This document shows, one piece after another, positions 1-64,000 of a DNA stretch of 64,000 bases. The stretch is from a virus. A program made the translations under genes and the position numbers. The stretch is taken from positions 124,001 through 188,000 of IMG/VR virus record IMGVR_UViG_3300031521_001337. The stretch is one strand, 5' to 3'. Position 1 is the stretch's first letter, and each line of letters opens with the position of its first letter. The notes under the pieces are model-generated. The model saw nothing but the letters and a program-made list of their open reading frames with translations. It ran no database searches and was not told where the DNA came from.

Positions 1-629
1 ATGTATTTGATGGTGAATTATATCATCATGGAACACATTTACAAACTATATCAGGTGTTGCTCGACTTAAAACTTGGGAAGATCGTTGTGATATGTTAGA
101 ATTTTGGATTTATGATTTAGCTATTCCTGATATGATATTTACGGATAGACTTTCAATTTTAGAAGAATTTGCATTTGAATGTGAAAAACCTGAATTTGAT
201 AAAATTAAAGTAATTGAACATGTTTTAAGTTCTAGTTGGGATGATATTCAACGATTACATGATCGTTGGGTACTTGAAGGATTTGAAGGATTAGTTGCGC
301 GTAAGCCTGATAAAATGTATGAATTTGGTAAACGTGGTTCAACTATGATTAAAGTTAAACAATATAAAGATGATGAATTTTTAATTGTTGATTATCAAGA
401 TGGATTGAGACCAGAAGACTTCTGTTTTATTTGTGAAACTAAAGATGGTAAACCGTTTGCTGCGAAGCCAATTGGTGATAGAGAGTTGAAAGCTTGGTAT
501 TTAGAAAATATTAATGATATTATTGGACATAAAGGTAAAGTTAAATACTTTAACTATTCTATTGATGGAATTCCTATCCAAACTATATTTCAAGCTGTTA
601 GATATGATGAGGATATTGATAAAAAATAA
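1..629 (+). CDS. ATP-dependent DNA ligase, C-terminal part (5' end outside window)
   Basis: The reading frame is open from base 3, so the gene enters from the left and its N terminus, with the KxDG lysine, is not visible. What remains has nucleotidyltransferase motif III (FDGELY, bases 6-23), motif IV (EGLVAR in the stretch EGFEGLVARKPD) and motif V (MIKVKQY), followed by a short OB-fold-like tail. This is the standard layout of ATP-dependent ligases, which seal nicks in duplex DNA. The internal ATG at base 93 is not the start, because motif III lies upstream of it. The gene ends with TAA three bases before the thioredoxin gene, suggesting co-transcription in an early replication operon. All Trp codons seen are TGG. 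Confidence 0.93.
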   Translation, partial: VFDGELYHHGTHLQTISGVARLKTWEDRCDMLEFWIYDLAIPDMIFTDRLSILEEFAFECEKPEFDKIKVIEHVLSSSWDDIQRLHDRWVLEGFEGLVARKPDKMYEFGKRGSTMIKVKQYKDDEFLIVDYQDGLRPEDFCFICETKDGKPFAAKPIGDRELKAWYLENINDIIGHKGKVKYFNYSIDGIPIQTIFQAVRYDEDIDKK

Positions 630-632
630 ACG

Positions 633-887
633 ATGCGAAAACTAATTAAATTCGGAGCCGATTGGTGTGTTCCATGTAAAACTGTCGATAAAATTCTTAT
701 CGAATTGAGAAAAGAAACTGATATTGTTATTGAACACATCGACATTGATGAAGACGATAATAATCTAGTAGGATATTACAATGTACGTAATATTCCAACA
801 ATCATCTATTTTGTAGATGATCAACAAGTGGGTAAAACTGTAGGTTCAGTATCTAAAGAAAAGATACTAGAATCTTTTAATGTTTAA
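633..887 (+). CDS. Thioredoxin-like protein
   Basis: An 84-residue thioredoxin-fold protein with the active site WCVPC near residue 11 and a cis-proline loop NIPTI about 40 residues later. It is shorter than bacterial thioredoxin (about 105 residues), as is common for phage thioredoxins and glutaredoxins. It probably supplies reducing equivalents in the host cytoplasm, for example to ribonucleotide reductase; that partner is inferred from its setting among nucleotide and DNA metabolism genes. It starts three bases after the ligase stop and ends with TAA. Confidence 0.9.
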   Translation: MRKLIKFGADWCVPCKTVDKILIELRKETDIVIEHIDIDEDDNNLVGYYNVRNIPTIIYFVDDQQVGKTVGSVSKEKILESFNV

Positions 888-898
888 AAAATAAAATT

Positions 899-1135
899 AT
901 GTATGCATTATATAAAGTAGAAGTGTGGATTAAAGCTGATTTAGAATCAAGAACTCCATTAGCTGAAATACTGCAACAAGCTGAAAATATTCCATCTGGT
1001 CAAGTTAACTTTATCGAAGATGAAAATTACAAAACAGCAACAGAGAAATTCATCACCCCAGTAGAGGGTGGTGAAGCTACTCTAAAAATATTCTCTGATA
1101 AAGGAGAAGAGTTATACACAAATGAAAAACGATAA
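899..1135 (+). CDS. Small unknown early protein
   Basis: A 78-residue acidic protein that I do not recognise. It begins MYALYKVEVWIKAD and has no cysteines or membrane segment. Its 3' end overlaps the next gene by 14 bases, typical of this tightly packed early operon. An inverted repeat with a ten-pair arm (one T-G pair) lies inside the gene at 1049-1075. Function unknown. Confidence 0.75.
   Translation: MYALYKVEVWIKADLESRTPLAEILQQAENIPSGQVNFIEDENYKTATEKFITPVEGGEATLKIFSDKGEELYTNEKR
1049..1075 (+). other. Inverted repeat inside the small early gene at 899
   Basis: TTCATCACCC and GGGTGGTGAA form a ten-pair stem (one T-G pair) with a seven-base loop, about 150 bases into the gene. Confidence 0.55.
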
Positions 1136-1403
1136 AAGTAATTTAAAAAATAAAATATTATCCGATTTTAAAAAATTTATAAAAAATTCATCTTTTCATA
1201 AAATGAATTTTAATAATAAAATGGTTAATAAGAAAGTATCTGAATATATATATTTATATTTTAGTGATATAATTATAAAAAATGATTATGTATTAATTTG
1301 GAGTGATAATACATCACTACTTTCTGCAAAATCATTAGGAATTAAAGGATATTCGAATAAATATAAAAATTTTACTTATAGAGTAATAAATAAAATCAAT
1401 TAA
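1122..1403 (+). CDS. Small basic unknown early protein
   Basis: A 93-residue, very Lys/Asn/Ile-rich protein with no recognisable motif. Its A+T content is higher than its neighbours', so it may be a recent or fast-evolving accessory gene. It overlaps the preceding gene by 14 bases and is followed one base later by the next ATG, which supports translation as part of the operon. Function unknown. Confidence 0.65.
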   Translation: MKNDKSNLKNKILSDFKKFIKNSSFHKMNFNNKMVNKKVSEYIYLYFSDIIIKNDYVLIWSDNTSLLSAKSLGIKGYSNKYKNFTYRVINKIN

Positions 1404-1404
1404 A

Positions 1405-1551
1405 ATGGCTACAACAGTAAAACAATGTAACTGCACAGGACCTGCTGCAGAATTTCAAGACAAAACTTATGGTAAAGGAATGCGTTTGCATAACGAAAAA
1501 CTTGTAGGTAAAGGTGCTAAATGCACTGTGTGTGGAACAATTAAAAAATAG
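1405..1551 (+). CDS. 48-residue Cys-containing protein
   Basis: A very short frame starting MATTVKQCNCTGPAAEF and ending CTVCGTIKK with TAG. The CNC and CTVC pairs suggest one small zinc-ribbon-like site. It fills exactly the space between its neighbours (one base after the upstream TAA, two bases before the downstream ATG), which argues that it is real despite its length. Function unknown. Confidence 0.65.
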   Translation: MATTVKQCNCTGPAAEFQDKTYGKGMRLHNEKLVGKGAKCTVCGTIKK

Positions 1552-1553
1552 TA

Positions 1554-2210
1554 ATGATAGTTGATAATTTTGAACAAATTAAACAACTTTTAACTTTCAA
1601 ATCTGAGGATGAGTTTTATCATCTTCAGATTCTGAAAAGAAAGAAAGATTGTCCAGAGCATGAACGAGCTCGTAATAACAATGCTCGTTGTGTTAAGACC
1701 TACTATATAAAAAATATTGAGTATTTAGAGTCGAAGAAATCCGAAATTATTGGATTGTGTGAAATGTTTAATGCTCGTGCATACATAAATCTTAATACCA
1801 AAAGCTTTGAGAAAGCGGCTTTACAATTAACTAAAGAAACAGTTAATCGAATTATATTCAAACAATATGAGCATGTATATCGTGCTTATGAAACTGTAGT
1901 AGGTGCTAAAGAATCTAATGTTGGTGATAAACGATGGATTATTGATGTTGATGAAAAAAATATGGAACTTGTATCTAAAACAATTTATGAAATTACTAAA
2001 TGTCAATCTAATCGACCTAAAATAGGTGAAAGTACAAGTGGAATTCCAGTATATCAAAATACAATTGCTTTAATTCCAACTGTAAATGGATATCATATTA
2101 TAACACACCCGTTTAATCTTAAACAGATTGAACCTTTTAAAGCGTTACATCCTTTTGATATTCAAAAGAATAATCCAACGCTTTTATATTTTAATAAAAA
2201 AGAAGAATAA
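1554..2210 (+). CDS. Possible primase-fold (AEP-like) protein
   Basis: A 218-residue protein. Seen in the sequence: an acidic DVD in RWIIDVDEKN in the middle, and about 60 residues later PTVNGYHIITHPF. This order (hydrophobic strand with DxD, then a Gly-x-His strand) resembles motifs I and II of archaeo-eukaryotic primases. I do not see a clear third motif, so the assignment is an inference only. It overlaps the phosphoesterase start by one base (TAATG) and lies in the replication operon. A degenerate or accessory primase-like protein, or an unrelated DNA-metabolism protein, are both possible. Confidence 0.5.
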   Translation: MIVDNFEQIKQLLTFKSEDEFYHLQILKRKKDCPEHERARNNNARCVKTYYIKNIEYLESKKSEIIGLCEMFNARAYINLNTKSFEKAALQLTKETVNRIIFKQYEHVYRAYETVVGAKESNVGDKRWIIDVDEKNMELVSKTIYEITKCQSNRPKIGESTSGIPVYQNTIALIPTVNGYHIITHPFNLKQIEPFKALHPFDIQKNNPTLLYFNKKEE

Positions 2211-2926
2211 TGAAAAAAATAATAATTGGAGATATCCATGGAAGAACTAACTGGAAACAGATAGTTGAGAAAGAAAAGGATGCTGATGAGTTTATCTTCA
2301 TGGGAGATTATTTTGATCCTTATGATTGGACTATATCACTTGTTGATATGGTTCGTAATTTTAACGATATTCTTGAATTTAAAATAGCCAATCCAACTAA
2401 AGTAATAATGCTTATAGGAAATCATGATTTAGCTGCATTTGAAAGTTTTGCTAATAAATGTAGATATGTTGATGGAACTTATGAAAATATGGCTCCAGTT
2501 CTTTATAATGCAATTAAGACAGGAGTTATTAAATTATGTCACTTTATTGATGATAATATAGTATGTTCTCATGCAGGATTTACTAAAACTTGGCTAGATG
2601 AATCTGAACTTTCTTTTGATGAAGATGGTTTAAATGAGGATTTTAGAAAACATGTTGAAGATAAAACGTGTCTTGATAAATATGATTTTATTTGTAAAGA
2701 ATTTTGTCAAGACGGTTCTGGTGATGATTTATGGCAGGGACCTTTATGGGTTCGTCCTGTAAGTTTATTACAAGATATGATTGATGGTTATATCCAAGTA
2801 GTAGGACACACTAGAATTAGAAAGAATTCACCACAAGAAGTTGAAAATCTGTTATTAGCAGATTGTTTAGAACACGATGAATATTACAGTTATGAAAATA
2901 ATAAATTTAAATACAATAAGATATGA
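2210..2926 (+). CDS. Calcineurin-like metallophosphoesterase
   Basis: A 238-residue protein with the classic dinuclear-metal motifs: GDIHG near the N terminus, GDYFDP near residue 33, GNHD near residue 71, then CSHAGF and VVGHT. Phage members act as serine/threonine protein phosphatases or nucleotide/polynucleotide phosphatases; the substrate cannot be told here. The frame ends at TGA (2924-2926) overlapping the next ATG. If TGA were read as Trp, the protein would gain only Trp-Lys-Lys before TAG at 2933-2935. It is the only early gene whose stop is TGA. Confidence 0.88.
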   Translation: MKKIIIGDIHGRTNWKQIVEKEKDADEFIFMGDYFDPYDWTISLVDMVRNFNDILEFKIANPTKVIMLIGNHDLAAFESFANKCRYVDGTYENMAPVLYNAIKTGVIKLCHFIDDNIVCSHAGFTKTWLDESELSFDEDGLNEDFRKHVEDKTCLDKYDFICKEFCQDGSGDDLWQGPLWVRPVSLLQDMIDGYIQVVGHTRIRKNSPQEVENLLLADCLEHDEYYSYENNKFKYNKI

Positions 2927-3249
2927 AAGAAATAGTAGATAATTATTTAGCACTTAAAAGTGCAGCAACTAAGCATATGATGAAATATGTTATGGATAAA
3001 AGTATTCCATTAAGTGAAAGGTGGTATGAATTCGTAAGATCTGGTTTAGGTGAAGATGATTACTACTACTTTGATTCACATTTTGTGGATGTATCCGTTT
3101 ATTATAACGATGCTGATAAATACAGCGTTAGCAGTGTTGAAGATTTAGTTACAAGATTAGCTAATCAAGGTATTGATGAAACTATCATAGATAATGTAAA
3201 AGAAGAAATGCTAAATGCATTTAAAAAATCATATACATACAATTGGTAA
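2923..3249 (+). CDS. Unknown early protein
   Basis: A 108-residue acidic protein, predicted mostly helical, with a Tyr/Asp-rich middle (DDYYYFDSHF). I do not recognise a family. It overlaps the phosphoesterase gene at ATGA and the next gene at TAATG, so translation is probably coupled on both sides. Trp codons are TGG and the stop is TAA. Confidence 0.7.
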   Translation: MKEIVDNYLALKSAATKHMMKYVMDKSIPLSERWYEFVRSGLGEDDYYYFDSHFVDVSVYYNDADKYSVSSVEDLVTRLANQGIDETIIDNVKEEMLNAFKKSYTYNW

Positions 3250-3500
3250 TGCAAGAACAAGAACAAGAATTTGCAGAGAACTTAGACGATAAGTTCTCTG
3301 AAGAATTAATCCAGGCGAAAGAAGATCAAATGTTATTTAACGAGATCATGCAATCCGGATTATTATACTCTAGAGCTGGAAGAGATGCACTAGGTGTAAG
3401 ACTACAACCTCAAAGACGTGAGTCCTCAAAGGTTCGTAGAAATGAGAAATGTCCATGTAATAGTGGATTGAAGTACAAAAAATGTTGCGGCTTAAATTAG
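3249..3500 (+). CDS. SEC-C zinc-motif protein
   Basis: An 83-residue protein with an acidic, coiled-coil-like N-terminal half and a C-terminal SEC-C metal-binding motif (CPCNSGLKYKKCC). SEC-C tails bind zinc and are found on SecA and on many small phage and bacterial proteins, where they act in protein or nucleic-acid contacts. I chose the ATG at 3249, which overlaps the upstream TAA, over a TTG six bases earlier. A perfect 11-bp inverted repeat lies at 3274-3300, just inside the gene. The stop is TAG. Confidence 0.8.
   Translation: MQEQEQEFAENLDDKFSEELIQAKEDQMLFNEIMQSGLLYSRAGRDALGVRLQPQRRESSKVRRNEKCPCNSGLKYKKCCGLN
3274..3300 (+). other. Perfect 11-bp inverted repeat in the SEC-C gene
   Basis: CAGAGAACTTA and TAAGTTCTCTG with a five-base loop, 25-51 bases into the gene. 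Confidence 0.65.
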
Positions 3501-3506
3501 AATATT

Positions 3507-4016
3507 ATGGCAAATTTATGCAGTAACATAATTAACGTAACATATTTTGATGAAACTGAGGAATTAAAATTAAAGACATCAAGATTATTACACGAAGAAT
3601 TACAAGAAAATTTTAGTAGTTTATATCCAGAATACTGTAATGCAGAAGATTGTGAAGATGAATACGAAATTGAATGTTATTTTGAAGTTGGTAGTAAATG
3701 GGTAGCTCCTTTACAATTCTTTCATCATTTATGTAACAAATATAATGTAGACATTATAGGAGTTGCATACGAATTTGGTGGAGGTTATGTAGAATCATTT
3801 GAATTACATAATCAATTAGTAGAAGTAGAAGAACATGGTCAACATGTAATAACTTTTGTAGACGTTGATGAAGATGCAGAGATTGAAACTATTGAAGTTT
3901 TACCTAATGCTCAAGATGATGAGATTTTAGACAAAGAATGTCCTAAAATTATAGAAGATGATGATTTTGAATTAAATTGTAAAACAATTTTAGGTGATGG
4001 TGAAACATACTATTAA
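3507..4016 (+). CDS. DUF1281-like phage protein
   Basis: A 169-residue acidic protein. The opening MANLCSNIINV closely resembles the MANWCSN start of small ferredoxin-fold phage and plasmid proteins (DUF1281/Api92-like). The middle contains KWVAPLQFFHHLC and a Gly-rich YEFGGGYVE, also seen in that group. The C-terminal third is strongly Asp/Glu-rich. Function is unknown for the family. It overlaps thyX by 20 bases. The family link is from pattern memory, not a search. Confidence 0.6.
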   Translation: MANLCSNIINVTYFDETEELKLKTSRLLHEELQENFSSLYPEYCNAEDCEDEYEIECYFEVGSKWVAPLQFFHHLCNKYNVDIIGVAYEFGGGYVESFELHNQLVEVEEHGQHVITFVDVDEDAEIETIEVLPNAQDDEILDKECPKIIEDDDFELNCKTILGDGETYY

Positions 4017-5127
4017 TGCAAAGATAGTAGCTGATTCTATTAACTCACAAGGCAATAGAATCACTACTTTCGTGTTAACTTACCCGAGAATTATTCATGC
4101 TGAGATGATGACTCACAGAGTATTCTCAAGGAATGCAGCTTCTAGTAGAGCTATTCCTTTTAATAAAATGGTTAAATCTGTAGAAGATGATCCATTTATT
4201 CCAATTGCTTGGCAAAAGGATCATAAAGGAATGCAGGGAACTAAATATATTGTTGATCCTATTGAAATTAAAAATTGTATTAAACAATGGTTATTTGCAA
4301 GAGATGAAGCAGTAAATCATAGTGAAAATTTACATGGAGATTATTACATATATGATGGAACAGATATACCTCTTCAAATGGGAGTAACTAAACAACTTTG
4401 TAATCGTTTACTTGAACCTTATCAATGGTATACTTGTTTAGTAACTACTACTGAACTTGAAAACTTTTATAAGTTAAGATGTCCTCAGTATTATAATATT
4501 ACTACAGGAACATATTTTAAATCTAGAAAAGATTGGATTAAATTTTATTTAGAAAATGGTGGAGTTAATACTAATTTAAGTATATATAATACAGAATATT
4601 GGCAATCTATTAATTATTCACAAGCAGAAATACATATCCAAGCATTAGCTGAAGCTATGTGGGATGTCCAGAACGAATCTAAGCCTAGTTTATTGGAAGC
4701 AGGTGAATGGCATATTCCTTTTGGTGATAAAATATTTTCAGAAGATAAAATTGAAGATTTTCTTAGAACTCAAGATGTTCAATGGGTTACAGCAGAAGGT
4801 CATGATGCAGAATTAGAAAAAATTGCATTAAAAATAGCAACTGCTCGTGCAGCTCGTCTATCTTATATGACATTTGATGGAGAAATTGATTATAACAAAG
4901 ATATTCAACTTCATGATATGTTACTTAATAGTAAACATATGTCACCATTTGAACATTGTGCTCGTGTAATGACTGAGGAAGAATATCATTTATTTATTAG
5001 AGGTAAAACTAAAGAAGATGAATCCGATAATCCTAAATCAATCTATGGTTGGTGTAATAATTTTAAAGGATTTATTCAATATCGTTATTTATTAGAACAT
5101 GGAACAGGAACAAGCGAAACGTTATAA
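3997..5127 (+). CDS. thyX: FAD-dependent thymidylate synthase ThyX
   Basis: A 376-residue protein. The ThyX signature region appears as HRVFSRNAASSR at residues 40-51 (family motif RHRxxSxNxxSxR), with a second typical element, MSPFEH, near the C terminus. ThyX makes dTMP from dUMP using methylene-tetrahydrofolate and reduced FAD, supplying thymidine to an A+T-rich phage. The protein is longer than bacterial ThyX (about 220-260 residues), as in other large phages. I placed the start at ATG 3997 rather than the GTG three bases upstream. It overlaps the next gene by 29 bases. An inverted repeat is at 4033-4062. Confidence 0.88.
   Translation: MVKHTINAKIVADSINSQGNRITTFVLTYPRIIHAEMMTHRVFSRNAASSRAIPFNKMVKSVEDDPFIPIAWQKDHKGMQGTKYIVDPIEIKNCIKQWLFARDEAVNHSENLHGDYYIYDGTDIPLQMGVTKQLCNRLLEPYQWYTCLVTTTELENFYKLRCPQYYNITTGTYFKSRKDWIKFYLENGGVNTNLSIYNTEYWQSINYSQAEIHIQALAEAMWDVQNESKPSLLEAGEWHIPFGDKIFSEDKIEDFLRTQDVQWVTAEGHDAELEKIALKIATARAARLSYMTFDGEIDYNKDIQLHDMLLNSKHMSPFEHCARVMTEEEYHLFIRGKTKEDESDNPKSIYGWCNNFKGFIQYRYLLEHGTGTSETL
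4033..4062 (+). other. Inverted repeat near the thyX start
   Basis: GATTCTATT and AATAGAATC with a 12-base loop, 36-65 bases from the start; flanking AGTAG / CTACT extends it with an internal loop. Confidence 0.55.
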
Positions 5128-5404
5128 TGAAGGAAAACCTCAATGGTCATTAGTTCATTATAAAAGTTTAGAACCAATGGTTAGAGTTTTAGAATTTGGA
5201 TGTGAAAAATATGATAGGGATAACTGGAAAAAAGGTATGCCTACTAATAAAATTTTAGAATCTATGCAACGACACTTAGCTGCTTTGATGGATGGTGAAC
5301 AATTTGATTCTGAGACAGGAATATCTCATATGGGTCACATTCAATGTAACGCAATGTTTTATAATTATCATACAAAGAATGGCGAAATCGAAAGCAAAAT
5401 TTAA
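5099..5404 (+). CDS. dATP/dGTP diphosphohydrolase N-terminal-domain protein
   Basis: A 101-residue protein with the pattern KRYNEGKPQWSLV, then a CEKYDRDNWKKG segment and a helix MQRHLAALMDGE. This matches the small phage domain annotated as dATP/dGTP diphosphohydrolase, N-terminal (MazG-like/DUF5664). The conserved Glu/Asp and Lys residues suggest metal-dependent dNTP binding. Its position next to thyX fits control of the nucleotide pool. It starts inside thyX. A 10-bp inverted repeat with a 22-base loop spans 5122-5163. Confidence 0.75.
   Translation: MEQEQAKRYNEGKPQWSLVHYKSLEPMVRVLEFGCEKYDRDNWKKGMPTNKILESMQRHLAALMDGEQFDSETGISHMGHIQCNAMFYNYHTKNGEIESKI
5122..5163 (+). other. Inverted repeat at the start of the dATP/dGTP diphosphohydrolase-domain gene
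   Basis: TTATAATGAA and TTCATTATAA are perfect ten-base arms with a 22-base loop, 23-65 bases into the gene. Both arms are A+T-rich, so chance occurrence is possible. Confidence 0.45.
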
Positions 5405-5573
5405 ATTAAATGGTGGGAATCCTGTATTATTGTGCTCTAAATGTAGTACGATTATAAAGTATTCTCATCATTTTACAGAAGATGAAACTAAAGCTGCAAG
5501 TGGGGAAATTAAAATACCTGCGCAGTTTTGTGATAAATGTGAGGAGAAAATGAAAATCTATGGAGATGAATAG
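5379..5573 (+). CDS. Small four-cysteine zinc-ribbon-like protein
   Basis: A 64-residue protein starting MAKSKAKFKLNGG, with two CxxC pairs (CSKC and CDKC) about 32 residues apart, a likely single zinc ribbon. An in-frame ATG further upstream (5292) would run through the previous gene, so I prefer 5379, which gives the usual 26-base operon overlap. It ends with TAG and is the last early gene before the terminator at 5598. A nucleic-acid-binding regulator is possible but not shown. Confidence 0.7.
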   Translation: MAKSKAKFKLNGGNPVLLCSKCSTIIKYSHHFTEDETKAASGEIKIPAQFCDKCEEKMKIYGDE

Positions 5574-5597
5574 TGTTGTTGAAAAGTAAATTATTAA

Positions 5598-5642
5598 ATA
5601 GGGGAACTCATGGCGAAAGCTGTGGGTTCCCCTATTTTTTTT
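5598..5642 (+). terminator. Rho-independent terminator of the early operon
   Basis: A ten-pair outer stem (ATAGGGGAAC at 5598-5607 with GTTCCCCTAT at 5626-5635) encloses an inner stem capped by a GAAA tetraloop. The stem is followed directly by a run of eight or more T. It lies 25 bases after the last early stop codon. Confidence 0.92.
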
Positions 5643-5674
5643 TAATTTATGATATTTATTCCAAAAATTATTAT

Positions 5675-5682
5675 TACTTTTG
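5675..5682 (+). promoter_or_regulatory. Bacteroidota-type promoter -7 box (TACTTTTG)
   Basis: TACTTTTG fits the Bacteroides sigma-A consensus TAnnTTTG and lies 25 bases upstream of the lysozyme-type gene, straight after the early terminator. I see no clear TTTG at -33. The same octamer precedes the HNH gene on the opposite strand at 39227-39234. Confidence 0.6.
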
Positions 5683-5707
5683 TGAGTTAAACTAAAACAC
5701 TTTTATT

Positions 5708-6415
5708 ATGCCTAATGAATTAAACCAATTTGCAACATTCAAACCTATAGAAATAGCTAATGACTCTCGAGCACAAGAAGCTAGACAATATTATCAAGAT
5801 AATGGACTTGTTCCAGACAATCCTTTTATGACTAAATTTTTAGATCAAGCTACTACTACACAATCAATTCCTAATATCTCTACACCTAGTAAAGATACCG
5901 ATATAGCTGCGTTATTAGTTAATAAATTAACTAAAGTTCCAATGTCTACTCCTGAAAAAGCATTAAATGATATTAATGTTAATGCTTCTGTTTTTACACC
6001 AAAAGTATCTGTTTCTCAAAAAGCTAAAGAAGCAATTAAATTCTTTATGGGTAAAGGTTATACTAAAGAAGTAGCTTCTGGTATTACTGGTAATCTATAT
6101 GCAGAATCAGGTTTAAATCATATGCGACCTCAAAATAATGGCGGTCCAGGATTTGGTTTAGCTCAATGAGAAGGACCAAGACAAGCGGATTTTAAACGCA
6201 TTATGGGTAAAGATGTACATTCATCTACAGCACAAGATCAATTAGAGTTTATTAATTGAGAATTAAATAATACACAAAAGCATGCAAAAGCAGCTATATT
6301 ACAAGCTAAATCTCCAGCAGAAGCAGCTTATGCATTTGCTAATAAATATGAACGTATGAAGAAATATAATAAAGAACGTGAATCTTACGCTAATACTTTT
6401 TACACAACTAAATAA
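5708..6415 (+). CDS. Phage-lysozyme-type endolysin or virion lysozyme (TGA read as Trp)
   Basis: Reading TGA as Trp gives 235 residues. The first ~100 residues are a Pro/Thr-rich extended region. The C-terminal half matches phage tail-lysozyme domains: AIKFFMGKGYTKEVASGITG, then NLYAESGLNH with the likely catalytic Glu, then GFGLAQW. The Trp of GLAQW is the first TGA (6167-6169); a second TGA (6257-6259) gives INW. With the standard code the domain would be cut in half. It probably cleaves peptidoglycan for lysis or entry. It is on the + strand with its own promoter and terminator, apart from the early operon, so it probably belongs to the late class. Confidence 0.88.
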
Positions 6416-6421
6416 AACAAG

Positions 6422-6459
6422 AAAATCCCCTAGCCTTAACGGTTAGGGGATTTTTTTTT
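6422..6459. terminator. Bidirectional terminator between convergent operons
   Basis: The stem AATCCCCTAGCC / GGTTAGGGGATT (one G-T pair) with a TTAA-C loop is flanked by A-run and T-run, so it can end transcription from both sides. It begins seven bases after the lysozyme stop, and the stop codon of the leftmost late gene lies in its T-run. Confidence 0.92.
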
Positions 6460-9400
6460 ACTTTCTATCAACAGTTGGTAAGATTTCCATCATATTTCAA
6501 TTACCTCTTAAAAACGTAACTAAATCAGATTTACCTGCAAGTACACTCTTAAAATCGGTCATAGTATTAGTCATAATTGAAGCAAAAGCTGGTTCTCAAC
6601 TTAATGCTCCAAATACACCACCAAATGGATCAAACTCCCCAAAACTCTTCATACCTACTTTAGTAGCTAGTTGTTCGTATTGAGACATTTCTTTCATTGG
6701 TTTCATACCATCTTCTCCTTTAGACATTAATATATGTCCTAATCAAATCATCATCATAGCGATTAATAAATCATGTAACGCAACTTTAGCATTAGCTAAT
6801 CTTTGAGGATCAGTATTCTTTAAATCACCAGTAGCAAGAGCTCTAATAGTTAAACCTAATGAATACATTAAACCTTCACTAGGAGAACCAATTCAAGCAT
6901 TAGCAGGAATAATAGGATCTTTAGAACCTAATTGATCTTTAGTTACTTCTTGCATTTCATAATTACCTTGTTCATCAATTACAGGTTTACCATTTTCATC
7001 AGTAGTCATTTTTTGATAATATAGAATTTTATTTCCATTATCATCAATTGTAAACTTTTGACCCATATAACCTCTAGGAGATTTTTGATCAGGTTTACCA
7101 AAATAATATTTAACTTTAGATGGTCAGAATGTTAAGAATTGTCCAAAAATAATACCCATTGCAGTATGTTTAATCAAAGGTGACATATCTTGATCATAAA
7201 ATCCATAAGCCATATCAGAAAAATTCTTAATACTACCACGTTCTTTAGATGTGTATGCTGATGGAATATTATCTTTTTCAGTTAAAAGTTTTTCACCAAA
7301 CGAAGAATTCTCACCATTAAACTCGTCAATTATAGTTAAATACAAACTACGTTGTTTATTGTATAATTCATCAGATGCATTATATTGATATCCATTAGCT
7401 TCGCGATTTTTAAAATAATGAGCATATCTTTTATCTTTAGAAGGATCATATTGTAGTTGTCCTTCTGAATTTAAACTATGTGCATCATAACAACCATCAT
7501 GAATCATTTTTGCAAATAATAAGGATAGTCGATTTACATAATCTGGTGCAGTATTGAATCAATACATATTTTCACCCAAGAAGTTAAATCCGAATTTATC
7601 AACTTTCTTTCTATCAACAATGTGATTTAAATCTTGATTAGCAAAACGCATTTCTAAGTTGATAGCTTCATTTAAGGCATATGTTTCTTTATTAGGATCT
7701 AATACTAATTTATAAGCTTTTGCAAGATGATCTCCATTAAAACTATCATCTCCATAAATTTTACTTCATGCATAAGATGTATTCTTAACTGTTCCAACAA
7801 GTAACTCTTTAATTAATAATGCAGGTCTTAATGAAATTGCCATTAAACTCGATATTTTTTGTACCTTTTTAATAACAGCTAATGCTTCTGCACCTTCTTT
7901 ATCAGCTACTAACGATTGACCATATACAGCAGTTTTCATTTGATTAAAGAAATCTTCAAGAGCTTCTGTAAGTTCTTTAGTCTTTCCTGAACTTCATCCG
8001 TGAAACTTCATTACTGTTAATGCAGAATGTATATTAGGAAGTACTGTATTAAAGTGTTTTTCTCTAATATTTTCAAAAGCATATTTTAAACCAATAACAT
8101 CTAAGTTTACTTCAAAAGCATTTACTCCATATTTTTCAATTAAACTTAATCTATAATTGTCATTAGTATTTTTAAATTGATTATACATACGTTTAAATCC
8201 ATTAACTGATTCATAAGATTCAACACGTTGTTCTTCTGTAATATCTCTAGGATCTAATAAACCTTTAGTATCATCTCAGAATTTACCAACAGTTTTTCTA
8301 AAACCATCTGTAGTAATTGATTTTCATTTACTTAAACTCATTTTCTTAACAAGTGGAGCTTTAAATAAATCAGATCCAATAGATGTTCATTCACTAAAGT
8401 TTTCGTGCTTTTTAAATTCTTCTAATGTTTCAATATTGTATTTATTTATAGGACTATATTTAAACATATTGAATACTACTGTTTCTAAATAAGCTCTTTG
8501 AGGATTATCAAGATTAGATTTAAGATCTCATGGATTTTTAAATCTAAAATCATTATCAATAACACCATTATGTTGTTCAAAGAAAACTTTGTGATATTGA
8601 TCAGCATCTCCAATAATTATTTTTTGAAGAGTAGAACGACCTATTGCTTCATAGTATTTATTAGTTGCACTTACAATTGAAGCAGATTCTTTATTAAATT
8701 CAGAAGCAATTTTGTTATGTGCAATGGTAATCATACCGTGTAAACGAGTCATAGCTTGTGATTGTAGAGCATCGGCAGTATTGAAATGTTGACCTTGAAA
8801 TAAACCTACAATCTTATTACCATTCTTATCATATTCTGGAGATGTTCCCATAACCATAGTTCTAATTCAATCAGTAGCATCACCAATTCTAATTCCATAT
8901 CTAGGAGTTGCATAATCAAATGTATCATTTAAATTAGTGTAATATGATACACCTAATGATACAAGATAGTATATATAATTCAAAGGGTCTGAGAAATCTT
9001 GAATTTCAGTTTGGTCTTTATTTTGAAGACTGTTTCCATATTTATCAAGAAGTTCATTTCTAAACTTTAAAAACCATTGTAATTTATCATTAGCTGTAGA
9101 CATTTCTTCATCATCTTGACGATATGAAGCAATTGTTGTTTTTAACGCAGAATTATCAATATTACCAGCTTTAGATAAAATTTCACCTCATATGGTTTTC
9201 ATCATATCAGATGCTTTTAAATTTCCTGTTTTAAAATTGTTTTTAAAATCAGATTTAACTTTTACAATTTCATCACCTAATAAATTAAAATTATGAATAG
9301 CTTTATCAATTGGAATAAAATCCGCTTTATCACTGAATCAGTTATATACAGATACATTATTAATTGTTGAACCTTTTAAGTTATCAGTTAAAGCATTTAA

Positions 9401-11128
9401 TACTGTCAAAGCTTTCATTATTTCAATATTAGCTGTACTTGCTGTAAGTATTCTACTATCATTAGCTAATGATTTATTAGGTTTAAATTTACCTAAAATA
9501 GTATTACCTCTAGTAAATTCATTAACTTGATCTAAAGCATTAATAGTAATTGCAATAGCTTCTACACTTCGAGTATTAATGTTTCTAAATAATAATACAC
9601 CAGCATGAGATAATTCAGGAATTGAATTTTCATCATTTACTATTTCCCATTCAGGTGTTAAATATTTATTAAGTACTCTTTGCATTTGAATTGGAGCTTC
9701 CTTACCATTAATAAGAATTCCATGTTCTTTATTTTTAGCAGCTTTAAATGACTTAACAAGGTCATTCATTTTACTATCTTTAGCATTAGTCCATTTTGTT
9801 ACATAATCTTCAACTTTAGCTTGAAATCTTTCTTCCCAACCTAGTTTAGTTTTATCTTCTTCAATCCTTTCAGTATTTAAATTATTTACAATATAAATCT
9901 TAGCTTGACCTTCTGAACGAGCAATAGCCTCTTTAACTAAATTTTCAACAGATTTACCTTTTGTTTTAGTTTTATAATCATAAGCAGGAAATGCAATCTT
10001 ACAAGTATCAACAATTTCAGAATCTAAATCAGTAGTAGATAAATGATCCCTTTTGATTTTAGAAGGAATAAGAGTTCTTAAATCATTACTCATATTACCT
10101 GAATTATATTCTAATCCTGATGATGAATTTGATCTGTCTGAAATTTCTTCTAATGTAATAGCGTTAGGATTTATTTCAATATTATTACCTTTTTTAGGAA
10201 CAATTAATTGTAGTATATTTAAAGAAGATTGAGCTGTATCAACATAACTATCTAACAACTGACGTTTTATTCCTAAAATATAATCAGTTTCTAATTTCTT
10301 AGATGAATCCCAATCAGAATATTTATTTCTTGAAACTTTAATTTCATATAAATTAGGAATTCCTTTATCATCAATTTCTAATACATGAATATTTCCATTC
10401 ATATGATTAGCAGTACTGTTTACAGATTGACCTATTTTAATAATACTATTAGACGATTGCATTTTTCTACCTCAAACAATTAAATCATTTTTAAGTGTAG
10501 CAATCGCTATTTTGTAATTGTCTAAATTAAATTCTTTTTTCTCAAAGTTAGACGTTCCATCTAATTTATCAAATTCTTTAGATGCAAATTGATTATAATT
10601 ATGAATCTCTTTCATAAGATTCTCTAAATACATATCAATATCTTTATCCTTATATAATTTACCAGCATCAGATAAAGCCAATCTTACAAGATTAGAACCA
10701 ATTTTACTCATTTCCATCATTCTATTATCAAGAGATAAATTTAAATTAACTCTTGCCATTAGAACAGCAGCAGATTCATTAGGATATTTAACTTTTAATA
10801 AAGCTAATTGATTCTTTTTAAAATTTGCTTCAATAAATTCGGGGGAGAGTAATTTCTCTTCCCCGTTTATATTATGTGTAAGTTTTATAAAACTATAAGG
10901 TGTTAATCCATCAGATACTTTAGGATCGATATTTGATTTTGCTGTATTATCTTCTAACACATTTAAAGTTAAGTCTTGTAAAGATTGGGTTAGTGTATCT
11001 TCAGATCTACTGTGTTTTACACCCACTTCTTTATCCAGATTGTTCTTAACAAAATCTGTTAGTTCTTTATCCGAATTAAAAGTTGCATTAAATCCGTCTA
11101 TATTTAAATAGTATTTACATTTATCCAT
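6458..11128 (-). CDS. Giant virion-cargo type protein with nuclease-like domain (TGA=Trp)
   Basis: 1,556 residues when TGA is Trp; I found no in-frame TAA or TAG in any gap between the standard-code fragments. Residues about 245-264 (GNIH, then IDDKG, then YEIKVS) resemble the core of a PD-(D/E)xK nuclease, but the first acidic residue is His (GNIH instead of GxxD), so it may be inactive. Near residue 1460 is a hydrophobic stretch (LLIAMMMIWLGHIL). It is the most distal gene of the late block and starts at ATG 11128 after an in-frame TAA. By position it resembles the giant proteins that crAss-like phages package with their RNA polymerase; the exact role is unknown. Confidence 0.82.
10840..10865 (-). 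other. GC-rich stem-loop inside the 1,556-aa gene
   Basis: CGGGGGAGAG and CTCTTCCCCG form a ten-position stem (one non-Watson-Crick position) with a six-base loop, about 265-290 bases downstream of the start codon. It stands out in an A+T-rich coding region. Confidence 0.7.
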
Positions 11129-11139
11129 TTTATTTTATT

Positions 11140-14100
11140 TTAATAACTGCAATCTTGTATCAGTTGATCATTTTTTATTAATTGTTTTATCTTTCCTGAT
11201 ACATTAAACATTTCAAATGCGTTTGTAGTATCAATTAATCCATCTTCTGCACCTATTAATTTAGAACCAAACTGAGTCATTATACTATCAATTGGTTGAC
11301 CTAATAAATCTATTGAATCTTCTCATTTTAAATCAGCATCTAAATTTAATAAATCAGATATTGATTTTTTAATAGATTCATTAAATACTTTCTCAGTAAA
11401 TAATTCATCAGGTTTAATATTGCTTTTAACTGTCATTGTTAATAATTTAACAAAAGTTTCCTCTAATTTATCAGCATTTATATCTCCATTATAACTCTTA
11501 GATATTTCTGAAAACATAGGATGATATTGTACTGAATTCACAATTCTATAATAAGAATCAGAATCATTACTTTTCATTGTAGCTAATACTAAATGTAGAA
11601 TCTCGTGTAATGGTTCTTCCATTCCAGCTTTATCAACATTTACATAAACTCCACCTTCATAAACAAATGCCGCAGAATTATTTACATCTAAATGTGTAAA
11701 GTCTTTTAAATCATCATTTGTAATAATATTGATCGGAACTCCGAATTTATTTTGAAGAACATCAATCATAGCGTTAACTATTTCAACTGAATCAGATTTA
11801 CTGTAAGCAGTAACATATGAACTCTTAGAAGGATTACTTTGAGTAACAACATCTTTAACTTTTTCAAAATTATCGGTTGCTCATTTTGGTAAAAACAATT
11901 GTTTTATATTAGTAGCATCTACTCCAATAAAAAATCGTTCTGCTTTAACATGATTTATTTTACTATCGTCTCCAACATTAGGAATATTTGAATAATGATA
12001 TGCAGAAACTAATAGTTTATCTCCAATCATTTTCTCAACAATAAAAGGTTTAGCGTTTCCTTCTACAAGTAAATAAGAACCTGGAACTATATATTGAAAT
12101 ACTTTATCAAAACTTGTATTATCCAATGCAATTTTTACTGTATTAAAATCATCTTTTAATATACCTTTTTGTCCATTAATAGGATTACCTTCATACATAT
12201 AAAGTTTATCGGGAATTGAATTTCATTTATAGCGTTCAGCTAAAGACTCTTTATATTTCTGTGTAATATCTATATCAGATGATTCGTATTTAGATTCAGA
12301 TATAGGTCTACTATAAACATAACCTGTTTTACTTTGATAAACTTTAACTTCTTGACTATTAGTATTAGTTATATTAGGAGTGTTTCCAAGTTTAAATCTG
12401 TTTTTAATTATTCAACCTTGAGCAAAAGATTCATTTTGTGATTTATTACTCAATAATAAATATCTTGATAAATTTAAATCTGATGTAGCTACATCAATAT
12501 AACGATTAACTCCTCCAAACTCAGATGATGTTTTAATATGATCATAAGCTGATTCAAGTACTTTTAATACATTACCAGTTGAAGTATCATATATAAAATC
12601 ATCTTTATTAATTGTAGATTGACTATTAATTTGCTCTATAGAAAATTCTGAATTTTTAAAAGCTCCATGATTATTTTTCTTTGGACTAAGAAATATTTCT
12701 TGCATGTTATCTAATATCTTACCATTTGAATCTGTTTTAAACACATCACTAATTGATTGTTTAACACTAACCTTTTCAGTAGCTGATATAACATGATCAA
12801 TACTTGGAGAAGTTACATATTTAATACTATTTTCCATAACATATTTTACAGTATTGTTCTTAGTTAAATAATATACAATTTTCTTATCTCCTGCATCAGA
12901 TTGACTAGTACCATGAGCTAATACAATAGCATCAACAAGTTTATCATCTTCTTTAACAAGAACGTGTGCACCATTCATTACTCCAAATTGTACAGGTTGT
13001 CAAGCATCATTATTTTCAATTTCTGAAATCGTATGACTTTTAAATGTATTTGTATCAACATCTGTTCCGATTGAAAAGTTTTTAATATCACTTACTGGAA
13101 CTTGTTCTCCATTAACAGTTAACATAGAACCATTTATTTCAGAAATTTCTCTATACGTTTTACTTCTTCCAACTTTTACTTTAACTCTACCAGATTTAAT
13201 TAAATCAAGCATAGTACCTCACTTAACTTTACTAAATTTATTTATAGATAATTCAGATTCAGTTTTACTTGATTTGTATACAGGTTTAATTGTAGTATCA
13301 TCAACTTTTCTAGAATATATATAATCTGATTTAAGTAATGATTTACGTGTTGTTAATCCATCCCCACCTGAAATTGTAGTAATAACTTTATTACCATCAG
13401 TATCTACTTTATAATCAAAAAAGATTTCATAAATAGTTTTATCTCCAAATTTAACTCCAATTAAATCACCTTGTCTAAGATTTTTAATTAGAGTTTTTTC
13501 AGCAGGTTGATAATAATAATCACGATTTTCTTTTAATACTTTAGTTTCAAAGTTAGATTTTATAGTGTAAGCTGAATCTCTTGTATTTATTAAATCTGAT
13601 ACACCGTTAACATCTATAGTATTTTTATAAGATGCTTCATTATAAACAAATAATAATTTACTAAGTAATTTAGATTTATCTCCAAATCCTGGATTAATTA
13701 TATTATTTAATATCTCAGTTCTTTGTGCATCAGTACCAGTTCTAAGAGTTTCAGAGTTTTTAATGTAATTATCATTATCGTATAAATTTAATGCCAACTC
13801 AGTTAAAGCCATTATCTTATTTTGTTCATCATAAGCATAATTTAGATTTAAAAATATATGACCTTTATGAAATTGAGTTTTTACGTTTTCATTTGCAATT
13901 CCAGCAATAACCATTTTAGAGGTCCATGATGGTTTAGGAATATTAAGTCCTTGCATTAATTTAATTACATTCTTATCTTTAATCAACTCCGCAGGGCTGT
14001 AAAGCCCCACGGAATTTTCATTAATGTTTGTAAGTTCAATATTCTCAATTGAATCAAATTGTGGAAGCATTTCCATAATTGATTTAAGTTCATCCAAACT

Positions 14101-14208
14101 TCTACCTGATAATAATTTTTTAATTTCATTAATATCAGTAACAGGTTTTTCAACTGAACCTAAATTATATTTCTTACCTCCAACGTTAAGTATTATTTCA
14201 CAACTCAT
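11140..14208 (-). CDS. Giant late protein with zincin-like metallopeptidase motif (TGA=Trp)
   Basis: 1,022 residues. The zinc-protease motif HEILH is at residues 868-872, preceded by GGVYVNVDKAG and followed by a hydrophobic stretch, as in zincin-like metallopeptidases predicted in crAss-like giant proteins. It could process virion proteins or act on host targets after injection; neither is shown. The start ATG shares one base with the stop of the RNA polymerase gene (TAATG), so translation is probably coupled. TGA codons at 11323, 11881, 12412, 13000 and 13219 (low coordinates) are read as Trp. No signal peptide is seen. Confidence 0.85.
13988..14013 (-). other. GC-rich stem-loop inside the zincin gene
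   Basis: TCCG-CA-GGGCT and AGCCC-CA-CGGA form a nine-pair stem with a small internal loop and a GTAA loop, about 195-220 bases into the gene. Confidence 0.6.
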
Positions 14209-17200
14209 TATTTATTACATTTAGTTTCTAATACACCATTTATAGATGTTAGACTATTTAAAATTTGTTTTTCTAAATTCTTTCTTTCCTCACTAGCAAT
14301 TTCAGATTCATCTAAAGAGTCTAATAAAGTATAATATCTATTCTTAACAGAATCAACAATATCAACTGGATTTTCAATATCAGACATATCTTGAGATCTA
14401 GCTACAGATTTTTGTTCTAAATCTCTCTTTCCAAATATCTGTAAATATAATACATGTCTAAAATCTTTATCAGTTTTAATTCTATCCATTAATTTTGGGA
14501 TTAGATTTTTATCTAAGTCCATCATCCTTTGGAATTCTACGAATTTTCTTGAGAAAGTGTTAGGATTTTCCATATCTTGTGAGAAAAATATAGTTGCTCT
14601 ATTTCCACCAAATCGTCCTTCGTTGACTAAATGATTATACAAATATAGTAAATCTAAAGCTCTAATATTCTCAGAATTGTACTTATTTGATCCAGGATCA
14701 GTCTGAGATACTTTGATATTTAAATTATATTTATCATCACGATTTTCATTAAATAAATTGAGACCATGTTGAATCTTAGTCATTATTTTATGATTTGATT
14801 TATCATCATAGAATTTAATCTGACGTTGCATATTGAATATTTTATTGTTTCCAAACTTATAATCTTTTAAGAAGTTATTACTCTTAAATTTAGATTTAAG
14901 TGAATTAATTAAATAATTCTCCATAATATATTTGTATTGTGCTAATCCAAATTCAGTTCCAAGATCAATAATTCTATAAGGAGTATTTAAAGATTCTTCT
15001 TTAGTATCAGGATCTGTACTTAATTTAATTTCAGAAGTACTAATCCTTTGTTTATCAGGATCGAGTATATTCATCTCTTTTATATTTAAGTATTTCATGA
15101 TTTGAACAATGTCTAATTGTAAATTTAAATTTTTAAGCCATTCTTGTGATACATAATTATCATAAGCATCACCTGCTCCAGATAGTACTTTTTCTCTAAG
15201 TTGTACAGAATTATCGATATTTGACATTGCTCTTGTTTGTTTAACAATATCTTTATGGTCTAATTCACCATTATCTCTACCTATATCAACTAAAGCATGA
15301 GTAAAATCAGTAACGAAAGCATATTTATTAATATCAGTTCTCATTGTTTTTTCACTATAATTAAATGATTTCAACATTCCATTAAAGTGAGGTAACTTAT
15401 TTACAACATCTAATACATTGAATGTATATTTCAATAAATTATAATAACCTGTAACAGCTTCAAAATATCTTGGTTCTGTTGTAATAGGATGATCCATACT
15501 TTCGTAATAACGATTGATATCAACTCCACCAAATACAATTCCAGCTAATACAGCATCAGATAATCTTCCTTTAATATAACCTTCTGATAAATGAGGTTTG
15601 TCAGTTTTAATTATTCTAACTAACTCAGGTAATAAAGTTTTATTAAATTCTTTAAGTATTAAAGTTTGTTCAGATGAAGATGCTTCATTTCATTGTTTTT
15701 TAACATTATTTAAATCCGTTTTAACTTCTTCAAATATTGTATTTTGTTGAGATGTAACAACTGAATTAATTTTTCTAACAATATTATATATATCAATTTC
15801 AGAAGCTTTAATACCTTGATTAGCAGATAGTAATCCACCCAAAGTTTTAAGTTCTTTAGAATAGTTATAAATTTTAATAAACTCATCAAAATAAGCTTTA
15901 TTAATTCCAGCTTTAGCAGGATTAAGTTTTCCTAATTGTGCATCAATTGATGAACTTTTACCAGATTTAAAGAAGTCTTCTTGTAAAGCAGCTTTAATTT
16001 TTAACGCATCATCACTAGTCATAAATTTACCAATAAGTGCTTCATCCATTCCTAATACTAACATATAAATATGCATTGAAGCAAAATCTATACCAGCATT
16101 AATTTTAGCTAACATTAACTCTTTAGCATTATCAGTTGCAAGAGATAATAAAGCAGATATATTTAAAGCCGGATCATTTTCATCAAGAACTTTAGATAAC
16201 TCTAATTTCTCTTCATCGTTAAATAAAGATCCATCTTTCTTAGTTAGATTAACTTCTTTAAGATTTTTATATACAATATCTTCTAAAGTTTTAGTTGCTT
16301 TTTCTGTTAAGTTTAATCCTCCAATCTTTTTAAGATTGTAGTTCTTACCTAAAATATGAAAGTTTCTACTAAAGAATTCATTATCTTCTGATGTTACTTC
16401 ACCATTATAATAATTAGAATAATATGTAACTAAAGCAAAATAATCTTTAAGTCCTGTAGCAGCAGCTCCAATTACTTTTTTACCTACAGCATTTTGTTCT
16501 TGTTGTAAGAATGTTGTATGACCATCATAATTACTTAAAGCATAAGAACCATCAATTTTCTTACCAATTTCTGTATACTTACCAAATGAGATTGGAGAAT
16601 AAGATGCAACTTGATTTCTAGGACTAGTACTTAATGCAATTAACTTATTAACTACAAAGTTTTTAAATCCATTTTCATTATTGTATTTATTATGTTTAGA
16701 TAATTGTTTAATAAATTTATCAGCAATTAAATCATTTTCACTATCAATATATTTAATTTCAGGATGATCTTTCAAATAGTTATAAATATCAGCTCTTTCT
16801 TTTAATCTAAATGGATTCATGGTTGTAGGAATAACAAATGTTTCGCCTTCAAACTTTCCTCTAGTATATTCCTTTCCATTAGGTGCAGGAAGTCTTAAAG
16901 AATCTCTAACGTTATCATCAGATGAGAAATCAAAGAATGGTGATCATTTTTCAAAAGAACCATTTCTATAATCATACATCATCATATAAACTTTATCAAT
17001 ATCAAAGTCAGAACCTTGTAACCATAATTGTCAGTGAGATACAAATGCATTATTCAAGTGTTCTTGAGTATATGCTACAGTATTCATAGACATAAATGAT
17101 TGATAAGCTTGTGCAGGAATACGAGCACTTAATGATAGATTAGACATTTTCCATGAATTAAACATAGTATTTTTCAAGTTAAACACATAACTGTCTTTAG

Positions 17201-20200
17201 CTCTACTTTCTCTTAATTTATCACGATATCCACCAGTATCTCAAAGATAACTACTAATATCTTTTGTTTTAGAATCTTGAGATAAACCTGCTGTTTTAGC
17301 AGCATTTTTCATTTCAAGATAATACTTTTGTTTATTTTTCAAATAAGTTCTTGATGCAGCATCATTTGTATTATCAACTAAAAGTTTATATACATCTAAT
17401 AAAGAATCAAGATTATCATCAGATACAATATTTTTATTAATGTTCATAAAATCATTTACATCAATTAGATCAAATTTGTTTTTACTACCACTAATAAATG
17501 ATTTTAAATCTTCTAAAGAATTAACAACTAACATTTCATTATTTGATTTATCTTTAAATAATTTACTACCTTCTGGAAGATTATACATCTTTTTACCTTG
17601 CATATCTTTACGAACTCTTACATCCTTTCCATTAAAATTTTCAGTAGATTCGTTAACAAAAAATGATTCTCCAATTTGAGTATCTTTTCTTTTTAAAACA
17701 TCATTGTCAATTGTATATCTATTATCAGAATTTATAATAATACCTAATTTCTTTCCAGTCTTTGAGTCAGATAAAAATACATCACGTTCTAATTTTCTAG
17801 GAACATTTAATGCATTATTGATAATATTTCCAAAGAAATTCGGAGTTATATCAGCATGTTTAAATTCTTCTAATGAAAATTCAGATTGATAAACTTTAGG
17901 AATAATATTTTCAGCATGTTTATGTACATAATCACTAATTATATCTGTACTAAGATATTCAGCTTCTGGATCAATACCATAAGCAAATGTATCATTCTTT
18001 TCAGAACCACCTGATTTATATTTAAATATTTCATCAAAAGGATTAGCTGTTGTAGCGTCAGATGTTCTTTTAAAAATAACACCTTTTTCTAATAAAGTAT
18101 ATGATCTATTAACTCATTTTTGCAAATATTTACCAATAAATTCATAATAATCTCTCATGTAATCTTTATGAGTTTCATGAGTATCTAATGGCATCATACT
18201 ATGTATTGATTTAAAACGTTCATCATTCTTTGATAAATAATCAATGAAATTCAATACTTGTGGATGTGGAGCAAATACTCCAGTTTTCTTCCAAACCTTT
18301 ATAGCTTGTTCAAAATTTCATTTAAGTTGAACTGCTTCTAAATCAAATGAGTTTTGACGTAGTCCATTAACATTATAAGTAATTTCAACAGGTTTTAAAT
18401 CTCTAGTAAGTCCATATATTTTTTCAAATTCATATTGACTATTTTCAAATAAATTCTTAAAGTTATAATAATTTTCAATTCTATCAAGATTAATTATATT
18501 GTTAGATTTATTATATTCAACTCCTCCAATTTCAACAGCATTATTATCTGTAAAAATAATTCGTATTGTATCTAAAGGATTGATTTCATTTAATAATACA
18601 GGTTTAGGTTTGAATTCATCAGAAAAATTTAAAACATGATCAATCTTAGATTTTAATTTATCATATTCAGTATCACCAATTGGAACAAATGATGCTTTAA
18701 GTTCATCAGAAAGTTTATCAAATTTACTAAGGATATCATCCATTATATATGTCTTGCCAACATTGTTCTCATAAATCTTCATAATGCCCTGAGATGGATT
18801 TAAAACCATCGCAGCACCCCTAAATTTACGACGAATATAATCCGTATTTATTTTAGAAATTATTGATGAAACAAATTGTTTATAAATTGTTTTATTACCA
18901 TAAGGTATAAAATCAGAATCAGCAGGATTTAAAGTAGCTTCAACATTTTTATATAAAGAATCAACAATAATTTTACTGTTATTTATTTGTGAACTATTCT
19001 CTAAACTTTTTACAAATAATTTAGTCAGTTGTTTCAGTTTATCTTCTCCACCTAACTTTTGGAATTGTTTTAAAGTATTATCAATTATTGATCCAATTCC
19101 ATTATATAAATCATTAAATAACTCAGGAGCTGCATTGTTTTCAGATGCAGCAGAAAGTACTTGTGTAATTTCAGATACAGATGATTCATCAGAAGTGTGA
19201 CCAGCATCTAATTGAATTCCAAAAAATGATGTATCAAAGTTAAACCAATTAGGTTTTGACTTATTAGTATGATGTAAAACATCAGTATGATTGATATTAG
19301 TTGCACCATTTTTAACAGCAGATTCAGGTAAAAACATTGCAATCATTTTATCTTTTAATTTCAATCCTCCATTTAAAGCATGCTTTTTAATGATTTCATT
19401 TACTATTTGAATTGATTGTTCAGTTTGAACAATTTTTTCAATCGTTCTACCATTTAAAAGTTTAGTAATCTTTTTAGATGAAAATGCTCCACCAAAGGCT
19501 TCTCATAAATCAAATAAGTTTTTAATTTTTAATGGTTGAATTTCAATATCTCCATTTGCATTAGCGTAACTTAATTCATAACTTGTTTTACCTTTACCAT
19601 CAGCTTTTTTAATAGAAATAACTTGTCTAAATTCTCCGTTAATTGGAATATATAAATTATCAAGATCAATACTTAAAGCTTCTCCTGTAAGAGATGTAAA
19701 TATATTATCATGATCAGAATCTTTGAATATATCAAAATGATTCATTTTCTTCATCCATTCTCTTTGATTATAAGGAGAATTGATACTAGTTCTAATATTT
19801 TCATTAGTCATTCCAAATGTAGCACATTTCAAAAAAGTACTATGTCCATTGTGAATAGAAGTACCAATTGGTTTTTGAGTTCCGTTTAAACCTTTACCAG
19901 GTTGAGCAGATATAGATTGAGCAACAAAGAAAGGGTTAGCAGGAATACCACCATCAAATACTTTTTGATCATCTGATGCACCAACTTGATTAAATACTTG
20001 AGCTTCTGGATCTTTAAATATTGCTAATTTAATTTGAGGTTCAATTCCTTGAGGACCTTTATTAAATATTGTCATACTAGCTCCAGTAATTACCATACGT
20101 TTTGTAAAACCTGTAGTTCTTTCTTTTTCTTCTAATCTCCAATCATTAAATCATCCTGATTCTTTAGTATTGATTTCAATAAAACTCTTTTTAAATGGGT

Positions 20201-23162
20201 GAATATATGCACCTTTAGTAGAAAGATTTTCATATTGACTTAATATTAAATTTCTAGACCACATATATTTTCTACCTAATTCAGATAGTTCAGTACCATC
20301 AGCATTATTCAATTTAAGATTACTAACTGATATTCTTTTACCATCTTCCATATTATAATCAAAAATATCATCAACATCTATATTAAAATGTTTAGCTATT
20401 TGTTCAGCAATGTGTTCAGATTTAACATGATAAGTTCCTTCGAATTTAGTATTTAATTTGATTTCTTTTGGAGAAATATGTGTATTTTCTAATGTTCAAG
20501 AAGCTAAACTTCCTTCCATATTTTTACTCCATTCATTAAATAATGATTGATCATTAAATATCATGAAATTAGTTTTAAGAGCTTGATTAATTTTCAAAGC
20601 CTTTTTACCATCAACTGAATATTCAGAATAATGTAAATCTCTAACTATTTCAGGATTTCTAAAATTATCATCATTACTATGATTATGTGTATAAGATCTT
20701 GTTAATTTTTCAATAGCTTTAACACTAGTATTTTTTTCAAAGAATTCTTCAATTTGACTAATTTTATCTTTAGGATCACGTACTGTAGATAATGAAGATG
20801 AATTATCAATCAATAATAAATCAGCATGAATATTATTTATAACTGATGTATAATATTGTAATTGATTTTGTTTAAAGTGAGATTTTAATTCATCACTTGA
20901 TAATTTAGCTAGTGTTCCACCTAAGTTATCTGTAACATTTGAATTAATTTCTAAAGCTAATATCTTACCTTTATCAGAAAAATTCCAAGGTTGAATAAAC
21001 ATTCTATCTTCATTAATACTTGACATTAAGAAATTTCTAGTAAATGCAAGTTTAAATAAATCTTTTGAATTTAATTCATCAATTGATTTAGCTTCATTTT
21101 TACCAACTACTTCACTTATAATAGCAGTACCTTTTATTAGATTAGGATTTTGTTTAAAGAAAGTATTAGCATTTGCTTTAGCTAATAATCTTCCAGTTAA
21201 TGCTCCAACATAAGCAATTGACATAGTTGGTCATGAATCACCTTCCGAACTTTTAACTTGTGTTACAACGTTATATTTTTCTTCTTGATGTCTTAATTTA
21301 AATAACTTTTTAAAGTCAAATTCTTTAGATACATTATCTTCTTGTAGTTTAGCTATAATTTCATCATTAGTTAATACTCTATCAGCTAAAGAGACATCTT
21401 CATTCATAACTTTAATATCTTTCATTAAAAGATTTTCTAATGATTTTCTAGTATTAGCTGTTAATGGATCTGATTCAGATTTAGTAGAACCTAAAAATGA
21501 TTCTTTACTTTCTTTAGATAACTGTATATCAGCATATTTATCAATAAATGCAAATACTCCACCATAAGTAGAAAAATCAGCATCTCTAAATATAGTAGAA
21601 TCTGTTTTAAGTTTTTGCTTATAAGAAACTGTATTATTTACAAGTTGTTTGAAATCCACACCTACTTTAGTATCCATATGTAGATTGTCAACAGTTGTAC
21701 CATTTCCTTCTACATCTTCCGATCTATATGTATTTTTAACTGTATTTCTTATAGCGTGAATTAATATTTGTTCAATATCAATTGGTTTATCAGATATACC
21801 GATATTAGTTGCTTTCCATTCATTAAATAATCCCACAACTCCAGTATCTCTATGATATAAGAAATCATGAATACTATACATATAATTTTTAATGATACTT
21901 AAATCATCATATTTATCAGATTCATTTACTAAAGCTTTTAATATTGTTCTGAATGGTATATCGTTATTATCACGTTCATGTCTTTCAAATGCTTCATCAA
22001 CTGTTAGTTTTGAACCTTTAATATTAAGTGTTAAGTCTTGAGGTAATGAATTCATTACTGCTCCAATAACATTAACACTAGTTGTTCCTAATGTAATACG
22101 ATTATTTCCAAATAAATATCCTGAAGTTTTATCTCCATTTGATTCTTCAGATTCTTCAATTACATTGTGTTGTTTGAATGGGATGATATTAGAAAGTAAT
22201 TTAAATAAACTTGAAGTATGATGTGATACATCAGTTCCTTCTATTGAATCAGAAGCTCATGTTGAAGTAGATGCTCCTTTAAATTTTAATGTATATTTAA
22301 ATTCACTATTAGAAGGAGGTGCATATGTATTCATCCCATCCGGATTTACATTTATTACATCTCCATGTTTTTCTGACATTAATTTATCAAAATTTGTAAG
22401 AATCAACATTCTTATATATCCTGATGTAGTTGAAATACCTTTAGTATCAATACTATATTTATCTAAAGCTTCAAATTTAGTTGTTACTGATTCTAATACT
22501 TTAGAATATGGTGTTTTACCATCTGTATCTGGAAAAAATAAATCAGGATTCAATCTAAATGCACGAGATCCAGTAGAATCTTTATCTGTATTATACAGAT
22601 TAGAATCTTTTACTTCAGTTACTCCTGAAACTTTAGTTAGATATTTTCAAATATCATTCTTATAAACAAAGATATTATGTTCCAATGCTAAATCAGATAC
22701 TACAAAGTTATTAAATCCGTTATCCCTGTTATCGTTATTAACGAATGAAACAGCATACATAGCGTACTCTAATTCAGAATCTAAAAAATTTTCAAGTGAT
22801 TTATCATGTTTTAATAGTTTTGCTATATTTGAAGCATCTATTAAAGTTGGATTAGTTGATAACGATCCAGATGTTTTAGATAGTCCATATCTAACTTGAG
22901 ATATAATCTCATTAATATTATCAGAAGTTAAGTTAGGTTTGTTTAACTTTGACATTGATAAATATAACGAATTGAAATCATACACCCGTGCTTCAGGAGA
23001 TTCTTCTATTCCCTTTAATATAAAATCTGACGCAGCAGATATTTCTTCATTTAATTTTTCATTATCTACTAAATCAGAACCGAAAATACCAAGGGGTTCT
23101 ATCCCCTTGGCACCATTCAGTTTCTTGATTATTGCTTTAAAATTTTGTGAACATTTACTCAT
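14208..23162 (-). CDS. Virion DNA-dependent RNA polymerase, crAss-like (TGA=Trp)
   Basis: 2,984 residues when TGA is Trp; every gap between fragments was checked for TAA/TAG. The catalytic signature QGSDFDIDKVYMM lies at about residues 2049-2061, with Asp 2052, 2054 and 2056 as the metal-binding triad. This DxDxD loop in a double-psi barrel is typical of the crAss-like virion RNA polymerase and its YonO/QDE-1-like relatives. In studied crAss-like phages the enzyme is packaged and injected with the DNA to transcribe early genes. At nearly 3,000 residues this protein is larger than the about 2,200-residue studied enzyme, so it probably carries extra domains. Start ATG 23162 follows an in-frame TAA. 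Confidence 0.92.
23089..23110 (-). other. Perfect GC-rich stem-loop near the start of the RNA polymerase gene
   Basis: CCAAGGGG and CCCCTTGG form an uninterrupted eight-pair stem with a six-base loop, 50-75 bases downstream of the start codon, in otherwise A+T-rich sequence. Confidence 0.8.
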
Positions 23163-23169
23163 TTTTTAT

Positions 23170-26100
23170 TTAAAATTTACAATTGTATTGGTTATTATCA
23201 TTTAATCCACTTAATACTAGATTTTTGATTAATGAATTGTTTTTATTAAGTTGAACATTTTTATCAGGACCTAATTCAAATAATGAACTTAGGGCACTAG
23301 TTATATTTAATCCGTCCATCTTTAACACTCCATTTTCAACATCTAAATCATCATAATTTTGATCAATAAATCCATTTATTATTTTGCTTACTACAGCTTT
23401 ACTTTTTTCAACATCTTTTGCTTTGTCAAACAAATTACCAAGTGGAACTCCAAATGTATTACCTTCAAAATCAAATGATATGTGATTTGGTATTTCTACT
23501 CCAACTAATGTTGGTTCAGTTTTTACATTATTAGTATTTACTTCGTTTCCACCAATCTTACTTAATATTTTATCCATATTTAACATAATTTGATTAGGTT
23601 CAACAGGATATTGCATTTCATAATTATTATTAGTAGATACTGGTAATTTACCTTCAAATTCACCACTAACAGCAGGAGAATCAATAATAGTATTGTAATA
23701 GATAGGTTTGTCATAAGTTTGAACAAAACTATTAAATCTAGTTACAGTATCTTCGTATTGAGATTTACCTTCTGTCATTATATTATGTATAACATATAAA
23801 GGATTTGGAATTTTAACAGGTATAACATCTCTAAATCTATTTCCGATTATGGATTTTAATTTAGGATTTTCTAATAAATCATCAAAAGTTTTTTGAGTTG
23901 ATGCATCATTGTTTATAAATCGCCCTAAATCCATTAAAGTTTCTACAATATGAAATGATTCTAAATCATTCTTAGATAAATAATTTTTCCAAGAAATATG
24001 ATTAACCATATCATCAATAATAGTATCAATGTTTTTACCAGCAACTTGTTCAGATTTTAAGAAATCATAGAATACTTTCCATCCAGTATATTTAGACATT
24101 AATGCTAATTTTTTATATTTAGCATCTACATCTGTTTCATGGTCAGCAAGATGTTCTTGATTTTTTAATTTCTTATCAGCTTTAAGTTCTGTATCAGCTG
24201 TAGTTATTTGTGTTCAAGCTTCACTTAAAGTTCTACTTTTAGCATTTAATACAACTAATTTAGAATATTTAATATTTCCTTTAACATATTCAATAGTAAC
24301 ATAAGGTCTATAAGCATATCGGTTGTAATATTCTTCCGAGTTTCTTAATGTGAATTCATCATTAGTTTCATTCTTACCTTGAGTATTATAAGGAGTTTGT
24401 CTGTATTCTTCCATTGTTTTTTTAATATATTTAAGATAATCTCCATTTTGTAATACACCATGTGCATCATATTTTGGACCTCTAAATACTTTAATCTCAC
24501 TAATGAAAGCTCCTGGAAATTTAGCTTTTAAATCTTTTACAGTTATAGCAGAATCCTTTTTAAAGGCATCTTTTTGAGCATCATTCATAGTTGGAACTTG
24601 AACTCCCATATATGTTTTAATATCAGCACTATCAACTGTAATATCTCCTTTACTTGCTAAATCATATAACTTAGAAAGTTTTTCGAAATCAACATTAGCT
24701 TTAACAGCAGGATTTGAAATATCAGGCAATGCTGAAAGAGTTATAAAATGATTTGCACCACCAATTTCAACATTCATTCCAAGAACATAAATATCTTTAC
24801 CTTTTAAAGCATTACTATTTACTAGTTTACCATAAGGATCAGTATACTCTCCACTTTTAAGTTTTCTTATTACTAAATCTTTTTGTTTAGTATCATTATT
24901 AAATAATCTAAAATCATCAGGTCTAGTATAAATTGTGTTATCAATTGTAGAAAATAATACTAAATTTTTCCATTTAATATAATCGCCAACAACATCTCTA
25001 ACACTTTGATCAGATATATTTACTAATCTAAGAATTGAACCTAAATCAGTTCCAGTACTATTCTTTATTAAGTCATCAATATCAATATCAGATCCAATTA
25101 TTTTATCTAAGTTATTAGAAATATCATGAATTCCAATATTATTAAAGAATGAATATCCTAATATATTACTAGGATCTTTAGTTTGAACAGTAGTAGAAAT
25201 TGGAGTAATTATTTCAGGGTCTGAAGTTTCTTTCCAATCGGTATTAAATTTCTCATTTACAACTTTAACATCTTTATGTTTTATAGGATCAGATTGTTTA
25301 TAATCCTTTGTCATATCTGATAATTCATCAATTCTCTTAGTTAAGAAATCTTTAGCTCTATCGTTATCAAATACTTTTTCTTCTGTACTTAATGACATTT
25401 CTGTTTTAATTCCAAAATTATCTAATAGAGTTTTAGAACCAACAATTAAAGTTCCAATTTTAGATCTAGTAACAAGAGTATATAAACTACGTATAGTATC
25501 AAAATCAGAATCAGATATTTTAATTGGATCAAGAATTACTACTTGATCAAATTCTTCACCTTGTACATTTTTAGAATAAACTTTAATGTCAGCAGATTGA
25601 ATACCTAAAGTACTTGTAATTAAAGATTGTGTTGAATCAGATAATTTACCACTATCAGTTAAGAACACAATTTCTTTAGAAGTATCTAATTTTAAAAGAT
25701 CAGCTTTTGTAAGATTATCTACAAACTTATCTCCATTTAAAAATGTTTTATCATAATAAACTAAAGTAGGTCTATATTTAATAGGTTCTTTCAAATATGA
25801 ATCTCTATAAATAGCATCTGTAAAATTCTCCATAAGAATACAATTATCATTATGGTGTACATTCTTAGATCTAATTGTACTTTTAAGTTTAATAGATCTA
25901 GGAGTAGATATATTCTGTGTAGAAAATGATGTAGTACCAATTTTACTTCCATTTTGTAAATTATCACCCATTGCAATAACATAGTAGTTATTGTTTTTAG
26001 CTAGATAATTAAACATTTGCCATTCAAGTGTAGATAATTGACTCATCTCATCAATCATTACAATTTTAGAACCTTCAATATTATGACCTAAGAATACAGA

Positions 26101-29100
26101 ATCTAACCATTTTTCATTTATAGCAACTGCACCATCTCCTTCACCTTTTATAAAAATCTCAGGATTTAAATCATCATATTTATCTTGTTCTATTAAATTT
26201 AATTGTTCCATGTATTCATCATACTTAGAACCAATCATTGTTTTAATGTAGTCTTTAATTAAGTCTTCTTTTATTTCAACAGATACCTGATTCTTTAAAT
26301 TCTCTTTTAATCCAGTAAGTGTTTTAGGTGTTGGTGCTAAAGCATGAATAGAAATATTTTCACTCGGAACTTTAGAATCAATTATCATTCTTAAAGGAAA
26401 GTTTCCTAAAATTGTAGTTTTACCTGTTCCAGCAGAGCCAAGAACATTAAATACATATCCAATAGAGAAACTTCTAGATTGATCAATAGCTTGTTTATAG
26501 GCTTCTTTTTCAGTAATTGTAGTACCTGCATCTTTTGCATCAGCAAGTATAGAATTCTTTAAAGTATAAATACTAGGTTGTACAAACTCTATAGAATGAG
26601 CCATTATATCTTTTCCTAATCTACCATTAAAATAAGCTTGTTCTTGTCTTTGTACAAATTGTTGTACAAAAAATGGAGCTTTTACTTCCGACAAAGATAC
26701 TTCATTTTCTAGTAACTTTTTATAGTTTAGATAAAAATCTTTACTACTAAGAGCCAGTACAGAATGTAAATAAAAATATCAATCTTTTTTCTCAAGTTGA
26801 GTCAAATCCTTTGTCAGATTAGAATCCTTACCATCAATAATTGACTTGATAATATTTTCAGAATTATCATTGCCTTTAAACGGAGCAAAAACTTCATCTA
26901 ATTTGTCTGTCAAGTTTCCTTCAGCATTATGAAAATTAGTATAAATTCTATGTTCAAATTCAGCAAGTTTACTTTCAGCTAAAACTATTTTATTAATAGC
27001 ATCAAGATCATTTTGATTTATTAAAGTTCTTCCATTCACAGTTAGTTTACCTGCTGAAATTTCAGAACCATCAGTCATTCTTTTTAAAATAGAACTAACT
27101 AATGCTGTTTTGATTAAATTATGTTCTTCAATTAAAGATCCAGAGTTTCTTTCTGCAAGAGTTTTAAAATAGTTTAATTTATCTGAAATGAAAGTTAAAT
27201 CATCATTTATGATCTTAGCTGACGTACTATCAACCAATCCAAATTTTCCACTAACTTCTTCGAACTTTTCAGCAGCCATATTTAATGAAACATTATAACC
27301 ATACAAATCACCACCTAATCCTACTTCTGTAGAAGTCATTGCTGAAATTACAGAACGTACAGCAGTTATTGTAGATAAAGCTTTATTTAATTGATCAATT
27401 TGAACATTATTTCTAATAAATTGAGACGGTGCTACAATATTATCAAATAAATCATAATTATCTCTTAATAGTTTAAAGAATGAAATAGGACCTGTTTTAC
27501 CTCATAGATTTATCTGAAACTCATTCAACTTGTCCAAAAACGTATTCATTTTACGTTTATTGTATTTAAGAATTTCATGAATGTTTAAATAGTCTTTATA
27601 TCCACGATCAATTAAAGCTTTACCTAATTCTGAATTTTCATCGAATTCAAAATTATCTAAATCAGGAATTAATGCAGAAAGAGAACTATTTTGAATATTT
27701 ACTCTAATTTCATTAGCAGCATCTGTTAATTCTTTAACCGCTTCATTATCTAAATCTTCACCTCTAGCAATTACATTATTAGCATATTTAATTAATAAAG
27801 ATCTACGTGGTGAAATCTTATCATTGCCTTTTGTAAAAGTATAATAATCATCATCAGAATGTAGCGCTTCATTATAAACTTCTTCTAATTTAGGATCTGA
27901 ATTTCCTTGATTGATAGATATTTGATCCATTTTACTTTTAACAGTAGAATTGAATACATCTTGAATTTCAGTAAGTGTTACATCAGTTCCTTTATTTTGA
28001 ACATAAGTATCTAATGCTGTAACAATATCATGAGTAACTTCATCAGTATCTTTGTCAAATCAGTCTGCTAAAATTTGGTCAGCATCAGAAAAACTAATAA
28101 TTCCATCTTCATTAGTAACACTAGATAATTCATCTAATACTTTATTAGCTTCAACTAATAATTTAGATTTTATTAAATCTTTATTAACAGCTTTCTTTTC
28201 ATATCCATTAACGTGGATTGTTCCAATGTTCCCAATAGTTGTAATTTCACTATCTTTGGCTAAATGTTGCATTAGAACATCTTCTGTAGCTAAATCCGCA
28301 GATTGAGAAATTGTTTCTTTCTCACCCATGATTTGTTTTACTCGTCCATTTTTACTTCCGTTATAAGCATCAAATGCTTTTTGTATAATACCGTAATCTA
28401 ACTCTGTAGACGGAAGACCTAATGAATTTACAATAGCAAATAAATGTTCTTTATCTCCAGTACTTAAAGTATTAATATCCCTCTTTTGATTTAATTCTAC
28501 ATCAGCATTATTAATATCAGTATTAATTTCTTCTTGAAGTGGAGCAATTTTTTCATTTATTGTATTAATTTCATCTGGTTCTGTAACAGTAGATAATTGT
28601 TCTTCTAACTTATTTAATTCTTCAAGTTTAGGATTGATTAAAGCATCACGTCTGTTAATTATTTCAACTTTTTGTTCTTCTGGTAAACCAATTTGAATTA
28701 AATTCATATCGTTTAAGAAATGAGCAACATCAATATCAGTATCAGATGTAAGACTTGCAGTTCTAAAACCATTCTTATCTAATTCAGTATTTAATTGTTG
28801 TAATCATTGTCAGTTAGTATAAGCGTCAGTTAAACTTAAACCTTTACCTTTATTTCTAAAGTTAGCTAAGAATGAACTTCTAGTATTAGCATATCCATCA
28901 GCATTAAACTCTGCAATTGAATGTGAGAACTCTTCATTAATTTCCAAAAATCTATCAAACATTGATTTCATTTTGTTTTTAAAATCACCTTTACTTTCAT
29001 CAAATATATTATCAAATTCTGCTTTATAAGTTTTCTTTTCAGATTCACTAAGTGAATAGAAATCTTTATCATATTTATCTTTAACATAATCGTCAACAGA

Positions 29101-31617
29101 TAAAGAAATAAATGGTGCGTGTAAATTTTTATTTAATGTAAATAGTGATAACTTATGATAGTATTCAGCCTTTTCACCTTTTAATAATTCTTCAACTAAC
29201 TTTCTTTTTTCATTAAGTTTAGATTGAATATCACCTTTACCTACTTCATTTTTATTTACACTTTTATCATCTTTTTCAGTTTGTACATTTTCTAATTGAG
29301 TAGTAAGATCTACAATATCTCCAATTAATTGAGTAAAATCTGATTTTACAAAAGAATCAGTTCCGTTTTTCTTTAAATCAGCAATTCTAATATCATCAAC
29401 AATTGCTTTTCTAATAACAGATTCATCATCTTCTTTTATGTTTTCAAGATTTAAAATTCTATCAGCATTTTGAATATATGCTTTAGTAGCATTAGCAATA
29501 ACATCAGCTTGACTCATTCCACTATCACCATCTTTAGCTAGATAAATTTGTTTACCATCTACATTAGTTGTAACTGGAGATAAATCAGTACTTCCAAATC
29601 TACTTTTTTGTTTATCAATTTCTTTATATAAATCTTCTGCTTGACCATTAGCTACAAGTTGAAGTACATTATATTTTGTTTCTTGTTCAATACCGTGTCC
29701 AGATAAAATAGGTGATATAACTGAATGTTCTAATTCAAACATAGGTCCTCCAACCATACCTCCAACTAAGTTAGATACATAACGTTCAAATCCTGATTTA
29801 CTAAATACATTATCAAATCCTCCAAATGAACCTTGTTTCTTAGTAAATCCACAAGCACTCATAATATCAACAATACCTTTAGCTGCATCAGAAGCAAGTT
29901 CTTCTGAAACTTCTTCAATACCTTCAATCATTGATACTTTAAATAATTTTTCAGCTAATTGACTTTCTCCAATAGGTTGTGTAATTAAATTTTGAAATCC
30001 TTGTTTAGCTTTTGAAAATACATTCCCCAATGCTTTTTTACCAGCAATTTTATCTGTTGCAAGTAAATTAACAGCTTCTTGTGTTTCACCCATTAATTCA
30101 CGAGTAACACTTCTAATTCCAGCTTTATTAACTTCTTCAGTATAACCTGTAGATTTATCTAAAAACCAGTGACCTAAATTATTATTCTTCATTAAAGCAT
30201 ATTGACCTGATGCGGCTAATAATGCAGCAAAACCTGCTGTTCTATTATCATATCCTCCAGCTTTAGCATCACCATAAACATCAGCAGATTGCGTCATAGC
30301 CATGTAACCTAAGTTTAATGTTTCAGCTAATTGTGATCGTTTATGATTTATAGATTCAAGTGTTCCAATTTTATCGTAGGCAACTTGAGCAAGACGTTCG
30401 TAGTTTTCTTTACTTCTAGTTATACCTTTTACAGCATCACCAATAGCAACATCTTGAAGAATATCTTCAGTTTGATTAGCTAATTTTGCTAAATATTCAG
30501 TCTCATGTGACTTATAAAATAAATTAGACAAACTACCAGCAGCACGTTGTTCATAGATTTGTGAAAAAGTATCTGCAACCATACTTCCCATTTGTTCATA
30601 ATTCCACATAGATTGTGAACCCGCATCTGAAATACTTCTAACATCATATTTAGAAAGATATCCTTGTGCAGTATTCATTGCTTTCCATAGTGATGTTTCA
30701 TTACCTTTTTCAGTATCACCTGTAAATAATGCTTCTGCGGCTTTATAAAAAGTTGGAAGTACAGTAGCTAAACCTAATGCCATTTTCATTCCACCATAAT
30801 ATACATTAACTCCAGGAATTAAATAAGGTGCAACTTGTGTAGCAAGTTTCATAGTAGTCCCAAATACAGATTTATCTTTACCATCAGAATCAAAGAAATC
30901 TACTTTATTTAATTTAGAACCATCAACAGTAATTAAATCCATAGGATTTACTATTTGTTTACCATATACTTCACGTTTACCAAGTGTTTCAATATAAAGA
31001 TTTCCATCTTTATCATATTTCCAATCACCTTTTTTATGATTTACATGTCTTTTTGTCATAGGATCTATATCAGCACCATCTTCATCCCACTGAGCATAAA
31101 CCATTGTAGGTCCCACTAAAGAACCCATTAAACCCATGTCATTAGCTGATTTATCTAATCATTGTTTAGATTCAGAATCATATACTTTTGATTGTTGAGC
31201 TAATTCTCTTAAAGATAAATCAGATACATCAATACTATTTATTCCAGTTTTACTATATAATTGTTTAAACGGATTATAATCCTTAGTTATAACTGGAGCT
31301 ACATCTGCACGTAATGCTCCTTTTGGAGCAGTAAAATCTGTTGGATCATATTCTAACGCTTTAGCTAAAGCTTTATCATTTCCTAGGTCATTATACAACG
31401 ACGCAGCTTTTTGATAAGCTGCGTTGAAGGTTTTGTCATCGAATTTACCAGATGCATCTTTAAACATCGATTGAACTTTATCTAATTTTTTATAATCGTC
31501 CATAGGTAATAGTTGAGTATTACTTGGAACAACATTAGAACTAGCTAAATCGAATAAATTTAAATCTGGTTTCTGCACTAATGCAGAAAATATATCATTT
31601 GGTTTTGTAATTTCCAT
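23170..31617 (-). CDS. Giant virion protein with SF1 helicase-like ATPase domain (TGA=Trp)
   Basis: 2,815 residues with TGA as Trp. N-terminal third: Gly/Ala-rich hydrophobic segments at about residues 240-290 (PYLIPGVNVYYGGMKMALGL), suggesting membrane contact. Middle: long helical, Lys/Glu-rich regions. C-terminal half: Walker A GSAGTGKT at 1727-1734, Walker B-like VMIDEMSQ with DE at 1856-1857, and VTRSK near 2047, the order of superfamily 1 helicases of the RecD/UvrD type. It may help DNA or protein entry, or early transcription, from within the virion; this is inference from its place just upstream of the RNA polymerase gene. TAA at 23170 and ATG at 31617 bound the gene. Confidence 0.85.
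31401..31424 (-). other. Perfect stem-loop inside the helicase-domain giant gene
   Basis: ACGCAGCTT and AAGCTGCGT form a nine-pair stem with a six-base loop, about 193-217 bases after the start codon. Confidence 0.75.
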
Positions 31618-31625
31618 ATTATTGT

Positions 31626-33479
31626 TTATTTACTATTGAAAAAACTGAAATCAGCTTTAACTTGTGGAGTTTCATATTTTTGCAGATCTACTCTAGCATC
31701 TGTTAAGTTTTGTTGTTTATTCTGCATATGACCTGCAATTGAAGCAGCATATATAGAAGCATCTCGTTTATATGGAACTGCAATCATTCCTTTATAATAA
31801 GTGGTTGTCATATCAGTTCAACCAGTAGGAGCCTTAACTTTATTATCTTTTCATACTGTTTTTAAAGCATCTGATACAGTATCTTGTTCTTTACTGTCCA
31901 AGGCTTTAACTTCAGAATTATTATCTGCTTCAGAAGCACCTTCAGCAGTATAACCATACATTATTAAGAATGGTTTTATATTATTGTTTTCTCGTACTAC
32001 AAAATCATTACCAACTTGAACATATCCAAATCCATGACGTTTGTAATAATCATTGATTATAGCAGGAGACCAATCATTTTTATGTTTTTCAATTTCTGAT
32101 TGAACTTCATTAAATTGTTTAAGTGCATTATAATTAACAGTACCATCATTATTAGACGGCATATATACTTTAGCAGCAGTTCCACCATCATAAATAATAT
32201 CATTAGCGCCTTTCATTCCAATAATTTTATCACCAAATGTAGCCTTACTCATATCAACAAGAGAACCATTTTTAGAATTCATTATATTTTTAAATGTAGT
32301 CATACCTAATGGAGTTCCATCTTCTGTAGCTAATCTTGCAGCACCTGTAACATGTAATATCATTTTCTTATTAGTTGTAATATCATTTCATTGCATTGGA
32401 GCTGAACCAGTTTTGCCATTATGTAATAATTCAAAAGGTGATACATTAGCTAATCCTTTTGCCGCGGCTGAAGCTTCTTCTGTAGCTCCTGGTAATTTCT
32501 CTGGAGAAATCGCAGAAGATGTTTTAGCAGTTGTATTAGTAATCAACATATCTAATATAAAATCTCTTGGATCTTTACCACCATTAACTATAGCAGTTGC
32601 TTTTAGTTTTTGTTGAGCATGAACATCCATTGTTTTTCATAAATAGTCTAAAGCTTTATCAATATGATTTCTTTCTGAACTATTTTCTGTAATAACTTTA
32701 TAATGATCTCCAGGAGTGTTAATTATTTGATTTAAACTTTCTAAAGCAGATTGTTGTTCTTTTGTTGGACCTTTTACTGATACTTGTGATTTTAAAATAT
32801 CATACTGTCCTTTAACTTGATCTTTAGAATAAAAATTTTCATTATGAGTATCTTCTGTTCCTAAAGAAGCAATTAAATCTTTAAGATTAGTTTTTATTTT
32901 ATCTAACCCAATAGCATTATTTGCAACATCAAATATTGAATTTTGTCCTGATAATTTAGGATTATATTGTCTTTCATTTAATAACTCTGCAACAGATAAT
33001 AGTTTATATTGATCTTTGTGTTTATCGTATTCGTTAACGTTAATTGCACTAACATTTCCTTTAGCATCTTTACCATAAACCATATCATTATTTACAGCAA
33101 CTTCACCATAACCTCCTGCAGCAGTAGCTGTTTTAGCAGCTTCATCTCAAGCAGATTTACTTTGTTTAAGTTCATTAATTTTACCAACTAATCTTAATGA
33201 CATTGCTCTATTATTACTTTGAGCATATGGATACATACTTCCCGAATTAGTTGATTCAATTTTAGCTAATTCAGAAACAAATCCGTTAACATCATTTACT
33301 AAACCTTTACCCATTAAATCTTTAAATACATCATCATCTAACATAGATGAAATAGTATGTTTACTTTCTTTAGATGAACTAGATGATGAAGAAGTTGCTT
33401 GTACAGGTTGTTGTTCAATGATGGGGGTGAATGTTGCAAACCCACCCCCTTGTTGAAATTTATTTATATTATATTTCAT
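31626..33479 (-). CDS. Late virion-associated protein with FQQGGG N terminus (TGA=Trp)
   Basis: 617 residues. The N terminus MKYNINKFQQGGGFATFTP carries the short FQxGG tag seen on several neighbours, followed by a Ser-rich linker (residues about 30-37). The rest has no motif I recognise. It lies between the 2,815-aa and 1,302-aa genes, eight bases from the first and sharing one base (TAATG) with the second, so it probably belongs to the same packaged-protein set. TGA codons at 31851, 32388, 32637 and 33147 (low coordinates) are read as Trp. Confidence 0.78.
33423..33449 (-). other. GC-rich stem-loop at the start of the 617-aa gene
   Basis: GGGGGTG and CACCCCC form a seven-pair, almost all G-C stem with a 13-base loop, 30-57 bases from the start codon. 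Confidence 0.7.
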
Positions 33480-36400
33480 TATTTTGCATTTACTTTCTTA
33501 TTGTTTGATGCTATTGTCTCATAAAATAATTTATCTGAATCTAAAGCATTTGTTTCAGTTTGACTCAAATCTATATTATGTTTATCCACAGGATTATTAA
33601 CACTATGAATTACTTTATAAAATTGTTTTCTGTCTGCTTCTACTTTTTTAGCTATTTGTCCACCTTTCTTTAAAGATTGTCCGTACATCATAGCCATTTG
33701 AATATTTTTTAAACGTTCATTAAATGGTTTAATTTGAGATTCTTTAGCTTTAAGAGCAGTTTGTCATTTAGCATAATCAGATGATTTTTCCCAATCAATA
33801 GGAGTTATTCCAGGAGTTTTCATTTGAGTATCATAATTCTTTCTAAATGAATTATTAGTTTCATCAGCTAATGTATTATACTCTTCACCTAATTGTTTAT
33901 ATTTAGGATCTTGTAAAATATTAAACATTCCAGTTTGACCTTCACGTTGTTTTTTCATTATATCGTTTTTCTGATTAGCTAATAATAGAACATTAAGAGC
34001 TGTATTCTGAGCTGAACTTTGAAGCGCATTTATTCCGTGGATTTTTCCAAATGCGTTAGCGGCTAAACCTCTATTCTTACCAAGAACTTCAGTATTATAT
34101 TTAGCGGTATTAGCGTTCATTTGTAATTGTTGTCCACGCATTTGATCAAGTCTTTGAGTATCTGCCATTTGAGCTTTATCTTTTAAAATATTACCTTGAT
34201 TAATTCCAGATAATCTAACACTAAATCCTTTATCAATGTCAGCAGTTGAAGCAGCCATTCTAGCAGTTTTACTGTTAACAGCAGCAGCTTGTTTGTCAGC
34301 TTCTAAAGTATGTGGTCTATCAGCTCTAATATAAGTATTTGACATATAAGGTAATGTGTACATACTATCTGCAACACCTTTCCTTTGAGCATTTCCAATA
34401 TCTTTATTAGTTCTAACTGTATTTAAATACATTGCTGTATTTAATAAATCAACTTTATTAAGTTTAGGAAATTTAATTCCTTCACTTTGTTTATTAACTG
34501 TTGTTCCAGATTGTGTAGTTGGTGTAGTTGTGTTTCCAAATAAATTAGTTGGAAGTTTTACTGCGGCAACATCAAATCCTTTATTTTTAGGTTCTAATCT
34601 TGTAGCAGATTCATTAAATTTATTAGTCATATAATTATGATATGGACCATATTTATTATCAGTAGCTAATCCTTTAACTTGTGCTAAATCTTTTACTGAT
34701 ACATTACTTCCAGCAGATTGAATAAATTTATTTAAATCTTCTTTATTTCTAGCTAACCAATTTTCATCAAGACCATTAACAAAATTAGTGTATTCAGGAG
34801 TATACCCTCCATCTTTAGTTTGCCATGTAGATACATCTTTTAAATCACTATAAGGTAAATAATTACCTGAACCTGGATGTTTATATGTAGTATTAGCTGT
34901 TGGTGCAACTGTAACTTTAGGTGCAATAGTACCAACTAATTTAGTAGGAACAATTGGTTTATTAATAACAGGTGCAGATATAATAGGTTGTTTTGTAGAA
35001 TCAGGCAATGTCATAGATTGACCTTTATTATTAGTAAATGTATGACCAGAAGCTCCGATTGTTTCATTAGTAAATCCAGCCTTTCTAAGTTTACCTTCTT
35101 TTAAAGCTTTATCTAATACAGAAAAATCCATTTTAAATGCTCCACCTTGTTGGAATTGTATAACTCCACCTTCTTTATGTTCTACCATATTTTTATTATA
35201 TTTGTTTCAGGCTTTGTTTAAACTTATTTTTCTTTTATAATCAGTGGCTTTATTAGCTCTATCTAATCCAAGAATAGCTTTTACTTTAGGATCTTTAAGT
35301 TTTTCTAAATTCTTTTGTTCACCTTGACGTAATTTACTAATAGCACTTTCTTGGAATTTCTTACCATATCAAGAACGTGGATCAGATTCTTCTTTTATAA
35401 CTCGTTCTGATTTAGCTTTGTTATCATTCATACCCGTAACCTTAGCTACTTTACCTTTAATACCTAACCAACCTTTATCAATTTTAGCAGCTTTTTTAGC
35501 TTCATCAAGAGTTTCTATTTCAGCTTTAAGTTTAGAAATAGCACCTTCATCAGGAGTTTCTTTTGCATTTAAAGCATCTAATACTGATTTTTTAGGTGCA
35601 ATTACTTTATCAAAATGTTCATTAATTGCAACTTCTGGATCAGTTCCTTTAGGAATTGTAATTTTAGATTCAACACCTTCTGGTACATTCTTTAATTTAA
35701 AGTCCGTACTAGCTTCTTGTGTTTGAATTTTAGTAGTTCCAGCGTGTACTTGTGCTAAATTATATAAACCTTTAACAGCTTGCACACCATGTACTAAACC
35801 TCTAGCATCTTGAATAGAAACATTTCCTAATCCACCTTCTTCTATATCTTGTGCAGTTTGTCTAGCAGCTGTTCCAGCATTTACTAAACCATAACCTAAA
35901 AATGCAGGTTTTGCTAATTTTGCAGCTTTTGATACTATTGATGATGCTGGTTTGAATGCTCCTTTTACTAAAGCTTTAGTTTCTGGAATTCCATATTTAG
36001 CAATTTTAGCAACTTTTTCAACTTCACTTAAACCCTCAGCTGATTTTACAATAGCTTTAGCTCTATTTAAATTTAATAATTCTTTACCTACTAATTCAAC
36101 ACCTTCTGCATCTTTAATTGCAGTTTTTGCAATTTTAAGAATATGTTCAGCCTTTTCAGCTTTAGTTGCAAGTTTAGCTATTTCAATACCTGTTTTAGCA
36201 CCTTTTAAACCAAGTTTAGCAGATGCTGCTCCTGGAATTAATGATAATGCTGTAAATCCTAAATTCAATGCAGCATTTCCAGCAGTTTCTCCAAATCCAT
36301 GTCCACGTAATATATCTGAACCTAATGTTGCAGCTGTTGATGTTAAACCTCCTGCAAGTCCGGCAGCGGTTCCACCTAAACTTACAACATCTCCACCTAA

Positions 36401-37387
36401 TGCAATAGCATCTAAATAATCTGCTGTAGATCCTTTTCCAGATAACATATCTCCAACTTTACCACTACCTGTAGCAGTTGGTTTTTCTTTTGGATGAAAA
36501 TAAGTTGTAGTTGTTTTACGAATATATGCTTGTGGTTTATGTGGTGTTGGTACTACTGGTGCAGTTTTTGCAGCAGTTGCTGCTGTTAAAGCAGCTGCAT
36601 CATCAGCAGCTTTCTTTTCTGCATCTAATTCAGTTTGTGTTTTTGGTGGAATCAAATAATCATTCATTTTCCAACCTAATGCATATGCTTTCTCAGTTAC
36701 TTTATCCCAATTAGGATTTGGTTCACTTAAAGCAAGTTTTAATGCCTGAGCATTATCGTAATCTTTATAATCGTAAGAATCTTTATTCTTAGTGTAATCA
36801 TTTAAATAATCATCAACTCCTTCTTTTGCCCAACCTAATACTCTAGCTTTTCTTTCATCATTAGTTTTGAAAGTATTTAAATGTGTAGCAAGTGCATTAA
36901 CATCATCATGATAATGTTTATTTGATACAATATTAGTTAAACCTTGTACTTCTTTTGAATACCCTGTTTGCGCTGTTGGAGTTGTAGTAGAATTTGTTGA
37001 CTCTATGTGTGTTCTTAGTGCATTCATTGCTGAACTAAGTGATTCTTTATCAGCATCATTACCTCTAATCTTAACACCTAATCCTAACATATCTTTACTA
37101 AGAGGTTCGTCATGACCTGTTCAGTTGAATTTCTTTAATTCTTCTGGAAGTTGAGATGTGTCAATACTATATGTTTGATCTGGATTAAATTTTAAAGCTT
37201 TATCCATAGCTCCACTTTTTACAAGAGCAGCTACTTGATCGTAAGCAGGCTTAGCTCTTCTAGCTTCTTTAGAAGACATCGAATACAAATTATCGTATAA
37301 TGCCTTTTCTACCTGAGAATAATCTTTTGGAGTATTATTTGGATCAGGAGCTTTACTTCCCGTTTGTAATTTTCTTACTAATGCCAT
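33479..37387 (-). CDS. Large late protein with membrane-active-looking segment, possible internal virion protein (TGA=Trp)
   Basis: 1,302 residues with TGA as Trp. The N terminus MALVRKLQTGSKAPDP fits the neighbouring tag pattern. Residues about 320-400 are Gly/Ala/Leu-rich and hydrophobic (ALGGDVVSLGGTAAGLAGGL), followed by an Ala/Lys-rich helical stretch, a layout like ejection or pore-forming internal virion proteins. A second tag-like segment, FQQGGAFKMDF, begins near residue 744, so the protein may be a fusion or may be cleaved. The C-terminal part is Asn/Thr-rich. Start ATG 37387 follows an in-frame TAA; it shares one base with the next gene. Role inferred from position and composition only. 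Confidence 0.78.
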
Positions 37388-37414
37388 GTTTATAATTTTT
37401 TTAAATTAAACAAT

Positions 37415-37448
37415 AAAAGGGAAACAGGTTTTTTACTGCTTCCCTTTT
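37415..37448 (-). terminator. Hairpin terminator or attenuator between two late genes
   Basis: AAAAGGGAAaCAG and CTGcTTCCCTTTT form a strong stem with a loop of about eight bases in the 70-base gap between the 98-aa gene and the 1,302-aa gene. On the - strand it is followed by TATTGTTT, a weak U-tract, so partial read-through is likely. Confidence 0.7.
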
Positions 37449-37457
37449 AAGGTAGGC

Positions 37458-37754
37458 TTATTTTCTGCCCACGAATACTAGTTTACCGCCTTTTCTTTGG
37501 TAAGTAGGTTGACCTTGTGCTTCTGGAGCTCCACCTTGTTCACCTTGTGCACCTTGAAGCATTTGCATGATCATTTGTGCTAACATAGCAGCTGCTTCTG
37601 GTCCTAATTGTTGAACAATTTGTTGTGCCATTTGAGCAACTTGTTCTTCTGCTCCACCACCTTGTTGTCCACCTTCTGCAGGTGCTGCTGCCGGAGCTGC
37701 ACCTTGTTCTGGAGCAGGAGCTGCTCCACCTTCTTGTAAAAATTTTACTTTCAT
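37458..37754 (-). CDS. Small Gln/Gly/Ala/Pro-rich late protein
   Basis: 98 residues, starting MKVKFLQEGGAAPAPEQG with the FLQEGG tag, then a low-complexity Gln/Gly/Ala/Pro region, a helix rich in Met/Gln (LAQMIMQMLQGAQ) and a basic tail ending KGGKLVFVGRK. It is clearly higher in G+C than the surroundings. No Trp is present, so the code does not matter. It is probably a structural or packaged peptide; function unknown. Confidence 0.75.
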   Translation of the reverse strand: MKVKFLQEGGAAPAPEQGAAPAAAPAEGGQQGGGAEEQVAQMAQQIVQQLGPEAAAMLAQMIMQMLQGAQGEQGGAPEAQGQPTYQRKGGKLVFVGRK

Positions 37755-37762
37755 TTTAATTA

Positions 37763-38341
37763 TTAATTTTTGGATTTTACATATTCAGGATCAGTTTCAG
37801 ACTGTACCTGTAAAAACTTAAACATTCTTTTACCTAATGTTTTGTAATCATTATCATTATTAGTTATTGCAGCTTTTTTCGCAAACTTAATTAATGTTTT
37901 AGTATGTGTCCGACTAAATATTCTTTCACCACCAACTAATTCCATTTGAGAATTTCCTTCTGCATCTAACACGTGCATTTTATCTGATTTTAGTTTATTA
38001 TCAGGTTTGAATTCTAGTTCATCACCTTCTTTAACTCCAGAATCTTTGTTTAATTCTAACACATACATCACATTTTGTTCTGTGATTAAGTCTTCTGATT
38101 CAGGTACTCCTTCATGAACTGATATAACGTTCATTTCTTCATCTATAAAAATTATATCTAATGGAATATGAGTATCTTTCATATAGAAAGAAATCTCATC
38201 AGGCTCATTAAATATAAATAACATTCCTTCGTTTTCAGGTAATTCAGTTACACCTTGTAATCCTTTATCATGATCTTCATCAGATTCAGCAAGTTTAACC
38301 GTATATTCTTTATTACCAATCTCTATTTTTATTTCTTTCAT
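37763..38341 (-). CDS. DUF192-domain late protein
   Basis: 192 residues. The first ~110 residues match DUF192: KGLQGVTELPENEGMLFIF, then FYMKDTHIPLDIIFID, with the family's conserved Met-Lys-x-Thr and Pro-Leu-Asp. Bacterial DUF192 proteins are mostly exported small beta-barrels of unknown function. The C-terminal ~80 residues are an extra basic, helical part not typical of the family. It sits between small late genes and overlaps the next upstream gene by 13 bases. No signal peptide is visible. Confidence 0.82.
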   Translation of the reverse strand: MKEIKIEIGNKEYTVKLAESDEDHDKGLQGVTELPENEGMLFIFNEPDEISFYMKDTHIPLDIIFIDEEMNVISVHEGVPESEDLITEQNVMYVLELNKDSGVKEGDELEFKPDNKLKSDKMHVLDAEGNSQMELVGGERIFSRTHTKTLIKFAKKAAITNNDNDYKTLGKRMFKFLQVQSETDPEYVKSKN

Positions 38342-38589
38342 TTGGTTAATATCTCAGGGATAATACTATTTAAAATTCCTCCATTTTCATGATGTCATTT
38401 TTTTGCATTTTGAGCAAAAATTGCACGTTTCTTCGTTAATGGATTTTTACTATGTGTAAGTTCTTCTGTAGATTTTCCAGTTTTCTTTTTAGTTGCAGTA
38501 AATTTTCCTTTATTTGCAGGATTAATATGAATACCACCCGATTTAAAACTTTGGATATTATTCATTTGATTTGATATTGTATATTTCAT
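38329..38589 (-). CDS. Small late protein of the type ending in KKRAIFAQNAKKW
   Basis: 86 residues with TGA as Trp. It begins MKYTISNQMNN and has QSFKSGGIHINPANKGKF, then a Lys-rich segment with NPLTKKRAIFAQNAKKW, a pattern I recall from small proteins common in Bacteroidota phages. The Trp of AKKW is TGA (38395). A second TGA at 38338 would be the stop in the standard code (ATGA overlap with the next gene); read as Trp, the protein ends at TAA 38329. It is basic and possibly DNA- or capsid-associated; function not known. Confidence 0.68.
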
Positions 38590-39205
38590 AATTTTTTATA
38601 TATTCATTAATTAATCGTTGAGATTTTATATCTCCATCATGAGCAATATAATGACAATATATACACAAAGTTATTCCATTAGTTTCATCAAATTCTAATG
38701 AGTTATCAATTGATTTTGGAATAATATGATGAGCATGTTGTATAGTTTTTTCAGAATTACCACAATTTTGACAAGTATAATTATCTCGAGTTTTTACTAA
38801 TTTTCCTCATTTTCTAAATGCGTCTTTTCTTCCTTCAATATGATTACATTCTTTTCATTCATAATGATTTTTACCTATTGTGTATTCTTCTGAACATTTT
38901 TTACAACAGAAATTATTTGTAGAATTAATAAGATGTTCTTTTCTATTAAAATTTGAACCACAATTAGTACATTGTATTGCTATTATATCTGAACTTTTAT
39001 TTTTAACTTTACATTCATGCGAACAAAATTTAGAATCTCTATATTCTTGAACTTCATACTCTTTATTACATTCTTCACAAATTAATATCTTTCTTAATTT
39101 TCTAGAATTATGTGAACATTCTTGACTGCAATATTTTCTAGTTTTTATCCCTTGAAATTCAGCTCCACAATGTTCACATATTTTAGATTCTTTCTTATAA
39201 CCCAT
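38558..39205 (-). CDS. HNH homing endonuclease with zinc-finger N terminus (TGA=Trp)
   Basis: 215 residues. The N-terminal ~115 residues hold three Cys-rich units (CEHCGAEF..CSQEC, CEECNKEY..CSHEC, CTNCGSNF..CKKC), likely zinc fingers for DNA binding. The C-terminal part has an HNH core: CQNCG, then HAHHIIPKS, then CIYCHYIAH. TGA codons at 38855 and 38807 become Trp and join the two halves. It has its own promoter-like box (39227-39234) and its end overlaps the start of the next gene by 32 bases. It looks like a free-standing mobile gene inserted between late genes; no intron boundary is evident. Confidence 0.85.
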
Positions 39206-39226
39206 ATTTTATTTTTTGATATTATA

Positions 39227-39234
39227 CAAAAGTA
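39227..39234 (-). promoter_or_regulatory. Promoter -7 box (TACTTTTG) upstream of the HNH gene
   Basis: On the - strand TACTTTTG preceded by ATTATTA repeats the box at 5675 and lies 22 bases before the HNH start codon. It fits the Bacteroidota TAnnTTTG consensus. It suggests that the endonuclease, and perhaps everything downstream, has its own transcript. Confidence 0.55.
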
Positions 39235-39288
39235 TAATAATTTTTCCATATAATATCTATAAACTGATTAAATTTTTAATTACAAAGA

Positions 39289-40428
39289 TTAAGCTTCAAC
39301 AGTTTCTATAAGTCCTGTATTGTCTTGAGTATTTTCTAATATCTCATAAACTAACAACTTACCAGCTTTAAGTGCTATGTCTTCATCTCCATCTTTATAT
39401 TGTTTAAACATCTCTTCTAACTTGTCTGTAACATCTTTATTAAAAATGATTTCATTAAGTTCAATTTCTGCGTGTTGAGTTATAGCACCACCTTCATCCA
39501 TTGTTACAACCGGAATACCTTTATCAGTAACTTGTTCTGAAATTTCTTCTGGCAGATCGTGTTTTCTAGCATGTAATGCTCCATCAGGTATAACATTAAA
39601 TTTACCACCATCTTCAAATACATCTATTTCAGGAACTTCAATTACTTCTATGATCGGTTTAACTCTTAAAGAATAATTAACCCGATTTTTAATATTAGTC
39701 ATTTGTAGTTTACTTCCGCGTTTTGCAGCTAATATATTAGTTGTTATACCTCCAAACAATTTCTGTTGATTTTTGGTAGCGATGTCTCCAAATGAATTCG
39801 CAGAAGCTAACATATTCTGTTTACTTTGAAACATAGAATTACCCGCAAGTAAATTCTGTTTATCATCATATTTAGTCAAATTGTTAGCATTTCTAGTTTT
39901 ACCAGCTCAAGTACCTAATAAAGTCTGTTTCTTTCCAGCATTAGTATTCATATTAAATGAATATGCTCCAGTATCTAATCCAGTAGTACCTTGCTTTTTA
40001 GCTGTAGTTCCTGCAAATTTATTTAATGTTGTAAGAGCAGTAAGACCAGCTCCGATTCCCATTAATGCAGGATTACCAGATTTAAGCATCATACCAGCTC
40101 CTTTATCCATAAGTCCCATTGTACCCTCTTCTAAATCTGAGCCAGTTTCAGCACGTTTTAAACCTGCTGCTTGTAATCCAGTTTCTAATAGTTGTGGAGC
40201 TTCTCCAAGTATTTCAGATCCTACAGAAGCAGCGGGTGCTGCTCCTGGGATTTGTGTTGAACCTGATTTAATAGTAGATCCATTTGCATTCATACCTAAG
40301 TTTTTATTAAGTCCTTTTATAATTTTATTTATATCTAGACTATTTGTAGATAAATATGAATTCTTAGAACTTAATTGTTGTAAAGATCCAGATGGTGTTT
40401 GATATTTTTTAATTAATTCTTTAGGCAT
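39289..40428 (-). CDS. Late structural or assembly protein (TGA=Trp)
   Basis: 379 residues after joining two fragments through TGA at 39907. N terminus MPKELIKKYQTPSGSLQQL; the middle is Gly/Ala/Leu-rich with a hydrophobic segment (GNPALMGIGAGLTALTTL). Further on are VFEDGGKFNVIPDG and HARKHDLPEE, short patterns I associate with Bacteroidota phage late proteins, then an acidic C terminus. It overlaps the 1,419-aa gene by eight bases. Function unknown; a packaged or tail-associated protein is likely by context. A small inverted repeat AGCAGC-GGGT-GCTGCT lies at 40228-40243. Confidence 0.75.
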
Positions 40429-43400
40429 AACTTATAGTGAATAATGTTCTTAGAGCATTAATGACTGCATATTGTGTACCATCATATTTTACTCGTATTT
40501 TAATATATTTATCTCTAATTTTCATTTCATTTGCTTTAGTAAATAATAATTCATTATTTTTAACATAAGCATAAGTAAAATTAATTGGTTGAATTTGAAT
40601 ATCTCAAGAATCTTCCATATATTGCATATTACCTTTTACTCTACCAAATTGTTTAAGGTTTAAACCTTGTTGATAACTGTTAACTAATTTTTCTTTAGTT
40701 TTATTATGTTCTTTAATACTTATATCTTTAGTACGTATTAAATTTCCATAAAATGAATTTGGTAAATTAATATCAAAATATTCACTATTAGAATTACTAT
40801 CTTTTTGTGTAATAATATAAGGAAGTTTTGGTGTTAAAGGTTTTGCAATTAAATAAAGTCTATAGCGTTCATCTAAATCTGTGATTCCAGTTAAATTAAC
40901 TCCATTAACATTATTTATTGTGATGTTATTTAATTTTAATATTAAATCTTTATCTTTATTCCAATCAAATCCTTCGCCAACAACTTCATAATAAAATGAG
41001 TTGGGTTCTGCTAAATTAGATATAATTTTTAAGTTATTAAATATTTTCTGAACTCCAGGAATTCCATTAGCAACAAATTCAAATTCGAATGGATATTGGG
41101 CATCATACCAATAAGTTGGAAGAATTGTTCCTTGCTCTTCTTCGAATCCCGCAAATCCGTGTTTATACAAGTAATTAGATGCATTTTCATGCTTCTCTGT
41201 ATTTGCAAAGGTATAAAAAATATTATTTATATTTTCTGAAAATTCTGGAAACCATGTATATTGAGTAACCCATTTGTTTGTAAGTTCACTATGACATAAA
41301 TGTCAAGATACATTATTATATTTAAACACAAACATAACATCTTGTTTAAATGCGTTATAATGTGATTTTACAAAATTTACATTTATACTATTATCATAAT
41401 CAGATTCTTTTAAATTAATATGATCATTTAAGAATTTTTGAATTTTCAAATCAGATATAACTTCAAATTGTTGTCCATTAGTTCTCCAAATCTTTTTAGC
41501 AACAGTATCAATACCGTAAATAAACTTAGATGTTTTAATTATAGAATCTGCTCACATAGATCCAAATGTATTTGATAATACTTTAGGATTTTTAGGAAGT
41601 ACTGTATCAGTATTAATGTATACATTATCTCCTTGTGCATTTGTCATCATTGCTCTTTCGTTTACAGGAATCATTAATACTCCATGTTCCATAACAGCAA
41701 TAAGTGTTCCATATCATTCCTCTAATTTTACAAGTTCACCATGTTCAAGAGTATAATCTTGATAATTTGGAGATTCGAATATACGAGTTCCATTTACAAA
41801 TGATGATTGTTGTAATTTATTTGAATAATTGATTCTATTTGTAAATGAAGTTTTGATAAAAGGAACATCAGGGATTTCAAAATAATTTTTATCTCCTAAT
41901 GATTTACTAATACCTCCATTAATTATATGAGATTCAGGTAAACTATCTTGCATATCAATTGAATGATAAGGATAGAATCCTCTTTTCTTTTTATGAACAG
42001 CTTCTTCCATTGGATTTGAAAAATCTACATCTCTCATTGCTAAATTAGTATTACTGCAAACTTTAATTGTAACTCAATAACCTAAAGGAACTGCATTAAC
42101 ATCAGGTTTATTAATCTTCTGTGATCCAAATAATCCATTAATTTCAGAATACTTTTTGAACTTCTTACCATCAGCTTCAATTATTGAATTATTTCCAGGT
42201 TCTCCATCACTAGTTTCTCCTGAGAATGATGCAACAAAGTTTCCTCTATAAGTAAAAACGGGTAAAAGTTTTCTATACGATAATGATTCAGTTGTAAGTG
42301 TTCCATCTGTTCCACCTGACTTAACAATTGTAGAAGCTTTATTAATAACTCTAAAATTTTTATATCAAGTTCAAGGATCTATAATTTTTTTATTAGTTGG
42401 AACTTCACCATCAGTAAAATTTCAAGTCATTCTTTGAGTTACTGTATTTATATAACAATCACCTCTAAAAATATTATTAATATATTTTGAGTCAGTTCCA
42501 GATAATTTACTTCATTCAATTCTATCAGTAATAGGAAAAAATGGAGAAGAATTATTATATCTTATTTTAAAGTAATCTTTTCAACTTACATTAAAATTAT
42601 AATCTTTTTGAAAAATATTATAGTATTCACCATCAACAATAGCATCTGATTCAGTTGCTAAATAAGTATTAAATATACCTCTAACTTTAGTAGATGTATA
42701 ATTTACATTATCATCAGTAACTGTATTTTCTAAATCTTCATATGCTCCATATTTAGGATCTGCATATTTAGAAACATCAATATCATTACCTGCTTGTGAA
42801 CTAAATGAGAATTTACTATTTTTAATTAATTCAATACCTGGTTCAATTAAAGTAATTGGGGTATTAATTTCTGTAACATCTGATACTTTTGGAATAGTAT
42901 TTTCTAATATTAAATTTAAATAATCTTTGGAATTATTTATAAATGATTTATTAGAACGAGTATACTTAGTAGTTCTTAATAAGAATTCAGATGAATTAAA
43001 AAATGAATTAAATGTATTTACTTTTAAAGTAGCTTCTGGACAAAGTAATGCATTATGATTAATATCATCTACTTTAAATAAACTTGTTCCTAATTTAGGT
43101 TTACCTGAATTATTTGTAGGACTATTAGTTGTAGTTAAGAAAGATTGTCCAAAATGAGCATCATTAATATCTTCTTTATAATTGTTATTTACAATTTTTA
43201 AAGTTGGAGTGTATGCTTTTGTTGATGTAGATATACCTACAGCCTGAGCTAATATAGTAGGAATTCTTTTTTGTCTAACAATAAAAAATCCTTTAGTTAT
43301 GTCTTTTAAACCATCAATTATATCAGATCCTTCTAATACACTATTTCCAAGTTCATCATTTTGAAATGATACTTTTAAACCAATTGGTTTAATTGATAAA

Positions 43401-44680
43401 GTTCCATTCATCATTGACTTTTCAGTCATATCTATTTTGAATACACCTTTTACATTTTCATCAGTACCTTCGATTAAATAATCATCTCCATAATTAATAT
43501 CATCTCCAATTTTAGGAAGATATGAATATATTGTATTTTCATTAATAACTTTTTTACCTCTAATATTAAATACTGGAGATAATGTATAATCATTCATAAT
43601 ATAAACTATTCCTAATCGATAAACTTCTTCATCTCAATATCCTAATTTATAATATATATTATTTGCATTAAAATATTCATTTCCTATAAATGGATATCTT
43701 TCATTATAATTTTCATCTAAATATCCAATGCCATTAGTATCATACATAGGAGTAGGTATAGCATATAAACTATACTTTTCTAATGTTTTAAATACTTCAT
43801 AATTATTTGTAATATTTCCAGCAAAACAAATATTTTGACAAGTTGCCAATGTTTTTACTGAATCAAAATTTGCATATTTAATATTAATACTATCTGTTGT
43901 AATTTCAGTATGATTTTCATAACCTGTAATAGAAATTTCAGTATTATTGTTTACAATTTTAAATTTGTCTTCAATAAAATATGTTTTAACTATTTCAGAA
44001 TCTCCATCACCTGTAGATCTTGTATAATATATATTAATGTAATCATAAGCTAAATCTAAATTGTTTAATCTAAATTTAATAACTTTATTACTATTCTCAT
44101 CTAATTGACCTCCTCTTATTGATTTAGGTGAATTTACTGTTCCTATGTGACATATTACTTTTCCTGATTCAGCAATAAAATCTGATTCATTTCCATCATA
44201 ATCTGCTAATTTAAAATAAAAAGTATAATTTCCAACTTTCATATTACCACCATCTTTAATTCCTAAAAAATCAATAGTAGTAATTTTATTAGTATTCTTT
44301 ATTAAACTTGCTTCAATTTTAAAATTGTCAGCTGAATAAATATTTGTGTCTAAGTTACCATGTCTATCTGCAATTTTATATTCAGTTGAACTTGTCAAAT
44401 AGAATCTAGAATTTATGATTTTAGGAGGATTAACATCATCCGTAACTATTATATTTACTGAATCATCATAAGATACTTCAGTAGTAATCGCTATAGGATG
44501 ATCAATATTTACTTTTGCTACATCAGCATCTAATCTTAACGGTAAAAGAGATTTTTCAGGTACAGTTGCACTAGGATTCAATAAATTATAAAAAGGAGCA
44601 TATTCATATAACAGGGTTCCTGATTCAGGAATCCCGTATATAGAATTAGTTATTGATAAATTTATTATTGGTAATGCCAT
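40421..44680 (-). CDS. Large tail protein, muzzle/stabilisation type (TGA=Trp)
   Basis: 1,419 residues with TGA as Trp, all gaps checked for TAA/TAG. It is Asn/Ile/Tyr-rich and predicted to be mainly beta-strand. The region GNYTFYFKLADYDGNESDFI (residues about 165-184) resembles a repeated pattern in crAss-like tail stabilisation or muzzle proteins. The N terminus MALPIINLSITNSIYG looks like the middle of that family rather than its start, and the 369-aa gene two genes upstream looks like the missing N-terminal part. It probably forms the outer part of the short tail. A stem-loop lies at 44614-44635. Confidence 0.75.
44614..44635 (-). other. Stem-loop near the start of the 1,419-aa tail gene
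   Basis: GGG-TTCCTG and CAGGAA-CCC form a nine-pair stem with one bulged T and a three-base loop, 45-67 bases from the start codon. Confidence 0.65.
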
Positions 44681-44681
44681 T

Positions 44682-45329
44682 TTATTTTATTCTTAGTATA
44701 TAATTAACTACAAAGTAAGGAGGCATATTATTATGAGGCATTGTTACTCCACTATCTCCACCAGCGTTACCTGTAAGACCTTGATAAGTACGTGCATTAT
44801 TTTCACCAACTATTGTATTTGTAGCATTACCAGGCATTCCTGTAGTTACTTTATTATATACAAAGAAAGAACCATTATCATCCGCAATACCATTTGGATG
44901 ATTATGTACTGGTGATTCAGTAAGATCTAATTGATGTGAAAATTCACCTGCTGAAGCACCTAATTCAAGAGTTGCATATGCATATAATGGAGGAATTCCT
45001 GCTTGAATTAATGATGATCCAGGTTTAATATAAGGAATACCTATAGTTGTAACTCCATCTCCTCCATAAACTAGAAACATAGGTCCCATTGTAGAAACAA
45101 ATGAAGGATGACAATCTGCTACATTAACTGTTTGACCTGGAACATTACATCACACATATCCCTCTGGTGGTAACGTACTTGAGAAAAAAGGTTTAGGTAT
45201 TCCTCAATCTGAATAATATAATGCTGAAATCATTTCATCATTTGCATTCACATGATCACCTCTCTTTATTTTATTCCCAGCTACTGGAATATAATTTTTT
45301 ACAGCTGTTTTTATTGCTTCTAGTAACAT
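44682..45329 (-). CDS. Tail collar-type fibre protein (TGA=Trp)
   Basis: 215 residues; start ATG 45329 gives MLLEAIKTAVKNYIPVAG. TGA supplies Trp in YSDWG and GYVWCNVPG. The Gly-rich second half, with VHNHPNG, GNATNTIVG and the C-terminal MPPYFVVNYILRIK, matches phage tail-collar (T4 gp12/microcystin-dependent-like) domains, in which His side chains can bind metal within a fibre trimer. It lies one base upstream of the 1,419-aa gene, between that and the 369-aa protein, and is probably a tail fibre or tip involved in adsorption. Confidence 0.82.
45273..45290 (-). other. Small stem-loop near the start of the collar gene
   Basis: ATTC-CAG and CTG-GAAT with one bulged C and a three-base loop, 40-57 bases from the start codon. 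Confidence 0.45.
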
Positions 45330-45350
45330 ATTTTTATATTTTTTTTGTGT

Positions 45351-46460
45351 TTAGTAATAATCATATCCTTCATAATCATTGGAATCATAATTAAAAACAT
45401 TAGTTAGTAATTCAGAACCTGAGAGAGTATATTTATTTAAGTATATTGTTGGTAATTCATCTGTTACATCATCAGTAGTTCCAGGATTATTAAATACAGG
45501 AGTTATACTAAATTCTAATATATTTCCTTCTTCAGAAAATGGAATAGTAATTATATAATCATCTGTAGGTGAACCTAATATAATATCAGTTCATGTTCTT
45601 GTAGCTCAACCATCTAATGAATAGTTTATTCGTAAATGTGTAATATTTCAAGTAGTTTGATTATCAACAGAAATATTAAATGTAGCTTGATAACCTTGTC
45701 CATCTATTTGATCTAAATTATAATAATTTAAATGAAATAAAGGTAAATCTTCAAGTTCAACAGATAAAACTAATTTACCTTTAAAGTTATTTTTACAATA
45801 ATATTTGAAAGTTGGATCATCAAACCAAAATTGGTCAGTTAATGTTCCACCTTTAAAACGTGCATATTCATTTCATACATCCGTTGTAAGGTCAATAAAT
45901 CCATTAGTTAATTGAAGGTATAGTTTGACATTATATATTCTTAAATCTGATGAAATTCGTAAATTTCCTGAGTAATGATAGCGAGTTACATTTGATAAAT
46001 CTAAATCAACTCCTTCAAATACAGTATATTCTCCAGCTTTAAATATATAATTATTTAAAACATTAGAAGTAAATAATGAATATTTTGTTGGATCATTAAA
46101 TGTAAACTGAATTCCATTTCCTACTGATTCTTCTGTTAATATTTGTGGACATGGATAACTTCCAAACTCTACTTGATTAGTATTTTTATTAGCAGATACA
46201 ATATATAATACTCCACCAAATTCTCTTATTCCAATTGGATAAAATCCATCTGTTAAAGATATATATTTTGGAGTTTCTTCTGTCCAATCTGGTGCTTTAA
46301 TCTTTGTATTTCCAGCATCATTTTGTAATGCCATTTCATCTGAATTAAAAGTTATGAAAGTTCCATTTATACAATCAGTTAATGTATTAGAAGGCATCAT
46401 AATTGGATTAATATCGTAATTTAATCCTTCAGAAAAAGTATTTATTGTTTCTTTTTTCAT
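45351..46460 (-). CDS. crAss-like tail muzzle/stabilisation N-terminal protein (TGA=Trp)
   Basis: 369 residues with TGA as Trp. The N terminus MKKETINTFSEGLNYDINP, then TLTDCINGTFITF and LQNDAGN, matches the start of the crAss-like tail stabilisation/muzzle family (pattern GLN-D-NP ... ND.GN). The second half is beta-rich and ends NDYEGYDYY. In relatives known to me this N-terminal part belongs to a longer protein; here the collar gene separates it from the 1,419-aa protein. Its start shares one base with the stop of the GIY-YIG gene. Confidence 0.75.
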
Positions 46461-47404
46461 TAATTAAAAATTTTATATTTAATTATTATTTTCTGTCCAT
46501 CTTTAGTTTTACAATATTTAGTTTTTCCAGATAATACATTAGATGTAGATGAACTTGTTATATTATAATAATCACAAACATCTTTAGCACAATTAAAAGT
46601 TTTAATAAAATTATTTTCAAAATCAAAAATATCAACAATTATTGGTTTTAAAATTTTTTTATCTTCTAAATTAAAATTATCATCTTTATATCTTCAAATT
46701 AATCTTAAATTTTCTAATTTACCACATGTTTGTACTATTCGTTTACAATTTTTTGTCACAGAACTAGGGTCAACATTATAAAATTTTGCTCCATCTTTAA
46801 TACATTGAAATGTATTTATTAATGCTCCATCTTCTGTAAAAATATTAACCCCAAGTTGTAATCCTTCTTTTATTTTTTTAGATCTTTCAGGATTATTTTC
46901 ACAAGCTATTTTAGTATTAATTTTTATTTTTTCTTTATGTCCTTCAGAAAGTGAAATATTTAATTTAGCTTGTCTAATTCTTTCTTTAGATTCATCTGAT
47001 CTTTTTGTTCCTAATTGTAAATCTCTTAATTTTTTTCTAGTTTCTGCAGATACAATTCTTCCTTTACTCCCTATACCACCTAAATTAGAATTATATCCAT
47101 TTTCAAAAGAATCAAACTCTTTAATGTAACTAATTTCTAATTCAAATAATTCGTTATATAAAGAATCTTTATCTATATTCCTACAAATTTTAATAATTTC
47201 TCAATTAAAATTTTCTTCTCCATATTTACGGATTGCATTATAAAAATATGAATTTCGATCTTTATGCTTTTTATTTCTTGCAGCACTTAGATGTTCGGTT
47301 TTTCTTCTTTTTAAAGATCTAATTGTTTCACCAATATAACATTTATTGTTTAATTTACAAGTTGCTTTGTAAATATATCCTTCATATTCATTATCTTTCT
47401 TCAT
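46460..47404 (-). CDS. GIY-YIG homing endonuclease with NUMOD repeats (TGA=Trp)
   Basis: 314 residues. N-terminal GIY-YIG nuclease: GYIYKATC, then CYIGET, a basic helix with KRRKTEH and the distal Asn-Tyr region NGYNSNLGG. DNA-binding part: NUMOD3-like helices (SAETRKKLRD, SDESKERIRQ) and two NUMOD1-like repeats (INTFQCIKDGAKFYNVDPSS and IKTFNCAKDVCDYYNITSSS). TGA codons, including 47201 and one near 46695, are read as Trp, so it is adapted to the phage code. It overlaps both neighbours by a few bases and looks like a free-standing homing gene rather than part of an intron. Confidence 0.88.
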
Positions 47405-48410
47405 TTCTTAATTCTTGTCATGTTTTGTTAGATGGTGTGAACTTGTGTTCATAAGCTTCACCCATATATTCTAAATCTCTAACTTTTAAACTATCTGCTC
47501 AATAACTCCATCCTTTAAAAGTTTTACTTTTAAATCTAAATACATAAATATGTTTTGCTTTATAATAAAGTTCTTCCTTAATTTTACGAGGAATAATATT
47601 ATTAAATTTGACAATTGATTTGCTAGTTTTATTATCTTCTAATCATTTGTTAAATCCGGTTGGATTTAATCCTATATAGTAATATCCATCGAATGGAGTT
47701 TTCTTTCATCCTTCGATCTTTCTTAATTTTCTATCTCTACGAATACTGTATTCTTTAATCTGTATATCAGGAGTTAGTGTTAAATGTCCGATATAAGCTA
47801 AACAATTAATATGTCTTTTTGATATTATAGATATGGCACATCCATACTTTATAGCGGAATGCATACGTCTGAATCCATGTGTCAATAATCTTTTTATTTC
47901 AGGTTTTGTAAAAGTATTGAATTCCATTTGAACTTCATCTATAAAGTCATCTAAGAATACATCTTTTGTTGTGTAAAATTTAACTCCAGAGTTAACTCCT
48001 TCCATAAATTTTCTCTTTAATTCACTCCCAATATATATGGGAATCATTTTAGGATATGCTCTAGTTTTAAAATAATAATTCATAAAATATCCTGTAAAAT
48101 CAGATTCTACAAAATCAACTTCTTGAAATCGTCCATTCTGACGTTGTGTTATAAATTTATCACCCGTTACAATTTCGAAGTCTATATAAGACTCCGCAAC
48201 TGTAGGGATTACAAATCTAACTCTATCATCAATAACTCTATGTAATATTAAACCAAGACAATATCTAAAAGGACCAGCTATAGCATCTTCATATGTTGCA
48301 TTTCATCCATAAGTATCATTAAGATTCCTTCATTTTTTATCAGTAACCTTTGTAGGAGTATTTGAATAAATCTCCCCAGGTGTTAGTCCATGATTAAATA
48401 ATATACGCAT
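47391..48410 (-). CDS. Tail/neck protein of unknown type (TGA=Trp)
   Basis: 339 residues beginning MRILFNHGLTPGEIYSNTP, with several TGA-encoded Trp (for example in KKWRNLND and TYGWNATYE). Basic in the middle, Tyr/Phe-rich, without a motif I can name. Its place between the muzzle-like proteins and the ring-type proteins suggests a tail hub or adaptor. It shares one base with the stop of the next upstream gene and overlaps the GIY-YIG start by 14 bases. Confidence 0.72.
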
Positions 48411-49114
48411 TAACGAGTTGGTTTAAATGATTTACCGAAACGTTTTCTATCTCATGAAGAAGAAACATTAAGGATTTCATCCATTTCATTTTGATTTATA
48501 TATTCGGGTACTCTAGCTTGAGTACACATTAATTTTCATTTCTGTTCAAGTAATTGAGACATTTGAATTATTCCTGAATTCATAGTAATTAAACCTTTCT
48601 TAAAAAATTCAGCTTGCGCACAAAAAGCCGCAACAGCATCAATCTCTCTAACATCTAAATAAGGTAATCCTTCTTCATCAACAATAACTCCTTTATAAAG
48701 AATATTTATTTTATTAAATTTATCAGCTAATTGAATTGTGTTTCCGGTTTGTTGATATTTAATAAATTTACCTGATGAATATCCAAATCCTGTATTATAT
48801 TTTCTTGATTCAACATAACCTTCAATTCATCCATTTTGATTATTTCCAGCTAATGTTGTTGGTGTAGTCTTTTGATAATCTTCATAATCTGCTGTAACAG
48901 CTTCGATTATATCACAATTACAAGGAAGATCTACATAAAAACTACCATCAGCATTTTTTTCAGCTTCAGTTTGGTAGTGATATCATCTATATTGTTTGTT
49001 ACCTATTTTATCTCAAGCAATTAAACCTAATGTTTCAAATTCATCAGGGTTTATTTCAAGACCGTATAATTGTCTCATTTGAGTATACGCTGTATTAAAT
49101 GGAAATCTTTTCAT
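48410..49114 (-). CDS. Neck/ring-type structural protein (TGA=Trp)
   Basis: 234 residues. It starts MKRFPFNTAYTQMRQLYGLE and continues IAWDKIGNKQYRWYHY, where TGA supplies Trp. The C-terminal half is helical (EIDAVAAFCAQAEFFKKGL). The sequence style and position between the tail and capsid genes match the small head-tail connector/ring proteins of crAss-like phages; the specific member cannot be named. It overlaps the next gene's stop. Confidence 0.7.
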
Positions 49115-49785
49115 TAATGAGGAGCTTGTGTGTTAGGTATGGGTTGAGCAGCCATTTGACGATAATAACGTAATTTCTTTTCAGTTAAACGTTTTTTAAT
49201 CTCAGCTGATATAAATGTATAATTTTCTAAATCATCTCCAGCACAACAATCATATTGTGTGAGTTGTCTTGGATCTTTTGGTATAAATATAATTGATACT
49301 TTCTTTAATAACGGAGTATTAAATACTCAACAATCATACATGTTATTTGCATTTGGTGTAGTATCAATATATACGTGAGGTTTATTAGAACCATGTCTAA
49401 GATATCTATGTGATCTAAATCCGTTAATTGTAGTATAAACTTTAAATACAATTTCTTTATGAATTGAACCTAAATAATCAATTGCATCACAACTTAAATC
49501 ATTTACTATTTGAGGAATTTCAAAATGCATTTCAGGTCTACTATAATCAGGAAGATTACAAGGACATTTATCTAATGATTTAGTATCAACATCTACACAA
49601 TTAATAGACATTACTAAATCTCTTTTTGGAACAATTCCTTTTAAAGAATATTCCTTAATAATTTGAAGACGTTCGTCAACACAATCATCTTCTAATTGTT
49701 GTAGTGATAAATTAGGAGTACTTGTTATACCAGCAAGACCTCCAATAATATCATTATATATAGCTGATGCTAATTTAGTTACCAT
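49114..49785 (-). CDS. Ring/neck-type structural protein (TGA=Trp)
   Basis: 223 residues. N-terminal helices (MVTKLASAIYNDIIGGLAG), a Cys-containing middle (INCVDVD, KCPCNLPDY) and a beta region ending in a joined segment after the TGA at 49327 (CWVFNTPLLKKVS). The conserved-looking CPCN and FRSHRYLRHG segments and gene order fit crAss-like neck ring proteins. It follows an in-frame TAA at 49789-49791 and overlaps the next gene. Confidence 0.68.
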
Positions 49786-49795
49786 AAGTTAGATT

Positions 49796-49831
49796 TAATA
49801 AAAAAGGGTGAGGCAAGACGCCCCACCCTTT
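49796..49831 (-). terminator. Rho-independent terminator after the 360-aa Ig-like protein gene
   Basis: AAAGGGTG-GGGC / GCC-CACCCTTT stem with a five-base loop (49803-49831), followed on the - strand by TTTTTTATTA. It lies just after the stop codon at 49848, so the 360-aa gene has its own strong end, as expected for an abundant product. Confidence 0.9.
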
Positions 49832-49847
49832 AAGTAATTAATTAATA

Positions 49848-50930
49848 TTAAGCGATTACTGTAATTGTGATTGTACCAGTTGCACCAGTAGCATCAGTAG
49901 CAGTAATTACTGTAGTTCCAGCAGCTACACCAGTAACTACACCAGTTCCAGCTACAACAGTAGCAGTAGCAGTAGTTCCAGAAGCGAATGTTACAGCTCC
50001 TAATGCTCCAACAGGAGTAATAGTAGTAGTATCACCTACGACGATTAAGTTATCATTAGTAGTTAATTGGAATGCACCAGCACCAGGACTAGAAGCTAAA
50101 ATAGATAAACCAGTATTAGTAATTGCAGTTTCAAATGTTGTTACATTAGCAGCAGGTACATAGAATACATGAGTTGTGATTGAATTACCTTCTGCGAGGA
50201 TTCCATCAGCACTATCTTTTTGGATTTTGTAACGAAGTGTATATTGAGAATAGTTTCCACCAATGATTGGTCTTTCTTCTTTGTTTGTACCAAAGAAACG
50301 AGTGTTTTCATAAGTAGGGAACATAATTGATCTTACCATGAAATCGTCATCTCCAAAACCAACAAGACCAGCAGTTGTAACTGTACCTGTAGCTTTTACT
50401 GTATATTCAGGTTGAATAATTGAGTTAGAGTTTAAAGTTAATGCAACTTCTTCAGTTTGTTTAATTGAGAAAAATCTTTGGTTATTATCAGTAGCGGTTA
50501 ATGTAATAATACCAGAACCACCAGAAGTAGCAGTGATATAAGAGAAACCGAATCTATCTTTAAGTCCGTTAATTTGAGCAATAAGAGCAGTTGCGTCAGT
50601 AGCAGCTACACCTGATGAAAGTACTTCAACTACAACCGGTTTTTTGAAATACAAATAAGTATTTGCATATTCAGAATTGGTTTGTTGAGATAATCTTACA
50701 TCTACTTCTAATCTATTTACTAGCCCACTTGTTGAAGCGGCGATTGTAATTGAAGCTACTTCTTTAACACCAGCACTATAAGCTTTTTTATAAACGCTTA
50801 CGATACCTGCTTTCTTGAAGAAATTTACTCTAGTTACATTCAGACCTTGGGCAGTTCCAGCATATTTAGCTGTAGAACCATTTGAATCTAATTGAGAATT
50901 TAAAATTGTTGTTGTTGTAAATTGATACAT
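49848..50930 (-). CDS. Abundant structural protein with C-terminal Ig-like (BIG2-type) domain
   Basis: 360 residues without Trp and therefore without TGA. The N-terminal ~270 residues, starting MYQFTTTTILNSQLDSNG, are beta-rich. The last ~80 residues form a bacterial Ig-like (BIG2) repeat: VVGDTTTITPVGALGAVTF, then VVTGVAAGTTVITAT. Such domains decorate capsids or tails and can bind carbohydrates. The private terminator and the near-MCP position suggest a capsid auxiliary/decoration protein or head fibre. Confidence 0.75.
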   Translation of the reverse strand: MYQFTTTTILNSQLDSNGSTAKYAGTAQGLNVTRVNFFKKAGIVSVYKKAYSAGVKEVASITIAASTSGLVNRLEVDVRLSQQTNSEYANTYLYFKKPVVVEVLSSGVAATDATALIAQINGLKDRFGFSYITATSGGSGIITLTATDNNQRFFSIKQTEEVALTLNSNSIIQPEYTVKATGTVTTAGLVGFGDDDFMVRSIMFPTYENTRFFGTNKEERPIIGGNYSQYTLRYKIQKDSADGILAEGNSITTHVFYVPAANVTTFETAITNTGLSILASSPGAGAFQLTTNDNLIVVGDTTTITPVGALGAVTFASGTTATATVVAGTGVVTGVAAGTTVITATDATGATGTITITVIA

Positions 50931-50959
50931 TTTTTATAGTTTATATCATTTAAAAATAT

Positions 50960-52147
50960 TTATCTATGTCTTTGTTGTTGTTCTTGTTGTGGACCAGCTA
51001 CTGATGTATTAACAGGAATATGTGATTGTAATCTAGGATCACTAGCATTTTCCATTAATATATTAGTTAGTTCATTTATAATTTCTTGAACAACGTAATC
51101 TGGGAATTCTAATATTTGAGATGTATCTTCTACTGCATCTACCTGTTCTTGTGTAAGTCTGATAAATTGTGGAGATTTTAAATAATCTACATATATTCTT
51201 GTTGGTTGAAAAATCTTATCATCTTTTCCAAATCTTAACTCCATTCTAGTTGCATCTCTATTACCGTAGCGAATATCTTCTTCTCTAGTTATTAAAGATC
51301 TTTCAACACTTTCATAAGTTAAAGTACCTGATGTATTAGATTTAGATACTACAAATGTATCATACATTGATTTAATTGTTAATATATTAGTATTAACATC
51401 TAAAAAGTAGTATGCTCTTTGTATTTTAGGATCTGAACTTACAGATAATTTAGAATATAAATTTGCAAGAGTTCCATTATTAGTAGTATTTATTAATACT
51501 TCTAAAGGATTTGATATAGATGGTGAAGTTTTTAAAGTATATGTAATTCCATTTACTATAATTGTATCTCCATCTACTTCAGTTCCATCTAAATCTAATG
51601 TATAAATATTAAAATTAGTTCCCGATAAGATTGTTTTAGAATCTTCTGTTGGGAATGTATTTATTGTATTTACGTTATGAATATAAAAATAAGGATTAGA
51701 ATATGAAGGTCTTTGATAATAGTTATTAATTATTTGTGACCACATATCTCCAGTTAGACGTTTTGCACCCATTTGTAAATATGAATTAGCATTGTAACAT
51801 TTAAAAGATTTTAATACTTTATATTCTACAATACAATTCAAAATATGTACGTAATCTGGTGGTAAATCTACTTCATAAGTCGCTTGAAATAAAGGACTTG
51901 GTGAAGTAGGTGAGGTATAACCAGGGTATACCGTTTGTAATTTTGGTTCTAAAACAGCAGTACTTTTTAACACTCTCAAATCGTCAGTTTTCTGTTGATT
52001 CATGTCATAAGCGTTATACATTTTATTAACGTATTGCAAAATTGCTTTATTAATAAAATAGTTATAATCTTCCAACAATAAACTTGGAGCATTGACTTTA
52101 TTTAATTCTGTTAGAGCTGCTTCAAATAGTTGGCTAGCTGTGATAAT
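50960..52147 (-). CDS. Ring-type structural protein with non-ATG start
   Basis: 395 residues if translation begins at the ATT at 52147; 372 if at the TTG at 52078. No ATG exists between the upstream in-frame TAA (52157-52159) and TTG 52078. The segment before the TTG (ITASQLFEAALTELNK) clearly continues the N-terminal helix of this protein type, which favours the earlier start. The next part, LEDYNYFINKAILQYVNK, resembles crAss-like ring/connector proteins. C-terminal Gln-rich tail. The unusual start lies 22 bases after the GIY-YIG gene. All Trp codons seen are TGG. Confidence 0.72.
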   Translation of the reverse strand: MITASQLFEAALTELNKVNAPSLLLEDYNYFINKAILQYVNKMYNAYDMNQQKTDDLRVLKSTAVLEPKLQTVYPGYTSPTSPSPLFQATYEVDLPPDYVHILNCIVEYKVLKSFKCYNANSYLQMGAKRLTGDMWSQIINNYYQRPSYSNPYFYIHNVNTINTFPTEDSKTILSGTNFNIYTLDLDGTEVDGDTIIVNGITYTLKTSPSISNPLEVLINTTNNGTLANLYSKLSVSSDPKIQRAYYFLDVNTNILTIKSMYDTFVVSKSNTSGTLTYESVERSLITREEDIRYGNRDATRMELRFGKDDKIFQPTRIYVDYLKSPQFIRLTQEQVDAVEDTSQILEFPDYVVQEIINELTNILMENASDPRLQSHIPVNTSVAGPQQEQQQRHR

Positions 52148-52168
52148 TGTATAGTTTTAATAATTTAA

Positions 52169-53062
52169 TTATATTATCTTATTTGGAGGATTATCTGATC
52201 TGGTTCATAAAAATCCATTACACGATCTTTTTAATTTTATAGCAGAACTAATACTAGCTAATTTTAAATCTAGTTTATTTTTAGCTTGAATAATAGTATC
52301 AAAACTATCAATATATATTCCATCTAAAGAATATCTATTTAATTTTTCTGATTTTTTATTAACTATTATTTGTAATTTATCATATTTTTCAGTACTTATA
52401 AAGTATCCTGAAATTTTATAATTTGCTCTAATAGCTCTATTAAGATTTCCAGAATTTGTATCTAAAAATAATATAGCATCTGACATTTTTTCAAATTCTT
52501 CTACTAAAAATCCATCAACATCATAAATATAATATTTATTAGGATTATGTAGATTATATTCTGAAATATTTATTAGATTATTATAACTCCATAAAAACCC
52601 ATTACAAGTTCTTTTTTCATTAATTGCTCCATATATATTAGATATATCTCTTTCTATAATTTTACTAGCTTCTATAGCAGATTCATATGATTTTAATAAA
52701 TTTCCGTTAAAATCAAATTGATAAACAAAATTATATGGTCTAGGTCTTCCTTTTCCACCTAATGATGTATTGTATGTTTTATCACTATTTATAAATTCTT
52801 CAGTAACTAATTCTGATTCTTTTATATACGCATCTTCTTCTTTTTCAAATACATATAAAATATCTCTTTTAAAATTTGATATTCCATGTTTTATTATTGC
52901 AAAATGAAAAGGACGAATAGGATAATTCAAATAATGTGTATTGTTTAAATTAAATCCATTTCCTAAATATCCATCAAAAATATCAGGATTTTCAGTTTTA
53001 TGTACTCCAATATAAATTTTATTGTTAATTAAACAAGTAGTTTTGTAAACAATGTATTTCAT
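52169..53062 (-). CDS. GIY-YIG homing endonuclease with NUMOD1-like repeats
   Basis: 297 residues. N-terminal GIY-YIG domain: KYIVYKTTC, then KIYIGVHKTE, a Gly-Asn segment YLGNGF and the Glu-containing helix EEDAYIKESELV. Then three similar DNA-binding repeats of about 45-50 residues, each with a strand (YQFDFNGNLLKSY, YIYDVDGFLVEEF, NRYSLDGIYIDSF) and a helix; two end CNGFLW, one of these Trp being TGA (52205). It sits in the narrow gap between the 304-aa and ring-type genes. Probably a mobile gene inserted without an intron. Confidence 0.87.
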
Positions 53063-53085
53063 ATATAATTATATTATGGTTAATA

Positions 53086-54000
53086 TTATTTTTTAGATGT
53101 TGGTCCTTTTTTGACAGTAACTGTTTCAACAGGTTCTTCATAATAAGGAATATCTTTAGTGATATCTTCTTGAGCAACGTCAATTTCACGTTTAGTCATT
53201 AACTCAGGATAAGTTTCACGTTTAATAGAATCTAATAGTTTTTTGAATCTAATATCTCTTAGGAATGTTATTGTTGATTCTAATGAACCTCCAAGCATTT
53301 TATCATCGTATTTATATATTCCGTCTGAACGTCTAATTACTCCACGATCAACTGCATCGAGAATAAACAAATGCATTTTCCAATCTTCTCCTTCGTATAA
53401 TTCAATTATCCTTTTTGGAGTTTTCTCAGCGATTTCAACTAGATAATCTAGTATATCAGCAGGGATTGCATTTCCTAAATTGCGTCCTAACACTCTACAT
53501 TTTTTGATTCTTTCCGATTCTGAATCTTCATAGATATAACTTAAAGCTCTATAAACAAATTGTTTTTTGTCCATTTTAACTTTAGTAAGTTCTCCTGGTC
53601 TTTCAACATATAAATCAGCAATGCCATATTTACGAGCACCACCATCTACAATTAAATTACCATCTGAATCTCTTTGGAATCTATCTTTTGCAATCCAGTT
53701 ACAATATTCAATAGCTTCTCATTTAGCTTTATCTATTACATCATCTAAGTCAAATGAAGTTCCGTCCACTATTTCAAATACGTGATCGGCTGCAATATAA
53801 TGGGCTTCACCATTACTCATTTTAGTAATATCATCTTCTGACAAAACCATTTCGGTAGCACCTTTATTGACATCACCTCTGACTAATCTAACACAATCGG
53901 GGTATCTTCCTGTACGTGGATTTGGACAGGGTTGTATAAAGTACGTTTGATTAACTTTTCCATAAGCACTTCTAAGAATTATTTCATTATTCATATTCAT
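53086..54000 (-). CDS. Head-region protein next to the capsid gene (TGA=Trp)
   Basis: 304 residues after joining two fragments through TGA at 53719 (DKAKWEAIEYCNW). N terminus MNMNNEIILRSAYGKVNQTY. The first ~90 residues look like a compact beta domain with FIQPCPNPRTGRYPDCV; the second part is helical and charged, ending in a Lys-rich tail. No family recognised. Placed directly after the capsid gene, so a head completion, vertex or connector role is the likely guess. Confidence 0.68.
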
Positions 54001-54043
54001 ATTTTTTTGTATTTTTTAATTTTCATCTACTTGTAAAATATCT

Positions 54044-54071
54044 AAAATTAGGGGAAGGTTAATCCTTCCCC
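54044..54071 (-). terminator. Rho-independent terminator after the capsid gene
   Basis: GGGGAAGG / CCTTCCCC perfect eight-pair stem with a five-base loop (54051-54071), followed on the - strand by TAATTTT. It lies 12 bases after the MCP stop codon and should make the capsid message discrete. Confidence 0.88.
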
Positions 54072-54082
54072 ATTTTTTATTA

Positions 54083-55513
54083 CTAAACTTCTTCAATAAT
54101 GAATGATTTATAAGGAGCGAATGCTGCAATACCAGAGTATCCTGCAACGATCAATTTAGATCCTGCGATTGGAGAACTAACGATACCACTAGTGATACCA
54201 TCTACACCACCAACACCTGGATATTTAGATGTTACAAATTCTGCACCTTCTAATGTAAATGCTGCGATAGCTGGTTGATTTGTTGAAACGTCAGGTGACA
54301 TATCAAGACAAATACCGTATCCTTTTCTATCATATTCTTTAGTAAGAGCACGATCAACCATGAATGTTACCATATTACCGGCAATTTCATAAGAAGTGAA
54401 AGTTCCACCAACTTTGATAGGATTATCAGCTTTAACCATTGATTGAGCTGCTTTAGAATACATCATTGTTGGAGTTGATCCCCACAATTTCAACCAGTCT
54501 CCTAAAGTAGAGTTAATTTGACCCCAAAGTCTATCATTAACAATAAATGTGTAACTGTTACCAATTGCATTTGCTGCTTTTTGATTCATTTGATCAATTA
54601 CTGTATTGATGATGTTTACATTCAATTTAGCATATTTATACTTAGATGCAAATCTTTCGATTTGAGGAATAAGACCATCACCCGCGATAAGTGGACGACC
54701 ATCTTCTGTAAGTACAGTAGATTTACCATTAACATCCATAGTTGTTTTTCCCCATAGTAAGTGGTTATTTTTAACTGTTTGGAAGTTTTCAAACAAATCT
54801 TTTTCCATTTTGTTTAACTTAAAGATCTTTTCTTTCAAGTCTCCAGCTCCATCTCCTGATGCAATTTTGATAAATTGATCTTCCATTTGAGCATAACGAG
54901 AAGAGTAAGAAATGTCATTTCTATGTTCTGTGATCCATTGACGATGTTTTTCAATGTTTGATTGATACTTAGTATAACCTTCTTCATGGTACTCAGGCAT
55001 AATATTAGATAAGAAACGAGTTGTTCCACCTACTTGACATGCTGAAGCATCAAGAATTGAAGAGAAATCTGCATCAATTAATTGAACCGTATATTCCCAG
55101 AATACATCTGCTTTTCTTTGTGGGGTTGCTTTAACAATACATTGCTGACGCGATCCGTCAATTTTGAATGTATCATATTTTTCATAATATCTTTCTTTGA
55201 AATACATTATGATATCTGCACCACCTGCACCAGTACCCGTTGGTGCTGCTGCGAATTCAACTCTTTTTACGAATTCTACATCAATTTCCCATTCTACCAT
55301 TAAGGTATTAAGTGGTTGAAATTTATTAGCTGTTTTAGAGTTGTAATAAATGTTCATTAAGGCTTCTGTTAAGAAAGTCGCTGTATTATGTGTATACATG
55401 CGAGCCATAACTCCCATCATTTTAGGACGAGTTCCTAAAAGTTTGTAGAAATCCTCATAGGTTCTACTGTGTGCCAATTCTGGCTTTACGTTAACGTAAC
55501 TTGCTACTACCAT
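54083..55513 (-). CDS. Probable major capsid protein
   Basis: 476 residues, one uninterrupted frame ending in TAG. All seven Trp codons are TGG; there is no TGA. The N terminus MVVASYVNVKPELAHSRTYE and the C-terminal Gly-rich segment (KYPGVGGVDGITSGIVSSP, then YSGIAAFAPYKSFIIEE) resemble crAss-like capsid proteins. Length, the upstream acidic scaffold-like gene and a strong private terminator all support this role. A perfect 14-base palindrome (55486-55499) lies just inside the gene. Confidence 0.82.
   Translation of the reverse strand: MVVASYVNVKPELAHSRTYEDFYKLLGTRPKMMGVMARMYTHNTATFLTEALMNIYYNSKTANKFQPLNTLMVEWEIDVEFVKRVEFAAAPTGTGAGGADIIMYFKERYYEKYDTFKIDGSRQQCIVKATPQRKADVFWEYTVQLIDADFSSILDASACQVGGTTRFLSNIMPEYHEEGYTKYQSNIEKHRQWITEHRNDISYSSRYAQMEDQFIKIASGDGAGDLKEKIFKLNKMEKDLFENFQTVKNNHLLWGKTTMDVNGKSTVLTEDGRPLIAGDGLIPQIERFASKYKYAKLNVNIINTVIDQMNQKAANAIGNSYTFIVNDRLWGQINSTLGDWLKLWGSTPTMMYSKAAQSMVKADNPIKVGGTFTSYEIAGNMVTFMVDRALTKEYDRKGYGICLDMSPDVSTNQPAIAAFTLEGAEFVTSKYPGVGGVDGITSGIVSSPIAGSKLIVAGYSGIAAFAPYKSFIIEEV
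55486..55499. repeat. 14-base perfect palindrome TTACGTTAACGTAA
   Basis: A self-complementary 14-mer within codons 5-10 of the capsid gene. It could be a protein-binding site or chance; it encodes Tyr-Val-Asn-Val-Lys without strain. Confidence 0.6.
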
Positions 55514-55527
55514 TGTAATCTAATTTT

Positions 55528-56526
55528 TTAAAAATTTAAGTCGTAAATGCTATTTTGTGTTTTGCCGGAAGGATTATTCCTAATAACGGCGGGTTTTGGT
55601 TTTATCTGTGATTTAAGTTTTGCTATCTCCGACTCATATGCATTCTTCAATGCATCGAATGAATCTTTTCCGTAACGTGAAAACCAAGCAAGTTCATATA
55701 ATTTTTTTGGATCATTTAAACTTTTATAAAACTCACTGGTTCCATTTTCGTCTAAATCCAAAATCTGTGAAAGTACTTCATTTTTTTCATCATCATCTAA
55801 CTCTATTCCGTAGAATTCTGGCGTTTGCAATGCCACATTAACCATAGTTTCAGAAAATTGGTTAAATTGTTCTTCTCTTTCGGTTTCAGCTTCTTGCTTT
55901 TGAGCTTCGTTATATTGATCTTCTAGTTGTTTATATTCTGTTCTAAGCACACCTACTTTTTTAGTAAATAATGCCTCATCTTGTAATTCTTTTTCTAATT
56001 CTCTAGCTAATTCTTCTTCGGTTAAATCATACTTTTGTTTTAAGTCTAATAAGAATAATTCTTGATCATCGTAAGAATCAATACTATATTCAGATGCAGC
56101 TCCTTGTGTAAATTCTTTAATTACTGAAGTTTTATATGCTTCAAGGAATTCTTCAACTGTTAAATTTTCACCTCTAATTTGATTAATAAGTTCAATTTCT
56201 TCATCATCTAAATCGTGATCTACAGGTTCTTGTTCTGGATCAGCAGCTTTTAAAATTTCTAATTGTTCTTCTTCTGTCAAATCATAGAAATCAATTTCTT
56301 GTTCATTATCGTTTTCATCCAAAACACTAATTTTAGAATTTTCAATTCCAAGTGTTTTAAGATATTTATTTAAAATAAACTCTTCGGTATCAGGTCCTTC
56401 GCTTTTTTCTGCAAAAAAGTCATCGACATCATCTCCAGGAATATCTAATTGTATTTCGGGTTCGTGTTGGGGGTTATCGGGCAAAAGATCGCCTTCAAAA
56501 AGTTCATCAAATTCATCCATATTCAT
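55528..56526 (-). CDS. Acidic scaffold-like protein upstream of the capsid gene
   Basis: 332 residues, strongly Asp/Glu-rich in the first ~120, then long helices with heptad-like patterns (ELEKELQDEALFTKKVGVLR, KQLEDQ/EAQKQEAE) and a basic tail (KPKPAVIRNNPSGKTQ). An acidic, helical protein just before the capsid gene is the usual form of a phage scaffolding or assembly protein. There are 14 bases between it and the capsid gene. No TGA codons. Confidence 0.72.
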   Translation of the reverse strand: MNMDEFDELFEGDLLPDNPQHEPEIQLDIPGDDVDDFFAEKSEGPDTEEFILNKYLKTLGIENSKISVLDENDNEQEIDFYDLTEEEQLEILKAADPEQEPVDHDLDDEEIELINQIRGENLTVEEFLEAYKTSVIKEFTQGAASEYSIDSYDDQELFLLDLKQKYDLTEEELARELEKELQDEALFTKKVGVLRTEYKQLEDQYNEAQKQEAETEREEQFNQFSETMVNVALQTPEFYGIELDDDEKNEVLSQILDLDENGTSEFYKSLNDPKKLYELAWFSRYGKDSFDALKNAYESEIAKLKSQIKPKPAVIRNNPSGKTQNSIYDLNF

Positions 56527-56610
56527 TTATCATTTATAATGTGTATTATTTTTCTATCTATTAAATATATTCATCTTTCATAATGATTTTTATATATTCA
56601 TTATTTTATA

Positions 56611-56618
56611 CAAAGTTA
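56611..56618 (-). promoter_or_regulatory. Likely promoter for the scaffold-capsid genes (TAACTTTG)
   Basis: In the 165-base gap 56527-56691, the largest on the late strand, TAACTTTG on the - strand matches TAnnTTTG, about 85 bases upstream of the scaffold-like start. One arm of an inverted repeat (GTTACCAC at 56615-56622 and GTGGTAAC at 56672-56679) overlaps it, and ATGAATAT-type repeats follow in the leader. Confidence 0.55.
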
Positions 56619-56691
56619 CCACCTTTATCAACAATAAAATATATAAACTATAAACTTTATTGAAAATAATTGTGGTAACTATTAAGATGCA

Positions 56692-57207
56692 CTAATTGAA
56701 GAATTTAACTTCGCCAGTATTAAATAACATAGCTTCAGACTGACGTCTAAAACTTAATCCTTTTAGAACTTTACCTCCAGCTTTATTTCACATCATGAAT
56801 GCATGTTCAATATTAGCAGGAGTATCTTTTGCAATAATCCTTTTTAAAAGTGTACTCTTTGCAAGAGATCCAAATCCTACATTATATGAAAATGAAATTA
56901 AAGCTTCATATTGATTCTGAGTTAAATCTAACTTCAATTTATCAATTTGTTTAGCAAATAGTTCCAAATCAACCTTTAACATTTTAGTAGCATCTTCAAT
57001 AGTATTAAGTTTATGATAACTATATGCTTTTTCTTTATTTTCAGCACCTCTAATCATTTTACCATCTCTATCTAATATAACTTTTCCATAACCTTCAGTT
57101 CAGATTCCAATAGGATCCATTTTAGGTTGAAGTCCAATATGAGAGAGATCTCCGTCATGGAGACTCTCATAATGGGATACTAATTTAATCAGTTTGTCTG
57201 TAATCAT
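56692..57207 (-). CDS. GH24 (T4-type) lysozyme/endolysin (TGA=Trp)
   Basis: 171 residues, ending in TAG. Catalytic residues of the E/D/T triad: Glu14 (SHYESLH), Asp31 and Thr37 (MDPIGIWTEGYG); the Glu-Asp spacing is longer than in T4 lysozyme, as in some Bacteroidota phage endolysins. The later element LTQNQYEALISFSYNVG is also typical. TGA gives the Trp of FMMWNKAGG and of GIWTEGYG (57099-57101). It cleaves peptidoglycan. No signal peptide or membrane anchor is seen, so export would need a holin, not identified here. Confidence 0.9.
57139..57170 (-). other. Stem-loop near the start of the endolysin gene
   Basis: ATGAGAG and CTCTCAT, plus an inner TCTCC / GGAGA stem with a five-base loop, give twelve pairs with a three-base bulge, 37-68 bases from the start codon. 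Confidence 0.65.
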
Positions 57208-57208
57208 T

Positions 57209-57493
57209 TTATTTATTTAATTCAGAGAATATTGTATCAACATCTATTACAATTGTACTTCTAATTAATACTTCTGTATTTGAAGTAAAATTAAAATTAA
57301 AATTTATATTATTTTCAATTCCAGGATTATTCGATACATTAAAATTTCCTTTATTAACACCTTCTATATTAGCAGAGCCATTAAAAGATATTATTTTACT
57401 TTCTTTAATTGAATAATTGAAAGTATAATCTACATTTCCAATTGTTACTTTAGCTTCAACACTAGTTGATTCATTTGTTTTTGTAATTTCCAT
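57209..57493 (-). CDS. Small unknown late protein
   Basis: 94 residues starting MEITKTNESTSVEAKVTIG, with an Asn/Phe-rich middle (NNINFNFNFTSN), predicted beta-strand. It lies between the endolysin and the fibre protein, one base from the former. No family recognised. It contains no Trp. Confidence 0.65.
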   Translation of the reverse strand: MEITKTNESTSVEAKVTIGNVDYTFNYSIKESKIISFNGSANIEGVNKGNFNVSNNPGIENNINFNFNFTSNTEVLIRSTIVIDVDTIFSELNK

Positions 57494-57518
57494 AATTTTA
57501 TTTTATTAATTTTTTATT

Positions 57519-58622
57519 TTATAATCCACCTTTAGCATAATGATATGTTCCACTATTTGTAGGAGATACTGAAAGTAATGTTAATCCAGTAAAATAACCT
57601 CCGATTATAGTACTAGTTGATTGAGATTGTCCTGATGATATTGTTAAATTAGCTCCTGATACATTAAATGATCTTCCTGCAGCAGCATCATAATAACTAT
57701 AATTAAATGTTATAGTAACATTTGTATTTACAACAACTGCACTCGGTGATCCTGCATATACTGAATACGCATACATTTTTCAATTTGTACCATCATATAA
57801 ATAATCTACATATATTTCAACATATGTATCATTAATTACATAATTATCTGCATAAGCTCAAGCATCATTATTATTGTAACTACAACAAGCTCCACTAGTT
57901 AAAGTAGATCATGTAGTATTATCAGTTACTATTGAAATATCATTTCCATTTCTATATTTAGTACCTCTTAAATTTGATGCCATTCATACTTGATTACCAA
58001 TTTTTACTGTCTTATAAGTATAACCACTATTATCAGTCATTATACCTGAATTAGTAGAATCATCTTTGATTAATCTAACTGAAGCACCTGTTGCAGATCC
58101 ACCACCTTCTAAACTAACTCATTCAGAATCATAATGCATATCCATCATAGTTGAAGTAGATAAATATAATCCAGTCTGTTTTATATATGCAAAATTTCCA
58201 GTATTATATCTAAATCCTCCGCCGACAGCAGCAAATTGATATATATCTGTAGCATTAGTATTTGGAGTTAACCAATGAGTTGTATTTGCTTCTTTCAATT
58301 TTCCACCACCTGTAGTTGTTCCTCCAATAGTTGAAACTAAAGTTTCTAATTCTGTTAAAGTTGGAACATGTCATCCACTTGGAGATATATTTCTAGAATC
58401 TAATACAGCATATGAATTATATAATCTACCATAACCACCATTAGGTAGTATGTGTTGATAGTTTCTAAAATTATATAAACTGTTTTTACTACCTACGTAG
58501 TTACTATCAAATGCACCAATAGCAGCGGAGAATAACTCAGTTAAACTCCTATTACTACTATCAGCATATATTTCAGTAACTACATCTCTTTGATTAAAAT
58601 GATCATTATCTGGAACTGACAT
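57519..58622 (-). CDS. Fibre protein with Fibrobacter-major-paralogous domain (TGA=Trp)
   Basis: 367 residues with TGA as Trp; no TAA/TAG in frame. The central region matches the Fibrobacter succinogenes major paralogous domain (PF09603): YGRLYNSYAV, then SPSGWHVPT (Trp84 is TGA), and later KIGNQVWMASNLR (Trp is TGA). This domain is common in surface proteins of Bacteroidota and in their phages' fibres. N- and C-terminal beta-rich parts (AYSVYAGSPSAVVVN) probably form the stalk or tip. Placed after the S74 fibre, it is likely a host-recognition protein. It overlaps the upstream gene by 17 bases. Confidence 0.85.
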
Positions 58623-61410
58623 ACTTTTCCTCCAATTGTTTTATTCTTGATTCAGCACTAGCAAGTTTTGCTATTATCAAGTCAATGTATTTTACTTTAT
58701 ATTCACCCTCTCTATTTCCAACTACAAATTCACTAAATCCATTAGATAATAAATCTTGAGCAATAGTACCAAATCTTAATTCTTCTAAGTTATTTTTAAA
58801 ATTAAATGAAACTAAATTGAGCCTACTATAGTCTTTAATGATTGGTTGAATATTAGTCTTTAAAGTTCTATCTGACGATAAAATAAAATTACTAGCAGTA
58901 ACATTACCATTGAAATGAGAATTATCACTTCCATCAATATAAAATGGAGTTGTACCATCGGAAGCATTTCTAATTGAAAATCCAGTGTTTGAAATTCCTT
59001 GTATTGAATTTTTAATATAGTATTGCTTAACTCCTGCTTGTGAACCTTGTAATTGTATTCTTGCCTCACCTCCAACATCATTTCTAATTAGCACAGCACT
59101 TTTGTTAATTAGAGCAATATCACCTGTTCCACTTTCAGCACTAATATATACTGCATTGCCAGTAAACTGTAAGTAACCTTGTCTAACTGTATTTGCTGAA
59201 TTATAACCACTCAAATAAGCGGCATCAGCAATCATTTTTATTCCCTCACCTGCATAAGTATTAACAGTTCCAGTTGCCATTAAAGTACCATTCACTGCCA
59301 ACTTATACCCTTGGTCAGAAATATATCCAATCCCAGTATTACCATTAGGGCTAATATAAAACCTCCCAATATCGGGTACTGTATTAGCACTTTGGGTTGA
59401 TTGAGTAGTAATTGCAAAATCTCCATAAGACTGATAATCTGTATGTATGAACCATTTCCTAGAACTACCATTAGATACATTATGGTCAAATGATAACATT
59501 CCTACCCAACCTGAACCGCTAGGCAATGATAATCTTCCGTTAATTCCCATCCCACCATTAAGAACTAATGCTCCTGTTGATGGTGATAGTGATTGAGTTG
59601 TGTTTGGTATACTTACTACTCCATTACTTTCAATAGTCAATAAGGGAGTAGTTGCATAATTAAAAGTAAAGGCTTTGTTTCCCCACTGTCCAACAGAATT
59701 AAAAATCATTGACCCATAATTATCTCCACTACTAATAAAATAGTCAAAAGAAGAACCTGAACCAAATTTTAATTTACCTGAATAATTATTAGATGGTATA
59801 TTAATAGCAAAATAATCACCTCTAGCTGATGCATTTGTCCCATCATCACTTATCAAACTATTTACAAAATTACTCCCATTCCATTTAGGAATGTAGTTTG
59901 TTGATAAACTTGATAAATCTTGTGTAGCAATATTATTTACGCCAATAAAATTTCTAATTTGAGTACTAGTAGCAGGACTCATTCTAGCATTAGGGGCATC
60001 GTATACCATTACATAACTTACCGTAGACGCAAAATCAGCGCCATAGTATTTTAAACCATTTACCATTTCAGCATTCAAATTCCCCACCATAGTAGTAGAA
60101 TTTACAGTTAATGGTGCTGTTCCAGTTGCTACTGTTGATTGTAGTTGAGTTGCATTTACTGTAGAAGTAAAAGTTACTGCTCCTGTTTTACTTAACCTAA
60201 ATCTTTCTGTATAAGTATGTGCAATAGCTTCTGTATTGTATGCTCTAGCATCAGAATAATCAATTACTAAATCAGTACCACTTCCACTGTATTTGTTGGC
60301 AATTCTATAAACTCTTTGGTCAGTTCCACCATCGGCATATAAGTACATAGCACTACCATAATCAGAATCCAATGCTCTTAATTCAACACTATGATATGTT
60401 ACACCAAATTTGCCTTTTCCATACGCTGTAACATCCCCACTAATCCACATATTTGCAGATTGTGCAGAGCTATTTTGGTTTAATATGTGGTCGTTATTGT
60501 TGGTATAAGCCGATGAACCTAGACCTAACCAAGATTGTATTTGATTTTGTGTAAAATTATAAACATATCCGTTAGAGTAACCTCCTAGTAAATTAGTAGG
60601 TACGGATTGATTAGCAGTTCCATTATATACTGTTCCTAGTGTTATACTAGAGCCTAAAGTCCCACTAGAAGATACAAAGTCTCCAGTGTTACTACTGGCT
60701 GCTGAACCGAATGTTCTAGTAGGTAGTGGAGTATAACCTAAAGCAGTAGTAACCATTCCTGAGTTGATACCAGTTATCCATCCACCGTAGTTACCAAGAT
60801 TATTATTAAATTGACTGAGATTAGTAGGTCTTGCTGCTGTCAATGCATAAGGTGCTAAACTACTTGCAGTTATAAAACCATTTGGATTAGTTGAATTATA
60901 AGGTACATATCCCAAAGCATTAGTAACAAGTGTTGAACTAATTTGTGTTAATGCTCCATTCTCAACACCAATCAATCTATTATTCATTTGATTGATTGTG
61001 TAGGCATTGAATGTATCAGTTAATGTTGCATTACTGAAAGAACCACCTAAATTAGCATAACCGAATACTGTTTGTATTAGTCCACCAGATCCAGAACCAC
61101 CAGAAGTAACACCAAATGCACAAACTTCACCTTTAACAGATAAATTACCATTACTATCTAAAGTCATTAAATCAGTGAATGTTCCATCTGTATTAACAGT
61201 TGAAAAATTTCAACCATTATCGGTTAACAAATAATTAGAAAGTGGTAATTTTATCACACCATTAGCACCAGCCAAATTAGTTGACTGTGCTACTAATGAT
61301 AAATAATTAAGTGGTACATAAGCACTACCAGAACCACCAGAACTATAATTATTAATAGCAGTAGTTGTTGAACCTCTTTGTAAGGCTATATTTTTACTTT
61401 GAAATTCCAT
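58606..61410 (-). CDS. Tail fibre with C-terminal Peptidase_S74 chaperone domain
   Basis: 934 residues. The long N-terminal and central part has fibre-like repeats (ALGYVPYN, ALGYTPLP, SGTLGSSITLG) typical of trimeric beta-rich tail fibres. The last ~75 residues are an intramolecular chaperone, with the self-cleavage region SSDRTLKTNIQ and FGTIAQDLL, and a terminal coiled coil (AKLASAESRIKQLEEKY). The domain folds the trimer and is then cut off. Only one Trp codon is TGA (61210-61212, NGWNFS); the other seven are TGG, unlike most late genes, which may mean recent arrival from a standard-code source. Confidence 0.88.
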
Positions 61411-61437
61411 TTTATTATTGTTTTACTGTTGTTTCTG

Positions 61438-63552
61438 TTATTTCTTTGATACTATATTCAATAGATTAGTATCATTTTTTATATCTATACTCATACCATC
61501 AACAATAAATTTTTCAGTTGGAAAAATACTATTTATTGTTAGTAATGAATACGGTTTAAATATATTAGCCAGCGTTATATTTAGTTTTTTGGCTGGTGTT
61601 GAATACTGATTCACATAAGACTGGATAATGTTGTATTCTTGTTTCTGGTCAATTCCTAAAGCCTTTGTTTTGATACTTTGATTGTATGTATAATCTGTAC
61701 CTATTTTTTGAATAACAGATGAATAATTCAATCCTTTATTTGTATCACTACATACTTTTAAATTCATATCAGAAAATTCATTTACAAACGCTGTATTGAT
61801 TACGTTTTTATATTCTGTATCTGTTTCCGCTTTTTTCTCACTTGTAGGTTTAACTAACTTGATGTCAAAATCTTTCAATCATACAGCACCACAAGTACCA
61901 CCCTTATATATTTCAGATGGTTCATATAATGAAAACTCAATATCACCGAATAACATATCTGCCTTTTTAATGGTTATTTTATTACCAACTTCATTTATAA
62001 ATGCTGTTGTATCAACTTCGTTTAATATGTTTTTCCAGTTGTTATAAAGATGTCCATCTTTGTATTCAAACTTAATTGGGAAAGTCATTTCAATATTAGT
62101 TCAATACTTTTGATAACCGTTCCAGTATTTATTTCCGATCTTTAATTTTGCATATAATAATACGTAAGTTGATAAATAATAATCACCTGTAGATGCTTTT
62201 TTACTTTCATCTATATAAGCTACATTAACCGCTGAATCCCAATAAGCAGAGCCACTAATTATTAAATAGTAATCATCATAAAAATAACTACCCTCATTGC
62301 TTGATGAATATTTCAGTACAACATTATTTGTACAGTCAAGCCAAGTTTGTAAAGGTAATGCGCCAGTTGGTGCAACATATCCAGACCTATAAAGACAAAC
62401 ATAATCAGAGAAACTAACAGAAGAACTTAATGCTACATTATTTTCATAGTTTGCCATTCTTACAAAGGATGCACCCTCTTTAGTTGATATTGTATCATAA
62501 TCAAGTTCGGTTAATTCAGACCAAGTACCACCAGTTTTATTATATGTTTTGTATTTATCATTTTTGAAATATTTAAACACATAGTTCTTACTTCCATAAG
62601 TTTTAGGAATAGAAGAAAACCAGTTTGTTGTTCCTGTTACTTTTGTAATGTTGGTTAGATCATCATCAGAAAAAAACTCTGGTATCAAACTATCATTTGT
62701 GCTTACACTGGTTTTAATGCTTACTTGATTATAAACCTCAGCTAATTCAATACTAGCACCATTCGATTTAAAACTTTCATTTGTAACATCTACTGTATTA
62801 CTTAATGTTGTGTAGCCAGTTGAATAATTCAACCAATTGTTTGCAGTAGTATAGGTATGATAGTTTACAAATCCACCTTTTATATAATCATAGTTCAATA
62901 TATAAACCTCATCACCATCTGCTACAATTGTATAGTTTAGGAATTGAAGAAGCTGTGTTAGTACTTCTTTGTATGTTATTGCTTCGTTATCATCAAAGAA
63001 ATTTTGCTCAGCTACGAGTAATTTATCTATGATTTTTTGATCTTCAAAGCCCGGTAAATAGTTGTTTTCATTCACGTATATTTTAGAATAGCAATTACAC
63101 TTTTTGATGATATGAATCAATAAATCTTCAAAGCTTTTTATCTTTCTGTTTACCAGATCAACCGTTTCAAATTTGTAATTGTCTAATGTACTCAAACCAT
63201 CTATTGCTTCAAGTTCAATACTTTCATAATGTTGTTCAAAGCCTTGTGTATATATGTTTGGTGTCAAGTAACCAACTCATTTAATCAGATTATTATCAAC
63301 ATCTTTCAAAGTCATTTTAGTACCTTGTGCAGTTGCTGAATAAAGGTTGAAATTGTAACTATCAGATATAATTGTACAAGTTGCATTTGATAATTTCAAC
63401 GGTTCGTAAATTGTACTATTTGTATTTAATTCGATTTTAAATGGTTCATCTGAGAAAATAATCTCAGATGTTCCACTATTACCATCATTCACATTTATAT
63501 CCACTTGATATAAAGTGTTACTTATATTTTTAAATTGTCCTGTGTAAATCAT
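61438..63552 (-). CDS. Large tail protein, distal-tail/baseplate-like (TGA=Trp)
   Basis: 704 residues after joining fragments through TGA at 63277, 62101 and 61879. N-terminal ~90 residues are beta-rich (MIYTGQFKNISNTLYQVDIN), then KWVGYLTPNIYTQGFEQHYE and SIELEAIDGLSTL, a pattern I associate with tail proteins of Bacteroidota siphophage-type prophages that follow the tape-measure gene. It starts two bases before the stop of the tape-measure-like gene and precedes the fibre gene. Seven Trp codons are TGG, three are TGA. An inverted repeat is at 63447-63470. Confidence 0.75.
63447..63470 (-). other. Perfect stem-loop inside the 704-aa tail gene
   Basis: CATCTGAGA and TCTCAGATG form a nine-pair stem with a six-base loop, 82-106 bases from the start codon. 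Confidence 0.7.
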
Positions 63553-63553
63553 A

Positions 63554-64000
63554 TTACTTTGCTTTGCTTTTTATATTATCATAGTTAGTTAGAACGCCTT
63601 TTAAATTCTTTCCCTCAATAATAAATTTTACTTCACTATTATTTGTTGTAGTTCAATTTATACCACCTTGACCATTTAAAAGAGCAAATAGTGTACTTTG
63701 TTGACCTTGATTTAATATCATTTCACCAGCATTTACTCTAGCTAGTATTTTATCACCAGAAATAGAACCACCTTGTACAATACCACCGTTTGCAAACTTT
63801 GGAATACTTGAAGCTAATATAGCACCTTGCATTACTCCAATTTGAGCCAATGCTAAACCTTCACCTACAAAGGGAATAAAAGCATAAGCTGCTGCTGTTT
63901 CTGCTGCCATAAGTCCAGTATAAGAAGCTGTTTCTGCAACATTGGTTGCAATTTTAGCTGCTGCTGTTCCCGCTTCAATTCCTGCTTGTGTTTGTTTTGC
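63554..64000 (-). CDS. Tape-measure-like tail protein, C-terminal end (gene continues past the window)
   Basis: The last 148 residues are visible. Ala-rich helices (GIEAGTAAAKIATNVAETAS) lead to the typical C-terminal signature of tail tape-measure proteins, FANGGIVQGG, then SGDKILARVNAGEMILNQGQ. One TGA (63653) is Trp in GGINWTTT, extending the protein by 32 residues to TAA at 63554. Tape-measure proteins set tail length in long-tailed phages. The bulk of the gene, needed for certainty, is outside the window. Confidence 0.72.

Follow-up and report, generated by a model that had tools for sequence, protein, structure and literature searches.

The 64,000 nucleotides analysed here (the window; positions 124,001 to 188,000 of IMG/VR virus record IMGVR_UViG_3300031521_001337) hold long reading frames that are repeatedly broken by TGA, which raises the question of what this codon means to the phage that carries it. 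The late virion genes are those of a large crAss-like phage, and in them the UGA stop is very probably read as tryptophan, with a matching tRNA that the phage itself encodes. The reading that assigns the window to the late arm of such a phage, of about 176.6 kb by coordinates, with UGA reassigned to tryptophan for the late genes, is given a probability of about 0.94.

Late reading frames and the phage they belong to

The end of the early/middle arm occupies 1-5404 on the plus strand and includes a Thy1-like gene (3994-5127, plus strand). Its seven table-11 ORFs of at least 90 aa contain 21 TGG codons and stop at TAA six times and at TGA once; this lone TGA stands at codon 239 in a table-4 frame of 241 codons and probably does terminate translation. 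A phage lysozyme-like gene at 5708-6415 (plus strand, 235 aa; Pfam Phage_lysozyme2, E 1.3e-31, residues 105-233) does need TGA as a sense codon, with in-frame TGAs at codons 154 and 184, both inside the domain.

Long ORFs emerge on the minus strand once TGA is taken as a sense codon, and the 24 late ORFs of 6458-58622 hold 94 in-frame TGA and 57 TGG codons and are all closed by TAA or TAG. The longest run free of TAA and TAG in this region is 2,985 codons, against a mean of 136 and a maximum of 241 in 50 first-order Markov copies of it. That the broken frames run on over long spans, as the initial annotation had it, is seen best in the ORF at 14208-23162 (2,984 codons; 12 TGA, 11 TGG), which like those at 6458-11128 (1,556 aa; 16 TGA, 5 TGG), 11140-14208 (1,022 aa; 6 and 1), 31626-33479 (617 aa; 5 and 1) and 33479-37387 (1,302 aa; 4 and 7), all on the minus strand, has no PHROG or Pfam match. 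The second longest (23170-31617, minus strand, 2,815 codons; 7 TGA, 11 TGG) has a helicase-type AAA_30 domain at residues 1722-1920, and PHROG and Pfam gave no polymerase family match in the giant late ORFs that would point to virion RNA polymerase subunits. The TGAs recur in other contigs and are thus not sequencing noise: all 16 of ORF 6458-11128 are kept in both other contigs compared, which are near-identical, and all 11 of ORF 40421-44680 in each of five.

The annotation went too far in placing TGA throughout the late genes, since 19 of the 24 ORFs have at least one and five have none (37763-38341, 49848-50930, 50960-52078, 54083-55513 and 55528-56526, minus strand), and the capsid gene avoids TGA across relatives. 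It had also named four motifs with tryptophan at TGA. In the 26 ORFs searched GWHVPT and NQVWMA are present with TGA as the W, both in a Fib_succ_major-domain protein (57519-58622, minus strand, 367 aa; 6 TGA, 1 TGG), whilst neither GLAQW nor AKKW was found with its W.

The suggestion that the phage is crAss-like was right. Its terminase large subunit (TerL) matches PHROG 6681 (1.8e-70) and its portal PHROG 6547 (4.1e-51), the muzzle protein (40421-44680, minus strand, 1,419 aa; 11 TGA, 5 TGG) matches Pfam crAss_MUZ (7.1e-20) and has relatives at 41-64% identity, and the major capsid protein (MCP; 54083-55513, minus strand, 476 aa; 0 TGA, 7 TGG) is of the Crassvirus type (Pfam Crass_capsid, E 8.1e-13; no PHROG match). 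TerL matches were found in 128 phage records, of which the nine annotated ones that were opened are all Crassvirales; the record has no match to Pfam PF04466, a terminase family. Genes for helicase, primase and exonuclease lie on the plus strand and virion genes on the minus strand, and two oppositely oriented arms, for replication and structure, are a Crassvirales criterion in the accessible part of PMC10136315. A phage outside this group had been suggested when PHROG searches with 25 window proteins left the giant late genes and the capsid protein without a match, until Pfam and the TerL search overturned it.

Reading UGA as tryptophan in late genes with a UCA tRNA is already published for crAss-like phages, in the portions available of Yutin et al. 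2021 (PMC7886860) and of the report on the zeta-group phage Lera (PMC12386605). The phages of those portions share with this one the Crassvirales hallmark genes, TGA as tryptophan mostly in late structural and lysis genes and a UCA suppressor tRNA, and Lera has a similarly large tRNA set (26, against 25 that ARAGORN gave here over the stretches read). The description of the TGA-dependent gene set as unusually complete was too strong, as Lera is credited in the same partial text with 41 ORFs containing TGA. The phage described here differs in its probable Paludibacter host, and its MCP is only 50.7% identical to that of MT835470, the closest phage record found in GenBank. The code-15 crAss-like phages cr115_1 and cr52_1 (Suoliviridae), which read TAG as glutamine, likewise have a reassigned stop codon within a homologous terminase (in-frame TAG in seven of nine annotated TerLs compared), but codon, amino acid and tRNA are all different.

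The amino acid at UGA and the tRNA that may read it

Alignment to relatives, proposed at the outset as a check, indicates that TGA columns are mostly tryptophan columns. Using six divergent loci out of 14 fetched, tryptophan stands in 101 of the 133 cells that face a TGA of the window (59 as TGA, 42 as TGG), followed by phenylalanine with 7 and tyrosine with 6; the control, columns of TGG in the window, gave tryptophan in 67 of 92. The ten TGAs of TerL, seven of them inside the PHROG match at 41-657, were also compared with ten distant terminases that contain no in-frame TGA, nine of them annotated as Crassvirales and one unclassified. These have tryptophan in 19 of 88 cells at the TGA columns against 106 of 6,269 overall (P=6e-16), although phenylalanine is commoner there (25 of 88).

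The phenylalanine could be taken to mean that TGA encodes another amino acid, such as Phe, Arg, Gly or Cys, and the UCA tRNA of Lera is typed as Trp or Arg in the part of PMC12386605 available. Such a reading is highly improbable, as tryptophan dominates in the nearer relatives (42 of 74 cells other than TGA) and TGA columns behave as TGG columns do. Relatives without in-frame TGA of the siphovirus that is joined to this phage in the record (see below) have tryptophan in 89 of 150 cells, with 17 of 17 at TerL 275 and 10 of 10 at MCP 186, and the anticodon loop and G73 of the UCA tRNA resemble those of host tRNA-Trp. We infer tryptophan at UGA, and likewise the efficiency of UGA decoding discussed below.

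The UCA-anticodon tRNA that the annotation said should be looked for is present in the same record, outside the window, at 30015-30087 of the record (G000; minus strand). It scores 62.9 bits, has the loop CTTCAAA, an A1-U72 pair, G73 and Trp-like features, and lies on the late-gene strand, apart from the cluster formed by the other 24 tRNAs. A 172-kb relative (G008) also encodes a UCA tRNA on its late-gene strand, with G1-C72 instead of A1-U72 as first pair. A comparison with 112 ARAGORN entries from host and phages gave no clear parent for either, as the best scores were 17 (a Cys tRNA) for the G000 tRNA and 13.5 (an Arg tRNA) for that of G008, against 23 between the two. The record has no match to PF00472 or PF00579, the families of RF-1-type release factors and of tryptophanyl-tRNA synthetase. 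Early genes use mostly TGG (13 TGA to 199 TGG, against 129 to 65 in late genes, P=1e-40, in the stretches sampled), and the minus-strand genes around the UCA tRNA at 20.8-34.2 kb are mixed, with 12 TGA and 30 TGG under code 4. Some of these latter ORFs are perhaps overlong or false.

It is possible to picture how the two codes might follow one another during infection. Host RF2 would at first still terminate at UGA, so that the early genes, which avoid UGA, could be made and the late genes could not. The UCA tRNA, which precedes the late genes on their own strand, would then accumulate, be charged by the host tryptophanyl-tRNA synthetase, as its features suggest, and compete with RF2, with the result that late proteins might be completed only late in infection. 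UAA and UAG would remain stops throughout by means of RF1.

It could be supposed instead that TGA remains a normal stop that is read through now and then, the short pieces being the main products and the long forms minor extensions. Two RF-1-family genes and some TGA stops in the likely host make termination at UGA possible, and the avoidance of TGA in the capsid gene suggests a sense codon of less than full efficiency. This supposition is very improbable, given up to 16 TGAs in one ORF, TGAs inside conserved domains (both of those in the lysozyme-like gene, seven of the ten in TerL) and a dedicated UCA tRNA in two diverged phages. The open frames, this tRNA and the Trp-rich TGA columns thus uphold TGA as tryptophan with TAA and TAG as stops.

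The tail-fibre repeat, a probable second phage and the likely host

The Fib_succ_major gene is the last before a tail-fibre repeat of 1,948 bp (58881-60828), which is also found at 6236-8183 of G000 with one mismatch and, over 1,945 bases, at 211542-213486. The repeat has 649 codons with no TGA and seven TGG, and is the junction between two phages. From here to its right-hand end the window probably belongs, in part, to a second phage, and the record is probably a chimera of the crAss-like phage and a temperate siphovirus joined at the repeat. The tail-fibre-like ORF that spans it, 934 aa as it stands in the record (58606-61410, minus strand), would then be a probable hybrid of the two phages' fibres; another ORF with this repeat (G000:5892-10631) has a Peptidase_S74 chaperone domain at its end. 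The second phage's stretch, 60829-64000 (minus strand), takes in the fibre ORF's end, a 704-aa ORF without family match (61438-63552, minus strand; 3 TGA, 7 TGG) and the sequence from 63554 onward, beside the siphovirus tape-measure gene. Two siphovirus contigs, L084 (100%) and L092 (98.5%), also contain this stretch.

A nested prophage was the first idea for the siphovirus, but the contig arrangements around the repeat made an assembly join likelier. It is unlikely, too, that the 205-kb join is a real recombinant molecule, a cointegrate, even though the order siphovirus X, repeat, crAss Y is found in G000, 3300028734_000023 and 3300028650_000029 at 99.9-100%. In contig 3300028774_000070 the repeat leads from crAss late genes into crAss Y and the fibre gene is intact at 1,556 aa; X, a repeat-like segment and Z follow one another in a siphovirus relative (TerL 91%), and the stretch 1592-8180 is used twice in G000. 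Two contigs also end at window position 59007, 127 bases into the repeat, which would fit a branch in an assembly graph with k=127. An assembly chimera thus being the probable explanation, the record should be used with the warning that it probably joins two phages with a common tail-fibre segment.

The siphovirus also reads TGA as tryptophan in its head genes, as do TGA-reading temperate Bacteroidales siphoviruses such as a prophage in Paludibacter sp. LaCa_MAG_3. These resemble the crAss-like phage in that use and in a near-identical tail-fibre segment, and probably have the same host, but differ in their head genes, a TerL of PHROG 9 and an integrase; no tRNA was found in the siphovirus part of G000 or in the siphovirus L143. 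Within about 70% terminase identity this temperate family holds three codes (standard, TGA and TAG), and is good material for studying code switches.

The host is likely to be Paludibacter, with the crAss-like phage linked to it only by the shared tail-fibre segment. Two unrelated phages of one record that both use TGA as tryptophan might suggest that the host itself reads it so and the phage only follows. That is scarcely credible: the early arm of the crAss-like phage avoids TGA and the host looks standard-coded. The Paludibacter MAG has two PF00472 genes and a CCA tRNA-Trp, four of 40 ORFs in 60 kb end in TGA, and no UCA tRNA was seen in the 24 loci looked at directly out of its 46 tRNA matches.

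Uneven use of TGA between late genes

Whilst TGA as tryptophan is already known in crAss-like phages, its use here differs sharply and consistently between genes. The capsid gene has 6 TGA to 58 TGG over nine sequences (6 of 64 Trp codons), and the genes beside it are also TGA-poor, with 8 to 38 over 16 sequences in the adjoining 304-aa gene (53086-54000, minus strand) and 2 to 13 over 15 in the 332-aa gene upstream (55528-56526, minus strand). An Ig-domain structural protein (49848-50930, minus strand, 360 aa; PHROG 215, 4.1e-6), without any Trp codon in the window, has TGA at none of 18 Trp codons in 13 distinct sequences. In the same virion region the 339-aa gene (47391-48410, minus strand) is TGA-loaded, with 83 TGA to 11 TGG (83 of 94) over 14 distinct sequences, and the 234-aa gene (48410-49114, minus strand; 5 TGA, 0 TGG in the window) has 38 to 27 over 14 sequences.

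Profile searches of solved structures with five virion families gave nothing firm. Beside these five, the 360-aa family gave matches, at E 0.004 and weaker, to Ig-type C-terminal parts of a phage capsid protein and of other proteins, and the 234-aa protein matched crAss001 ring protein 1 very weakly (E 0.054, ranked behind three unrelated chains). The AlphaFold model of the 339-aa protein (mean pLDDT 76) has no PDB match below E 0.001, the predicted fold matching viral proteins without assigned function, of which a single crAss-like virus supplies two; the model of the 304-aa protein is poor (mean pLDDT 51).

Unevenness is also seen in cassettes with a putative receptor-binding role. In G008 four genes have 0 TGA and 36 TGG against 85 and 36 in the other late genes sampled (P=1e-15), and the counts are 0 and 16 in two genes of L213 and 0 and 15 in one gene of L229. 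It would be too simple to say that avoidance of TGA marks receptor-binding genes in general, as long genes of the same interval are rich in it (19 TGA to 2 TGG in L210, 18 to 3 in L225, 15 to 1 in L227).

As a tentative suggestion, which is perhaps less probable than not, UGA density may act as a conserved brake on translation, adjusted gene by gene, and in this way help to set virion stoichiometry. The capsid gene and neighbouring head genes, whose proteins would be needed in hundreds of copies, would be kept nearly free of UGA over long divergence and other late genes loaded with it, whilst receptor-binding cassettes might be UGA-free if recently traded between phages of different codes and UGA-rich if long resident. 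Among the titles and abstract openings listed by literature searches, neither a gene-by-gene or capsid pattern of TGA use nor a link between recoding and receptor-binding exchange is reported. If UGA is a costly sense codon, then its distribution shows in what amount each protein is required by the phage.

Genome layout, the joined siphovirus and the probable host

The IMG/VR record that holds the window (G000) is 213,486 bases long, with the window at its bases 124001-188000. The plus-strand genes as far as window position 5404 make up the last part of an early arm, and from 6458 rightward nearly all genes are on the minus strand; helicase, primase and exonuclease genes lie on the plus arm in the parts sampled outside the window. 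The major capsid protein (MCP; window 54083-55513, minus) matches Crass_capsid, the muzzle protein (40421-44680, minus) crAss_MUZ, TerL (G000:16116-18224) PHROG 6681 and the portal (G000:13701-15896) PHROG 6547, and on these sequence matches the phage is placed among the crAss-like phages. Its TerL is similar to terminases in 128 phage records, and the nine annotated ones that were opened are all Crassvirales. The giant late protein at window 23170-31617 has a helicase-type AAA_30/UvrD_C_2 region mid-protein, and homing and HNH endonuclease genes (46460-47404, 52169-53062, 38558-39205), which themselves contain TGA, are dispersed through the late arm. ORFs similar to these endonuclease genes interrupt the capsid gene in two loci of relatives (L225, L226).

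A 1,948-bp stretch of the tail-fibre ORF (window 58881-60828) is repeated at G000:6236-8183 with one mismatch, G000:1592-8180 is repeated at 206898-213486 (99.9%), and two near-identical contigs end 127 bases into the tail-fibre repeat. The other part of G000, about 28.7 kb with tape measure, capsid, portal, TerL and integrase genes, is by this gene content a temperate siphovirus. It is unlikely that the join of the two phages is a real recombinant, as although the order siphovirus, repeat, crAss genes is present in three records including G000, contig 3300028774_000070 passes from crAss late genes through the repeat to the crAss genes beyond it at 99.95-100%, with the fibre gene intact (1,556 aa). 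This order allows the crAss-like phage to be closed onto itself, with a length of about 176.6 kb. Across its 649 codons the repeat uses TGG 7 times and TGA 0 times; the fibre ORF G000:5892-10631 likewise has 6 TGA and 2 TGG N-terminally against 0 and 8 in its C-terminal part (P=0.007).

At the start of G000 is a bacterial hisB, and its protein shares 99% identity with the HisB of a Paludibacter MAG; a related TGA-reading prophage is found on a contig taken as the same as the hisB contig of the MAG, with about 18 kb between the prophage TerL and hisB. The MAG has two RF-1-family genes and a CCA tRNA-Trp, 4 of 40 ORFs in 60 kb end in TGA, and the 24 tRNA loci that were scanned, out of 46 matches, include no UCA tRNA. 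A Paludibacter host for the crAss-like phage is suggested by the shared fibre segment.

TGA as a very probable tryptophan codon

Under the standard code 41 of 56 ORFs (at least 90 aa) in the late stretches end in TGA and the strand is fragmented; with TGA as sense there are 34 ORFs, closed by TAA (32) or TAG (2), which bears out the initial annotation in its choice of stops. The longest open run is 2,985 codons, whereas none of 50 Markov copies exceeds 241, and the TGAs that were checked recur in near-identical contigs (16/16 in two contigs, 11/11 in five). The 24 late ORFs in the crAss part of the window have 94 TGA and 57 TGG among 16,874 codons, tryptophan being 0.89% of residues if TGA is so read. 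Late stretches hold 129 TGA and 65 TGG, the early arm 13 and 199 in 79 table-4 ORFs (Fisher P=1e-40), the early count covering 34.7-58, 75-93 and 106-129.4 kb of G000. Several of the 13 early TGAs are near the start or end of an ORF and may be true stops or overlong starts; early stops under table 11 are TAA 62, TAG 9 and TGA 7. A 172-kb relative (G008) is divided in much the same way over the four stretches that were read, though not everywhere: its plus-strand ORF 151987-152718, for example, contains 4 TGA.

That these codons stand for tryptophan was to be checked by alignment, and in divergent relatives the TGA columns are indeed mostly Trp. With window TGA masked as X, late proteins were compared with six loci (L039, L040, L041, L043, L044, L045; muzzle protein 41-64% identical), the other 8 of 14 fetched loci being dropped as near-identical to the window. 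Trp accounts for 101 of the 133 cells aligned, 59 of them TGA and 42 TGG, the remainder being chiefly Phe (7), Tyr (6) and Leu (5); for window TGG, the control, it is 67 of 92. For the crAss TerL, which contains ten TGAs in frame, the alignment used ten terminases that have none (MT835470 and nine annotated Crassvirales, seven of these with in-frame TAG). Trp occupies 19 of 88 cells at the TGA columns against 106 of 6,269 across all columns (P=6e-16), but Phe is commoner (25/88), nine of the ten terminases being below 30% identity. The siphovirus comparison is, as an alignment, the cleaner test: 17 of 40 relatives lack in-frame TGA, and 89 of their 150 cells hold Trp. TerL column 275 (17/17) and MCP column 186 (10/10) are fully Trp, whilst certain columns have other residues (portal 133, Trp in 0/16).

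In the Bacteroidales temperate siphovirus family (L031:5417-10001, L084-L123, L143-L149) the code differs between relatives: it is standard in some, has TGA as a sense codon in others, and has TAG as a sense codon in L113, whose record has a CTA tRNA, and in L146. A TerL tree with 43 rows requires 4 changes of the TGA label, and starred branches force 3 of these. Two TGA-reading siphovirus relatives (L126 and L127, in G015 and G014) have around 1501-1571 (minus) a 45.9-bit tRNA-like gene, with a loop readable by eye as UCA and a poor anticodon stem, that ARAGORN rejects; it was not seen in L031 or L143.

The UCA tRNA

A UCA-anticodon tRNA, proposed as something to look for elsewhere in the genome, is present as an isolated 73-nt gene called by ARAGORN at G000:30,015-30,087 (minus). 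Its features include A1-U72, G73 and a CTTCAAA loop, compared with A1-U72, G73 and CTCCAAA in the CCA tRNA-Trp of the probable host. G008 also has a minus-strand UCA tRNA apart from its tRNA set, with a similar gene downstream, and with G73 but G1-C72. G000 has 26 tRNA-like places, 24 above the Rfam threshold, and ARAGORN finds 24 plus-strand tRNAs at 76.6-88.8 kb that together serve all 20 amino acids, one of them a Trp tRNA with a CCA anticodon. Searches of G000 for RF-1-family (PF00472) and TrpRS-family (PF00579) genes found neither. The first ORF of the minus-strand arm starts at 34,187, the opposing plus arm begins at 34,749, and the UCA tRNA is about 4 kb into the minus arm with the TGA-rich late genes further along the same strand, a position from which it would be produced ahead of them.

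Rfam tRNA matches at G000:53952-54037 and 63692-63750 were not accepted by ARAGORN; by eye one has an anticodon-arm insertion and one lacks that arm. Odd phage tRNAs also occur at L029:7862-8123, namely an 82-nt Trp(CCA) whose variable loop is extended, a tRNA of 90 nt that reads as Tyr(ATA), and another for which the anticodon call has 2 bases.

Gene-specific use of TGA

The use of TGA throughout the late genes, as originally described, holds for most of them but not for the MCP and an Ig-domain gene, which avoid it. Among orthologues from relatives, kept if less than about 96% similar, TGA makes up 0 of 18 Trp codons in the Ig-domain gene (window 49848-50930, minus; 13 sequences), 6 of 64 in the MCP (9 sequences), 2 of 15 in a 332-aa gene (55528-56526, minus; 15 sequences) and 8 of 46 in a 304-aa gene (53086-54000, minus; 16 sequences). 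The share is 83 of 94 in a 339-aa gene (47391-48410, minus; 14 sequences), 36 of 46 in a 1,556-aa gene (6458-11128, minus; 2 sequences), 19 of 28 in TerL (2 sequences) and 47 of 74 in the muzzle gene (4 sequences), the remaining genes being intermediate (MCP versus the rest, P=5e-16, the cells not being independent). By column, TGG is invariant at five Trp positions of the MCP (6/6 aligned phages) and TGA at two positions of the 339-aa protein (7/7). Judged by these codon counts, the level of TGA use goes with the individual gene. The TGA-poor genes lie close together and the cause could be regional, but a 372-aa gene amongst them is mixed (5/9 TGA).

Within the TGA-rich late arm of G008, four adjacent genes upstream of the capsid gene (L082:4676-10598) have 0 TGA and 36 TGG, and three of them have Laminin_G_3 lectin domains. 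The predicted model of the 339-aa protein matches a viral protein of 393 aa and also, in the crAss-like virus ctYsL76, two short, separate proteins of 178 and 93 aa, as if annotation had divided one gene at its stop codons.

UGA-to-Trp reassignment, mostly in late genes and with suppressor tRNAs, is described for crAss-like phages (PMC7886860), and the phage Lera has the same combination as here, with 26 tRNAs and 41 TGA-containing ORFs (PMC12386605); the late recoding is thus a genuine finding of an ordinary kind. Among 73 phages with a predicted table 4 code, a survey detected UCA tRNAs in 11 (PMC11210395), and the delay of late proteins as the purpose of recoding is an idea already in the literature (PMC11210395, PMC12386605). 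Judged by titles and the starts of abstracts, no report of the gene-by-gene distribution of TGA was found.

The capsid of crAss001 has nine copies each of the major and auxiliary capsid proteins per asymmetric unit, and its ring proteins are dodecamers (PMC10172136); solved-structure profile and structure-model searches established no ring or auxiliary-protein identity for the genes here. Because of these copy numbers and the gene-specific use of TGA, we propose as a hypothesis that the suppressor tRNA would compete with RF2 at UGA, making its decoding costly, and that UGA may for this reason be kept out of the most abundant proteins.

Follow-up and report, generated by a model that had tools for sequence, protein, structure and literature searches.

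A conserved Lys-aromatic-Gln-x-Gly-Gly tag on putative cargo proteins of a crassvirus

Tagged genes between the muzzle-like and putative RNA-polymerase genes

The window analysed here is a stretch of 64,000 nucleotides from a 213-kb virus record. The phage is assigned to the Crassvirales by a homologous, putative major capsid protein encoded at 54083-55513, which shares 51% identity with MT835470; the protein of the latter is in turn similar to annotated crAss-like major head proteins, with E-values as low as 9e-9. A sequence-only reading of the window had noted a common N-terminal tag on five otherwise unrelated proteins between 33400 and 40428. The start of this interval falls within the gene of the 617-aa protein. 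All five peptides were found at their positions on the minus strand, provided that TGA encodes Trp, as in code 4. The frames of the 617-, 1302-, 379- and 86-aa proteins are broken under table 11, which was ruled out as the code of the record, as was a TAG = Gln code, since the frames are still broken. A tRNA with the anticodon UCA is present elsewhere in the record (G000, 30014-30087).

All the genes given with coordinates below lie on the minus strand. The 617-aa protein (C2; 31626..33479), read with TGA as Trp, has KFQQGG at residues 7-12 (33444..33461). The 1302-aa protein (C1; 33479..37387), likewise read with TGA as Trp, has RKLQTGS at residues 5-11 (37355..37375), and the 98-aa protein (37458..37754) has KFLQEGG at residues 4-10 (37725..37745). 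The motif common to these three is [IV]-x-K-[FLY]-Q-x-G-[GS]. For counting, a strict motif was defined as [KR].?[FYLM]Q.?G[GS] within the first 30 residues, and its copies here are KFQQGG, KFLQEGG and KLQTGS. The other two noted proteins differ, so that the common tag holds for three of the five. The 379-aa protein has a looser variant (KYQxPSG), KKYQTPSGS at residues 7-15 (40384..40410). The 86-aa protein (38329..38589) has FKSGG (38533..38547), which belongs to a related internal class (FKxGG-xHI); its close relatives conserve GGxHIxPxNKGKFT, and not FKSGG as an N-terminal tag. A DUF192 protein (37763..38341) is an untagged neighbour within the cluster. The Pro said to follow the tag often is found mainly in the 98-aa family (KFQEGGAMP).

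The tagged genes are located between a muzzle-like gene and putative RNA-polymerase genes. In crAss001, the gene order of muzzle, C1, C2 and a next large gene is the same, and gp45 (C1) and gp46 (C2) occupy the position of the tagged genes here. Both gp45 and gp46 are carried as cargo in the crAss001 virion, and gp45 binds the portal (Bayfield et al. 2023, PMC10172136). The RNA-polymerase subunits of crAss001 are virion cargo as well. Residues 853-920 of the 1302-aa protein match cr4_1 gp24, which in turn matches crAss001 gp45, while the direct profile match of the 1302-aa protein to gp45 is weak (probability 10.6%). The 86-aa protein is homologous to residues 372-431 of gp45 (phmmer E 1.2e-8). 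No homology was detected between the 617-aa protein and gp46 (hhalign probability 0.3%), and the comparison of cr4_1 gp25 with gp46 was likewise negative. The 2815-, 2984-, 1022- and 1556-aa proteins had no match among the RNA-polymerase families of PHROGs or Pfam and lack a D-x-D-[GA]-D motif. Thus, the C2 and RNA-polymerase labels rest on gene order. Searches of PHROGs and Pfam with the C1, C2, 98-aa and 379-aa proteins yielded no useful families. Judging by gene order and partial homology, the tagged proteins would be carried inside the virions of this phage.

Some Steigviridae C1 proteins have an N-terminal xFxxGG (RKFAEGGG in cr106_1 and IFDTGG in crAss001 gp45). The crAss001 gp45 also has many internal GG motifs, but it lacks the Lys-Phe-Gln core, and gp46 has no Gly-Gly (FVSGAKFRPF), unlike the C2 protein here. 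No homologue of the 98-aa protein was noticed in crAss001, and the passages of the crAss001 paper that were searched discuss no tag (PMC10172136).

Conservation of the tag

Is the tag common to related phages? It was found that the strict tag is kept on the same genes in about 50 unique relatives. In three families together, 95 of 157 sequences have it, with about 0.3 expected, so that the motif is enriched in related genomes. Conservation of the tag in the 98-aa, C2 and C1 families far exceeds what chance would give. In the 98-aa family, the strict tag is present in 50/51 sequences (shuffled mean 0.14), and the Gln and Gly-Gly are invariant (51/51). The C2 family has it in 28/49 (shuffled mean 0.12) and a medium form in 42/49; both Gly residues and the Lys of the tag are conserved in 85-93% of the C2 sequences, against a column mean of 36%. 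The C1 family has the strict tag in 17/57 (shuffled mean 0.08) and the medium form in 27/57, and about half of the C1 N-termini have no tag. The consensus Lys stands at position -4 in 103 of 124 sequences. Control neighbours have the strict tag in 1 of 161 cases (muzzle 1/57, putative RNA polymerase 0/49, DUF192 0/55). In the 379-aa family, the loose form K[FYLHG][QE]x1-3G is found at 16/60 N-termini, compared with 0.84 in shuffles.

Within the 213-kb record, only 3 of 286 called ORFs have the strict motif (shuffled mean 0.13), and all three lie side by side inside one 8-gene cluster (hypergeometric p about 1.5e-5). The medium regex is found in 8 of the 286 ORFs against 5.1 in shuffles.

A search of a viral collection gave 4 matches with a first, narrower pattern. 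With the final pattern, 49 of 121 matches were truly N-terminal among the matches listed, compared with 17 of 184 for permuted-order motifs, the controls, whose listing was complete (Fisher p about 2e-10, the matches being not all independent). Among the matches listed, a KFQ[EQ]GG start was found in about 10 unrelated viral protein families, and some of the tagged families outside this lineage adjoin virion structural genes. Others of the tagged families beyond this lineage may not be virion proteins. None of KFQEGG, KFQQGG, KLQQGG, NVIPEGALHA and FQEGGAMP was found in the text of the papers searched, and no description of such a tag came up in general literature searches.

Gly-Gly forms at chain ends, joins and interiors

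The 98-aa protein appears to have the anatomy of a motif-linker-domain protein: the tag, an Ala/Pro/Gln linker, a helical hairpin, a second linker, and a C-terminal GG hairpin. Both ends are conserved in its family, while the linkers are variable. AlphaFold2 predicts the helical hairpin and, at the C-terminus, a beta-hairpin that turns at Gly-Gly; this C-terminal counterpart is YQRKGGKLV at residues 85-93 (37476..37502), and 48 of 50 relatives have a GG motif near the C-terminus. Many proteins of the tagged type end in a second, C-terminal form, [YFL]-[KR]-x-G-G-[x]-[ILV], and the 1302-aa protein has LKKGGQI at residues 1239-1245 (33653..33673). The conserved C-terminal domain of the 379-aa protein (39292..39639), FxxGGKxNVIPDGALHARKH...AEIExNEIIF, itself begins with Phe-x-x-Gly-Gly. 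By eye, this domain is similar to the portal-bound gp45 domain (GG..P..G..), but the likeness failed hhalign, hmmsearch, a PDB sequence search and Foldseek, and the domain has no PDB sequence or fold match.

Four C1b-C2 fusions retain the tag internally, exactly at the start of C2, where it lies 560-616 codons into the fused genes. At the join of the C1a and C1b modules, the 1302-aa protein has a back-to-back motif, HKEGGVIQFQQGG, at residues 737-749 (35141..35179), with equivalents in L023 and L024, and most of the fused C1 relatives retain a close GG pair at the join. Thus, the tag is not strictly N-terminal, since there are internal copies at fusion joints as well as C-terminal counterparts, and it appears not to require a free N-terminus.

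Possible roles of the tag

From the conservation and the placement of the motif, I consider the chance close to even that the tag is a short linear docking (address) motif on a subset of ejection or cargo modules. The modules of a subset of particle-internal proteins would open with [IV]-x-K-[FLY]-Q-x-G-G, a basic, beta-strand-like segment that runs into a Gly-Gly turn, and the C-terminal form would close many of them. These strands may be captured by a common virion-lumen surface during head assembly. I propose that the tag binds a partner; the candidate surface would be the portal, the tail barrel or, as an adaptor with two ends, the 98-aa protein. C1, C2 and their small partners would then gather at the portal vertex and exit first on infection. 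The tag had been taken for a packaging or processing signal of virion cargo. It is indeed real, conserved and on genes at a gp45/gp46-like place, but it does not mark virion cargo in general, since it is absent from the putative RNA-polymerase subunits, which are cargo in crAss001, and processing is unsupported. Sequence by itself can demonstrate neither packaging nor processing.

It seems unlikely that the GG beta-hairpins merely cap or link modules in elongated, Gly-rich proteins of the virion lumen and have no address role. The xFxxGG pattern also occurs often within C1 (4.6% of 30-aa windows) and the 379-aa family (10%), compared with 1-2% in muzzle, RNA-polymerase and other proteins, and the predicted hairpin at the C-terminal copy of the 98-aa protein fits such a role. 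Indeed, the GG forms found internally and at the C-terminus may be no more than the turns usual in repetitive, Gly-rich proteins. However, the strong conservation of Gln and Lys would be left unexplained, as would the strongest copy, which lies at the very start of the 98-aa protein, ahead of a variable, disordered linker.

Some eukaryotic DNA viruses are known to have virion proteins cut at Gly-Gly, which gives a precedent for a phage or host protease that cuts at the tag, whether in the course of packaging or afterwards; fused and separate modules would thereby give the same mature proteins. The fusions and fissions (C1a-C1b, C1b-C2) occur at tagged joints, commonly with two close GG motifs, as expected if the joins are cut. 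Known Gly-Gly proteases (C39, adenovirus-type, and papain-like LxGG) have a hydrophobic residue at P4, whereas the tag has its hydrophobic residue at P5 and a Gln at P4 (51/51 in the 98-aa family). A C39 peptidase was found in none of 11 records, several of which may be fragments, by a search that worked in a control (8 of 14 genomes positive); a C48-like protease was also found in 0/11, but its controls gave no match either. The crAss001 paper mentions no protease or cleavage, and describes residues 425-552 of gp45, which contain FGG, QGG and EGG, as one compact folded domain (PMC10172136). Such processing is rather improbable.

Chance or composition, namely low-GC 5′ coding bias in Gly-rich proteins, is very improbable: AAA, TTT and CAA codons are expected at A+T-rich gene starts and loose forms of the motif are common, as the medium regex indicates, but the strict counts in the three families, the control neighbours and the permuted motifs reject it for the 98-aa, C2 and C1 families, and only the single copy in the 86-aa protein could still be explained in this way. 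That an element for translation or transcription lies across the gene start and incidentally encodes the peptide is hardly credible: the motif is near the start codon and CAAGGAGG would resemble a Shine-Dalgarno box, but this reading is contradicted by the copies deep inside fused genes and by the DNA of the tag, which is not conserved because the Gly codons (GGT, GGA, GGC, GGG) and the Gln codons (CAA, CAG or reassigned TAG) are mixed; selection therefore acts on the peptide.

A wider form of the docking reading is possible but doubtful: the Lys-aromatic-Gln-x-Gly-Gly strand might be a portable virion-lumen address in unrelated tailed phages, one that labels internal or ejected proteins both in crassviruses and in other phages of the viral collection. 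It would act wherever in a chain it stands, at either end or in the middle, and would allow cargo modules to be fused, split and added freely. If so, the tag could serve for loading proteins into phage particles. Crassviruses are among the most abundant human gut phages, and a conserved ten-residue motif that a particular set of cargo genes has in common opens cargo loading to a direct test. Where the late proteins of a phage match no family, as here, the motif also provides a means of recognizing those that are internal to the virion.

The T4 capsid targeting sequence is an N-terminal signal of T4 internal proteins that is cut by the gp21 protease. Like the tag, it is a short N-terminal peptide common to unrelated, clustered, particle-internal proteins; here, the common sequence is on the 98-aa, C1 and C2 families, whose internal status is suggested by gene order and partial homology. 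In contrast to the T4 signal, the tag ends in Gly-Gly, is kept internally at fusion joints and is paired with C-terminal forms, and membership in the T4 type is not claimed. The double-glycine (C39) leaders of bacteriocins and secreted peptides are also short N-terminal segments ending in Gly-Gly, but the tag has no hydrophobic P4, is retained inside fused proteins, and is accompanied by no C39 peptidase in the 11 records. Encapsulin cargo-loading peptides are short linear peptides that address diverse proteins to a protein shell, as the tag may do; they are usually C-terminal and differ from it in sequence.

The tagged gene cluster

A conserved short peptide, Lys-Phe/Leu/Tyr-Gln-x-Gly-Gly (the tag), is carried by a subset of the cargo-region proteins of this phage, at module starts and with C-terminal counterparts. 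The minus-strand genes encode, in order, a muzzle-like protein (1419 aa), a 379-aa protein, an HNH endonuclease, an 86-aa protein, a DUF192 protein (192 aa), a 98-aa protein, proteins of 1302 and 617 aa, and large proteins of 2815, 2984, 1022 and 1556 aa. In the crassvirus crAss001, the order is muzzle gp44, cargo gp45, cargo gp46 and polymerase subunit gp47 (excerpts of Bayfield et al. 2023, PMC10172136). Because the gene order is the same, the 1302- and 617-aa proteins are named C1 and C2. Gene order supports this assignment, and sequence comparison does so in part: residues 853-920 of C1 match cr4_1 gp24, a homologue of crAss001 gp45, and the 86-aa protein matches gp45 372-431, but no sequence match was detectable between C2 and gp46. 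The large proteins after C2 gave no match to any polymerase family. The first of them (2815 aa, window 23170-31617) has an AAA_30/UvrD-like helicase domain at residues 1722-2054, which is unexpected in a cargo protein at the polymerase position.

The sequence-only reading had claimed one N-terminal motif for the 617-, 98-, 1302-, 379- and 86-aa proteins. All five peptides are present, while the common motif holds in its strict form for three proteins. Defined as [KR].?[FYLM]Q.?G[GS] within residues 1-30, the strict motif occurs in 3 of the 286 called ORFs of the record (shuffled mean, 0.13), and these are the adjoining 98-, 1302- and 617-aa genes. The 379-aa protein has a looser variant at its start, KKYQTPSGS, found in 16/60 members of its family versus 0.84 in shuffles. 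The FKSGG of the 86-aa protein is a separate class, since its near relatives keep GIHIxPxNKGKFT, not Phe-Lys-x-Gly-Gly.

Homologues of the 86-aa protein (window 38329-38589) in other crassviruses (cr1_1, cr4_1, cr52_1 and others) lie between the portal and major capsid genes. They are annotated as 'transcriptional regulator', and the same domain lies within the crAss001 virion cargo gp45; the annotation is probably wrong. The HNH-endonuclease gene (38558-39205) overlaps the 86-aa gene and interrupts the cargo cluster. The DUF192 protein (37763-38341) has a conserved extension, GGERIFSRxxTKxLI, and lies between tagged genes in most relatives. A highly conserved domain at 39292-39639 (FxxGGKxNVIPDGALHARKH ... 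KGIPVV ... QHAEIExNEIIF) had no family, PDB or fold match.

Lineage, genetic code and the virus record

The major capsid protein shares 51% identity with its counterpart in phage MT835470, and that counterpart matches annotated crAss-like major head proteins. In the late genes, TGA is read through as Trp, and the whole record (G000) encodes a tRNA of anticodon UCA at 30014-30087. Unlike this phage, same-lineage relatives either follow the standard code or decode TAG as Gln. G000 also has a tmRNA gene (68160-68566) and about 24 tRNA genes (76584-88810).

The window is positions 124001-188000 of the 213,486-base record. A 1,945-base tail-fibre gene stretch occurs three times at 100% identity, at window 58881-60825 (G000 182881-184825) and at G000 6236-8180 and 211542-213486; G000 1592-8180 is duplicated at 206898-213486 (6,589 bases, 99.9%). 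Outside the window, the record holds genes of a different phage type, apparently for tape measure, portal, prohead protease and capsid. Possibly, this record is a chimera that was assembled across the fibre repeat; the tagged cluster is far from the possible joints.

Conservation and module boundaries

Two human-gut relatives have the same cluster. The one using the standard code has RFMQQGG (98-aa), RKYQTGG (C1) and KLQGGG (C2), while the one using TAG=Gln has KKFQEGG (98-aa) and KFAEGG (C2) and has no tagged C1. About 70 more loci of the lineage were collected by scans with DUF192 and 379-aa alignments, and unique sequences were counted. The strict tag is found at 50/51 N-termini of the 98-aa family (shuffled mean, 0.14), 28/49 of C2 (0.12) and 17/57 of C1 (0.08); among the untagged neighbours, the muzzle protein has it in 1/57 cases, the first large protein after C2 in 0/49 and DUF192 in 0/55. 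The consensus of the centred tags has [IV] at -6, then Lys at -4 (103/124), Phe/Leu/Tyr at -3 and Gln at -2, which is invariant in the 98-aa family (51/51); any residue, Gly and Gly follow. Among C2 sequences, 93% keep the two Gly and 85% keep the Lys, versus 36% for the mean column. Since Gly is written with a mixture of codons and Gln with CAA, CAG or reassigned TAG (often TAG in TAG-using relatives), conservation is at the peptide level, not the DNA level.

Proteins of the 98-aa family begin with KFQEGG and end with PVYRKGGKLV; between these ends, an Ala/Pro/Gln/Gly linker leads to a predicted helical hairpin, which is followed by another linker. A GG motif lies near the C-terminus in 48/50 of this family, 36/59 of C1, 5/6 of the 86-aa family and 1/53 of C2. 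In fused C1 proteins, two GG motifs are commonly close together at the join of the modules C1a and C1b (HKEGGVI-QFQQGG in the window; KQGGEI-PKFQDGG, KEGGKIE-FLQQGG and others in relatives). Four relatives have a C1b-C2 fusion protein, in which the tag is internal and stands precisely where the C2 domain begins (RRYQQGGVAPF, residue 585, and equivalents). Thus, the tag moves with the module and a free N-terminus is unnecessary.

More widely, the C1 protein of the Steigviridae phage cr106_1 carries RKFAEGGG at its start, and MT835470 has a further tagged protein (MATKFQQGG) near the terminase genes. A viral collection was scanned for KFQ[EQ]GG encoded no more than 35 bases after an ATGA; matches counted as true N-termini if the ORF had at least 50 aa and its first ATG after a stop was no more than 15 codons away. 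Among the matches listed, 49/121 were true N-termini, in about 10 families, versus 9/106 and 8/78 for two permuted motifs (pooled controls, Fisher p ~2e-10, which is optimistic because the matches include homologues). Some of the listed genes come after virion structural genes. Proteins with the KFQ[EQ]GG start at three other viral loci, L171, L196 and L179, end in YAKGGMAKGCK, FKKGGMIKKGKK or DGIAKRGRTKCTVY, so N- and C-terminal GG motifs may often occur in pairs.

Possible roles of the tag

The tag may be a docking motif for a partner in the virion lumen, and the 98-aa protein might then be a two-ended adaptor. A purely structural role of GG hairpins is a serious rival; in the AlphaFold2 model of the 98-aa protein, the C-terminal Gly-Gly is at a beta-hairpin turn (block pLDDT ~80), while the N-terminal tag is without structure. 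Processing at Gly-Gly would account for the exchangeable module fusions. However, no C39 peptidase was found in the 11 records searched, and the spacing from the hydrophobic residue to Gly-Gly is unlike that of known Gly-Gly proteases. Moreover, the portal-bound gp45 domain 425-552 of crAss001 has three GG motifs, yet excerpts of PMC10172136 report it as one compact domain. The sequence-only reading took the tag for a packaging or processing signal of virion cargo; since the putative polymerase proteins lack it, it is not a general packaging signal.

No paper with the tag sequences was found in the literature searched, nor any mention of a signal or cleavage in excerpts of the crAss001 structure paper (PMC10172136). 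A C39 leader was rejected, as the peptidase was not found in the 11 records and the Gly-Gly spacing differs. The tag is not claimed to be a T4 capsid targeting sequence, but it would work like one if the docking reading is right.
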